The notes below the pieces were generated by a model. It made no database searches. It had not been told where the DNA came from and worked only from the letters and a program-made list of their open reading frames with translations. Shown piece after piece: positions 1 to 64,000 of a DNA stretch of 64,000 bases. The translations under genes and the position numbers were made by a program. The stretch covers positions 124,001 through 188,000 of the forward strand of contig JBAIAA010000648.1 in the NCBI GenBank assembly GCA_037893245.1, in the 5' to 3' direction. The DNA comes from Crossaster papposus (taxonomy: Eukaryota; Echinodermata; Asteroidea; Velatida; Solasteridae). Position 1 is the first letter of the stretch. The number at the start of each line of letters is the position of its first letter.

Positions 1-142
1 GTAATGAAAATGAAATCACTTTCAAGAAAAAAAAATCCTGAGCAGACCGAGGTTGTGGTCAACCAAACTCTCGGGTACTGACCAAGAAAGTGTCTACTTT
101 GTCACTCCGAGTCGAGTACCTCATGTCATACCAAAAACTTGT

Positions 143-215
143 TAGCAGAGCGAGGTTTCGATCCTCGGACCCTCTGGGTTATGGGCCCAGCACGCTTCAA
201 CTGCGCCACTATGCC
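143..215 (-). pseudogene. Module A copy with one-base insertion
   Basis: 73 nt because of an extra C next to the anticodon stem (GGACCCTCTGGG instead of GGACCTCTGGG on the plus strand). The T stem is intact and the anticodon is CAT. It also has CTTATG where other copies read CTCATG just outside the 5' end. Confidence 0.6.
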
Positions 216-944
216 TTATGTAAATTTAGAAAATGCAAACAAAATTAAAGCAGACATTCTAAAAACATTCTACAATATTTATTAAATGTGAATAGCAGTG
301 AAGCAAAAATACCTAGTTAGCAAAGCAAGGTTTTGGTCCTCGGACCTCTGGGCTATGGGCCCATCACGCTCCCGCTGCACTACTCTGCGTAACTATTTTT
401 AATGAAAATGAAATCCCTATCAAATACAAAATTATCCTGAGCAGACCGAGGTTGTGATCATCCGAACTCTCGGTTACTGACCAAGAAAGGGTCTACTTTG
501 TCACTCTGAGTCGAGTACTTCAAGTCATACCAAAAACTTATTAGCAGCAGAACGAGGTTTTGATCCTCGGCACTCTGGGTTATAGGCCCAGCAAGCTTCC
601 ACTGCGCCACCATGCCTCATGTAAATTTAGAAAAACAACAAACAAAACAAAAGCAGACATTCTAAAAACATTCTAAAATAATTATTAAATTTGAATAACA
701 GTGAAGCAAAAATACCTCTTTAGCAGAGCGAGGTTTCGGTCCTCGGGCCTCTGGGTTATGGGCCCATCACGCTCCCACGGCACCACTCTGCGTAACTATT
801 TGTAATGAAAATGAAATCACTTTCAAGAAAATAATTATCCTGAGCAGACCGAGGTTGTGGTCAACCAAACTCTCGGGTACTGACCAAGAAAGTGTCTACT
901 TTGTCACTCCGAGTCGAGTACCTCATGTCATACCAAAAACTTGT

Positions 945-1016
945 TAGCAGAGCGGGGTTTCGATCCTCGGACCTCTGGGTTTTGGGCCCAGCACGCTTCA
1001 ACTCCGCCACTATGCC
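945..1016 (-). pseudogene. Module A copy with CAA anticodon
   Basis: The anticodon loop reads CCCAAAA on the minus strand (GGGTTTTGGGCCC on the plus strand), so the CAT has become CAA. It also belongs to the subclass with CTCCGCC in place of CTGCGCC, which changes the A box from TGGCGCAG to TGGCGGAG. Confidence 0.6.
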
Positions 1017-2291
1017 TCATGTAAATTTAGAAAATGCAAACAAAATTAAAGCAGACATTCTAAAAACATTCTACAATATTTATTAAATGTGAATAGCAGT
1101 GAAGCAAAAATACCTAGTTAGCAAAGCGAGGTTTTGGTCCTCGGACCTCTGGGCTATGGGCCCATCACGCTCCCGCTGCACTACTCTGCGTAACTATTTT
1201 TAATGAAAATGAAATCCCTATCAAATACAAAATTATCCTGAGCAGACCGAGGTTGTGATCATCCGAACTCTCGGTTACTGACCAAGAAAGGGTCTACTTT
1301 GTCACTCTGAGTCGAGTACTTCAAGTCATACCAAAAACTTATTAGCAGCAGAATGAGGTTTTGATCCTCGGCACTCTGGGTTATAGGCCCAGCAAGCTTC
1401 CACTGCGCCACCATGCCTCATGTAAATTTAGAAAAACAACAAACAAAATAAAAGCAGACATTCTAAAAACATTCTAAAATAATTATTAAATTTGAATAAC
1501 AGTGAAGCAAAAATACCTCTTTAGCAGAGCGAGGTTTCGGTCCTCGGGCCTCTGGGTTATGGGCCCATCACGCTCCCACGGCACCACTCTGCGTAACTAT
1601 TTGTAATGAAAATGAAATCACTTTCAAGAAAATAATTATCCTGAGCAGACCGAGGTTGTGGTCAACCAAACTCTCGGGTACTGACCAAGAAAGTGTCTAC
1701 TTTGTCACTCCGAGTCGAGTACCTCATGTCATACCAAAAACTTGTTAGCAGAGCGGGGTTTCGATCCTCGGACCTCTGGGTTATGGGCCCAGCACGCTTC
1801 AACTGCGCCACTATGCCTCATGTAAATTTAGAAAATGCAAACAAAATTAAAGCAGACATTCTAAAAACATTCTACAATATTTATTAAATGTGAATAGCAG
1901 TGAAGCAAAAATACCTAGTTAGCAAAGCGAGGTTTTGGTCCTCGGACCTCTGGGCTATGGGCCCATCACGCTCCCGCTGCACTACTCTGCGTAACTATTT
2001 TTAATGAAAATGAAATCCCTATCAAATACAAAATTATCCTGAGCAGACCGAGGTTGTGATCATCCGAACTCTCGGTTACTGACCAAGAAAGGGTCTACTT
2101 TGTCACTCTGAGTCGAGTACTTCAAGTCATACCAAAAACTTATTAGCAGCAGAACGAGGTTTTGATCCTCGGCACTCTGGGTTATAGGCCCAGCAAGCTT
2201 CCACTGCGCCACCATGCCTCATGTAAATTTAGAAAAACAACAAACAAAATAAAAGCAGACATTCTAAAAACATTCTAAAATAATTATTAAA

Positions 2292-2379
2292 TTTGAATAA
2301 CAGTGAAGCAAAAATACCTCTTTGGCAGAGCGAGGTTTGAATAACAGTGAAGCAAAAATACCTTTTTAGCAGAGCGAGG
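2292..2379. repeat. 44-bp tandem duplication inside module D
   Basis: Two consecutive 44-bp copies (2292-2335 and 2336-2379) of the segment from TTTGAATAACAG to AGAGCGAGG. It doubles the T5 terminator and the 3' acceptor end plus half the T arm of module D, and lengthens this unit to 845 bp. The copies differ at a few bases (CTCTTTGGC against CTTTTTAGC). Seen only once in the window. Confidence 0.85.
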
Positions 2380-2590
2380 TTTCGGTCCTCGGGCCTCTGG
2401 GTTATGAGCCCATCACGCTCCCACGGCACCACTCTGCGTAACTATTTGTAATGAAAATGAAATCACTTTCAAGAAAATAATTATCCTGAGCAGACCGAGG
2501 TTGTGGTCAACCAAACTCTCGGGTACTGACCAAGAAAGTGTCTACTTTGTCACTCCGAGTCGAGTACCTCATGTCATACCAAAAACTTGT

Positions 2591-2662
2591 TAGCAGAGCG
2601 AGGTTTCGATCCTCGGACCTCTGGGTTATGGGCCCAGCACGCTTCAACTGCGCCACTATGCC
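2591..2662 (-). tRNA. Best-preserved module A copy
   Basis: Among the A copies inspected this is the only 72-nt one combining a perfect T stem (CGAGG/CCTCG) with the normal AGCAGAG acceptor 3' half and the CAT anticodon. Remaining defects are G1.U72 and one U5.C68 mismatch. The other good-T-stem copies (3392, 4193, 6596, 8999, 9800) carry TAGTAGAG, which adds a mismatch at the third acceptor pair. If any copy in the window makes a folded tRNA, this is the first candidate. Confidence 0.6.
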
Positions 2663-4984
2663 TCATGTAAATTTAGAAAATACAAACACAATTAAAGCAG
2701 ACATTCTAAAAACATTCTACAATATTTATTAAATGTGAATAGCAGTGAAGCAAAAATACCTAGTTAGCAAAGCGAGGTTTTGGTCCTCGGACCTCTGGGC
2801 TATGGGCCCATCACGCTCCCGCTGCACTACTCTGCGTAACTATTTTTAATGAAAATGAAATCCCTATCAAATACAAAATTATCCTGAGCAGACCGAGGTT
2901 GTGATCATCCGAACTCTCGGTTACTGACCAAGAAAGGGTCTACTTTGTCACTCTGAGTCGAGTACTTCAAGTCATACCAAAAACTTATTAGCAGCAGAAC
3001 GAGGTTTTGATCCTCGGCACTCTGGGTTATAGGCCCAGCAAGCTTCCACTGCGCCACCATGCCTCATGTAAATTTAGAAAAACAACAAACAAAATAAAAG
3101 CAGACATTCTAAAAACATTCTAAAATAATTATTAAATTTGAATAACAGTGAAGCAAAAATACCTCTTTAGCAGAGCGAGGTTTCGGTCCTCGGGCCTCTG
3201 GGTTATGGGCCCATCACGCTCCCACGGCACCACTCTGCGTAACTATTTGTAATGAAAATGAAATCACTTTCAAGAAAATAATTATCCTGAGCAGACCGAG
3301 GTTGTGGTCAACCAAACTCTCGGGTACTGACGAAGAAAGTGTCTACTTTGTCACTCCGAGTCGAGTACCTCATGTCATACCAAAAACTTGTTAGTAGAGC
3401 GAGGTTTCGATCCTCGGACCTCTGGGTTATGGGCCCAGCACGCTTCAACTGCGCCACTATGCCTCATGTAAATTTAGAAAATGCAAACAAAATTAAAGCA
3501 GACATTATAAAAACATTCTACAATATTTATTAAATGTGAATAGCAGTGAAGCAAAAATACCTAGTTAGCAAAGCGAGGTTTTGGTCCTCGGACCTCTGGG
3601 CTATGGGCCCATCACGCTCCCGCTGCACTACTCTGCGTAACTATTTTTAATGAAAATGAAATCCCTATCAAATACAAAATTATCCTGAGCAGACCGAGGT
3701 TGTGATCATCCGAACTCTCGGTTACTGACCAAGAAAGGGTCTACTTTGTCACTCTGAGTCGAGTACTTCAAGTCATACCAAAAACTTATTAGCAGCAGAA
3801 CGAGGTTTTGATCCTCGGCACTCTGGGTTATAGGCCCAGCAAGCTTCCACTGCGCCACCATGCCTCATGTAAATTTAGAAAAACAACAAACTAAATAAAA
3901 GCAGACATTCTAAAAACATTCTAAAATAATTATTAAATTTGAATAACAGTGAAGCAAAAATACCTCTTTAGCAGAGCGAGGTTTCGGTCCTCGGGCCTCT
4001 GGGTTATGGGCCCATCACGCTCCCACGGCACCACTCTGCGTAACTATTTGTAATGAAAATAAAATCACTTTCAAGAAAATAATTATCCTGAGCAGACCGA
4101 GGTTGTGGTCAACCAAACTCTCGGGTACTGACCAAGAAAGTGTCTACTTTGTCACTCCGAGTCGAGTACCTCATGTCATACCAAAAACTTGTTAGTAGAG
4201 CGAGGTTTCGATCCTCGGACCTCTGGGTTATGGGCCCAGCACGCTTCAACTGCGCCACTATGCCTCATGTAAATTTAGAAAATGCAAACAAAATTAAAGC
4301 AGACATTCTAAAAACATTCTACAATATTTATTAAATGTGAATAGCAGTGAAGCAAAAATACCTAGTTAGCAAAGCGAGGTTTTGGTCCTCGGACCTCTGG
4401 GCTATGGGCCCATCACGCTCTCGCTGCACTACTCTGCGTAACTATTTTTAATGAAAATGAAATCCCTATCAAATACAAAATTATCCTGAGCAGACCGAGG
4501 TTGTGATCACCCGAACTCTCGGTTACTGACCAAGAAAGGGTCTACTTTGTCACTCTGAGTCGAGTACTTCAAGTCATACCAAAAACTTATTAGCAGCAGA
4601 ACGAGGTTTTGATCCTCGGCACTCTGGGTTATAGGCCCAGCAAGCTTCCACTGCGCCACCATGCCTCATGTAAATTTAGAAAAACAACAAACAAAATAAA
4701 AGCAGACATTCTAAAAACATTCTAAAATAATTATTAAATTTGAATAACAGTGAAGCAAAAATACCTCTTTAGCAGAGCGAGGTTTCGGTCCTCGGGCCTC
4801 TGGGTTATGGGCCCATCACGCTCCCACGGCACCACTCTGCGTAACTATTTGTAATGAAAATGAAATCACTTTCAAGAAAATAATTATCCTGAGCAGACCG
4901 AGGTTGTGGTCAACCAAACTCTCGGGTACTGACCAAGAAAGTGTCTACTTTGTCACTCCGAGTCGAGTACCTCATGTCATACCA

Positions 4985-4989
4985 AAAAC
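4985..4989 (-). terminator. T5 Pol III-type terminator of module A
   Basis: On the minus strand TTTTT lies 5 nt beyond the discriminator base of module A, within GTTTTTGG. It is kept in essentially all A copies. The equivalent runs for B, C and D lie 8 nt after their 3' ends. A run of four or more T is the usual Pol III stop; function here is inferred. Confidence 0.6.
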
Positions 4990-4993
4990 TTGT

Positions 4994-5065
4994 TAGCAGA
5001 GCGGGGTTTCGATCCTCGGACCTCTGGGTTATGGGCCCAGCACGCTTCAACTGCGCCACTATGCC
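4994..5065 (-). tRNA. Module A: tRNA-iMet(CAT)-like, 72 nt
   Basis: On the minus strand this reads as a eukaryotic initiator tRNA. The D arm is GCGC/GCGT, the anticodon stem CTGGG/CCCAG carries the three consecutive G:C pairs of initiators, the loop is CCCATAA (anticodon CAT), the variable loop is AGGTC, and the T loop is ATCGAAA with A54 and A60, the eukaryotic initiator signature. The A box is TGGCGCAGTTGA and the B box GGATCGAAACC. A T5 run lies 5 nt after A73. Defects: acceptor G1.U72 wobble, a U5.C68 mismatch, and in this majority class an A51.C63 mismatch in the T stem. The family is certain; whether it is transcribed or charged is unknown. Confidence 0.85.
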
Positions 5066-5167
5066 TCATGTAAATTTAGAAAATGCAAACAAAATTAAAG
5101 CAGACATTCTAAAAACATTCTACAATATTTATTAAATGTGAATAGCAGTGAAGCAAAAATACCTAGT

Positions 5168-5239
5168 TAGCAAAGCGAGGTTTTGGTCCTCGGACCTCTG
5201 GGCTATGGGCCCATCACGCTCCCGCTGCACTACTCTGCG
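5168..5239 (-). tRNA. Module B: degenerate tRNA-iMet(CAT)-like
   Basis: 72 nt. The acceptor 5' strand is CGCAGAG against CTTTGCT, mostly paired. The anticodon stem ATGGG/CCCAG has one end mismatch, and the loop is CCCATAG with CAT in place. The T stem CGAGG/CCTCG is perfect, but the loop is ACCAAAA, so the B box has lost its central TCGA. The A box is TAGTGCAGCGGG. A T5 run lies 8 nt downstream. Probably a pseudogene with a weak Pol III promoter. Confidence 0.7.
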
Positions 5240-5288
5240 TAACTATTTTTAATGAAAATGAAATCCCTATCAAATACAAAATTATCCT

Positions 5289-5360
5289 GAGCAGACCGAG
5301 GTTGTGATCATCCGAACACTCGGTTACTGACCAAGAAAGGGTCTACTTTGTCACTCTGAG
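5289..5360 (-). pseudogene. Decayed tRNA-size relic in the B-C linker
   Basis: Exactly 72 nt between an AGCAGAC acceptor-like end and a CTCTGAG opposite end (plus-strand reading), aligned collinearly with module C over its length. On the minus strand a CTTGG/CCGAG stem encloses a 7-nt loop TCAGTAA where the anticodon arm should be. The B box is destroyed by a short insertion and the A box is degenerate (TGACAAAGTAGA). The same segment occurs in every complete linker. Read as an older tRNA-iMet module that has lost its promoter. Confidence 0.55.
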
Positions 5361-5394
5361 TCGAGTACTTCAAGTCATACCAAAAACTTATTAG

Positions 5395-5466
5395 CAGCAG
5401 AACGAGGTTTTGATCCTCGGCACTCTGGGTTATAGGCCCAGCAAGCTTCCACTGCGCCACCATGCC
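5395..5466 (-). pseudogene. Module C: tRNA-iMet-like with TAT anticodon
   Basis: 72 nt. It keeps a good A box (TGGCGCAGTGGA) and a perfect T stem, but the loop reads CCTATAA, so the anticodon position is TAT instead of CAT. The D stem has a mismatch (GCGC/GCTT), the T loop is ATCAAAA, and the variable loop is AGTGC. An extra AGC lies just 3' of the acceptor end. The T5 run is 8 nt downstream. Judged a pseudogene; a functional tRNA-Ile(UAU) is very unlikely because the rest of the molecule is initiator-like. Confidence 0.7.
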
Positions 5467-5570
5467 TCATGTAAATTTAGAAAAACAACAAACAAAATAA
5501 AAGCAGACATTCTAAAAACATTCTAAAATAATTATTAAATTTGAATAACAGTGAAGCAAAAATACCTCTT

Positions 5571-5642
5571 TAGCAGAGCGAGGTTTCGGTCCTCGGGCCT
5601 CTGGGTTATGGGCCCATCACGCTCCCACGGCACCACTCTGCG
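5571..5642 (-). tRNA. Module D: tRNA-iMet(CAT)-like
   Basis: 72 nt. The acceptor CGCAGAG/CTCTGCT pairs at six of seven positions (C1.U72 fails), which is better than module A. The D stem GTGC/GCGT pairs with wobbles, the anticodon loop is CCCATAA, the anticodon stem ATGGG/CCCAG has one mismatch, and the T stem CGAGG/CCTCG is perfect. The T loop is ACCGAAA, so U55 is lost and the B box is weakened to GGACCGAAACC. The T5 run is 8 nt downstream. Confidence 0.75.
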
Positions 5643-5691
5643 TAACTATTTGTAATGAAAATGAAATCACTTTCAAGAAAATAATTATCCT

Positions 5692-5763
5692 GAGCAGACC
5701 GAGGTTGTGGTCAACCAAACTCTCGGGTACTGACCAAGAAAGTGTCTACTTTGTCACTCCGAG
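5692..5763 (-). pseudogene. Decayed tRNA-size relic in the D-A linker
   Basis: Paralogue of the relic in the B-C linker, again 72 nt, from the base before AGCAGAC to CTCCGAG on the plus strand. It spans the arbitrary unit boundary. With it, each ~401-bp half holds three tRNA-size modules, at successive spacings of about 174, 121 and 106 bp. Confidence 0.5.
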
Positions 5764-8700
5764 TCGAGTACCTCATGTCATACCAAAAACTTGTTAGCAG
5801 AGCGGGGTTTCGATCCTCGGACCTCTGGGTTATGGGCCCAGCACGCTTCAACTGCGCCACTATGCCTCATGTAAATTTAGAAAATGCAAACAAAATTAAA
5901 GCAGACATTCTAAAAACATTCTACAATATTTATTAAATGTGAATAGCAGTGAAGCAAAAATACCTAGTTAGCAAAGCGAGGTTTTGGTCCTCGGACCTCT
6001 GGGCTATGGGCCCATCACGCTCCCGCTGCACTACTCTGCGTAACTATTTTTAATGAAAATGAAATCCCTATCAAATACAAAATTATCCTGAGCAGACCGA
6101 GGTTGTGATCATCCGAACTCTCGGTTACTGACCAAGAAAGGGTCTACTTTGTCACTCTGAGTCGAGTACTTCAAGTCATACCAAAAACTTATTAGCAGCA
6201 GAACGAGGTTTTGATCCTCGGCACTCTGGGTTATAGGCCCAGCAAGCTTCCACTGCGCCACCATGCCTCATGTAAATTTAGAAAAACAACAAACTAAATA
6301 AAAGCAGACATTCTAAAAACATTCTAAAATAATTATTAAATTTGAATAACAGTGAAGCAAAAATACCTCTTTAGCAGAGCGAGGTTTCGGTCCTCGGGCC
6401 TCTGGGTTATGGGCCCATCACGCTCCCACGGCACCACTCTGCGTAACTATTTGTAATGAAAATAAAATCACTTTCAAGAAAATAATTATCCTGAGCAGAC
6501 CGAGGTTGTGGTCAACCAAACTCTCGGGTACTGACCAAGAAAGTGTCTACTTTGTCACTCCGAGTCGAGTACCTCATGTCATACCAAAAACTTGTTAGTA
6601 GAGCGAGGTTTCGATCCTCGGACCTCTGGGTTATGGGCCCAGCACGCTTCAACTGCGCCACTATGCCTCATGTAAATTTAGAAAATGCAAACAAAATTAA
6701 AGCAGACATTCTAAAAACATTCTACAATATTTATTAAATGTGAATAGCAGTGAAGCAAAAATACCTAGTTAGCAAAGCGAGGTTTTGGTCCTCGGACCTC
6801 TGGGCTATGGGCCCATCACGCTCTCGCTGCACTACTCTGCGTAACTATTTTTAATGAAAATGAAATCCCTATCAAATACAAAATTATCCTGAGCAGACCG
6901 AGGTTGTGATCACCCGAACTCTCGGTTACTGACCAAGAAAGGGTCTACTTTGTCACTCTGAGTCGAGTACTTCAAGTCATACCAAAAACTTATTAGCAGC
7001 AGAACGAGGTTTTGATCCTCGGCACTCTGGGTTATAGGCCCAGCAAGCTTCCACTGCGCCACCATGCCTCATGTAAATTTAGAAAAACAACAAACAAAAT
7101 AAAAGCAGACATTCTAAAAACATTCTAAAATAATTATTAAATTTGAATAACAGTGAAGCAAAAATACCTCTTTAGCAGAGCGAGGTTTCGGTCCTCTGGC
7201 CTCTGGGTTATGGGCCCATCACGCTCCCACGGCACCACTCTGCGTAACTATTTGTAATGAAAATGAAATCACTTTCAAGAAAATAATTATCCTGAGCAGA
7301 CCGAGGTTGTGGTCAACCAAACTCTCGGGTACTGACCAAGAAAGTGTCTACTTTGTCACTCCGAGTCGAGTACCTCATGTCATACCAAAAACTTGTTAGC
7401 AGAGCGGGGTTTCGATCCTCGGACCTCTGGGTTATGGGCCCAGCACGCTTCAACTGCGCCACTATGCCTCATGTAAATTTAGAAAATGCAAACAAAATTA
7501 AAGCAGACATTCTAAAAACATTCTACAATATTTATTAAATGTGAATAGCAGTGAAGCAAAAATACCTAGTTAGCAAAGCGAGGTTTTGGTCCTCGGACCT
7601 CTGGGCTATGGGCCCATCACGCTCCCGCTGCACTACTCTGCGTAACTATTTTTAATGAAAATGAAATCCCTATCAAATACAAAATTATCCTGAGCAGACC
7701 GAGGTTGTGATCATCCGAACACTCGGTTACTGACCAAGAAAGGGTCTACTTTGTCACTCTGAGTCGAGTACTTTAAGTCATACCAAAAACTTATTAGCAG
7801 CAGAACGAGGTTTTGATCCTCGGCACTCTGGGTTATAGGCCCAGCAAGCTTCCACTGCGCCACCATGCCTCATGTAAATTTAGAAAAACAACAAACAAAA
7901 TAAAAGCAGACATTCTAAAAACATTCTAAAATAATTATTAAATTTGAATAACAGTGAAGCAAAAATACCTCTTTAGCAGAGCGAGGTTTCGGTCCTCGGG
8001 CCTCTGGGTTATGGGCCCATCACGCTCCCACGGCACCACTCTGCGTAACTATTTGTAATGAAAATGAAATCACTTTCAAGAAAATAATTATCCTGAGCAG
8101 ACCGAGGTTGTGGTCAACCAAACTCTCGGGTACTGACCAAGAAAGTGTCTACTTTGTCACTCCGAGTCGAGTACCTCATGTCATACCAAAAACTTGTTAG
8201 CAGAGCGGGGTTTCGATCCTCGGACCTCTGGGTTATGGGCCCAGCACGCTTCAACTGCGCCACTATGCCTCATGTAAATTTAGAAAATGCAAACAAAATT
8301 AAAGCAGACATTCTAAAAACATTCTACAATATTTATTAAATGTGAATAGCAGTGAAGCAAAAATACCTAGTTAGCAAAGCGAGGTTTTGGTCCTCGGACC
8401 TCTGGGCTATGGGCCCATCACGCTCCCGCTGCACTACTCTGCGTAACTATTTTTAATGAAAATAAAATCCCTATCAAATACAAAATTATCCTGAGCAGAC
8501 CGAGGTTGTGATCATCCGAACTCTCGGTTACTGACCAAGAAAGGGTCTACTTTGTCACTCTGAGTCGAGTACTTCAAGTCATACCAAAAACTTATTAGCA
8601 GCAGAACGAGGTTTTGATCCTCTGCACTCTGGGTTATAGGCCCAGCAAGCTTCCACTGCGCCACCATGCCTCATGTAAATTTAGAAAAACAACAAACTAA

Positions 8701-11348
8701 ATAAAAGCAGACATTCTAAAAACATTCTAAAATAATTATTAAATTTGAATAACAGTGAAGCAAAAATACCTCTTTAGCAGAGCGAGGTTTCGGTCCTCGG
8801 GCCTCTGGGTTATGGGCCCATCACGCTCCCACGGCACCACTCTGCGTAACTATTTGTAATGAAAATGAAATCACTTTCAAGAAAATAATTATCCTGAGCA
8901 GACCGAGGTTGTGGTCAACCAAACTCTCGGGTACTGACGAAGAAAGTGTCTACTTTGTCACTCCGAGTCGAGTACCTCATGTCATACCAAAAACTTGTTA
9001 GTAGAGCGAGGTTTCGATCCTCGGACCTCTGGGTTATGGGCCCAGCACGCTTCAACTGCGCCACTATGCCTCATGTAAATTTAGAAAATGCAAACAAAAT
9101 TAAAGCAGACATTCTAAAAACATTCTACAATATTTATTAAATGTGAATAGCAGTGAAGCAAAAATACCTAGTTAGCAAAGCGAGGTTTTGGTCCTCGGAC
9201 CTCTGGGCTATGGGCCCATCACGCTCCCGCTGCACTACTCTGCGTAACTATTTTTAATGAAAATGAAATCCCTATCAAATACAAAATTATCCTGAGCAGA
9301 CCGAGGTTGTGATCATCCGAACTCTCGGTTACTGACCAAGAAAGGGTCTACTTTGTCACTCTGAGTCGAGTACTTCAAGTCATACCAAAAACTTATTAGC
9401 AGCAGAACGAGGTTTTGATCCTCGGCACTCTGGGTTATAGGCCCAGCAAGCTTCCACTGCGCCACCATGCCTCATGTAAATTTAGAAAAACAACAAACAA
9501 AATAAAAGCAGACATTCTAAAAACATTCTAAAATAATTATTAAATTTGAATAACAGTGAAGCAAAAATACCTCTTTAGCAGAGCGAGGTTTCGGTCCTCG
9601 GGCCTCTGGGTTATGGGCCCATCACGCTCCCACGGCACCACTCTGCGTAACTATTTGTAATGAAAATGAAATCACTTTCAAGAAAATAATTATCCTGAGC
9701 AGACCGAGGTTGTGGTCAACCAAACTCTCGGGTACTGACCAAGAAAGTGTCTACTTTGTCACTCCGAGTCGAGTACCTCATGTCATACCAAAAACTTGTT
9801 AGTAGAGCGAGGTTTCGATCCTCGGACCTCTGGGTTATGGGCCCAGCACGCTTCAACTGCGCCACTATGCCTCATGTAAATTTAGAAAATGCAAACAAAA
9901 TTAAAGCAGACATTCTAAAAACATTCTACAATATTTATTAAATGTGAATAGCAGTGAAGCAAAAATACCTAGTTAGCAAAGCGAGGTTTTGGTCCTCGGA
10001 CCTCTGGGCTATGGGCCCATCACGCTCCCGCTGCACTACTCTGCGTAACTATTTTTAATGAAAATGAAATCCCTATCAAATACAAAATTATCCTGAGCAG
10101 ACCGAGGTTGTGATCACCCGAACTCTCGGTTACTGACCAAGAAAGGGTCTACTTTGTCACTCTGAGTCGAGTACTTCAAGTCATACCAAAAACTTATTAG
10201 CAGCAGAACGAGGTTTTGATCCTCGGCACTCTGGGTTATAGGCCCAGCAAGCTTCCACTGCGCCACCATGCCTCATGTAAATTTAGAAAAACAACAAACA
10301 AAATAAAAGCAGACATTCTAAAAACATTCTAAAATGATTATTAAATTTGAATAACAGTGAAGCAAAAATACCTCTTTAGCAGAGCGAGGTTTCGGTCCTC
10401 GGGCCTCTGGGTTATGGGCCCATCACGCTCCCACGGCACCACTCTGCGTAACTATTTGTAATGAAAATGAAATCACTTTCAAGAAAATAATTATCCTGAG
10501 CAGACCGAGGTTGTGGTCAACCAAACTCTCGGGTACTGACCAAGAAAGTGTCTACTTTGTCACTCCGAGTCGAGTACCTCATGTCATACCAAAAACTTGT
10601 TAGCAGAGCGGGGTTTCGATCCTCGGACCTCTGGGTTATGGGCCCAGCACGCTTCAACTGCGCCACTATGCCTCATGTAAATTTAGAAAATGCAAACAAA
10701 ATTAAAGCAGACATTCTAAAAACATTCTACAATATTTATTAAATGTGAATAGCAGTGAAGCAAAAATACCTAGTTAGCAAAGCGAGGTTTTGGTCCTCGG
10801 ACCTCTGGGCTATGGGCCCATCACGCTCCCGCTGCACTACTCTGCGTAACTATTTTTAATGAAAATGAAATCCCTATCAAATACAAAATTATCCTGAGCA
10901 GACCGAGGTTGTGATCATCCGAACACTCGGTTACTGACCAAGAAAGGGTCTACTTTGTCACTCTGAGTCGAGTACTTCAAGTCATACCAAAAACTTATTA
11001 GCAGCAGAACGAGGTTTTGATCCTCGGCACTCTGGGTTATAGGCCCAGCAAGCTTCCACTGCGCCACCATGCCTCATGTAAATTTAGAAAAACAACAAAC
11101 AAAATAAAAGCAGACATTCTAAAAACATTCTAAAATAATTATTAAATTTGAATAACAGTGAAGCAAAAATACCTCTTTAGCAGAGCGAGGTTTCGGTCCT
11201 CGGGCCTCTGGGTTATGGGCCCATCACGCTCCCACGGCACCACTCTGCGTAACTATTTGTAATGAAAATGAAATCACTTTCAAGAAAATAATTATCCTGA
11301 GCAGACCGAGGTTGTGGTCAACCAAACTCTCGGGTACTGACCAAGAAA

Positions 11349-14300
11349 GTGTCTACTTTGTCACTCCGAGTCGAGTACCTCATGTCATACCAAAAACTTG
11401 TTAGCAGAGCGGGGTTTCGATCCTCGGACCTCTGGGTTATGGGCCCAGCACGCTTCAACTGCGCCACTATGCCTCATGTAAATTTAGAAAATGCAAACAA
11501 AATTAAAGCAGACATTCTAAAAACATTCTACAATATTTATTAAATGTGAATAGCAGTGAAGCAAAAATACCTAGTTAGCAAAGCGAGGTTTTGGTCCTCG
11601 GACCTCTGGGCTATGGGCCCATCACGCTCCCGCTGCACTACTCTGCGTAACTATTTTTAATGAAAATAAAATCCCTATCAAATACAAAATTATCCTGAGC
11701 AGACCGAGGTTGTGATCATCCGAACTCTCGGTTACTGACCAAGAAAGGGTCTACTTTGTCACTCTGAGTCGAGTACTTCAAGTCATACCAAAAACTTATT
11801 AGCAGCAGAACGAGGTTTTGATCCTCGGCACTCTGGGTTATAGGCCCAGCAAGCTTCCACCATGCCTCATGTAAATTTAGAAAAACAACAAACAAAATAA
11901 AAGCAGACATTCTAAAAACATTCTAAAATAATTATTAAATTTGAATAACAGTGAAGCAAAAATACCTCTTTAGCAGAGCGAGGTTTCGGTCCTCGGGCCT
12001 CTGGGTTATGGGCCCATCACGCTCCCACGGCACCACTCTGCGTAACTATTTGTAATGAAAATGAAATCACTTTCAAGAAAATAATTATCCTGAGCAGACC
12101 GAGGTTGTGGTCAACCAAACTCTCGGGTACTGACCAAGAAAGTGTCTACTTTGTCACTCCGAGTCGAGTACCTCATGTCATACCAAAAACTTGTTAGCAG
12201 AGCGGGGTTTCGATCCTCGGACCTCTGGGTTATGGGCCCAGCACGCTTCAACTGCGCCACTATGCCTCATGTAAATTTAGAAAATGCAAACAAAATTAAA
12301 GCAGACATTCTAAAAACATTCTACAATATTTATTAAATGTGAATAGCAGTGAAGCAAAAATACCTAGTTAGCAAAGCGAGGTTTTGGTCCTCGGACCTCT
12401 GGGCTATGGGCCCATCACGCTCCCGCTGCACTACTCTGCGTAACTATTTTTAATGAAAATGAAATCCCTATCAAATACAAAATTATCCTGAGCAGACCGA
12501 GGTTGTGATCATCCGAACACTCGGTTACTGACCAAGAAAGGGTCTACTTTGTCACTCTGAGTCGAGTACTTCAAGTCATACCCAAAACTTATTAGCAGCA
12601 GAACGAGGTTTTGATCCTCGGCACTCTGGGTTATAGGCCCAGCAAGCTTCCACTGCGCCACCATGCCTCATGTAAATTTAGAAAAACAACAAACAAAATA
12701 AAAGCATACATTCTAAAAACATTCTAAAATAATTATTAAATTTGAATAACAGTGAAGCAAAAATACCTCTTTAGCAGAGCGAGGTTTCGGTCCTCGGGCC
12801 TCTGGGTTATGGGCCCATCACGCTCCCACGGCACCACTCTGCGTAACTATTTGTAATAAAAATGAAATCACTTTCAAGAAAATAATTATCCTGAGCAGAC
12901 CGAGGTTGTGGTCAACCAAACTCTCGGGTACTGACCAAGAAAGTGTCTACTTTGTCACTCCGAGTCGAGTACCTCATGTCATACCAAAAACTTGTTAGCA
13001 GAGCGGGGTTTCGATCCTCGGACCTCTGGGTTATGGGCCCAGCACGCTTCAACTGCGCCACTATGCCTCATGTAAATTTAGAAAATGCAAACAAAATTAA
13101 AGCAGACATTCTAAAAACATTCTACAATATTTATTAAATGTGAATAGCAGTGAAGCAAAAATACCTAGTTAGCAAAGCGAGGTTTTGGTCCTCGGACCTC
13201 TGGGCTATGGGCCCATCACGCTCCCGCTGCACTACTCTGCGTAACTATTTTTAATGAAAATGAAATCCCTATCAAATACAAAATTATCCTGAGCAGACCG
13301 AGGTTGTGATCATCCGAACTCTCGGTTACTGACCAAGAAAGGGTCTACTTTGTCACTCTGAGTCGAGTACTTCAAGTCATACCAAAAACTTATTAGCAGC
13401 AGAACGAGGTTTTGATCCTCGGCACTCTGGGTTATAGGCCCAGCAAGCTTCCACCATGCCTCATGTAAATTTAGAAAAACAACAAACAAAATAAAAGCAG
13501 ACATTCTAAAAACATTTTAAAATAATTATTAAATTTGAATAACAGTGAAGCAAAAATACCTCTTTAGCAGAGCGAGGTTTCGGTCCTCGGGCCTCTGGGT
13601 TATGGGCCCATCACGCTCCCACGGCACCACTCTGCGTAACTATTTGTAATGAAAATGAAATCACTTTCAAGAAAATAATTATCCTGAGCAGACCGAGGTT
13701 GTGGTCAACCAAACTCTCGGGTACTGACCAAGAAAGTGTCTACTTTGTCACTCCGAGTCGAGTACCTCATGTCATACCAAAAACTTGTTAGCAGAGCGGG
13801 GTTTCGATCCTCGGACCTCTGGGTTATGGGCCCAGCACGCTTCAACTGCGCCACTATGCCTCATGTAAATTTAGAAAATGCAAACAAAATTAAAGCAGAC
13901 ATTCTAAAAACATTCTACAATATTTATTAAATGTGAATAGCAGTGAAGCAAAAATACCTAGTTAGCAAAGCGAGGTTTTGGTCCTCGGACCTCTGGGCTA
14001 TGGGCCCATCACGCTCCCGCTGCACTACTCTGCGTAACTATTTTTAATGAAAATGAAATCCCTATCAAATACAAAATTATCCTGAGCAGACCGAGGTTGT
14101 GATCATCCGAACACTCGGTTACTGACCAAGAAAGGGTCTACTTTGTCACTCTGAGTCGAGTACTTCAAGTCATACCAAAAACGTATTAGCAGCAGAACGA
14201 GGTTTTGATCCTCGGCACTCTGGGTTATAGGCCCAGCAAGCTTCCACTGCGCCACCATGCCTCATGTAAATTTAGAAAAACAACAAACAAAATAAAAGCA

Positions 14301-14536
14301 TACATTCTAAAAACATTCTAAAATAATTATTAAATTTGAATAACAGTGAAGCAAAAATACCTCTTTAGCAGAGCGAGGTTTCGGTCCTCGGGCCTCTGGG
14401 TTATGGGCCCATCACGCTCCCACGGCACCACTCTGCGTAACTATTTGTAATGAAAATGAAATCACTTTCAAGAAAATAATTATCCTGAGCAGACCGAGGT
14501 TGTGGTCAACCAAACTCTCGGGTACTGACCAAGAAA
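11349..14536. repeat. 1594-bp (two-unit) higher-order duplication
   Basis: Two blocks, 11349-12942 and 12943-14536. Both carry an 8-bp deletion in module C (CTTCCACCATGCC, near 11858 and 13452), GAACACTCGG (12516 and 14110) and AGCATACATTC (12705 and 14299). The 8-bp loss removes part of the A box of module C in both copies. Confidence 0.8.
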
Positions 14537-15334
14537 GTGTCTACTTTGTCACTCAGAGTCGAGTACCTCATGTCATACCAAAAACTTGTTAGCAGAGCGG
14601 GGTTTCGATCCTCGGACCTCTGGGTTATGGGCCCAGCACGCTTCAACTGCGCCACTATGCCTCATGTAAATTTAGAAAATGCAAACAAAATTAAAGCAGA
14701 CATTCTAAAAACATTCTACAATATTTATTAAATGTGAATAGCAGTGAAGCAAAAATACCTAGTTAGCAAAGCGAGGTTTTGGTCCTCGGACCTCTGGGCT
14801 ATGGGCCCATCACGCTCCCGCTGCACTACTCTGCGTAACTATTTTTAATGAAAATGAAATCCCTATCAAATACAAAATTATCCTGAGCAGACCGAGGTTG
14901 TGATCATCCGAACTCTCGGTTACTGACCAAGAAAGGGTCTACTTTGTCACTCTGAGTCGAGTACTTCAAGTCATACCAAAAACTTATTAGCAGCAGAACG
15001 AGGTTTTGATCCTCGGCACTCTGGGTAGGCCCAGCAAGCTTCCACTGCCCCACCATGCCTCATGTAAATTTAGAAAAACAACAAACAAAATAAAAGCAGA
15101 CATTCTAAAAACATTCTAAAATAATTATTAAATTTGAATAACAGTGAAGCAAAAATACCTCTTTAGCAGAGCGAGGTTTCGGTCCTCGGGCCTCTGGGTT
15201 ATGGGCCCATCACGCTCCCACGGCACCACTCTGCGTAACTATTTGTAATGAAAATGAAATCACTTTCAAGAAAATAATGATCCTGAGCAGACCGAGGTTG
15301 TGGTCAACCAAACTCTCGGGTACTGACCAAGAAA

Positions 15335-15732
15335 GTGTCTACTTTGTCACTCCGAGTCGAGTACCTCAAGTCATACCAAAAACTTGTTAGCAGAGCGGGG
15401 TTTCGATCCTCGGACCTCTGGGTTATGGGCCCAGCACGCTTCAACTGCGCCACTATGCCTCATGTAAATTTAGAAAATGCAAACAAAATTAAAGCAGACA
15501 TTCTAAAAACATTCTACAATATTTATTAAATGTGAATAGCAGTGAAGCAAAAATACCTCTTTAGCAGAGCGAGGTTTCGGTCCTCGGGCCTCTGGGTTAA
15601 GGGCCCATCACGCTCCCACGGCACCACTCTGCGTAACTATTTGTAATGAAAATGAAATCACTTTCAAGAAAATAATTATCCTGAGCAGAGCGAGGTTGTG
15701 GTCAACCAAACTCTCGGGTACTGACCAAGAAA
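15335..15732. repeat. 398-bp half unit (A then D; B and C lost)
   Basis: Module A at 15388 is followed directly by D-type sequence: the spacer GTGAAGCAAAAATACCT switches from the CTAGTTAGC continuation to CTCTTTAGC near 15558. This is what an unequal exchange between the homologous A-B and C-D spacers, 403 bp apart, would produce. The unit also has CCTCAAGTC instead of CCTCATGTC, a C-type base. Confidence 0.8.
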
Positions 15733-17104
15733 GTGTCTACTTTGTCACTCCGAGTCGAGTACCTCATGTCATACCAAAAACTTGTTAGCAGAGCGGGGTT
15801 TCGATCCTCGGACCTCTGGGTTATGGGCCCTGCACGCTTCAACTGCGCCACTATGCCTCATGTAAATTTAGAAAATGCAAACAAAATTAAAGCAGACATT
15901 CTAAAAACATTCTACAATATTTATTAAATGTGAATAGCAGTGAAGCAAAAATACCTAGTTAGCAAAGCGAGGTTTTGGTCCTCGGACCTCTGGGCTATGG
16001 GCCCATCACGCTCCCGCTGCACTACTCTGCGTAACTATTTTTAATGAAAATGAAATCCCTATCAAATACAAAATTATCCTGAGCAGACCGAGGTTGTGAT
16101 CATCCGAACTCTCGGTTACTGACCAAGAAAGGGTCTACTTTGTCACTCTGAGTCGAGTACTTCAAGTCATACCAAAAACTTATTAGCAGCAGAACGAGGT
16201 TTTGATCCTCGGCACTCTGGGTTATAGGCCCAGCAAGCTTCCACTGCGCCACCATGCCTCATGTAAATTTAGAAAAACAACAAACAAAATAAAAGCAGAC
16301 ATTCTAAAAACATTCTAAAATAATTATTAAATTTGAATAACAGTGAAGCAAAAATACCTCTTTAGCAGAGCGAGGTTTCGGTCCTCGGGCCTCTGGGTTA
16401 TGGGCCCATCACGCTCCCACGGCACCACTCTGCGTAACTATTTGTAATGAAAATGAAATCACTTTCAAGAAAATAATTATCCTGAGCAGACCGAGGTTGT
16501 GGTCAACCAAACTCTCGGGTACTGACCAAGAAAGTGTCTACTTTGTCACTCCGAGTCGAGTACCTCATGTCATACCAAAAACTTGTTAGCAGAGCGGGGT
16601 TTCGATCCTCGGACCTCTGGGTTATGGGCCCAGCACGCTTCAACTGCGCCACTATGCCTCATGTAAATTTAGAAAATGCAAACAAAATTAAAGCAGACAT
16701 TCTAAAAACATTCTACAATATTTATTAAATGTGAATAGCAGTGAAGCAAAAATACCTAGTTAGCAAAGCGAGGTTTTGGTCCTCGGACCTCTGGGCTATG
16801 GGCCCATCACGCTCCCGCTGCACTACTCTGCGTAACTATTTTTAATGAAAATGAAATCCCTATCAAATACAAAATTATCCTGAGCAGACCGAGGTTGTGA
16901 TCATCCGAACTCTCGGTTACTGACCAAGAAAGGGTCTACTTTGTCACTCTGAGTCGAGTACTTCAAGTCATACCAAAAACTTATTAGCAGCAGAACGAGG
17001 TTTTGATCCTCGGCACTCTGGGTTATAGGCCCAGCAAGCTTCCACTGCGCCACCATGCCTCATGTAAATTTAGAAAAACAACAAACAAAATAAAAGCAGA
17101 CAAA

Positions 17105-17159
17105 TGTCCTCGGGCCTCTGGGTTATGAGCCCATCACGCTCCCACGGCACCACTCTGCG
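17105..17159 (-). pseudogene. Truncated module D (76-bp deletion)
   Basis: The deletion joins AAAAGCAGACA of the C spacer to AATGTCCTCGGGCC within module D. It removes the T5 terminator, the acceptor 3' strand and the T arm with the B box, so this copy cannot use a type-2 Pol III promoter. The anticodon loop also carries GAGCCC instead of GGGCCC. It makes the unit 725 bp long. Confidence 0.75.
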
Positions 17160-18515
17160 TAACTATTTGTAATGAAAATGAAATCACTTTCAAGAAAATA
17201 ATTATCCTGAGCAGACCGAGGTTGTGGTCAACCAAACTCTCGGGTACTGACCAAGAAAGTGTCTACTTTGTCACTCCGAGTCGAGTACCTCATGTCATAC
17301 CAAAAACTTGTTAGCAGAGCGGGGTTTCGATCCTCGGACCTCTGGGTTATGGGCCCAGCACGCTTCAACTCCGCCACTATGCCTCATGTAAATTTAGAAA
17401 ATGCAAACAAAATTAAAGCAGACATTCTGAAAACATTCTACAATATTTATTAAATGTGAATAGCAGTGAAGCAAAAATACCTAGTTAGCAAAGCGAGGTT
17501 TTGGTCCTCGGACCTCTGGGCTATGGGCCCATCACGCTCCCGCTGCACTACTCTGCGTAACTATTTTTAATGAAAATGAAATCCCTATCAAATACAAAAT
17601 TATCCTGAGCAGACCGAGGTTGTGATCATCCGAACTCTCGGTTACTGACCAAGAAAGGGTCTACTTTGTCACTCTGAGTCGAGTACTTCAAGTCATACCA
17701 AAAACTTATTAGCAGCAGAACGAGGTTTTGATCCTCGGCACTCTGGGTTATAGGCCCAGCAAGCTTCCACTGCGCCACCATGCCTAATGTAAATTTAGAA
17801 AAACAACAAACAAAATAAAAGCAGACATTCTAAAAACATTCTAAAATAATTATTAAATTTGAATAACAGTGAAGCAAAAATACCTCTTTAGCAGAGCGAG
17901 GTTTCGGTCCTAGGGCCTCTGGGTTATGGGCCCATCACGCTCCCACGGCACCACTTTGCGTAACTATTTGTAATGAAAATGAAATCACTTTCAAGAAAAT
18001 AATTATCCTGAGCAGACCGAGGTTGTGGTCAACCAAACTATCGGGTACTGACCAAGAAAGTGTGTCTACTTTGTCACTCCGAGTCGAGTACCTCATGTCA
18101 TACCAAAAACTTGTTAGCAGAGCGGGGTTTCGATCCTCGGACCTCTGGGTTATGGGCCCAGCACGCTTCAACTGCGCCACTATGCCTCATGTAAATTTAG
18201 AAAATGCAAACAAAATTAAAGCAGACATTCTAAAAACATTCTACAATATTTATTAAATGTGAATAGCAGTGAAGCAAAAATACCTAGTTAGCAAAGCGAG
18301 GTTTTGGTCCTCGGACCTCTGGGCTATGGGCCCATCACGCTCCCGCTGCACTACTCTGCCTAACTATTTTTAATGAAAATGAAATCCCTATCAAATACAA
18401 AATTATCCTGAGCAGACCGAGGTTGTGATCATCCGAACTCTCGGTTACTGACCAAGAAAGGGTCTACTTTGTCACTCTGAGTCGAGTACTTCAAGTCATA
18501 CCAAAAACTTATTAG

Positions 18516-18587
18516 CAGCAGAACGAGGTTTTGATCCTCGGCACTCTGGGTTATGGGCCCAGCACGCTTCAACTGCGCCACTATGCC
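18516..18587 (-). pseudogene. Module C converted to A-type 5' half, CAT restored
   Basis: The 3' half is module C (AGCAGCAGAACGAGG, CGGCACTCTGGG on the plus strand). From GGGTTATGGGCCCAGCACGC to CTATGCC it is identical to module A, so the anticodon is CAT again. The spacer after it is still C-type (GAAAAACAACAAAC), so the A segment is a short patch, as expected from gene conversion rather than crossover. Confidence 0.7.
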
Positions 18588-19435
18588 TCATGTAAATTTA
18601 GAAAAACAACAAACAAAATAAAAGCAGACATTCTAAAAACATTCTAAAATAATTATTAAATTTGAATAACAGTGAAGCAAAAATACCTCTTTAGCAGAGC
18701 GAGGTTTCGGTCCTCGGGCCTCTGGGTTATGGGCCCATCACGCTCCCACGGCACCACTTTGCGTAACTATTTGTAATGAAAATGAAATCACTTTCAAGAA
18801 AATAATTATCCTGAGCAGACCGAGGTTGTGGTCAACCAAACTCTCGGGTACTGACCAAGAAAGTGTGTCTACTTTGTCACTCCGAGTCGAGTACCTCATG
18901 TCATACCAAAAACTTGTTAGCAGAGCGGGGTTTCGATCCTCGGACCTCTGGGTTATGGGCCCAGCACGCTTCAACTGCGCCACTATGCCTCATGTAAATT
19001 TAGAAAATGCAAACAAAATTAAAGCAGACATTCTAAAAACATTCTACAATATTTATTAAATGTGAATAGCAGTGAAGCAAAAATACCTAGTTAGCAAAGC
19101 GAGGTTTTGGTCCTCGGACCTCTGGGCTATGGGCCCATCACGCTCCCGCTGCACTACTCTGCCTAACTATTTTTAATGAAAATGAAATCCCTATCAAATA
19201 CAAAATTATCCTGAGCAGACCGAGGTTGTGATCATCCGAACTCTCGGTTACTGACCAAGAAAGGGTCTACTTTGTCACTCTGAGTCGAGTACTTCAAGTC
19301 ATACCAAAAACTTATTAGCAGCAGAACGAGGTTTTGATCCTCGGCACTCTGGGTTATAGGCCCAGCAAGCTTCCACTGCGCCACCATGCCTCATGTAAAT
19401 TTAGAAAAACAACAAACAAAATAAAAGCAGACAAA

Positions 19436-19490
19436 TGTCCTCGGGCCTCTGGGTTATGAGCCCATCACGCTCCCACGGCACCACTCTGCG
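19436..19490 (-). pseudogene. Truncated module D, second copy
   Basis: Same junction and same GAGCCC variant as the copy at 17105; it is its partner in the 2331-bp duplication. Confidence 0.75.
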
Positions 19491-20846
19491 TAACTATTTG
19501 TAATGAAAATGAAATCACTTTCAAGAAAATAATTATCCTGAGCAGACCGAGGTTGTGGTCAACCAAACTCTCGGGTACTGACCAAGAAAGTGTCTACTTT
19601 GTCACTCCGAGTCGAGTACCTCATGTCATACCAAAAACTTGTTAGCAGAGCGGGGTTTCGATCCTCGGACCTCTGGGTTATGGGCCCAGCACGCTTCAAC
19701 TCCGCCACTATGCCTCATGTAAATTTAGAAAATGCAAACAAAATTAAAGCAGACATTCTGAAAACATTCTACAATATTTATTAAATGTGAATAGCAGTGA
19801 AGCAAAAATACCTAGTTAGCAAAGCGAGGTTTTGGTCCTCGGACCTCTGGGCTATGGGCCCATCACGCTCCCGCTGCACTACTCTGCGTAACTATTTTTA
19901 ATGAAAATGAAATCCCTATCAAATACAAAATTATCCTGAGCAGACCGAGGTTGTGATCATCCGAACTCTCGGTTACTGACCAAGAAAGGGTCTACTTTGT
20001 CACTCTGAGTCGAGTACTTCAAGTCATACCAAAAACTTATTAGCAGCAGAACGAGGTTTTGATCCTCGGCACTCTGGGTTATAGGCCCAGCAAGCTTCCA
20101 CTGCGCCACCATGCCTAATGTAAATTTAGAAAAACAACAAACAAAATAAAAGCAGACATTCTAAAAACATTCTAAAATAATTATTAAATTTGAATAACAG
20201 TGAAGCAAAAATACCTCTTTAGCAGAGCGAGGTTTCGGTCCTAGGGCCTCTGGGTTATGGGCCCATCACGCTCCCACGGCACCACTTTGCGTAACTATTT
20301 GTAATGAAAATGAAATCACTTTCAAGAAAATAATTATCCTGAGCAGACCGAGGTTGTGGTCAACCAAACTATCGGGTACTGACCAAGAAAGTGTGTCTAC
20401 TTTGTCACTCCGAGTCGAGTACCTCATGTCATACCAAAAACTTGTTAGCAGAGCGGGGTTTCGATCCTCGGACCTCTGGGTTATGGGCCCAGCACGCTTC
20501 AACTGCGCCACTATGCCTCATGTAAATTTAGAAAATGCAAACAAAATTAAAGCAGACATTCTAAAAACATTCTACAATATTTATTAAATGTGAATAGCAG
20601 TGAAGCAAAAATACCTAGTTAGCAAAGCGAGGTTTTGGTCCTCGGACCTCTGGGCTATGGGCCCATCACGCTCCCGCTGCACTACTCTGCCTAACTATTT
20701 TTAATGAAAATGAAATCCCTATCAAATACAAAATTATCCTGAGCAGACCGAGGTTGTGATCATCCGAACTCTCGGTTACTGACCAAGAAAGGGTCTACTT
20801 TGTCACTCTGAGTCGAGTACTTCAAGTCATACCAAAAACTTATTAG

Positions 20847-20918
20847 CAGCAGAACGAGGTTTTGATCCTCGGCACTCTGGGTTATGGGCCCAGCACGCTT
20901 CAACTGCGCCACTATGCC
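20847..20918 (-). pseudogene. Converted module C (duplicate)
   Basis: Same C-A-C patch as at 18516, inherited through the 2331-bp duplication. Confidence 0.7.
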
Positions 20919-22450
20919 TCATGTAAATTTAGAAAAACAACAAACAAAATAAAAGCAGACATTCTAAAAACATTCTAAAATAATTATTAAATTTGAATAA
21001 CAGTGAAGCAAAAATACCTCTTTAGCAGAGCGAGGTTTCGGTCCTCGGGCCTCTGGGTTATGGGCCCATCACGCTCCCACGGCACCACTTTGCGTAACTA
21101 TTTGTAATGAAAATGAAATCACTTTCAAGAAAATAATTATCCTGAGCAGACCGAGGTTGTGGTCAACCAAACTCTCGGGTACTGACCAAGAAAGTGTGTC
21201 TACTTTGTCACTCCGAGTCGAGTACCTCATGTCATACCAAAAACTTGTTAGCAGAGCGGGGTTTCGATCCTCGGACCTCTGGGTTATGGGCCCAGCACGC
21301 TTCAACTGCGCCACTATGCCTCATGTAAATTTAGAAAATGCAAACAAAATTAAAGCAGACATTCTAAAAACATTCTACAATATTTATTAAATGTGAATAG
21401 CAGTGAAGCAAAAATACCTAGTTAGCAAAGCGAGGTTTTGGTCCTCGGACCTCTGGGCTATGGGCCCATCACGCTCCCGCTGCACTACTCTGCCTAACTA
21501 TTTTTAATGAAAATGAAATCCCTATCAAATACAAAATTATCCTGAGCAGACCGAGGTTGTGATCATCCGAACTCTCGGTTACTGACCAAGAAAGGGTCTA
21601 CTTTGTCACTCTGAGTCGAGTACTTCAAGTCATACCAAAAACTTATTAGCAGCAGAACGAGGTTTTGATCCTCGGCACTCTGGGTTATAGGCCCAGCAAG
21701 CTTCCACTGCGCCACCATGCCTCATGTAAATTTAGAAAAACAACAAACAAAATAAAAGCAGACATTCTAAAAACATTCTAAAATAATTATTAAATTTGAA
21801 TAACAGTGAAGCAAAAATACCTCTTTAGCAGAGCGAGGTTTCGGTCCTCGGGCCTCTGGGTTATGGGCCCATCACGCTCCAACGGCACCACTCTGCGTAA
21901 CTATTTGTAATGAAAATGAAATCACTTTCAAGAAAATAATTATCCTGAGCAGACCGAGGTTGTGGTCAACCAAACTCTCGGGTACTGACCAAGAAAGTGT
22001 CTACTTTGTCACTCCGAGTCGAGTACCTCATGTCATACCAAAAACTTGTTAGCAGAGCGGGGTTTCGATCCTCGGACCTCTGGGTTATGGGCCCAGCACG
22101 CTTCAACTCCGCCACTATGCCTCATGTAAATTTAGAAAATGCAAACAAAATTAAAGCAGACATTCTAAAAACATTCTACAATATTTATTAAATGTGAATA
22201 GCAGTGAAGCAAAAATACCTAGTTAGCAAAGCGAGGTTTTGGTCCTCGGACCTCTGGGCTATGGGCCCATCACGCTCCCGCTGCACTACTCTGCGTAACT
22301 ATTTTTAATGAAAATGAAATCCCTATCAAATACAAAATTATCCTGAGCAGACCGAGGTTGTGATCATCCGAACTCTCGGTTACTGACCAAGAAAGGGTCT
22401 ACTTTGTCACTCTGAGTCGAGTACTTCAAGTCATACCAAAAACTTATTAG

Positions 22451-22522
22451 CAGCAGAACGAGGTTTTGATCCTCGGCACTCTGGGTTATGGGCCCAGCAC
22501 GCTTCAACTGCGCCACTATGCC
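22451..22522 (-). pseudogene. Converted module C, third copy
   Basis: The same patch in the unit starting at 21997. As in the others, the next module D has the CCACTTTGCG variant, so patch and variant travel together. Confidence 0.7.
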
Positions 22523-25500
22523 TCATGTAAATTTAGAAAAACAACAAACAAAATAAAAGCAGACATTCTAAAAACATTCTAAAATAATTATTAAATTTGA
22601 ATAACAGTGAAGCAAAAATACCTCTTTAGCAGAGCGAGGTTTCGGTCCTCGGGCCTCTGGGTTATGGGCCCATCACGCTCCCACGGCACCACTTTGCGTA
22701 ACTATTTGTAATGAAAATGAAATCACTTTCAAGAAAATAATTATCCTGAGCAGACCGAGGTTGTGGTCAACCAAACTCTCGGGTACTGACCAAGAAAGTG
22801 TGTCTACTTTGTCACTCCGAGTCGAGTACCTCATGTCATACCAAAAACTTGTTAGCAGAGCGGGGTTTCGATCCTCGGACCTCTGGGTTATGGGCCCAGC
22901 ACGCTTCAACTGCGCCACTATGCCTCATGTAAATTTAGAAAATGCAAACAAAATTAAAGCAGACATTCTAAAAACATTCTACAATATTTATTAAATGTGA
23001 ATAGCAGTGAAGCAAAAATACCTAGTTAGCAAAGCGAGGTTTTGGTCCTCGGACCTCTGGGCTATGGGCCCATCACGCTCCCGCTGCACTACTCTGCGTA
23101 ACTATTTTTAATGAAAATGAAATCCCTATCAAATACAAAATTATCCTGAGCAGACCGAGGTTGTGATCATCCGAACTCTCGGTTACTGACCAAGAAAGGG
23201 TCTACTTTGTCACTCTGAGTCGAGTACTTCAAGTCATACCAAAAACTTATTAGCAGCAGAACGAGGTTTTGATCCTCGGCACTCTGGGTTATAGGCCCAG
23301 CAAGCTTCCACTGCGCCACCATGCCTCATGTAAATTTAGAAAAACAACAAACAAAATAAAAGCAGACATTCTAAAAACATTCTTAAATAATTATTAAATT
23401 TGAATAACAGTGAAGCAAAAATACCTCTTTAGCAGAGCGAGGTTTCGGTCCTCGGGCCTCTGGGTTATGGGCCCATCACGCTCCCACGGCACCACTCTGC
23501 GTAACTATTTGTAATGAAAATGAAATCAATTTCAAGAAAATAATTATCCTGAGCAGACCGAGGTTGTGGTCAACCAAACTCTCGGGTACTGACCAAGAAA
23601 GTGTCTACTTTGTCACTCCGAGTCGAGTACCTCATGTCATACCAAAAACTTGTTAGCAGAGCGGGGTTTCGATCCTCGGACCTCTGGGTTATGGGCCCAG
23701 CACGCTTCAACTCCGCCACTATGCCTCATGTAAATTTAGAAAATGCAAACAAAATTAAAGCAGACATTCTAAAAACATTCTACAATATTTATTAAATGTG
23801 AATAGCAGTGAAGCAAAAATACCTAGTTAGCAAAGCGAGGTTTTGGTCCTCGGACCTCTGGGCTATGGGCCCATCACGCTCCCGCTGCACTACTCTGCGT
23901 AACTATTTTTAATGAAAATGAAATCCCTATCAAATACAAAATTATCCTGAGCAGACCGAGGTTGTGATCATCCGAACTCTCGGTTACTGACCAAGAAAGG
24001 GTCTACTTTGTCACTCTGAGTCGAGTACTTCAAGTCATACCAAAAACTTATTAGCAGCAGAACGAGGTTTTGATCCTCGGCACTCTGGGTTATAGGCCCA
24101 GCAAGCTTCCACTGCGCCACCATGCCTCATGTAAATTTAGAAAAACAACAAACAAAATAAAAGCAGACATTCTAAAAACATTCTAAAATAATTATTAAAT
24201 TTGAATAACAGTGAAGCAAAAATACCTCTTTAGCAGAGCGAGGTTTCGGTCCTCGGGCCTCTGGGTTATGGGCCCATCACGCTCCCACGGCACCACTCTG
24301 CGTAACTATTTGTAATGAAAATGAAATCACTTTCAAGAAAATCATTATCCTGAGCAGACCGAGGTTGTGGTCAACCAAACTCTCGGGTACTCACCAAGAA
24401 AGTGTCTACTTTGTCACTCCGAGTCGAGTACCTCATGTCATACCAAAAACTTGTTAGCAGATCGGGGTTTCGATCCTCGGACCTCTGGGTTATGGGCCCA
24501 GCACGCTTCAACTGCGCCACTATGCCTCATGTAAATTTAGAAAATGCAAACAAAATTAAAGCAGACATTCTAAAAACATTCTACAATATTTATTAAATGT
24601 GAATAGCAGTGAAGCAAAAATACCTAGTTAGCAAAGCGAGGTTTTGGTCCTCGGACCTCTGGGCTATGGGCCCATCACGCTCCCGCTGCACTACTCTGCG
24701 TAACTATTTTTAATGAAAATGAAATCCCTATCAAATACAAAATTATCCTGAGCAGACCGAGGTTGTGATTATCCGAACTCTCGGTTACTGACCAAGAAAG
24801 GGTCTACTTTGTCACTCTGAGTCGAGTACTTCAAGTCATACCAAAAACGTATTAGCAGCAGAACGAGGTTTTGATCCTCGGCACTCTGGGTTATAGGCCC
24901 AGCAAGCTTCCACTGCGCCACCATGCCTCATGTAAATTTAGAAAAACAACAAACAAAATAAAAGCAGACATTCTAAAAACATTCTAAAATAATTATTAAA
25001 TTTGAATAACAGTGAAGCAAAAATACCTCTTTAGCAGAGCGAGGTTTCGGTCCTCGGGCCTCTGGGTTATGGGCCCATCACGCTCCCACGGCACCACTTT
25101 GCGTAACTATTTGTAATGAAAATGAAATCACTTTCAAGAAAATAATTATCCTGAGCAGACCGAGGTTGTGGTCAACCAAACTCTCGGGTACTGACCAAGA
25201 AAGTGTCTACTTTGTCACTCCGAGTCGAGTACCTCATGTCATACCAAAAACTTGTTAGCAGAGCGGGGTTTCGATCCTCGGACCTCTGGGTTATGGGCCC
25301 AGCACGCTTCAACTGCGCCACTATGCCTCATGTAAATTTAGAAAATGCAAACAAAATTAAAGCAGACATTCTAAAAACATTCTACAATATTTATTAAATG
25401 TGAATAGCAGTGAAGCAAAAATACCTAGTTAGGAAAGCGAGGTTTTGGTCCTCGGACCTCTGGGCTATGGGCCCATCACGCTCCCGCTGCACTACTCTGC

Positions 25501-27658
25501 GTAACTATTTTTAATGAAAATGAAATCCCTATCAAATACAAAATTATCCTGAGCAGACCGAGGTTGTGATTATCCGAACTCTCGGTTACTGACCAAGAAA
25601 GGGTCTACTTTGTCACTCTGAGTCGAGTACTTCAAGTCATACCAAAAACGTATTAGCAGCAGAACGAGGTTTTGATCCTCGGCACTCTGGGTTATAGGCC
25701 CAGCAAGCTTCCACTGCGCCACCATGCCTCATGTAAATTTAGAAAAACAACAAACAAAATAAAAGCAGACATTCTAAAAACATTCTAAAATAATTATTAA
25801 ATTTGAATAACAGTGAAGCAAAAATACCTCTTTAGCAGAGCGAGGTTTCGGTCCTCGGGCCTCTGGGTTATGGGCCCATCACGCTCCCACGGCACCACTT
25901 TGCGTAACTATTTGTAATGAAAATGAAATCACTTTCAAGAAAATAATTATCCTGAGCAGACCGAGGTTGTGGTCAACCAAACTCTCGGGTACTGACCAAG
26001 AAAGTGTCTACTTTGTCACTCCGAGTCGAGTACCTCATGTCATACCAAAAACTTGTTAGCAGAGCGGGGTTTCGATCCTCGGACCTCTGGGTTATGGGCC
26101 CAGCACGCTTCAACTGCGCCACTATGCCTCATGTAAATTTAGAAAATGCAAACAAAATTAAAGCAGACATTCTAAAAACATTCTACAATATTTATTAAAT
26201 GTGAATAGCAGTGAAGCAAAAATACCTAGTTAGGAAAGCGAGGTTTTGGTCCTCGGACCTCTGGGCTATGGGCCCATCACGCTCCCGCTGCACTACTCTG
26301 CGTAACTATTTTTAATGAAAATGAAATCCCTATCAAATACAAAATTATCCTGAGCAGACCGAGGTTGTGATCATCCGAACTCTCGGTTACTGACCAAGAA
26401 AGGGTCTACTTTGTCACTCTGAGTCGAGTACTTCAAGTCATACCAAAAACTTATTAGCAGCAGAACGAGGTTTTGATCCTCGGCACTCTGGGTTATAGGC
26501 CCAGCAAGCTTCCACTGCGCCACCATGCCTCATGTAAATTTAGAAAAACAACAAACAAAATAAAAGCAGACATTCTAAAAACATTCTAAAATAATTATTA
26601 AATTTGAATAACAGTGAAGCAAAAATACCTCTTTAGCAGAGCGAGGTTTCGGTCCTCGGGCCTCTGGGTTATGGGCCCATCACGCTCCCACGGCACCACT
26701 CTGCGTAACTATTTGTAATGAAAATGAAATCACTTTCAAGAAAATAATTATCCTGAGCAGACCGAGGTTGTGGTCAACCAAACTCTCGGGTACTGACCAA
26801 GAAAGTGTCTACTTTGTCACTCCGAGTCGAGTACCTCATGTCATACCAAAAACTTGTTAGCAGAGCGGGGTTTGGATCCTCGGACCTCTGGGTTATGGGC
26901 CCAGCACGCTTCAACTGCGCCACTATGCCTCATGTAAATTTAGAAAATGCAAACAAAATTAAAGCAGACATTTTAAAAACATTCTACAATATTTATTAAT
27001 TGTGAATAGCAGTGAAGCAAAAATACCTAGTTAGCAAAGCGAGGTTTTGGTCCTCGGACCTCTGGGCTATGGGCCCATCACGCTCCCGCTGCACTACTCT
27101 GCGTAACTATTTTTAATGAAAATGAAATCCCTATCAAATACAAAATTATCCTGAGCAGACCGAGGTTGTGATCATCCGAACTCTCGGTTACTGACCAAGA
27201 AAGGGTCTACTTTGTCACTCTGAGTCGAGTACTTCAAGTCATACCAAAAACTTATTAGCAGCAGAACGAGGTTTTGATCCTCGGCACTCTGCGTTATAGG
27301 CCCAGCAAGCTTCCACTGCGCCACCATGCCTCATGTAAATTTAGAAAAACAACAAACAAAATAAAAGCAGACATTCTAAAAACATTCTAAAATAATTATT
27401 AAATTTGAATAACAGTGAAGCAAAAATACCTCTTTAGCAGAGCGAGGTTTCGGTCCTCGGGCCTCTGGGTTATGGGCCCATCACGCTCCCACGGCACCAC
27501 TCTGCGTAACTATTTGTAATGAAAATGAAATCACTTTCAAGAAAATAATTATCCTGAGCAGACCGAGGTTGTGGTCAACCAAACTCTCGGGTACTGACCA
27601 AGAAAGTGTCTACTTTGTCACTCCGAGTCGAGTACCTCATGTCATACCAAAAACTTGT

Positions 27659-27730
27659 TAGCAGAGCGGGGTTTCGATCCTCGGACCTCTGGGTTATGGG
27701 CCCAGCACGCTCCCACGGCACCACTCTGCG
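27659..27730 (-). pseudogene. Hybrid A/D tRNA-like module
   Basis: The 3' half is module A (GAGCGGGGTTTCGATCC on the plus strand) and the 5' half is module D (CTCCCACGGCACCACTCTGCG). The switch falls inside GGGTTATGGGCCCA, the anticodon region. Length stays 72 nt. The module is extra, so the unit 26805-27829 is 1025 bp long. The acceptor halves CGCAGAG and CTCTGCT pair well. Confidence 0.75.
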
Positions 27731-28683
27731 TAACTATTTGTAATGAAAATGAAATCACTTTCAAGAAAATAATTATCCTGAGCAGACCGAGGTTGTGGTC
27801 AACCAAACTCTCGGGTACTGACCAAGAAAGTGTCTACTTTGTCACTCCGAGTCGAGTACCTCATGTCATACCAAAAACTTGTTAGCAGAGCGGGGTTTCG
27901 ATCCTCGGACCTCTGGGTTATGGGCCCAGCATGCTTCAACTGCGCCACTATGCCTCATGTAAATTTAGAAAATGCAAACAAAATTAAAGCAGACATTCTA
28001 AAAACATTCTACAATATTTATTAAATGTGAATAGCAGTGAAGCAAAAATACCTAGTTAGCAAAGCGAGGTTTTGGTCCTCGGACCTCTGGGCTATGGGCC
28101 CATCACGCTCCCGCTGCACTACTCTGCGTAACTATTTTTAATGAAAATGAAATCTCTATCAAATACAAAATTATCCTGAGCAGACCGAGGTTGTGATCAT
28201 CCGAACTCTCGGTTACTGACCAAGAAAGGGTCTACTTTGTCACTCTGAGTCGAGTACTTCAAGTCATACCAAAAACTTATTAGCAGCAGAACGAGGTTTT
28301 GATCCTCGGCACTCTGGGTTATGGGCCCAGCAAGCTTCCACTGCGCCACCATGCCTCATGTAAATTTAGAAAAACAACAATCAAAATAAAAGCAGACATT
28401 CTAAAAACATTCTAAAATAATTATTAAATCTGAATAACAGTGAAGCAAAAATACCTCTTTAGCAGAGCGAGGTTTCGGTCCTCGGGCCTCTGGGTTATGG
28501 GCCCATCACGCTCCCACGGCACCACTCTGCGTAACTATTTGTAATGAAAATGAAATCACTTTCAAGAAAATAATTATCCTGAGCAGACCGAGGATGTGGT
28601 CAACCAAACTCTCGGGTACTGACCAAGAAAGTGTCTACTTTGTCACTCCGAGTCGAGTACCTCATGTCATACCAAAAACTTGT

Positions 28684-28755
28684 TAGCAGAGCGGGGTTTG
28701 GATCCTCGGACCTCTGGGTTATGGGCCCAGCACGCTCCCACTGCACCACTCTGCG
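28684..28755 (-). pseudogene. Hybrid A/D module, second copy
   Basis: Same junction as at 27659, but with TTTGGATCC in the T arm (B box GGATCCAAACC) and CCCACTGCACC instead of CCCACGGCACC. It lies in the second consecutive 1025-bp unit. Confidence 0.7.
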
Positions 28756-31484
28756 TAACTATTTGTAATGAAAATGAAATCACTTTCAAGAAAATAATTA
28801 TCCTGAGCAGACCGAGGTTGTGGTCAACCAAACTCTCGGGTACTGACCAAGAAAGTGTCTACTTTGTCACTCCGAGTCGAGTACCTCATGTCATACCAAA
28901 AACTTGTTAGCAGAGCGGGGTTTCGATCCTCGGACCTCTGGGTTATGGGCCCAGCACGCTTCAACTGCGCCACTATGCCTCATGTAAATTTAGAAAATGC
29001 AAACAAAATTAAAGCAGACATTCTAAAAACATTCTACAATATTTATTAAATGTGAATAGCAGTGAAGCAAAAATACCTAGTTAGCAAAGCGAGGTTTTGG
29101 TCCTCGGACCTCTGGGCTATGGGCCCATCACGCTCCCGCTGCACTACTCTGCGTAACTATTTTTAATGAAAATGAAATCCCTATCAAATACAAAATTATC
29201 CTGAGCAGACCGAGGTTGTGATCATCCGAACTCTCGGTTACTGACCAAGAAAGGGTCTACTTTGTCACTCTGAGTCGAGTACTTCAAGTCATACCAAAAA
29301 CTTATTAGCAGCAGAACGAGGTTTTGATCCTCGACACTCTGGGTTATAGGCCCAGGAAGCTTCCACTGCGCCACCATGCCTCATGTAAATTTAGAAAAAC
29401 AACAAACAAAATAAAAGCAGACATTCTAAAAACATTCTAAAGTAATTATTAAATTTGAATAACAGTGAAGCAAAAATACCTCTTTAGCAGAGCGAGGTTT
29501 CGGTCCTCGGGCCTCTGGGTTATGGGCCCATCACGCTCCCACTGCACCACTCTGCGTAACTATTTGTAATGAAAATGAAATCACTTTCAAGAAAATAATT
29601 ATCCTGAGCAGACCGAGGTTGTGGTCAACCAAACTCTCGGGTACTGACCAAGAAAGTGTCTACTTTGTCACTCCGAGTCGAGTACCTCATGTCATACCAA
29701 AAACTTGTTAGCAGAGCGGGGTTTCGATCCTCGGACCTCTGGGTTATGGGCCCAGCACGCTTCAACTGCGCCACTATGCCTCATGTAAATTTAGAAAATG
29801 CAAACAAAATTAAAGCAGACATTCTAAAAACATTCTACAATATTTATTAAATGTGAATAGCAGTGAAGCAAAAATACCTAGTTAGCAAAGCGAGGTTTTG
29901 GTCCTCGGACCTCTGGGCTATGGGCCCATCACGCTCCCGCTGCACTACTCTGCGTAACTATTTTTAATGAAAATGAAATCCCTATCAAATACAAAATTAT
30001 CCTGAGCAGACCGAGGTTGTGATCATCCGAACTCTCGGTTACTGACAAAGAAAGGGTCTACTTTGTCACTCTGAGTCGAGTACTTCAAGTCATACCAAAA
30101 ACTTATTAGCAGCAGAACGAGGTTTTGATCCTCGACACTCTGGGTTATAGGCCCAGGAAGCTTCCACTGCGCCACCATGCCTCATGTAAATTTAGAAAAA
30201 CAACAAACAAAATAAAAGCAGACATTCTAAAAACATTCTAAAATAATTATTAAATTTGAATAACAGTGAAGCAAAAATACCTCTTTAGCAGAGCGAGGTT
30301 TCGGTCCTCGGGCCTCTGGGTTATGGGCCCATCACGCTCCCACGGCACCACTCTGCGTAACTATTTGTAATGAAAATGAAATCACTTTCAAGAAAATAAT
30401 TATCCTGAGCAGACCGAGGTTGTGGTCAACCAAACTCTCGGGTACTGACCAAGAAAGTGTCTACTTTGTCACTCCGAGTCGAGTACCTCATGTCATACCA
30501 AAAATTTGTTAGCAGAGCGGGGTTTCGATCCTCGGACCTCTGGGTTATGGGCCCAGCACGCTTCAACTGCGCCACTATGCCTCATGTAAATTTAGAAAAT
30601 GCAAACAAAATTAAAGCAGACATTCTAAAAACATTCTACAATATTTATTAAATGTGAATAGCAGTGAAGCAAAAATACCTAGTTAGCAAAGCGAGGTTTT
30701 GGTCCTCGGACCTCTGGGCTATGGGCCCATCACGCTCCCGCTGCACTACTCTGCGTAACTATTTTTAATGAAAATGAAATCCCTATCAAATACAAAATTA
30801 TCCTGAGCAGACCGAGGTCGTGATCATCCGAACTCTCGGTTACTGACCAAGAAAGGGTCTACTTTGTCACTCTGAGTCGAGTACTTCAAGTCATACCAAA
30901 AACTTATTAGCAGCAGAACGAGGTTTTGATCCTCGGCACTCTGGGTTATAGGCCCAGCAAGCTTCCACTGCGCCACCATGCCTCATGTAAATTTAGAAAA
31001 ACAACAAACAAAATAAAAGCAGACATTCTAAAAACATTCTAAAATAATTATTAAATTTGAATAACAGTGTACCAAAAATACCTCTTTAGCAGAGCGAGGT
31101 TTCGGTCCTCCGGCCTCTGGGTTATGGGCCCATCACGCTCCCACGGCACCACTCTGCGTAACTATTTGTAATGAAAATGAAATCACTTTCAAGAAAATAA
31201 TTATCCTGAGCAGACCGAGGTTGTGGTCAACCAAACTCTCGGGTACTGACCAAGAAAGTGTCTACTTTGTCACTCCGAGTCGAGTACCTCATGTCATACC
31301 AAAAACTTGTTAGCAGAGCGGGGTTTCGATCCTCGGACCTCTGGGTTATGGGCCCAGCACGCTTCAACTGCGCCACTATGCCTCATGTAAATTTAGAAAA
31401 TGCAAACAAAATTAAAGCAGACATTTTAAAAACATTCTACAATATTTATTAAATGTGAATAGCAGTGAAGCAAAAATACCTAGT

Positions 31485-31556
31485 TAGCAAAGCGAGGTTT
31501 TGGTCCTCGGACCTCTGGGCTATGGGCCCATCACGCTCCCACGGCACCACTCTGCG
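31485..31556 (-). pseudogene. Hybrid B/D tRNA-like module
   Basis: The 3' half is B (TAGCAAAGCGAGGTTTTGG) and the 5' half D (CTCCCACGGCACCACTCTGCG), 72 nt. The exchange deletes the rest of B, all of C and half of D, giving a 398-bp half unit (31258-31655). This differs from the junction at 15.56 kb, so half units arose at least twice. Confidence 0.75.
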
Positions 31557-34500
31557 TAACTATTTGTAATGAAAATGAAATCACTTTCAAGAAAATAATT
31601 ATCCTGAGCAGACCGAGGTTGTGGTCAACCAAACTCTCGGGTACTGACCAAGAAAGTGTCTACTTTGTCACTCCGAGTCGAGTACCTCATGTCATACCAA
31701 AAACTTGTTAGCAGAGCGGGGTTTCGATCCTCGGACCTCTGGGTTATGGGCCCAGCACGCTTCAACTGCGCCACTATGCCTCATGTAAATTTAGAAAATG
31801 CAAACAAAATTAAAGCAGACATTTTAAAAACATTCTACAATATTTATTAAATGTGAATAGCAGTGAAGCAAAAATACCTAGTTAGCAAAGCGAGGTTTTG
31901 GTCCTCGGACCTCTGGGCTATGGGCCCATCACGCTCCCGCTGCACTACTCTGCGTAACTATTTTTAATGAAAATGAAATCCCTATCAAATACAAAATTAT
32001 CCTGAGCAGACCGAGGTTGTGATCATCCGAACTCTCGGTTACTGACCAAGAAAGGGTCTACTTTGTCACTCTGAGTCGAGTACTTCAAGTCATACCAAAA
32101 ACTTATTAGCAGCAGAACGAGGTTTTGATCCTCGGCACTCTGGGTTATAGGCCCAGCAAGCTTCCACTGCGCCACCATGCCTCATGTAAATTTAGAAAAA
32201 CAACAAACAAAATAAAAGCAGACATTCTAAAAACATTCTAAAATAATTATTAAATTTGAATAACAGTGAAGCAAAAATACCTCTTTAGCAGAGCGAGGTT
32301 TTGGTCCTCGGGCCTCTGGGTTATGGGCCCATCACGCTCCCACGGCACCACTCTGCATAACTATTTGTAATGAAAATGAAATCACTTTCAAGAAAATAAT
32401 TATCCTGAGCAGACCGAGGTTGTGGTCAACCAAACTCTCGGGTACTGACCAAGAAAGTGTCTACTTTGTCACTCCGAGTCGAGTACCTCATGTCATACCA
32501 AAAACTTGTTAGCAGAGCGGGGTTTCGATCCTCGGACCTCTGGGTTATGGGCCCAGCACGCTTCAACTCCGCCACTATGCCTCATGTAAATGTAGAAAAT
32601 GCAAACAAAATTAAAGCAGACATTCTAAAAACATTCTACAATATTTATTAAATGTGAATAGCAGTGAAGCAAAAATACCTAGTTAGCAAAGCGAGGTTTT
32701 GGTCCTCGGACCTCTGGGCTATGGGCCTATCACGCTCCCGCTGCACTACTCTGCGTAACTATTTTTAATGAAAATGAAATCCCTATCAAATACAAAATTA
32801 TCCTGAGCAGACCGAGGTTGTGATCATCCGAACTCTCGGTTACTGACCAAGAAAGGGTCTACTTTGTCACTCTGAGTCGAGTACTTCAAGTCATACCAAA
32901 AACTTATTAGCAGCAGAACGAGGTTTTGATCCTCGGCACTCTGGGTTATAGGCCCAGCAAGCTTCCACTGCGCCACCATGCCTCATGTAAATTTAGAAAA
33001 ACAACAAACAAAATAAAAGCAGACATTCTAAAAACATTCTAAAATAATTATTAAATTTGAATAACAGTGAAGCAAAAATACCTCTTTAGCAGAGCGAGGT
33101 TTCGGTCCTCGGGCCTCTGGGTTATGGGCCCATCACGCTCCCACGGCACCACTCTGCGTAACTATTTGTAATGAAAATGAAATCACTTTCAAAAAAAAAA
33201 TTATCCTGAGCAGACCGAGGTTGTGGTCAACCAAACTCTCGAGTACTGACCAAGAAAGTGTCTACTTTGTCACTCCGAGTCGAGTACCTCATGTCATACC
33301 AAAAACTTGTTAGCAGAGCGGGGTTTCGATCCTCGGACCTCTGGGTTATGGGCCCAGCACGCTTCAACTGCGCCACTATGCCTCATGTAAATTTAGAAAA
33401 TGCAAACAAAATTAAAGCAGACATTCTAAAAACATTCTACAATATTTATTAAATGTGAATAGCAGTGAAGCAAAAATACCTAGTTAGCAAAGCGAGGTTT
33501 TGGTCCTCGGACCTCTGGGCTATGGGCCCATCATGCTCCCGCTGCACTACTCTGCGTAACTATTATTAATGAAAATGAAATCCCTATCAAATACAAAATT
33601 ATCCTGAGCAGACCGAGGTTGTGATCATCCGAACTCTCGGTTACTGACCAAGAAAGGGTCTACTTTGTCACTCTGAGTCGAGTACTTCAAGTCATACCAA
33701 AAACTTATTAGCAGCAGAACGAGGTTTTGATCCTCGGCACTCTGGGTTATAGGCCCAGCAAGCTTCCACTGCGCCAACATGCCTCATGTAAATTTAGAAA
33801 AACAACAAACAAAATAAAAGCAGACATTCTAAAAACATTCTAAAATAATTATTAAATTTGAATAACAGTGAAGCAAAAATACCTCTTTAGCAGAGCGAGG
33901 TTTCGGTCCTCGGGCCTCTGGGTTATGGGCCCATCACGCTCCCACGGCACCACTCTGCGTAACTATTTGTAATGAAAATGAAATCACTTTCAAGAAAATA
34001 ATTATCTTGAGCAGACCGAGGTTGTGGTCAACCAAACTCTCGGATAATGACCAAGAAAGTGTCTACTTTGTCACTCCGAGTCGAGTACCTCATGTCATAC
34101 CAAAAACTTGTTAGCAGAGCGGGGTTTCGATCCTCGGACCTCTGGGTTATGGGCCCAGCACGCTTCAACTGCGCCACTATGCCTCATGTAAATTTAGAAA
34201 ATGCAAACAAAATTAAAGCAGACATTCTAAAAACATTCTACAATATTTATTAAATGTGAATAGCAGTGAAGCAAAAATACCTAGTTAGCAAAGCGAGGTT
34301 TTGGTCCTCGGACCTCTGGGCTATGGGCCCATCACGCTCCCGCTGCACTACTCTGCGTAACTATTTTTAATGAAAATGAAATCCCTATCAAATACAAAAT
34401 TATCCTGAGCAGACCGAGGTTGTGATCATCCGAACTCTCGGATACTGACCAAGAAAGGGTCTACTTTGTCACTCTGAGTCGAGTACTTCAAGTCATACCA

Positions 34501-36342
34501 AAAACTTATTAGCAGCAGAACGAGGTTTTGATCCTCGGCACTCTGGGTTATAGGCCCAGCAAGCTTCCACTGCGCCAACATGCCTCATGTAAATTTAGAA
34601 AAACAACAAACAAAATAAAAGCAGACATTCTAAAAACATTCTAAAATAATTATTAAATTTGAATAACAGTGAAGCAAAAATACCTCTTTAGCAGAGCGAG
34701 GTTTCGGTCCTCGGGCCTCTGGGTTATGGGCCCATCACGCTCCCACGGCACCACTCTGCGTAACTATTTGTAATGAAAATGAAATCACTTTCAAGAAAAT
34801 AATTATCTTGAGCAGACCGAGGTTGTGGTCAACCAAACTCTCGGATAATGACCAAGAAAGTGTCTACTTTGTCACTCCGAGTCGAGTACCTCATGTCATA
34901 CCAAAAACTTGTTAGCAGAGCGGGGTTTCGATCCTCGGACCTCTGGGTTATGGGCCCAGCACGCTTCAACTGCGCCACTATGCCTCATGTAAATTTAGAA
35001 AATGCAAACAAAATTAAAGCAGACATTCTAAAAACATTCTACAATATTTATTAAATGTGAATAGCAGTGAAGCAAAAATACCTAGTTAGCAAAGCGAGGT
35101 TTTGGTCCTCGGACCTCTGGGCTATGGGCCCATCACGCTCCCGCTGCACTACTCTGCGTAACTATTTTTAATGAAAATGAAATCCCTATCAAATACAAAA
35201 ATTATCCTGAGCAGACCGAGGTTGTGATCATCCGAACTCTCGGTTACTGACCAAGAAAGGGTCTACTTTGTCACTCTGAGTCGAGTACTTCAAGTCATAC
35301 CAAAAACTTATTAGCAGCAGAACGAGGTTTTGATCCTCGGCACTCTGGGTTATAGGCCCAGCAAGCTTCCACTGCGCCACCATGCCTCATGTAAATTTAG
35401 AAAAACAACAAACAAAATAAAATCAGACATTCTAAAAACATTCTAAAATAATTATTACATTTTAATAACAGTGAAGCAAAAATACCTCTTTAGCAGAGCG
35501 AGGTTTCGGTCCTCGGGCCTCTGGGTTATGGGCCCATCACGCTCCCACGGCACCACTCTGCGTAACTATTTGTAATGAAAATGAAATCACTTTCAAGAAA
35601 ATAATTATCCTGAGCAGACCGAGGTTGTGGTCAACCAAACTCTCGGGTACTGACCAAGAAAGTGTCTACTTTGTCACTCCGAGTCGAGTACCTCATGTCA
35701 TACCAAAAATTTGTTAGTAGAGCGGGGTTTCGATCCTCGGACCTCTGGGTTATGGGCCCAGCACGCTTCAACTGCGCCACTATGCTTCATGTAAATTTAG
35801 AAAATGCAAACAAAATTAAAGCAGACATTCTAAAAACATTCTACAATATTTATTAAATGTGAATAGCAGTGAAGCAAAAATACCTAGTTAGCAAAGCGAG
35901 GTTTTGGTCCTCGGACCTCTGGGCTATGGGCCCATCACGCTCCCGCTGCACTACTCTGCGTAACTATTTTTAATGAAAATGAAATCCCTATCAAATACAA
36001 AATTATCCTGAGCAGACCGAGGTTGTGATCATCCGAACACTCGGTTACTGACCAAGAAAGGGTCTACTTTGTCACTCTGAGTCGAGTACTTCAAGTCATA
36101 CCAAAAACTTATTAGCAGCAGAACGAGGTTTTGATCCTCGGCACTCTGGGTTATAGGCCCAGCAAGCTTCCACTGCGCCACCATGCCTCATGTAAATTTA
36201 GAAAAACAACAAACAAAATAAAAGCAGACATTCTAAAAACATTCTAAAATAATTATTAAATTTGAATAACAGTGAAGCAAAAATACCTCTTTAGCAGAGC
36301 GAGGTTTCGGTCCTCGGGCCTCTGGGTTATGGGCCCATCACG

Positions 36343-39145
36343 CTCTCACGGCACCACTCTGCGTAACTATTTGTAATGAAAATGAAATCACTTTCAAGAA
36401 AATAATTATCCTGAGCAGACCGAGGTTGTGGTCAACCAAACTCTCGGGTACTGACCAAGAAAGTGTCTACTTTGTCACTCCGAGTCGAGTACCTCATGTC
36501 ATACCAAAAACTTGTTAGCAGAGCGGGGTTTCGATCCTCGGACCTCTGGGTTATGTGCCCAGCACGCTTCAACTGCGCCACTATGCCTCATGTAAATTTA
36601 GAAAATGCAAACAAAATTAAAGCAGACATTCTAAAAACATTCTACAATATTTATTAAATGTGAATAGCAGTGAAGCAAAAATACCTAGTTAGCAAAGCGA
36701 GGTTTTGGTCCTCGGACCTCTGGGCTATGGGCCCATCACGCTCCCGCTGCACTACTCTGCGTAACTATTTTTAATGAAAATGAAATCCCTATCAAATACA
36801 AAATTATCCTGAGCAGACCGAGGTTGTGATCATCCGAACACTCGGTTACTGACCAAGAAAGGGTCTACTTTGTCACTCTGAGTCGAGTACTTCAAGTCAT
36901 ACCAAAAATTTATTAGCAGCAGAACGAGGTTTTGATCCTCGGCACTCTGGGTTATAGGCCCAGCAAGCTTCCACTGCGCCACTATGCCTCATGTAAATTT
37001 AGAAAAACAACAAACAAAATAAAAGCAGACATTCTAAAAACATTCTAAAATAATTATTAAATTTGAATAACAGTGAAGCAAAAATACCTCTTTAGCAGAG
37101 CGAGGTTTCGGTCCTCGGGCCTCTGGGTTATGGGCCCATCACGCTCCCACGGCACCACTCTGCGTAACTATTTGTAATGAAAATGAAATCACTTTCAAGA
37201 AAATAATTATCCTGAGCAGACCGAGGTTGTAGTCAACCAAACTCTCGGGTACTGACCAAGAAAGTGTCTACTTTGTCACTCCGAGTCGAGTACCTCATGT
37301 CATACCAAAAACTTGTTAGCAGAGCGGGGTTTCGATCCTCGGACCTCTGGGTTATGGGCCCAGCACGCTTCAACTGCGCCACTATGCCTCATGTAAATTT
37401 AGAAAATGCAAACAAAATTAAAGCAGACATTCTAAAAACATTCTACAATATTTATTAAATGTGAATAGCAGTGAAGCAAAAATACCTAGTTAGCAAAGCG
37501 AGGTTTTGGTCCTCGGACCTCTGGGATATGGGCCCATCACGCTCCCGCTGCACTACTCTGCGTAACTATTTTTAATGAAAATGAAATCCCTATCAAATAC
37601 AAAATTATCCTGAGCAGACCGAGGTTGTGATCATCCGAACACTCGGTTACTGACCAAGAAAGGGTCTACTTTGTCACTCTGAGTCGAGTACTTCAAGTCA
37701 TACCAAAAACTTATTAGCAGCAGAACGAGGTTTTGATCCTCGGCACTCTGGGTTATAGGCCCAGCAAGCTTCCACTGCGCCACCATGCCTCATGTAAATT
37801 TAGAAAAACAACAAACAAAATAAAAGCAGACATTCTAAAAACATTCTAAAATAATTATTAAATTTGAATAACAGTGAAGCAAAAATACCTCTTTAGCAGA
37901 GCGAGGTTTCGGTCCTCGGGCCTCTGGGTTATGGGCCCATCACGCTCTCACGGCACCACTCTGCGTAACTATTTGTAATGAAAATGAAATCACTTTCAAG
38001 AAAATAATTATCCTGAGCAGACCGAGGTTGTGGTCAACCAAACTCTCGGGTACTGACCAAGAAAGTGTCTACTTTGTCACTCCGAGTCGAGTACCTCATG
38101 TCATACCAAAAACTTGTTAGCAGAGCGGGGTTTCGATCCTCGGACCTCTGGGTTATGTGCCCAGCACGCTTCAACTGCGCCACTATGCCTCATGTAAATT
38201 TAGAAAATGCAAACAAAATTAAAGCAGACATTCTAAAAACATTCTACAATATTTATTAAATGTGAATAGCAGTGAAGCAAAAATACCTAGTTAGCAAAGC
38301 GAGGTTTTGGTCCTCGGACCTCTGGGCTATGGGCCCATCACGCTCCCGCTGCACTACTCTGCGTAACTATTTTTAATGAAAATGAAATCCCTATCAAATA
38401 CAAAATTATCCTGAGCAGACCGAGGTTGTGATCATCCGAACACTCGGTTACTGACCAAGAAAGGGTCTACTTTGTCACTCTGAGTCGAGTACTTCAAGTC
38501 ATACCAAAAATTTATTAGCAGCAGAACGAGGTTTTGATCCTCGGCACTCTGGGTTATAGGCCCAGCAAGCTTCCACTGCGCCACTATGCCTCATGTAAAT
38601 TTAGAAAAACAACAAACAAAATAAAAGCAGACATTCTAAAAACATTCTAAAATAATTATTAAATTTGAATAACAGTGAAGCAAAAATACCTCTTTAGCAG
38701 AGCGAGGTTTCGGTCCTCGGGCCTCTGGGTTATGGGCCCATCACGCTCCCACGGCACCACTCTGCGTAACTATTTGTAATGAAAATGAAATCACTTTCAA
38801 GAAAATAATTATCCTGAGCAGACCGAGGTTGTAGTCAACCAAACTCTCGGGTACTGACCAAGAAAGTGTCTACTTTGTCACTCCGAGTCGAGTACCTCAT
38901 GTCATACCAAAAACTTGTTAGCAGAGCGGGGTTTCGATCCTCGGACCTCTGGGTTATGGGCCCAGCACGCTTCAACTGCGCCACTATGCCTCATGTAAAT
39001 TTAGAAAATGCAAACAAAATTAAAGCAGACATTCTAAAAACATTCTACAATATTTATTAAATGTGAATAGCAGTGAAGCAAAAATACCTAGTTAGCAAAG
39101 CGAGGTTTTGGTCCTCGGACCTCTGGGATATGGGCCCATCACGCT
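36343..39145. repeat. 1602-bp (two-unit) higher-order duplication
   Basis: Shared variants at a 1602-bp shift: GCTCTCACGG (36343 and 37945), TTATGTGCCC (36553 and 38155), AAAAATTTATTAG (36906 and 38508), GTTGTAGTC (37228 and 38830), GGGATATGGG (37522 and 39124). In the second pair of modules B this last variant alters the anticodon loop flank. Confidence 0.8.
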
Positions 39146-39319
39146 CCCGCTGCACTACTCTGCGTAACTATTTTTAATGAAAATGAAATCCCTATCAAAT
39201 ACAAAATTATCCTGACCAGACCGAGGTTGTGATCATCCGAACTCTCGGTTACTGACCAAGAAAGGGTCTACTTTGTCACTCTGAGTCGAGTACTTCAAGT
39301 CATACCAAAAACTTATTAG

Positions 39320-39391
39320 CAGCAGAACGAGGTTTTGATCCTCGGCACTCTGGGTTATGGGCCCATCACGCTCCCACGGCACCACTCTGCG
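39320..39391 (-). pseudogene. Hybrid C/D tRNA-like module
   Basis: The 3' half is C (AGCAGCAGAACGAGG) and the 5' half D, switching at CTCTGGGTTATGGGCCC. 72 nt with the CAT anticodon. The exchange removes 176 bp and makes a 625-bp unit. The relic after it has the private GACTAAGAAAG. Confidence 0.75.
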
Positions 39392-41145
39392 TAACTATTT
39401 GTAATGAAAATGAAATCACTTTCAAGAAAATAATTATCCTGAGCAGACCGAGGTTGTGGTCAACCAAACTCTCGGGTACTGACTAAGAAAGTGTCTACTT
39501 TGTCACTCCGAGTCGAGTACCTCATGTCATACCAAAAACTTGTTAGCAGAGCGGGGTTTCGATCCTCGGACCTCTGGGTTATGGGCCCAGCACGCTTCAA
39601 CTGCGCCACTATGCCTCATGTACATTTAGAAAATGCAAACAAAATTAAAGCAGACATTCTAAAAACATTCTACAATATTTATTAAATGTGAATAGCAGTG
39701 AAGCAAAAATACCTAGTTAGCAAAGCGAGGTTTTGGTCCTCGGACCTCTGGGCTATGGGCCCATCACGCTCCCGCTGCACTACTCTGCGTAACCATTTTT
39801 AATGAAAATGAAATCCCTATCAAATACAAAATTATCCTGAGCAGACCGAGGTTGTGATCATCCGAACTCTCGGTTACTGACCAAGAAAGGGTCTACTTTG
39901 TCACTCTGAGTCGAGTACTTCAAGTCATACCAAAAACTTATTAGCAGCAGAACGAGGTTTTGATCCTCGGCACTCTGGGTTATAGGCCCAGCAAGCTTCC
40001 ACTGCGCCACCATGCCTCATGTAAATTTAGAAAAACAACAAACAAAATAAAAGCAGACATTCTAAAAACATTCTAAAATAATTATTAAATTTGAATAACA
40101 GTGAAGCAAAAATACCTCTTTAGCAGAGCGAGGTTTCGGTCCTCGGGCCTCTGGGTTATGGGCCCATCACGCTCCCACGGCACCACTCTGCGTAACTATT
40201 TGTAATGAAAATGAAATCACTTTCAAGAAAATAATTATCCTGAGCAGACCGAGGTTGTGGTCAACCAAACTCTCGGGTACTGACCAAGAAAGTGTCTACT
40301 TTGTCACTCCGAGTCGAGTACCTCATGTCATACCAAAAACTTGTTAGCAGAGCGGGGTTTCGATCCTCGGACCTCTGGGTTATGGGCCCAGCACGCTTCA
40401 ACTGCGCCACTATGCCTCATGTAAATTTAGAAAATGCAAACAAAATTAAAGGAGACATTCTAAAAACATTCTACAATATTTATTAAATGTGAATAGCAGT
40501 GAAGCAAAAATACCTAGTTAGCAAAGCGAGGTTTTGGTCCTCGGACCTCTGGGCTATGGGCCCATCACGCTCCCGCTGCACTACTCTGCGTAACTATTTT
40601 TAATGAAAATGAAATCCCTATCAAATACAAAATTATCCTGAGCAGACCGAGGTTGTGATCATCCGAACTCTCGGTTACTGACCAAGAAAGGGTCTACTTT
40701 GTCACTCTGAGTCGAGTACTTCAAGTCATACCAAAAACTTATTAGCAGCAGAACGAGGTTTTGATCCTCGGCACTCTGGGTTATAGGCCCAGCAAGCTTC
40801 CACTGCGCCACCATGCCTCATGTAAATTTAGAAGAACAACAAACAAAATAAAAGCAGACATTCTAAAAACATTCTAAAATAATTATTAAATTTGAATAAC
40901 AGTGAAGCAAAAATACCTCTTTAGCAGAGCGAGGTTTCGGTCCTGGGGCCTCTGGGTTATGGGCCCATCACGCTCCCACGGCACCACTCTGCGTAACTAT
41001 TTGTAATGAAAATGAAATCACTTTCAAGAAAATAATTATCCTGAGCAGACCGAGGTTGTGGTCAACCAAACTCTCGGGTACTGACCAAGAAAGTGTCTAC
41101 TTTGTCACTCCGAGTCGAGTACCTCATGTCATACCAAAAACTTGT

Positions 41146-41217
41146 TAGCAGAGCGGGGTTTCGATCCTCGGACCTCTGGGTTATAGGCCCAGCACGCTTC
41201 AACTGCGCCACTATGCC
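41146..41217 (-). pseudogene. Module A copy with TAT anticodon
   Basis: The plus strand reads GGGTTATAGGCCC here, giving anticodon TAT, the state normally found only in module C, while the rest is module A. Either a single C-to-T substitution or a very short conversion tract from C. Confidence 0.55.
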
Positions 41218-43148
41218 TCATGTAAATTTAGAAAATGCAAACAAAATTAAAGCAGACATTTTAAAAACATTCTACAATATTTATTAAATGTGAATAGCAG
41301 TGAAGCAAAAATACCTAGTTAGCAAAGCGAGGTTTTGGTCCTCGGACCTCTGGGCTATGGGCCCATCACGCTCCCGCTGCACTACTCTGCGTAACTATTT
41401 TTAATGAAAATGAAATCCCTATCAAATACAAAATTATCCTGAGCAGACCGAGGTTGTGATCATCCGAACTCTCGGTTACTGACCAAGAAAGGGTCTACTT
41501 TGTCACTCTGAGTCGAGTACTTCAAGTCATACCAAAAACTTATTAGCAGCAGAACGAGGTTTTGATCCTCGGCACTCTGGGTTATAGGTCCAGCAAGCTT
41601 CCACTGCGCCACCATGCCTCATGTAAATTTAGAAAAACAACAAACAAAATAAAAGCAGACATTCTAAAAACATTCTAAAATAATTATTAAATTTGAATAA
41701 CAGTGAAGCAAAAATACCTCTTTAGCAGAGCGAGGTTTCGGTCCTCGGGCCTCTGGGTTATGGGCCCATCACGCTCCCACGGCACCACTCTGCGTAACTA
41801 TTTGTAATGAAAATGAAATCACTTTCAAGAAAATAATTATCCTGAGCAGACCGAGGTTGTGGTCAACCAAACTCTCGGGTACTGACCAAGAAAGTGTCTA
41901 CTTTGTCACTCCGAGTCGAGTACCTCATGTCATACCAAAAACTTGTTAGCAGAGCGGGGTTTCGATCCTCGGACCTCTGGGTTATGGGCCCAGCACGCTT
42001 CAACTGCGCCACTATGCCTCATGTAAATTTAGAAAATGCAAACAAAATTAAAGCAGACATTCTAAAAACATTCTACAATATTTATTAAATGTGAATAGCA
42101 GTGAAGCAAAAATACCTAGTTAGCAAAGCGAGGTTTTGGTCCTCGGACCTCTGGGCTATGGGCCCATCACGCTCCCGCTGCACTACTCTGCATAACTATT
42201 TTTAATGAAAATGAAATCCCTATCAAATACAAAATTATCCTGAGCAGACCGAGGTTGTGATCATCCGAACTCTCGGTTACTGACCAAGAAAGGGTCTACT
42301 TTGTCACTCTGAGTCGAGTACTTCAAGTCATACCAAAAACTTATTAGCAGCAGAACGAGGTTTTGATCCTCGGCACTCTGGGTTATAGGCCCAGCAAGCT
42401 TCCACTGCGCCACCATGCCTCATGTAAATTTAGAAAAACAACGAACAAAATAAAAGCAGACATTCTAAAAACATTCTAAAATAATTATTAAATTTGAATA
42501 ACAGTGAAGCAAAAATACCTGTTTAGCAGAGCGAGGTTTCGGTCTTCGGGCCTCTGGGTTATGGGCCCATCACGCTCCCACGGCACCACTCTGCGTAACT
42601 ATTTGTAATGAAAATGAAATCACTTTCAAGAAAATAATTATCCTGAGCAGACCGAGGTTGTGGTCAACCAAACTCTCGGGTACTGACCAAGAAAGTGTCT
42701 ACTTTGTCACTCCGAGTCGAGTACCTCATGTCATACCAAAAACTTGTTAGCAGAGCGGGGTTTCGATCCTCGGACCTCTGGGTTATGGGCCCAGCACGCT
42801 TCAACTCCGCCACTATGCCTCATGTAAATTTAGAAAATGCAAACAAAATTAAAGCAGACATTCTAAAAACATTCTACAATATTTATTAAATGTGAATAGC
42901 AGTGAAGCAAAAATACCTAGTTAGCAAAGCGAGGTTTTGGTCCTCGGACCTCTGGGCTATGGGCCCATCACGCTCCCGCTGCACTACTCTGCGTAACTAT
43001 TTTTAATGAAAATGAAATCCCTATCAAATACAAAATTATCCTGAGCAGACCGAGGTTGTGATCATCCGAACTCTCGGTTACTGACCAAGAAAGGGTCTAC
43101 TTTGTCACTCTGAGTCGAGTACTTCAAGTCATACCAAAAACTTATTAG

Positions 43149-43220
43149 CAGCAGAACGAGGTTTTGATCCTCGGCACTCTGGGTTATGGGCCCATCACGC
43201 TCCCACGGCACCACTCTGCG
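43149..43220 (-). pseudogene. Hybrid C/D module, second copy
   Basis: Same junction as at 39320 and the same GACTAAGAAAG downstream, so the two are copies of one event 3829 bp apart. Confidence 0.7.
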
Positions 43221-44574
43221 TAACTATTTGTAATGAAAATGAAATCACTTTCAAGAAAATAATTATCCTGAGCAGACCGAGGTTGTGGTCAACCAAACTC
43301 TCGGGTACTGACTAAGAAAGTGTCTACTTTGTCACTCCGAGTCGAGTACCTCATGTCATACCAAAAACTTGTTAGCAGAGCGGGGTTTCGATCCTCGGAC
43401 CTCTGGGTTATGGGCCCAGCACGCTTCAACTGCGCCACTATGCCTCATGTAAATTTAGAAAATGCAAACAAAATTAAAGCAGACATTCTAAAAACATTCT
43501 ACAATATTTATTAAATGTGAATAGCAGTGAAGCAAAAATACCTAGTTAGCAAAGCGAGGTTTTGGTCCTCGGACCTCTGGGCTATGGGCCCATCACGCTC
43601 CCGCTGCACTACTCTGCGTAACTATTTTTAATGAAAATGAAATCCCTATCAAATACAAAATTATCCTGAGCAGACCGAGGTTGTGATCATCCGAACTCTC
43701 GGTTACTGACCAAGAAAGGGTCTACTTTGTCACTCTGAGTCGAGTACTTCAAGTCATACCAAAAACTTATTAGCAGCAGAACAAGGTTTTGATCCTCGGC
43801 ACTCTGGGTTATAGGCCCAGCAAGCTTCCACTGCGCCACCATGCCTCATGTAAATTTAGAAAAACAACAAACAAAATAAAAGCAGACATTCTAAAAACAT
43901 TCTAAAATAATTATTAAATTTGAATAACAGTGAAGCAAAAATACCTCTTTAGCAGAGCGAGGTTTCGGTCCTCGGGCCTCTGGGTTATGGGCCCATCACG
44001 CTCCCACGGCACCACTCTGCGTAACTATTTGTAATGAAAATGAAATCACTTTCAAGAAAATAATTATCCTGAGCAGACCGAGGTTGTGGTCAACCAAACT
44101 CTCGGGTACTGACCAAGAAAGTGTCTACTTTGTCACTCCGAGTCGAGTACCTCATGTCATACCAAAAACTTGTTAGCAGAGCGGGGTTTCGATCCTCGGA
44201 CCTCTGGGTTATGGGCCCAGCACGCTTCAACTCCGCCACTATGCCTCATGTAAATTTAGAAAATGCAAACAAAATTAAAGCAGACATTCTAAAAACATTC
44301 TACAATATTTATTAAATGTGAATAGCAGTGAAGCAAAAATACCTAGTTAGCAAAGCGAGGTTTTGGTCCTCGGACCTCTGGGCTATGGGCCCATCACGCT
44401 CCCGCTGCACTACTCTGCGTAACTATTTTTAATGAAAATGAAATCCCTATCAAATACAAAATTATCCTGAGCAGACCGAGGTTGTGATCATCCGAACTCT
44501 CGGTTACTGACCAAGAAAGGGTCTACTTTGTCACTCTGAGTCGAGTACTTCAAGTCATACCAAAAACTTATTAG

Positions 44575-44646
44575 CAGCAGAACGAGGTTTTGATCCTCGG
44601 CACTCTGGGTTATGGGCCCATCACGCTCCCACGGCACCACTCTGCG
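44575..44646 (-). pseudogene. Hybrid C/D module, third copy
   Basis: Same C/D switch, but followed by the ordinary GACCAAGAAAG. It is either an independent exchange or a converted copy of the earlier ones. Confidence 0.7.
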
Positions 44647-46119
44647 TAACTATTTGTAATGAAAATGAAATCACTTTCAAGAAAATAATTATCCTGAGCA
44701 GACCGAGGTTGTGGTCAACCAAACTCTCGGGTACTGACCAAGAAAGTGTCTACTTTGTCACTCCGAGTCGAGTACCTCATGTCATACCAAAAACTTGTTA
44801 GCAGAGCGGGGTTTCGATCCTCGGACCTCTGGGTTATGGGCCCAGTACGCTTCAACTGCGCCACTATGCCTCATGTAAATTTAGAAAATGCAAACAAAAT
44901 TAAAGCAGACATTCTAAAAACATTATACAATATTTATTAAATGTGAATAGCAGTGAAGCAAAAATACCTAGTTAGCAAAGCGAGGTTTTGGTCCTCGGAC
45001 CTCTGGGCTATGGGCCCATCACGCTCCCGCTGCACTACTCTGCGTAACTATTTTTAATGAAAATGAAATCCCTATCAAATACAAAATTATCCTGAGCAGA
45101 CCGAGGTTGTGATCATCCGAACTCTCGGTTACTGACCAAGAAAGGGTCTACTTTGTCACTCTGAGTCGAGTACTTCAAGTCATACCAAAAACTTATTAGC
45201 AGCAGAACGAGGTTTTGATCCTCGGCACTCTGGGTTATAGGCCCAGCAAGCTTCCACTGCGCCACCATGCCTCATGTAAATTTAGAAAAACAACAAACAA
45301 AATAAAAGCAGACATTCTAAAAACATTCTAAAATAATTATTAAATTTGAATAACAGTGAAGCAAAAATACCTCTTTAGCAGAGCGAGGTTTCGGTCCTCG
45401 GGCCTCTGGGTTATGGGCCCATCACGCTCCCACGGCACCACTCTGCGTAACTATTTGTAATGAAAATGAAATCACTTTCAAGAAAATAATTATCCTGAGC
45501 AGACCGAGGTTGTGGTCAACCAAACTCTCGGATACTGACCAAGTAAGTGTGTCTACTTTGTCACTCCGAGTCGAGTACCTCATGTCATACCAAAAACTTG
45601 TTAGCAGAGCGGGGTTTCGATCCTCGGACCTCTGGGTTATGGGCCCAGCACGCTTCAACTACGCCACTATGCCTCATGTAAATTTAGAAAATGCAAACAA
45701 AATTAAAGCAGACATTCTAAAAACATTCTACAATATTTATTAAATGTGAATAGCAGTGAAGCAAAAATACCTAGTTAGCAAAGCGAGGTTTTGGTCCTCG
45801 GACCTCTGGGCTATGGGCCCATCACGCTCGCGCTGCACTACTCTGCCTAACTATTTTTAATGAAAATGAAATCCCTATCAAATACAAAATTATCCTGAGC
45901 AGACCGAGGTTGTGATCATCCGAACTCTCGGTTACTGACCAAGAAAGGGTCTACTTTGTCACTCTGAGTCGAGTACTTCAAGTCATACCAAAAACTTATT
46001 AGCAGCAGAACGAGGTTTTGATCCTCGGCACTCTGGGTTATAGGCCCAGCAAGCTTCCACTGCGCCACCATGCCTCATGTAAATTTAGAAAAACAACAAA
46101 CAAAATAAAAGCAGACAAA

Positions 46120-46174
46120 TGTCCTCGGGCCTCTGGGTTATGAGCCCATCACGCTCCCACGGCACCACTCTGCG
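46120..46174 (-). pseudogene. Truncated module D near the transposon
   Basis: Same 76-bp deletion junction and GAGCCC variant, about 27 kb away from the 19.4 kb copy, in the last unit before the transposon insertion. Confidence 0.75.
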
Positions 46175-46482
46175 TAACTATTTGTAATGAAAATGAAATC
46201 ACTTTCAAGAAAATAATTATCCTGAGCAGACCGAGGTTGTGGTCAACCAAACTCTCGGGTACTGACCAAGAAAGTGTCTACTTTGTCACTCCGAGTCGAG
46301 TACCTCATGTCATACCAAAAACTTGTTAGCAGAGCGGGGTTTCGATCCTCGGACCTCTGGGTTATGGGCCCAGCACGCTTCAACTCCGCCACTATGCCTC
46401 ATGTAAATTTAGAAAATGCAAACAAAATTAAAGCAGACATTCTAAAAACATTCTACAATATTTATTAAATGTGAATAGCAGT

Positions 46483-46485
46483 GAA
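46483..46485. repeat. Target-site duplication GAA, left copy
   Basis: The GAA that precedes the left inverted repeat; the second copy is at 47896-47898. The uninterrupted array has a single GAA at this place (GTGAAGC). Confidence 0.8.
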
Positions 46486-46503
46486 TAGACCACAGGGCAT
46501 GGC
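46486..46503 (+). repeat. Left terminal inverted repeat, 18 bp
   Basis: TAGACCACAGGGCATGGC, an exact reverse complement of the right end. Homology stops abruptly after 18 bp. Confidence 0.9.
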
Positions 46504-46574
46504 CGATTATCTTGCACCTTCTTGACGCATATCGTGAATCTATATAAATTTTACTTTAAACTACTTAGGAAGTT

Positions 46575-46659
46575 GTTGGAAAACTCACAAATAAAATCCC
46601 CAAACGGTCTGCGAACCAGTACTCGATAAAATCTCAATTTAAAATTCATGTTTTCCAAC
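46575..46659. repeat. Internal 10-bp inverted repeat
   Basis: GTTGGAAAAC at 46575-46584 and GTTTTCCAAC at 46650-46659, exact inverse copies 65 bp apart, in the subterminal part of the transposon. It could be a transposase-binding or hairpin site; function unknown. Confidence 0.5.
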
Positions 46660-46727
46660 GACCAATCAACGAGGCCCTTCTGTCGTGGTGCGGCACGTTT
46701 GTGCGAATAGTGGGAAAATGGACCAAT
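46660..46727 (+). promoter_or_regulatory. Two CCAAT boxes, promoter-like
   Basis: GACCAATCAA (CCAAT at 46662-46666) fits the NF-Y consensus; a second, GACCAATAGC, has CCAAT at 46723-46727. Both point toward the coding-like segment that opens at 46742, and the stretch is GC-richer than the rest of the element. A captured promoter is inferred, not shown. Confidence 0.4.
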
Positions 46728-46741
46728 AGCGGGCGTTGTAA

Positions 46742-46889
46742 AATAGAGCGAGCGTAGGCGCTGTTGCCACGAGCTGCTCAGATGATAGCGATTGGAACAA
46801 GAAAAAGTGTATTATGCACGGTTCAGATGCAAATTCCAGGATTTTGTTGTTCTCTGAAAAGAGTTTAAAAAAATTCCACGCTTGTGCCG
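46742..46889 (+). pseudogene. Captured exon-like segment 1 (C..H, F-S-E-K motif)
   Basis: An open frame after a TAA at 46739-46741, with no in-frame ATG before the one at 46814. It contains an acidic SDDSDW stretch, then KKKCIMHG, then ILLFSEKSLKKFHACAG. This layout (K-C-x-x-C/H, a hydrophobic strand, then a helix with alternating basic residues) resembles the N-terminal half of an uncharacterised invertebrate domain with C..C and H..C pairs. It ends at a GTAGGT donor-like site (46890). A continuous reading instead meets TGA at 46895. Probably an exon of a host gene captured by the transposon; family assignment is from memory and tentative. Confidence 0.45.
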
Positions 46890-47135
46890 GTAGGTGAAAA
46901 AATGTACCCAAGCAAAAATCGCCGAAAAAGCGGAGATGATCATATCGGCGATGATCATATCGGCATTCCAATCGTACACGCACTGGTTGGTGTACCGCAG
47001 GAATCCGCATTGTCAACAGTACGTGATGTAGTTGAGTATATGCCGTTAAAAAAAGAGAACAGAGGTGGAGTTGGGACAAAAAGACCCGAACAACTGTCCT
47101 TGACAAACATTCACAATGCCAGACGCTAACTGCAG
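46890..47135 (+). other. Candidate 246-bp intron inside the transposon
   Basis: Starts GTAGGT and ends CTAACTGCAG. Splicing here joins one leftover base (G) of segment 1 to GA of segment 2 as a glycine codon, keeping the frame. The alternative donor AG|GTGAAA at 46894 would not keep it. The pyrimidine tract is weak and CTAAC is too close to the AG to be a convincing branch point. It contains a 15-bp tandem duplication. Confidence 0.35.
46935..46964 (+). repeat. 15-bp direct tandem repeat
   Basis: GATGATCATATCGGC twice in succession within the candidate intron, an exact duplication. Each copy contains the palindrome ATGATCAT. Confidence 0.85.
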
Positions 47136-47284
47136 GAAAGCTTCTGGAAGCAGCGAGAAAAAAAGAAGATCAGTGGCTGCTCTCACAGATCGAAGGGAAG
47201 GATCTTGTCACCACAGAAACATTGTATCACACAGTCTGCTTTCCAAATGGGCAAAATGTTTGTTATAACAGAATAGTGTATTAA
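47136..47284 (+). pseudogene. Captured exon-like segment 2 (YHTVC motif)
   Basis: Frame open from 47036 on the unspliced DNA, ending at TAA 47282-47284. After the acceptor it reads KLLEAARKKEDQWLLSQI, then EGKDLV, then ETLYHTVC and about 15 more residues. An amphipathic helix, a G-K/D-hydrophobic turn and a Y-H-x-x-C pair are the typical second half of the C..C/H..C invertebrate domain suggested for segment 1, which supports both belonging to one captured gene. No start codon of its own. The usual family continues past the YHxxC, so this is a truncated piece. Confidence 0.5.
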
Positions 47285-47365
47285 ATGTAAATCGGTACGA
47301 GTTGTTGTTACCCACTCACATGTACATTGTTAAAGACATGGACAAATTTCAGTTTTACCGTCACG

Positions 47366-47371
47366 AATAAA
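47366..47371 (+). promoter_or_regulatory. AATAAA polyadenylation signal
   Basis: 82 bp downstream of the stop codon of segment 2, followed within about 50 bp by a T/G-rich stretch (GGTCGTGTATATATTTTG). Position fits a compact 3' UTR of the captured gene. Confidence 0.45.
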
Positions 47372-47451
47372 CATGTATCAAAGGCTAAAGCTAACAAAAA
47401 ACTCTGGTCGTGTATATATTTTGTTCATACAATTTACATTTAGATTTTTAA

Positions 47452-47522
47452 CCCCCCCCCAAAAAAAAAAAAAAAAATTAAACAATTATAATAAAAAAAT
47501 CAAACAATAACAATAAAAAAAA
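47452..47522. repeat. Homopolymer and A-rich low-complexity tract
   Basis: Nine C followed by seventeen A, then A-rich sequence with AATAAAAAAA. It could be a remnant poly(A) tail or simple slippage; the exact run lengths are prone to sequencing error. Confidence 0.8.
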
Positions 47523-47877
47523 TGACACTCTATTAAAAAGTTCAAATTATGGCAATGAACAAAATTTGCATTAAGACATTAAAACACATCCTAATTCCTC
47601 TTTCATCGAATTCTGTCTCTGTAGATTCCCTTTTAAGCAAGCAACTGCAATAAGCAATCTTTTCCCATTGAAAATGTACACAGCTTTCCAATCCTGGTCA
47701 ATAGAGGGCGCCCGTTATACACAGGTGATTAAAATGTTAATATTTAATTAACTGGTGAACTTGCGATTGGGGATTTTGGTTTTTCGTGATCCACATGATC
47801 CCAGCTAACAGACTGCAGTGATTCCACTTAGATTCAAGAGGTGCGCCAAGGAAATTGATTTCTGAACACATTTTGCA
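47523..47877. other. Transposon 3' interior, no gene seen
   Basis: About 355 bp of non-repetitive, moderately AT-rich sequence between the A-rich tract and the right inverted repeat. It contains AATAGAGGGCGCC near 47700 and AATATTTAATTAA near 47740. I find no open frame or RNA feature here. Confidence 0.5.
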
Positions 47878-47895
47878 GCCATGCCCTGTGGTCTA
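47878..47895 (-). repeat. Right terminal inverted repeat, 18 bp
   Basis: GCCATGCCCTGTGGTCTA, the perfect partner of the left end, followed at once by the GAA target copy and satellite sequence. Confidence 0.9.
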
Positions 47896-47898
47896 GAA
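47896..47898. repeat. Target-site duplication GAA, right copy
   Basis: The GAA following the right inverted repeat. Counting it, the unit from 46274 to 48490 is 1413 bp longer than an 803-bp unit, i.e. 1410 + 3. Confidence 0.8.
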
Positions 47899-48140
47899 GC
47901 AAAAATACCTAGTTAGCAAAGCGAGGTTTTGGTCCTCGGACCTCTGGGCTATGGGCCCATCACGCTCCCGCTGCACTACTCTGCCTAACTATTTTTAATG
48001 AAAATGAAATCCCTATCAAATACAAAATTATCCTGAGCAGACCGAGGTTGTGATCATCCGAACTCTCGGTTACTGACCAAGAAAGGGTCTACTTTGTCAC
48101 TCTGAGTCGAGTACTTCAAGTCATACCAAAAACTTATTAG

Positions 48141-48212
48141 CAGCAGAACGAGGTTTTGATCCTCGGCACTCTGGGTTATGGGCCCAGCACGCTTCAACTG
48201 CGCCACTATGCC
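48141..48212 (-). pseudogene. Converted module C right of the transposon
   Basis: The same A-type patch in the first module C after the insertion, again followed by a CCACTTTGCG module D. This links the array right of the element to the 18-23 kb block. Confidence 0.7.
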
Positions 48213-50662
48213 TCATGTAAATTTAGAAAAACAACAAACAAAATAAAAGCAGACATTCTAAAAACATTCTAAAATAATTATTAAATTTGAATAACAGTGA
48301 AGCAAAAATACCTCTTTAGCAGAGCGAGGTTTCGGTCCTCGGGCCTCTGGGTTATGGGCCCATCACGCTCCCACGGCACCACTTTGCGTAACTATTTGTA
48401 ATGAAAATGAAATCACTTTCAAGAAAATAATTATCCTGAGCAGACCGAGGTTGTGGTCAACCAAACTCTCGGGTACTGACCAAGAAAGTGTGTCTACTTT
48501 GTCACTCCGAGTCGAGTACCTCATGTCATACCAAAAACTTGTTAGCAGAGCGGGGTTTCGATCCTCGGACCTCTGTGTTATGGGCCCAGCACGCTTCAAC
48601 TGCGCCACTATGCCTCATGTAAATTTAGAAAATGCAAACAAAATTAAAGCAGACATTCTAAAAACATTCTACAATATTTATTAAATGTGAATAGCAGTGA
48701 AGCAAAAATACCTAGTTAGCAAAGCGAGGTTTTGGTCCTCGGACCTCTGGGCTATGGGCCCATCACGCTCCCGCTGCACTACTCTGCGTAACTATTTTTA
48801 ATGAAAATGAAATCCCTATCAAATACAAAATTATCCTGAGCAGACCGAGGTTGTGATCATCCGAACTCTCGGTTACTGACCAAGAAAGGGTCTACTTTGT
48901 CACTCTGAGTCGAGTACTTCAAGTCATACCAAAAACTTATTAGCAGCAGAACGAGGTTTTGATCCTCGGCACTCTGGGTTATAGGCCCAGCAAGCTTCCA
49001 CTGCGCCACCATGCCTCATGTAAATTTAGAAAAACAACAAACAAAATAAAAGCAGACATTCTAAAAACATTCTAAAATAATTATTAAATTTGAATAACAG
49101 TGAAGCAAAAATACCTCTTTAGCAGAGCGAGGTTTCGGTCCTCGGGCCTCTGGGTTATGGGCCCATCACGCTCCCACGGCACCACTCTGCGTAACTATTT
49201 GTAATGAAAATGAAATCACTTTCAAGAAAATAATTATCCTGAGCAGACCGAGGTTGTGGTCAACCAAACTCTCGGGTACTGACCAAGAAAGTGTCTACTT
49301 TGTCACTCCGAGTCGAGTACCTCATGTCATACCAAAAACTTGTTAGCAGAGCGGGGTTTCGATCCTCGGACCTCTGGGTTATGGGCCCAGCACGCTTCAA
49401 CTCCGCCACTATGCCTCATGTAAATTTAGAAAATGCAAACAAAATTAAAGCAGACATTCTAAAAACATTCTACAATATTTATTAAATGTGAATAGCAGTG
49501 AAGCAAAAATACCTAGTTAGCAAAGCGAGGTTTTGGTCCTCGGACCTCTGGGCTATGGGCCCATCACGCTCCCGCTGCACTACTCTGCGTAACTATTTTT
49601 AATGAAAATGAAATCCCTATCAAATACAAAATTATCCTGAGCAGACCGAGGTTGTGATCATCCGAACTCTCGGTTACTGACCAAGAAAGGGTCTACTTTG
49701 TCACTCTGAGTCGAGTACTTCAAGTCATACCAAAAACTTATTAGCAGCAGAACGAGGTTTTGATCCTCGGCACTCTGGGTTATAGGCCCAGCATGCTTCC
49801 ACTGCGCCACCATGCCTCATGTAAATTTAGAAAAACAACAAACAAAATAAAAGCAGACATTCTAAAAACATTCTAAAATAATTATTAAATTTGAATAACA
49901 GTGAAGCAAAAATACCACTTTAGCAGAGCGAGGTTTCGGTCCTCGGGGCTCTGGGTTATGGGCCCATCACGCTCCCACGGCACCACTCTGCGTAACTATT
50001 TGTAATGAAAATGAAATCACTTTCAAGAAAATAATTATCCTGAGCAGACCGAGGTTGTGGTCAACCAAACTCTCGGGTACTGACCAAGAAAGTGTCTACT
50101 TTGTCACTCCGAGTCGAGTACCTCATGTCATACCAACAACTTGTTAGCAGAGCGGGGTTTCGATCCTCGGACCTCTGGGTTATGGGCCCAGCACGCTTCA
50201 ACTGCGCCACTATGCCTCATGTAAATTTAGAAAATGCAAACAAAATTAAAGCAGACATTCTAAAAACATTCTACAATATTTATTAAATGTGAATAGCAGT
50301 GAAGCAAAAATACCTAGTTAGCAAAGCGAGGTTTTGGTCCTCGGATCTCTGGGCTATGGGCCCATCACGCTCCCGCTGCACTACTCTGAGTAACTATTTT
50401 TAATGAAAATGAAATCCCTATCAAATACAAAATTATCCTGAGCAGACCGAGGTTGTGATCATCCGAACTCTCGGTTACTGACCAAGAAAGGGTCTACTTT
50501 GTCACTCTGAGTCGAGTACTTCAAGTCATACCAAAAACTTATTAGCAGCAGAACGAGGTTTTGATCCTCGGCACTCTGGGTTATAGGCCCAGCAAGCTTC
50601 CACTGCGCCACCATGCCTCATGTAAATTTAGAAAAACAACAAACAAAATAAAAGCAGACAAA

Positions 50663-50717
50663 TGTCCTCGGGCCTCTGGGTTATGAGCCCATCACGCTCC
50701 CACGGCACCACTCTGCG
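50663..50717 (-). pseudogene. Truncated module D, fourth copy
   Basis: Same deletion junction with GAGCCC. The following module A is of the CTCCGCC subclass, as after every other copy of this deletion. Confidence 0.75.
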
Positions 50718-52188
50718 TAACTATTTGTAATGAAAATGAAATCACTTTCAAGAAAATAATTATCCTGAGCAGACCGAGGTTGTGGTCAACCAAACTCTCG
50801 GGTACTGACCAAGAAAGTGTCTACTTTGTCACTCCGAGTCGAGTACCTCATGTCATACCAAAAACTTGTTAGCAGAGCGGGGTTTCGATCCTCGGACCTC
50901 TGGGTTATGGGCCCAGCACGCTTCAACTCCGCCACTATGCCTCATGTAAATTTAGAAAATGCAAACAAAATTAAAGCAGACATTCTAAAAACATTCTACA
51001 ATATTTATTAAATGTGAATAGCAGTGAAGCAAAAATACCTAGTTAGCAAAGCGAGGTTTTGGTCCTCGGACCTCTGGGCTATGGGCCCATCACGCTCCCG
51101 CTGCACTACTCTGCCTAACTATTTTTAATGAAAATGAAATCCCTATCAAATACAAAATTATCCTGAGCAGACCGAGGTTGTGATCATCCGAACTCTCGGT
51201 TACTGACCAAGAAAGGGTCTACTTTGTCACTCTGAGTCGAGTACTTCAAGTCATACCAAAAACTTATTAGCAGCAGAACGAGGTTTTGATCCTCGGCACT
51301 CTGGGTTATAGGCCCAGCAAGCTTCCACTGCGCCACCATGCCTCATGTAAATTGAGAAAAACAACAAACAAAATAAAAGCAGACATTCTAAAAACATTCT
51401 AAAATAATTATTAAATTTGAATAACAGTGAAGCAAAAATACCTCTTTAGCAGAGCGAGGTTTCGGTCCTCGGGCCTCTGGGTTATGGGCCCATCACGCTC
51501 CCACGGCACCACTCTGCGTAACTATTTGTAATGAAAATGAAATCACTTTCAAGAAAATAATTATCCTGAGCAGACCGAGGTTGTGGTCAACCAAACTCTC
51601 GGGTACTGACCAAGAAAGTGTCTACTTTGTCACTCCGAGTCGAGTACCTCATGTCATACCAAAAACTTGTTAGCAGAGCGGGGTTTCGATCCTCGGACCT
51701 CTGGGTTATGGGCCCAGCACGCTTCAACTCCGCCACTATGCCTCATGTAAATTTAGAAAATGCAAACAAAATTAAAGCAGACATTCTAAAAACATTCTAC
51801 AATATTTATTAAATGTGAATAGCAGTGAAGCAAAAATACCTAGTTAGCAAAGCGAGGTTTTGGTCCTCGGACCTCTGGGCTATGGGCCCATCACGCTCCC
51901 GCTGCACTACTCTGCGTAACTATTTTTAATGAAAATGAAATCCCTATCAAATACAAAATTATCCTGAGCAGACCGAGGTTGTGATCATCCGAACTCTCGG
52001 TTACTGACCAAGAAAGGGTCTACTTTGTCACTCTGAGTCGAGTACTTCAAGTCATACCAAAAACTTATTAGCAGCAGAACGAGGTTTTGATCCTCGGCAC
52101 TCTGGGTTATAGGCCCAGCAAGCTTCCACTGCGCCACCATGCCTCATGTAAATTTAGAAAAACAACAAACAAAATAAAAGCAGACAAA

Positions 52189-52243
52189 TGTCCTTGGGCC
52201 TCTGGGTTATGAGCCCATCACGCTCCCACGGCACCACTCTGCG
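52189..52243 (-). pseudogene. Truncated module D, fifth copy
   Basis: Same junction with GAGCCC, plus a private CCTTGGGCC. The downstream relic has CTGTGCAG in place of CTGAGCAG. Confidence 0.75.
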
Positions 52244-53992
52244 TAACTATTTGTAATGAAAATGAAATCACTTTCAAGAAAATAATTATCCTGTGCAGAC
52301 CGAGGTTGTGGTCAACCAAACTCTCGGGTACTGACCAAGAAAGTGTCTACTTTGTCACTCCGAGTCGAGTACCTCATGTCATACCAAAAACTTGTTAGCA
52401 GAGCGGGGTTTCGATCCTCGGACCTCTGGGTTATGGGCCCAGCACGCTTCAACTCCGCCACTATGCCTCATGTAAATTTAGAAAATGCAAACAAAATTAA
52501 AGCAGACATTCTAAAAACATTCTACAATATTTATTAAATGTGAATAGCAGTGAAGCAAAAATACCTAGTTAGCAAAGCGAGGTTTTGGTCCTCGGACCTC
52601 TGGGCTATGGGCCCATCACGCTCCCGCTGCACTACTCTGCCTAACTATTTTTAATGAAAATGAAATCCCTATCAAATACAAAATTATCCTGAGCAGACCG
52701 AGGTTGTGATCATCCGAACTCTCGGTTACTGACCAAGAAAGGGTCTACTTTGTCACTCTGAGTCGAGTACTTCAAGTCATACCAAAAACTTATTAGCAGC
52801 AGAACGAGGTTTTGATCCTCGGCACTCTGGGTTATAGGCCCAGCAAGCTTCCACTGCGCCACCATGCCTCATGTAAATTTAGAAAAACAACAAACAAAAT
52901 AAAAGCAGACATTCTAAAAACATTCTAAAATAATTATTAAATTTGAATAACAGTGAAGCAAAAATACCTCTTTAGCAGAGCGAGGTTTTGGTCCTCGGGC
53001 CTCTGGGTTATGGGCCCATCACGCTCCCACGGCACCACTTTGCGTAACTATTTGTAATGAAAATGAAATCACTTTCAAGAAAATAATTATCCTGAGCAGA
53101 CCGAGGTTGTGGTCAACCAAACTCTCGGGTACTGACCAAGAAAGTGTGTCTACTTTGTCACTCCGAGTCGAGTACCTCATGTCATACCAAAAACTTGTTA
53201 GCAGAGCGGGGTTTGGATCCTCGGACCTCTGGGTTATGGGCCCAGCACGCTTCAACTGCGCCACTATGCCTCATGTAAATTTAGAAAATGCAAACAAAAT
53301 TAAAGCAGACATTCTAAAAACATTCTACAATATTTATTAAATGTGAATAGCAGTGAAGCAAAAATACCTAGTTAGCAAAGCGAGGTTTTGGTCCTCGGAC
53401 CTCTGGGCCCATCACGCTCCCGCTGCACTACTCTGCGTAACTATTTTTAATGAAAATGAAATCCCTATCAAATACAAAATTATCCTGAGCAGACCGAGGT
53501 TGTGATCATCCGAACTCTCGGTTACTGACCAAGAAAGGGTCTACTTTGTCACTCTGAGTCGAGTACTTCAAGTCATACCAAAAACTTATTAGCAGCAGAA
53601 CGAGGTTTTGATCCTCGGCACTCTGGGTTATAGGCCCAGCAAGCTTCCACTGCGCCACCATGCCTCATGTAAATTTAGAAAAACAACAAACAAAATAAAA
53701 GCAGACATTCTAAAAACATTCTAAAATAATTATTAAATTTGAATAACAGTGAAGCAAAAATACCTCTTTAGCAGAGCGAGGTTTCGGTCCTCGGGCCTCT
53801 GGGTTATGGGCCCATCACGCTCCCACGGCACCACTCTGCGTAACTATTTGTAATGAAAATGAAATCACTTTCAAGAAAATAATTATCCTGAGCAGACCGA
53901 GGTTGTGGTCAACCAAACTCTCGGGTACTGACCAAGAAAGTGTCTACTTTGTCACTCCGAGTCGAGTACCTCATGTCATACCAAAAACTTGT

Positions 53993-54064
53993 TAGCAGAG
54001 CGGGGTTTCGATCCTCGGACCTTTGGGTTATGGGCCCAGCACGCTCCCACGGCACCACTCTGCG
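53993..54064 (-). pseudogene. Hybrid A/D module, third copy
   Basis: Same A/D junction; private GACCTTTGGG. The unit is 1018 bp because the preceding module B has lost 7 bp (CTCTGGGCCCATC near 53401). The copy of AAAGTGTCTAC just after it reads AAAGTTTCTAC. Confidence 0.7.
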
Positions 54065-57000
54065 TAACTATTTGTAATGAAAATGAAATCACTTTCAAGA
54101 AAATAATTATCCTGAGCAGACCGAGGTTGTGGTCAACAAAACTCTCGGGTACTGACCAAGAAAGTTTCTACTTTGTCACTCCAAGTCGAGTACCTCATGT
54201 CATACCAAAAACTTGTTAGCAGAGCGGGGTTTCGATCCTCGGACCTCTGGGTTATGGGCCCAGCACGCTTCAACTGCGCCACTATGCCTCATGTAAATTT
54301 AGAAAATGCAAACAAAATTAAAGCAGACATTCTAAAAACATTCTACAATATTTATTAAATGTGAATAGCAGTGAAGCAAAAATACCTAGTTAGCAAAGCG
54401 AGGTTTTGGTCCTCGGACCTCTTGGCTATGGGCCCATCACGCTCCCGCTGCACTACTCTGCGTAACTATTTTTAATGAAAATGAAATCGCTATCAAATAC
54501 AAAATTATCCTGAGCAGACCGAGGTTGTGATCATCCGAACTCTCGGTTACTGACCAAGAAAGGGTCTACTTTGTCACTCTGAGTCGAGTACTTCAAGTCA
54601 TACCAAAAACTTATTAGCAGCAGAACGAGGTTTTGATCCTCGGCACTCTGGGTTATAGGCCCAGCAAGCTTCCACTGCGCCACCATGCCTCATGTAAATT
54701 TAGAAAAACAACAATCAAAATAAAAGCAGACATTCTAAAAACATTCTAAAATAATTATTAAATCTGAATAACAGTGAAGCAAAAATACCTCTTTAGCAGA
54801 GCGAGGTTTTGGTCCTCGGGCCTCTGGGTTATGGGCCCATCACGCTCCCACGGCACCACTCTGCGTAACTATTTGTAATGAAAATGAAATCACTTTCAAG
54901 AAAATAATTATCCTGAGCAGACCGAGGTTGTGGTCAACCAAACTCTCGGGTACTGACCAAGAAAGTGTCTACTTTGTCACTCCGAGTCGAGTACCTCATG
55001 TCATACCAAAAACTTGTTAGCAGAGCGGGGTTTCGATCCTCGGACCTCTGGGTTATGGGCCCAGCACGCTTCAACTGCGCCACTATGCCTCATGTAAATT
55101 TAGAAAATGCAAACAAAATTAAAGCAGACATTCTAAAAACATTCTACAATATTTATTAAATGTGAATAGCAGTGAAGCAAAAATACCTAGTTAGCAAAGC
55201 GAGGTTTTGGTCCTCGGACCTCTGGGCTATGGGCCCATCACGCTCCCGCTGCACTACTCTGCGTAACTATTTTTAATGAAAATGAAATCCCTATCAAATA
55301 CAAAATTATCCTGAGCAGACCGAGGTTGTGATCATCCGAACTCTCGGTTACTGACCAAGAAAGGGTGTACTTTGTCACTCTGAGTCGAGTACTTCAAGTC
55401 ATACCAAAAACTTATTAGCAGCAGAACGAGGTTTTGATCCTCGACACTCTGGGTTATAGGCCCAGGAAGCTTCCACTGCGCCACCATGCCTCATGTAAAT
55501 TTAGAAAAACAACAAACAAAATAAAAGCAGACATTCTAAAAACATTCTAAAATAATTATTAAATTTGAATAACAGTGAAGCAAAAATACCTCTTTAGCAG
55601 AGCGAGGTTTCGGTCCTCGGGCCTCTGGGTTATGGGCCCATCACGCTCCCACGGCACCACTCTGCGTAACTATTTGTAATGAAAATGAAATCACTTTCAA
55701 GAAAATAATTATCCTGAGCAGACCGAGGTTGTGGTCAACCAAACTCTCGGGTACTGACCAAGAAAGTGTCTACTTTGTCACTCCGAGTCGAGTACCTCAT
55801 GTCATACCAAAAATTTGTTAGCAGAGCGGGGTTTCGATCCTCGGATCTCTGGGTTATGGGCCCAGCACGCTTCAACTGCGCCACTATGCCTCATGTAAAT
55901 TTAGAAAATGCAAACAAAATTAAAGCAGACATTCTAAAAACATTCTACAATATTTATTAAATGTGAATAGCAGTGAAGCAAAAATACCTAGTTAGCAAAG
56001 CGAGGTTTTGGTCCTCGGACCTCTGGGCTATGGGCCCATCACGCTCCCGCTGCACTACTCTGCGTAACTATTTTTAATGAAAATGAAATCCCTATCAAAT
56101 ACAAAATTATCCTGAGCAGACCGAGGTTGTGATCATCCGAACTCTCGGTTACTGACCAAGAAAGGGTCTACTTTGTCACTCTGAGTCGAGTACTTCAAGT
56201 CATACCAAAAACTTATTAGCAGCAGAACGAGGTTTTGATCCTCGGCACTCTGGGTTATAGGCCCAACAAGCTTCCACTGCGCCACCATGCCTCATGTAAA
56301 TTTAGAAAAACAACAAACAAAATAAAAGCAGACATTCTAAAAACATTCTAAAATAATTATTAAATTTGAATAACAGTGAAGCAAAAATACCTCTTTAGCA
56401 GAGCGAGGTTTTGGTCCTCGGGCCTCTGGGTTATGGGCCCATCACGCTCCCACGGCACCACTCTGCGTAACTATTTGTAATGAAAATGAAATCACTTTCA
56501 AGAAAATAATTATCCTGAGCAGACCGAGGTTGTGGTCAACCAAACTCTCGGGTACTGACCAAGAAAGTGTCTACTTTGTCACTCCGAGTCGAGTACCTCA
56601 TGTCATACCAAAAACTTGTTAGCAGAGCGGGGTTTGGATCCTCGGACCTCTGGGTTATGGGCCCAGCACGCTTCAACTGCGCCACTATGCCTCATGTAAA
56701 TTTAGAAAATGCAAACAAAATTAAAGCAGACATTCTAAAAACATTCTACAATATTTATTAAATGTGAATAGCAGTGAAGCAAAAATACCTAGTTAGCAAA
56801 GCGAGGTTTTGGTCCTCGGACCTCTGGGCTATGGGCCCATCACGCTCCCGCTGCACTACTCTGCGTAACTATTTTTAATGAAAATGAAATCCCTATCAAA
56901 TACAAAATTATCCTGAGCAGACCGAGGTTGTGATCATCCGAACTCTCGGTTACTGACCAAGAAAGGGTCTACTTTGTCACTCTGAGTCGAGTACTTCAAG

Positions 57001-58221
57001 TCATACCAAAAACTTATTAGCAGCAGAACGAGGTTTTGATCCTCGGCACTCTGGGTTATAGGCCCAGCAAGCTTCCACTGCGCCACCATGCCTCATGTAA
57101 ATTTAGAAAAACAACAAACAAAATAAAAGCAGACATTCTAAAAACATTCTAAAATAATTATTAAATTTGAATAACAGTGAAGCAAAAATACCTCTTTAGC
57201 AGAGCGAGGTTTCGGTCCTCGGGCCTCTGGGTTATGGGCCCATCACACTCCCACGGCACCACTCTGCGTAACTATTTGTAATGAAAATGAAATCACTTTC
57301 AAGAAAATAATTATCCTGAGCAGACCGAGGTTGTGGTCAACCAAACTCTCGGGTACTGACCAAGAAAGTGTCTACTTTGTCACTCCGAGTCGAGTACCTC
57401 ATGTCATACCAAAAACTTGTTAGCAGAGCGGGGTTTGGATCCTCGGACCTCTGGGCTATGGGCCCAGCACGCTTCAACTGCGCCACTATGCCTCATGTAA
57501 ATTTAGAAAATGCAAACAAAATTAAAGCAGACATTCTAAAAACATTCTACAATATTTATTAAATGTGAATAGCAGTGAAGCAAAAATACCTAGTTAGCAA
57601 AGCGAGGTTTTGGTCCTCGGACCTCTGGGCTATGGGCCCATCACGCTCCCGCTGCACTACTCTGCGTAACTATTTTTAATGAAAATGAAATCCCTATCAA
57701 ATACAAAATTATCCTGAGCAGACCGAGGTTGTGATCATCCGAACTCTCGGTTACTGACCAAGAAAGGGTCTACTTTGTCACTCTGAGTCGAGTACTTCAA
57801 GTCATACCAAAAACTTATTAGCAGCAGAACGAGGTTTTGATCCTCGGCACTCTGGGTTATAGGCCCAGCAAGCTTCCACTGCGCCACCATGCCTCATGTA
57901 AATTTAGAAAAACAACAAACAAAATAAAAGCAGACATTCTAAAAACATTCTAAAATAATTATTAAATTTGAATAACAGTGAAGCAAAAATACCTCTTTAG
58001 CAGAGCGAGGTTTCGGTCCTCGGGCCTCTGGGTTATGGGCCCATCACGCTCCCACGGCACCACTCTGCGTAACTATTTGTAATGAAAATGAAATCACTTT
58101 CAAGAAAATAATTATCCTGAGCAGACCGAGGTTGTGGTCAACCAAACTCTCGGGTACTGACCAAGAAAGTGTCTACTTTGTCACTCCGAGTCGAGGACCT
58201 CATGTCATACCAAAAACTTGT

Positions 58222-58293
58222 TAGCAGAGCGGGGTTTGGATCCTCGGACCTCTGGGTTATGGGCCCAGCACGCTCCCACGGCACCACTCTGCG
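58222..58293 (-). pseudogene. Hybrid A/D module, fourth copy
   Basis: Same junction with the TTTGGATCC T arm. The segment before it carries the private GTCGAGGACC, shared with the copy at 61252. Confidence 0.7.
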
Positions 58294-59193
58294 TAACTAT
58301 TTGTAATGAAAATGAAATCACTTTCAAGAAAATAATTATCCTGAGCAGACCGAGGTTGTGGTCAACCAAACTCTCGGGTACTGACCAAGAAAGTGTCTAC
58401 TTTGTCACTCCGAGTCGAGTACCTCATGTCATACCAAAAATTTGTTAGCAGAGCGGGGTTTCGATCCTCGGATCTCTGGGTTATGGGCCCAGCACGCTTC
58501 AACTGCGCCACTATGCCTCATGTAAATTTAGAAAATGCAAACAAAATTAAAGCAGACATTCTAAAAACATTCTACAATATTTATTAAATGTGAATAGCAG
58601 TGAAGCAAAAATACCTAGTTAGCAAAGCGAGGTTTTGGTCCTCGGACCTCTGGGCTATGGGCCCATCACGCTCCCGCTGCACTACTCTGCGTAACTATTT
58701 TTAATGAAAATGAAATCCCTATCAAATACAAAATTATCCTGAGCAGACCGAGGTTGTGATCATCCGAACTCTCGGTTACTGACCAAGAAAGGGTGTACTT
58801 TGTCACTCTGAGTCGAGTACTTCAAGTCATACCAAAAACTTATTAGCAGCAGAACGAGGTTTTGATCCTCGGCACTCTGGGTTATAGGCCCAGCAAGCTT
58901 CCACTGCGCCACCATGCCTCATGTAAATTTAGAAAAACAACAAACAAAATAAAAGCAGACATTCTAAAAACATTCTAAAATAATTATTAAATTTGAATAA
59001 CAGTGAAGCAAAAATACCTCTTTAGCAGAGCGAGGTTTCGGTCCTCGGGCCTCTGGGTTATGGGCCCATCACGCTCCCACGGCACCACTCTGCGTAACTA
59101 TTTGTAATGAAAATGAAATCACTTTCAAGAAAATAATTATCCTGAGCAGACCGAGGTTGTGGTCAACCAAACTCTCGGGTACTGACCAAGAAA

Positions 59194-60397
59194 GTGTCTA
59201 CTTTGTCACTCCGAGTCGAGTACCTCATGTCATACCAAAAACTTGTTAGCAGAGCGGGGTTTGGATCCTCGGACCTCTGGGTTATGGGCCCAGCACGCTT
59301 CAACTGCGCCACTATGCCTCATGTAAATTTAGAAAATGCAAACAAAATTAAAGCAGACATTCTAAAAACATTCTACAATATTTATTAAATGTGAATAGCA
59401 GTGAAGCAAAAATACCTAGTTAGCAAAGCGAGGTTTTGGTCCTCGGACCTCTGGGCTATGGGCCCATCACGCTCCCGCTGCACTACTCTGCGTAACTATT
59501 TTTAATGAAAATGAAATCCCTATCAAATACAAAATTATCCTGAGCAGACCGAGGTTGTGATCATCCGAACTCTCGGTTACTGACCAAGAAAGGGTCTACT
59601 TTGTCACTCTGAGTCGAGTACTTCAAGTCATACCAAAAACTTATTAGCAGCAGAACGAGGTTTTGATCCTCGGCACTCTGGGTTATAGGCCCAGCAAGCT
59701 TCCACTGCGCCACCATGCCTCATGTAAATTTAGAAAAACAACAAACAAAATAAAAGCAGACATTCTAAAAACATTCTAAAATAATTATTAAATTTGAATA
59801 ACAGTGAAGCAAAAATACCTCTTTAGCAGAGCGAGGTTTCGGTCCTCGGGCCTCTGGGTTATGGGCCCATCACGCTCCCACGGCACCACTCTGCGTAACT
59901 ATTTGTAATGAAAATGAAATCACTTTCAAGAAAATAATTATCCTGAGCAGACCGAGGTTGTGGTCAACCAAACTCTCGGGTACTGACCAAGAAAGTGTCT
60001 ACTTTGTCACTCCGAGTCGAGTACCTCAAGTCATACCAAAAACTTATTAGCAGCAGAACGAGGTTTTGATCCTCGGCACTCTGGGTTATAGGCCCAGCAA
60101 GCTTCCACTGCGCCACCATGCCTCATGTAAATTTAGAAAAACAACAAACAAAATAAAAGCAGACATTCTAAAAACATTCTAAAATAATTATTAAATTTGA
60201 ATAACAGTGAAGCAAAAATACCTCTTTAGCAGAGCGAGGTTTCGGTCCTCGGGCCTCTGGGTTATGGGCCCATCACACTCCCACGGCACCACTCTGCGTA
60301 ACTATTTGTAATGAAAATGAAATCACTTTCAAGAAAATAATTATCCTGAGCAGACCGAGGTTGTGGTCAACCAAACTCTCGGGTACTGACCAAGAAA
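59194..60397. repeat. 1204-bp unit with an extra C-D half
   Basis: Order A, B, C, D, C, D. Near 60025 the D-type linker GTCGAGTACCTC continues into the C-type AAGTCATACC and a second module C at 60048. It is the gain product (+403 bp) reciprocal in kind to the 398-bp half unit at 15.3 kb. Confidence 0.8.
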
Positions 60398-61251
60398 GTG
60401 TCTACTTTGTCACTCCGAGTCGAGTACCTCATGTCATACCAAAAACTTGTTAGCAGAGCGGGGTTTGGATCCTCGGACCTCTGGGCTATGGGCCCAGCAC
60501 GCTTCAACTGCGCCACTATGCCTCATGTAAATTTAGAAAATGCAAACAAAATTAAAGCAGACATTCTAAAAACATTCTACAATATTTATTAAATGTGAAT
60601 AGCAGTGAAGCAAAAATACCTAGTTAGCAAAGCGAGGTTTTGGTCCTCGGACCTCTGGGCTATGGGCCCATCACGCTCCCGCTGCACTACTCTGCGTAAC
60701 TATTTTTAATGAAAATGAAATCCCTATCAAATACAAAATTATCCTGAGCAGACCGAGGTTGTGATCATCCGAACTCTCGGTTACTGACCAAGAAAGGGTC
60801 TACTTTGTCACTCTGAGTCGAGTACTTCAAGTCATACCAAAAACTTATTAGCAGCAGAACGAGGTTTTGATCCTCGGCACTCTGGGTTATAGGCCCAGCA
60901 AGCTTCCACTGCGCCACCATGCCTCATGTAAATTTAGAAAAACAACAAACAAAATAAAAGCAGACATTCTAAAAACATTCTAAAATAATTATTAAATTTG
61001 AATAACAGTGAAGCAAAAATACCTCTTTAGCAGAGCGAGGTTTCGGTCCTCGGGCCTCTGGGTTATGGGCCCATCACGCTCCCACGGCACCACTCTGCGT
61101 AACTATTTGTAATGAAAATGAAATCACTTTCAAGAAAATAATTATCCTGAGCAGACCGAGGTTGTGGTCAACCAAACTCTCGGGTACTGACCAAGAAAGT
61201 GTCTACTTTGTCACTCCGAGTCGAGGACCTCATGTCATACCAAAAACTTGT

Positions 61252-61323
61252 TAGCAGAGCGGGGTTTGGATCCTCGGACCTCTGGGTTATGGGCCCAGCA
61301 CGCTCCCACGGCACCACTCTGCG
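61252..61323 (-). pseudogene. Hybrid A/D module, fifth copy
   Basis: Partner of the copy at 58222 at a shift of exactly 3030 bp, including the GTCGAGGACC variant. Confidence 0.7.
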
Positions 61324-62276
61324 TAACTATTTGTAATGAAAATGAAATCACTTTCAAGAAAATAATTATCCTGAGCAGACCGAGGTTGTGGTCAACCAAA
61401 CTCTCGGGTACTGACCAAGAAAGTGTCTACTTTGTCACTCCGAGTCGAGTACCTCATGTCATACCAAAAACTTGTTAGCAGAGCGGGGTTTCGATCCTCG
61501 GACCTCTGGGTTATGGGCCCAGCACGCTTCAACTGCGCCAATATGCCTCATGTAAATTTAGAAAATGCAAACAAAATTAAAGCAGACATTCTAAAAACAT
61601 TCTACAATATTTATTAAATGTGAATAGCAGTGAAGCAAAAATACCTAGTTAGCAAAGCGAGGTTTTGGTCCTCGGACCTCTGGGCTATGGGCCCATCACG
61701 CTCCCGCTGCACTACTCTGCGTAACTATTTTTAATGAAAATGAAATCCCTATCAAATACAAAATTATCCTGAGCAGACCGAGGTTGTGATCATCCGAACT
61801 CTCGGTTACTGACCAAGAAAGGGTCTACTTTGTCACTCTGAGTCGAGTACTTCAAGTCATACCAAAAACTTATTAGCAGCAGAACGAGGTTTTGATCCTC
61901 GACACTCTGGGTTATAGGCCCAGGAAGCTTCCACTGCGCCACCATGCCTCATGTAAATTTAGAAAAACAACAAACAAAATAAAAGCAGACATTCTAAAAA
62001 CATTCTAAAATAATTATTAAATTTGAATAACAGTGAAGCAAAAATACCTCTTTAGCAGAGCGAGGTTTCGGTCCTCGGGCCTCTGGGTTATGGGCCCATC
62101 ACGATCCCACGGCACCACTCTGCGTAACTATTTGTAATGAAAATGAAATCACTTTCAAGAAAATAATTATCCTGAGCAGACCGAGGTTGTGGTCAACCAA
62201 ACTTTCGGGTACTGACCAAGAAAGTGTCTACTTTGTCACTCCGAGTCGAGTACCTCATGTCATACCAAAAACTTGT

Positions 62277-62348
62277 TAGCAGAGCGGGGTTTGGATCCTC
62301 GGACCTCTGGGTTATGGGCCCAGCACGCTCCCACGGCACCACTCTGCT
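62277..62348 (-). pseudogene. Hybrid A/D module, sixth copy
   Basis: Same junction with the TTTGGATCC T arm; the 5' acceptor end reads CTCTGCT on the plus strand, adding a further change at position 1. Confidence 0.65.
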
Positions 62349-63301
62349 TAACTATTTGTAATGAAAATGAAATCACTTTCAAGAAAATAATTATCCTGAG
62401 CAGACCGAGGTTGTGGTCAACCAAACTCTCGGGTACTGACCAAGAAAGTGTCTACTTTGTCACTCCGAGTCGAGTACCTCATGTCATACCAAAAACTTGT
62501 TAGCAGAGCGGGGTTTCGATCCTCGGACCTCTGGGTTATGGGCCCAGCACGCTTCAACTGCGCCACTATGCCTCATGTAAATTTAGAAAATGCAAACAAA
62601 ATTGAAGCAGACATTCTAAAAACATTCTACAATATTTATTAAATGTGAATAGCAGTGAAGCAAAAATACCTAGTTAGCAAAGCGAGGTTTTGGTCCTCGG
62701 ACCTCTGGGCTATGGGCCCATCACACTCCCGCTGCACTACTCTGCGTAACTATTTTTAATGAAAATGAAATCCCTATCAAATACAAAATTATCCTGAGCA
62801 GACCGAGGTTGTGATCATCCGAACTCTCGGTTACTGACCAAGAAAGGGTCTACTTTGTCACTCTGAGTCGAGTACTTCAAGTCATACCAAAAACTTATTA
62901 GCAGCAGAACGAGGTTTTGATCCTCGACACTCTGGGTTATAGGCCCAGGAAGCTTCCACTGCGCCACCATGCCTCATGTAAATTTAGAAAAACAACAAAC
63001 AAAATAAAAGCAGACATTCTAAAAACATTCTAAAATAATTATTAAATTTGAATAACAGTGAAGCAAAAATACCTCTTTAGCAGAGCGAGGTTTCGGTCCT
63101 CGAGCCTCCGGGTTATGGGCCCATCACGCTCCCACGGCACCACTCTGCGTAACTATTTGTAATGAAAATAAAATCACTTTCAAGAAAATAATTATCCTGA
63201 GCAGACCGAGGTTGTGGTCAACCAAACTCTCGGGTACTGACCAAGAAAGTGTCTACTTTGTCACTCCGAGTCGAGTACCTCATGTCATACCAAAAATTTG
63301 T

Positions 63302-63373
63302 TAGCAGAGCGGGGTTTCGATCCTCGACACTCTGGGTTATAGGCCCAGCAAGCTTCCACTGCGCCACCATGCC
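63302..63373 (-). pseudogene. Hybrid A/C tRNA-like module
   Basis: Starts as module A (AGAGCGGGGTTTCGATCC) and changes to module C after the T arm (CGACACTCTGGGTTATAGG). 72 nt, anticodon TAT. Followed by a normal C spacer and module D at 63478. Confidence 0.7.
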
Positions 63374-63648
63374 TCATGTAAATTTAGAAAAACAACAAAC
63401 AAAATAAAAGCAGACATTCTAAAAACATTCTAAAATAATTATTAAATTTGAATAACAGTGAAGCAAAAATACCTCTTTAGCAGAGCGAGGTTTCGGTCCT
63501 CGGGCCTCTGGGTTATGGGCCCATCACGCTCCCACGGAACCACTCTGCGTAACTATTTGTAATGAAAATGAAATCACTTTCAAGAAAATAATTATCCTGA
63601 GCGGACCGAGGTTGTGGTCAACCAAACTCTCGGGTACTGACCAAGAAA

Positions 63649-63765
63649 GTGTCTACTTTGTCACTCCGAGTCGAGTACCTCATGTCATACCAAAAAAGCA
63701 GACATTCTAAAAACATTCTACAATATTTATTAAATGTGAATAGCAGTGAAGCAAAAATACCTAGT
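63649..63765. other. Deletion of module A (110 bp lost)
   Basis: The relic linker runs to CATACCAAAAA and then joins AGCAGACATTC of the A spacer, so the whole tRNA part of this module A is missing. The join lies in an A-run shared by both sides. Confidence 0.7.
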
Positions 63766-63837
63766 TAGCAAAGCGAGGTTTTGGTCCTCGGACCTCTGGG
63801 CTATGGGCCCAGCAAGCTTCCACTGCGCCACCATGCC
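63766..63837 (-). pseudogene. Hybrid B/C tRNA-like module
   Basis: The 3' half is B (TAGCAAAGCGAGGTTTTGG, GGGCTATGGG) and the 5' half C (CCAGCAAGCTTCCACTGCGCC). 72 nt, switch at GGGCCCA, anticodon CAT. The linker relic normally between B and C is lost. Confidence 0.7.
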
Positions 63838-64000
63838 TCATGTAAATTTAGAAAAACAACAAACAAAATAAAAGCAGACATTCTAAAAACATTCTAAAAT
63901 AATTATTAAATTTGAATAACAGTGAAGCAAAAATACCTCTTTAGCAGAGCGAGGTTTCGGTCCTCGGGCCTCTGGGTTATGGGCCCATCACGCTCCCACG

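Follow-up and report, generated by a model that had tools for sequence, protein, structure and literature searches.

Initiator tRNA genes are already known in tandem arrangement from Xenopus laevis, which has clustered tRNA1Met genes and a 3.18-kb tDNA repeat, as tandem arrays of some hundreds of copies. The locus of the sea star Crossaster papposus described here resembles these arrays in the tandem repetition of initiator tRNA sequence, but the Xenopus units are long, carry several different tRNA genes and are functional, whereas the sea-star unit is a short trimer derived only from the initiator tRNA (iMet) gene. A second parallel is primate alpha satellite, in which one family forms both heterogeneous arrays of single units and homogeneous arrays of higher-order repeats on the same segment. 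This layered organisation recurs in the sea star, although its unit is tRNA-derived and dimeric.

Several tandem families related to tRNA have been described (PMC10702118). The newt PolIII/TAN family, with a unit of about 360 nt, is related to tRNA-Glu and is reported to be transcribable in vitro (Nagahashi 1991, cited in PMC10702118). It shares with the sea-star satellite a tandem repeat with a tRNA-related part (PMC10702118), but it is based on another tRNA and is mentioned with one tRNA-like sequence per unit, as against three modules per ~400 bp and an additional dimeric form in the sea star. Xenopus OAX/satellite I, Rana/polIII (~250 nt) and Hydromantes Hy/polIII (~200 nt) are also abundant tandem families (PMC10702118), each of which includes a segment that is, or may be, related to tRNA. 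In these families the likeness is partial or doubted, whereas the presumed ancestral sea-star module equals the host gene over 72 nt. Satellites of squamates, which likewise have a Pol III-type sequence as their source, are thought to have begun by unequal recombination (PMC10702118); they start from SINEs, while no SINE body was found in the sea-star unit. Moreover, the Arabidopsis SYY cluster of tRNA-Ser/Tyr genes consists of tandem tRNA genes adjoining heterochromatin (PMC12308677), but it is a plant locus of functional genes for other isoacceptors, and the abstract of that paper does not mention a decayed higher-order layer. A literature search, with subscription papers mostly outside its range, found no initiator-tRNA satellite.

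A tRNA-derived satellite filling the window

The window, that is, the whole 64,000-nt stretch analysed, contains 311 minus-strand modules that match the initiator anticodon core GGGCCCATAACCCAGAGG at up to three substitutions; on the plus strand, there is no match even at four. These counts agree with a sequence-only reading of the same DNA, which had reported about 310 modules in one orientation. In a cmscan search against RF00005, 194 tRNA matches scored at or above the 29-bit gathering threshold, so the modules do not all score at background; the 150 matches listed lie without exception on the minus strand. The best match (2591..2662, minus strand, 49.8 bits) is also accepted by ARAGORN, which accepted only four tRNAs in the window.

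An 801-bp unit covers 62,590 of the 64,000 bases on the minus strand and no base on the plus strand only. The array occupies positions 1..46485 and 47896..64000 of the minus strand, as judged from core matches and unit coverage, and the sole stretch of at least 20 bases free of the unit is 46486-47895, as expected from the earlier statement that everything except one transposon is repeat. Exactly 801 bp separates the anchors in 45 of 80 spacings, and mean identity is 99.1% among 51 full units, the 29 spacings outside 796-806 bp having been left out. Thus, the window is satellite DNA, arranged in long head-to-tail arrays whose copies are homogenised, as the unit identity demonstrates.

The only interruption (46486..47895, no strand assigned) is a 1,410-bp inserted element with terminal inverted repeats, which ends in TAGACCACAGGGCATGGC and GCCATGCCCTGTGGTCTA and is flanked by a GAA duplication at 46483-46485 and 47896-47898. 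Pfam recognised no family in four of its reading frames, and one frame had no match in a protein collection. Additionally, three exact patterns (two from the satellite and one from the transposon end) had no match in viral contigs, and the 801-bp unit had none in phages.

The repeat unit is a trimer of modules in the order A-C-B, doubled into the 801-bp higher-order repeat. The third, badly decayed iMet-derived module of each ~400-bp half-unit, present at 161 places in the window, had been missed in the sequence-only reading. Minus-strand examples are A1 (945..1016, 39.4 bits in Rfam), A2 with the anticodon UAU (545..616, 35.5 bits), B1 with the loop CCCATAG (318..389, read from the sequence and consensus) and C2 (438..510). 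A possible Pol III terminator is the T5 run that follows shortly after an A module (133..137, minus strand). In the consensus of the simpler 398-bp unit found in other arrays, A and B agree at 64 of 72 positions, and C agrees with either of them at 50, which corresponds to an identity with A of about 89% for B and 69% for C. The C modules were assigned by sequence similarity and did not match the tRNA covariance model; in each of ten comparisons with A, B and an iMet reference, C scored above all 2,000 shuffles. The flanks of A, B and C in this consensus showed no similarity to each other (shuffle p 0.33-1.0).

Decay and hybrid modules

A working initiator tRNA gene combines the A1:U72 pair, the CAU anticodon, G:C triplets in the anticodon stem, A54, paired stems, an A box, a B box and a T-run. 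No module of the window unites all these features in one copy, among 310 audited (one, cut by the window end, was left out). The anticodon-stem triplets, one of the signatures on which initiator identity had been based, persist in 305 modules. Two other signatures proved not to be universal: the loop CCCATAA is found in 153 modules, beside CCCATAG in 76 and CCTATAA (anticodon UAU) in 69, and the T loop ATCGAAA in 73, beside ACCAAAA in 80, ATCAAAA in 75 and ACCGAAA in 66. A1:U72 is left in two modules, both of which also have CAU, the G:C triplets and A54. One of them is a hybrid (62277..62348, minus strand) with unfit A and B boxes and one T-stem mismatch, and the other (35715..35786, minus strand) has five of seven acceptor pairs and an unfit A box.

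A run of T4 or longer lies within 25 nt of 309 of the 310 A/B modules, and 67 combine an A box, a B box and a T-run. Only one of these 67 has CAU (28284..28355, minus strand), and it is without A1:U72; many A2 modules have both Pol III boxes but UAU in place of CAU. Since these 67 modules, and the two with A1:U72, keep their respective sets, some modules could be transcribed. No sign of constraint was found in either layer, the variability of modules being nowhere below that of spacers: it is 0.0054 against 0.0032 in the window, and 0.0370 against 0.0328 in the 398-bp layer (A modules alone, 0.0369). Of the possibilities raised earlier, inert satellite fits the window best, given this variability and the lack of any fully canonical module. 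A Pol III/TFIIIC-binding role, also raised earlier, would be conceivable in view of the 67 modules with both boxes and a T-run. The best reading of the window modules is that they are pseudogenes, which would not be expressed and would not feed translation.

Hybrid modules are also present. Among the 303 window modules that could be typed cleanly, 16 join halves of different types, 10 of them from A to B; five modules truncated on the right and the one cut by the window end were excluded. By their flanks, 10 of the 310 window modules are hybrid and a further 7 fall in no class; at C146, 4.32 Mb, 23 of 127 are hybrid.

Satellite arrays and initiator genes elsewhere in the genome

COX1 sequence identifies the host as a sea star. 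A search of the assembly, a check that had been proposed with the initial description, located the 801-bp unit on 12 contigs. In other arrays, the satellite is built of single trimers of 398 bp, and the consensus of their A module is a flawless iMet gene; identity among 26 units of this layer is 94.4%, while 25 of the 51 spacings, which fell outside 390-405 bp, were left out. At least four iMet genes lie outside the satellite, identical to one another over all 72 bases; this is a lower bound, as the flank screens against satellite copies were incomplete. The four read at C885 all equal the 398-bp-layer A consensus over 72 nt and have unrelated flanks, while a pattern screen that excluded satellite flanks gave one match, C885:574006, a candidate by pattern only. 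The initiator origin of the modules is thereby supported, and the satellite is a tandem repeat whose module is homologous to a host tRNA gene. With these genes present, the cell would not have to draw its initiator tRNA from the array.

The near-canonical arrays outside the window could, on another interpretation, be a working reserve of initiator tRNA genes that Pol III transcribes, possibly in the oocyte or embryo, with the window as its decayed fringe. Of the 5,803 near-canonical 5' halves of iMet in the genome, just one lies in the window; at C146:4320175-4347787, every feature of working initiator genes is present, as sequence, in 14 of 128 sampled modules. Of 14 modules read in other arrays, 3 are exact iMet copies; such copies score 58.7 bits, equal to the C885 genes, and keep the T5 run. 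Near-exact copies could be due to selection, or live genes may recently have converted them. A precedent for such a reserve is the Arabidopsis tandem tDNA cluster, which stays silent across most tissues but becomes active in root tips (PMC12308677). However, A modules of the 398-bp layer vary like the spacers, the remaining 114 of the 128 sampled modules are not fully canonical, and ordinary iMet genes are present elsewhere; the reserve is thus judged unlikely. A bolder version, in which thousands of live genes would form an rDNA-like reserve for oocytes and early embryos, and the 801-bp layer, with its UAU-bearing A2 modules, would give rise to decoy RNAs resembling the initiator or to a chromatin domain organised by TFIIIC, is slightly less probable still. 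Initiator gene amplification, as originally suggested, does not describe the window but does suit the beginning of the satellite, in view of the near-canonical halves and the canonical C146 modules.

A retroposed origin, from a tandemised SINE or a tRNA-containing retrotransposon such as a Helenus-type TRIM, would explain why the homology among A, B and C ends near the mature tRNA ends, and both tRNA-containing TRIMs (PMC10886601) and SINE-derived satellites (PMC10702118) have been described. It is nevertheless improbable: a SINE-derived satellite would combine a tRNA head with a shared body and tail, but no body is common to the three modules, their flanks are dissimilar, neither CCA nor an A-rich tail follows the consensus modules, and A is exactly the host iMet gene. 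Far less probable again is that collapsed or over-expanded repeats in the assembly feign the length or regularity of the array. Poor polishing could account for the many changes that set the first 10 kb of the window's contig apart from the unit (longest unit match 85.1% over 1,662 bp; median ungapped distance to canonical iMet, 26 of 72). Against this, the unit recurs on 12 contigs, and the array contains an inserted element whose target duplication is clean. Furthermore, of 20 sampled 10-kb stretches, 10 are wholly satellite and 6 reach adjoining non-satellite DNA, and the proportions of module types vary between sampled stretches.

Proposed origin and significance

The best reading is that a cluster of iMet genes became a satellite with layers like those of alpha satellite, reshuffled by unequal exchange, partly within the tRNA modules. 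That the satellite originated in the initiator-tRNA genes of its host, is layered and driven by exchange, and has decayed in the window is considered likely. A block of three iMet-derived loci, with A intact and B and C diverged, may have become the ~398-bp tandem unit. In some arrays, two diverged ~398-bp units would then have been amplified jointly into the 801-bp higher-order repeat, the layer seen in the window. The 398-bp form probably came first and the 801-bp form later, as the identity levels and the canonical A consensus suggest, compared within this genome. Unequal exchange or conversion would keep copy number and sequence in motion, and the 72-bp tRNA homologies in otherwise unrelated parts of the unit would permit out-of-register exchange, producing A/B hybrids and spacing variants. 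Ordinary iMet genes elsewhere could serve translation in place of the window modules. The role of the array, if any, is most likely structural, of the heterochromatin or centromere type.

For genome annotation, the locus is a hazard, as a tRNA finder would return many false or uncertain initiator genes. More broadly, a gene with a single, essential function has here given rise to a satellite, and one genome contains parent-type genes that are intact, arrays that are near-canonical and a layer that has decayed and been homogenised. The locus thus offers a test case for how tRNA genes may seed satellites and how unequal exchange may act at short internal homologies, as well as for any influence that Pol III promoter-like sequence, in megabase amounts, may have on chromatin or, by titration, on TFIIIC.

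The tandem array and its three-module unit

The initiator anticodon core, allowing up to three substitutions, matches the minus strand of the window 311 times and the plus strand not once, which bears out the earlier claim of about 310 modules resembling initiator tRNA (iMet) in a single orientation. Likewise, a covariance model places many of these modules above background, with 194 Rfam tRNA matches over the gathering score (top 49.8 bits); ARAGORN accepts four tRNAs. The 801-bp unit accounts for 62,590 of the 64,000 bases, on the minus strand throughout. The sole uncovered stretch, 46486-47895, is a DNA-transposon-like element of 1,410 bp whose ends are inverted repeats of 18 bp (TAGACCACAGGGCATGGC) and which is flanked by a GAA target duplication of 3 bp; it gave no Pfam match in four frames, and a homologue search with one frame found none.

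The modules counted in the sequence-only reading comprise two types, A and B; a third block, C, was missed there and lies between A and B at 161 places in the window. On the minus strand, the unit reads A1-C1-B2-A2-C2-B1, the digits denoting its two halves. C aligns gap-free over 73 nt with several of the other modules, and when it is compared with A, with B, and with an iMet reference it exceeds all 2,000 dinucleotide shuffles in ten cases out of ten; the tRNA covariance model does not detect it. In other arrays, built from a single trimer of 398 bp, A and B are identical at 64 of 72 positions, and C shares 50 of 72 with each, while no similarity is seen among the 5' or 3' flanks of the three modules (p 0.33 to 1.0, each from 1,000 shuffles). 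Three homologous, iMet-derived loci set in unrelated flanks thus make up the unit. Four or more T residues follow within 25 nt in 309 of the 310 A and B modules of the window, and such runs also follow all 161 C modules; in the 398-bp layer, the run after the C consensus is T3 only. In the consensus, no module is followed by CCA or by an A-rich tail, which would speak against retroposition.

Decay, homogenisation and spread of the 801-bp layer

Window modules were audited against A- and B-box consensus strings and initiator identity rules. The A1:U72 pair is kept in 2 of 310 modules, and the acceptor stem is completely paired in nine; 239 modules carry a CAU anticodon and 69 carry UAU. A fit to the A-box consensus is seen in 141 modules and to the B-box consensus in 148; both boxes occur together with a T-run in 67, and with CAU in addition in a single module. 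A1:U72, the G:C triplets, CAU, and A54 are jointly present in two modules, and none has every canonical feature. Constraint was not seen in the window, per-site variation being 0.0054 in modules vs 0.0032 in spacers; when the module mask is shifted circularly, the difference stays at or below the observed value in 793 of 801 shifts. CpG sites are more variable (0.0098 vs 0.0040), which may partly explain why modules exceed spacers.

The 801-bp units are homogeneous, with a mean pairwise identity of 99.1% (51 window units of 796-806 bp); the two halves of the unit diverge by 8 to 16%, depending on the region. The left half of one module type is joined to the right half of another in 16 of 303 cleanly typed window modules, ten of them A to B. 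When classed by flanks, A/B hybrids number 10 of 310 in the window, with a further 7 unclassifiable, and 23 of 127 in the 398-bp array at 4.32 Mb of contig C146. As A and B have only the tRNA in common, A/B junctions should fall inside it, and the hybrids are read, from sequence, as probable products of out-of-register exchange or conversion at tRNA homologies.

A search of the genome (1.023 Gb, 1,841 contigs), in which the window occupies C648:124001-188000, found the full-length 801-bp unit at 98-100% identity on at least 12 contigs, with 40 of 344 candidate places scored. Among 20 ten-kb stretches, mostly picked near hits, ten are entirely satellite, six in part, and four not at all. Matches of the 801-bp type occur at C262 0.18-0.67 Mb and at C146 3.0-3.66 Mb, where they are interrupted, with none at 3.50-3.51. 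Five arrays read in this C146 region (L040, L041, L042, L044, L045) contain the A1, A2, and B1 left halves and lack the exact B2 left half; they make up a distinct variant of the 801-bp unit. Between satellite stretches at about 3.504-3.510 Mb (L043 3967-9686) lies a 10-bp tandem repeat, ATTAAATCAA, in about 511 copies. The start of the window's own contig (C648:1-10000, L029) is all satellite, and most of its modules diverge from canonical iMet, with a median of 26 differences over 72 positions in ungapped comparison, either because the sequence is poorly polished or because this layer is much older. On the same contig, repeats of 28 bp (ACTCGAGTCGAGTCATTTGCC...) are spaced ~930 bp apart at about 400.6-406.3 kb (L036 580-6302), which suggests another satellite family close by. 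COX1 lies on the 16.3-kb mitochondrial contig C1841; its translation under genetic code 9 matches that of the sea star Meridiastra gunnii (class Asteroidea) at 434 of 446 residues and those of the next three, Zoroaster ophiactis, Asterias amurensis, and Ceramaster, at 428 to 429, which makes the host a sea star. Extra COX1 frames free of internal stops on a large contig (C8:5208663-5210009 and 2872001-2873343) perhaps point to a bacterial cobiont or to contamination of the assembly.

Near-canonical arrays and parent-type genes

A 33-nt pattern of the canonical iMet 5' half, with up to two mismatches, matches the genome 264 times in forward and 5,539 times in reverse orientation; its reversed control gave 0 matches. 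One near-canonical 5' half lies in the window, and among the 100 matches listed all are on C146, at 4.32-4.39 and 6.0 Mb. Assuming one unit per hit, the near-canonical layer is estimated, rather than counted, at roughly 2 Mb. At C146:4320175-4347787, the array consists of single 398-bp trimers (26 regular units, mean identity 94.4%), and their A consensus gives a perfect cloverleaf of iMet type; 5 of 128 modules are exact, and 14 have all canonical features with G:U allowed. At C146:6003001-6006000, 3 of 14 modules are exact. Exact copies in the arrays score 58.7 bits. Constraint was not seen in this layer either (modules 0.0370 vs spacers 0.0328). Its strand switches near C146 4321534, with minus-strand matches up to position 1359 of the stretch L009 and plus-strand matches from 1360.

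A further 81 copies with an altered flank letter (35 at C146 5.6-6.7 Mb, 46 at C262 0.99-2.55 Mb) are taken to be the same layer, of which the sequence was read at C146 4.32 and 6.00 Mb only. Since copies of both kinds occur on C146 and C262, the two layers share contigs. By analogy with alpha satellite, we infer that the heterogeneous 398-bp layer would be the older.

Patterns screening against the satellite flank located four iMet genes on contig C885 (563132, 568706, 569547, 570405) and a further match at C885:574006, whose letters were not read. All four genes equal the A consensus at 72 of 72 bases, score 58.7 bits, and have T-runs downstream; their flanks show no similarity to the 801-bp or 398-bp unit. 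Hence iMet genes are present in the cell outside the satellite, which derives from that gene type. Three neighbouring genes (C885:568550-570600, L051) have similar flanks, including CCAGTCAAC directly upstream; spaced ~850 bp apart, they appear to have arisen by recent local duplication.

Place among tRNA-derived satellites

Tandem repeats derived from tRNA are already known, including newt TAN, Xenopus OAX, Rana/polIII, and Hy/polIII, which are named in PMC10702118. A literature search named no case combining an initiator source, a three-module unit, and coexisting layers of this kind. In contrast to those four repeats, the source here is the initiator, the unit has three modules, and parent-type genes, near-canonical arrays, and a higher-order layer coexist. 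The satellite was founded by initiator tRNA genes, and what the window shows is a higher-order layer of it, homogenised and decayed.
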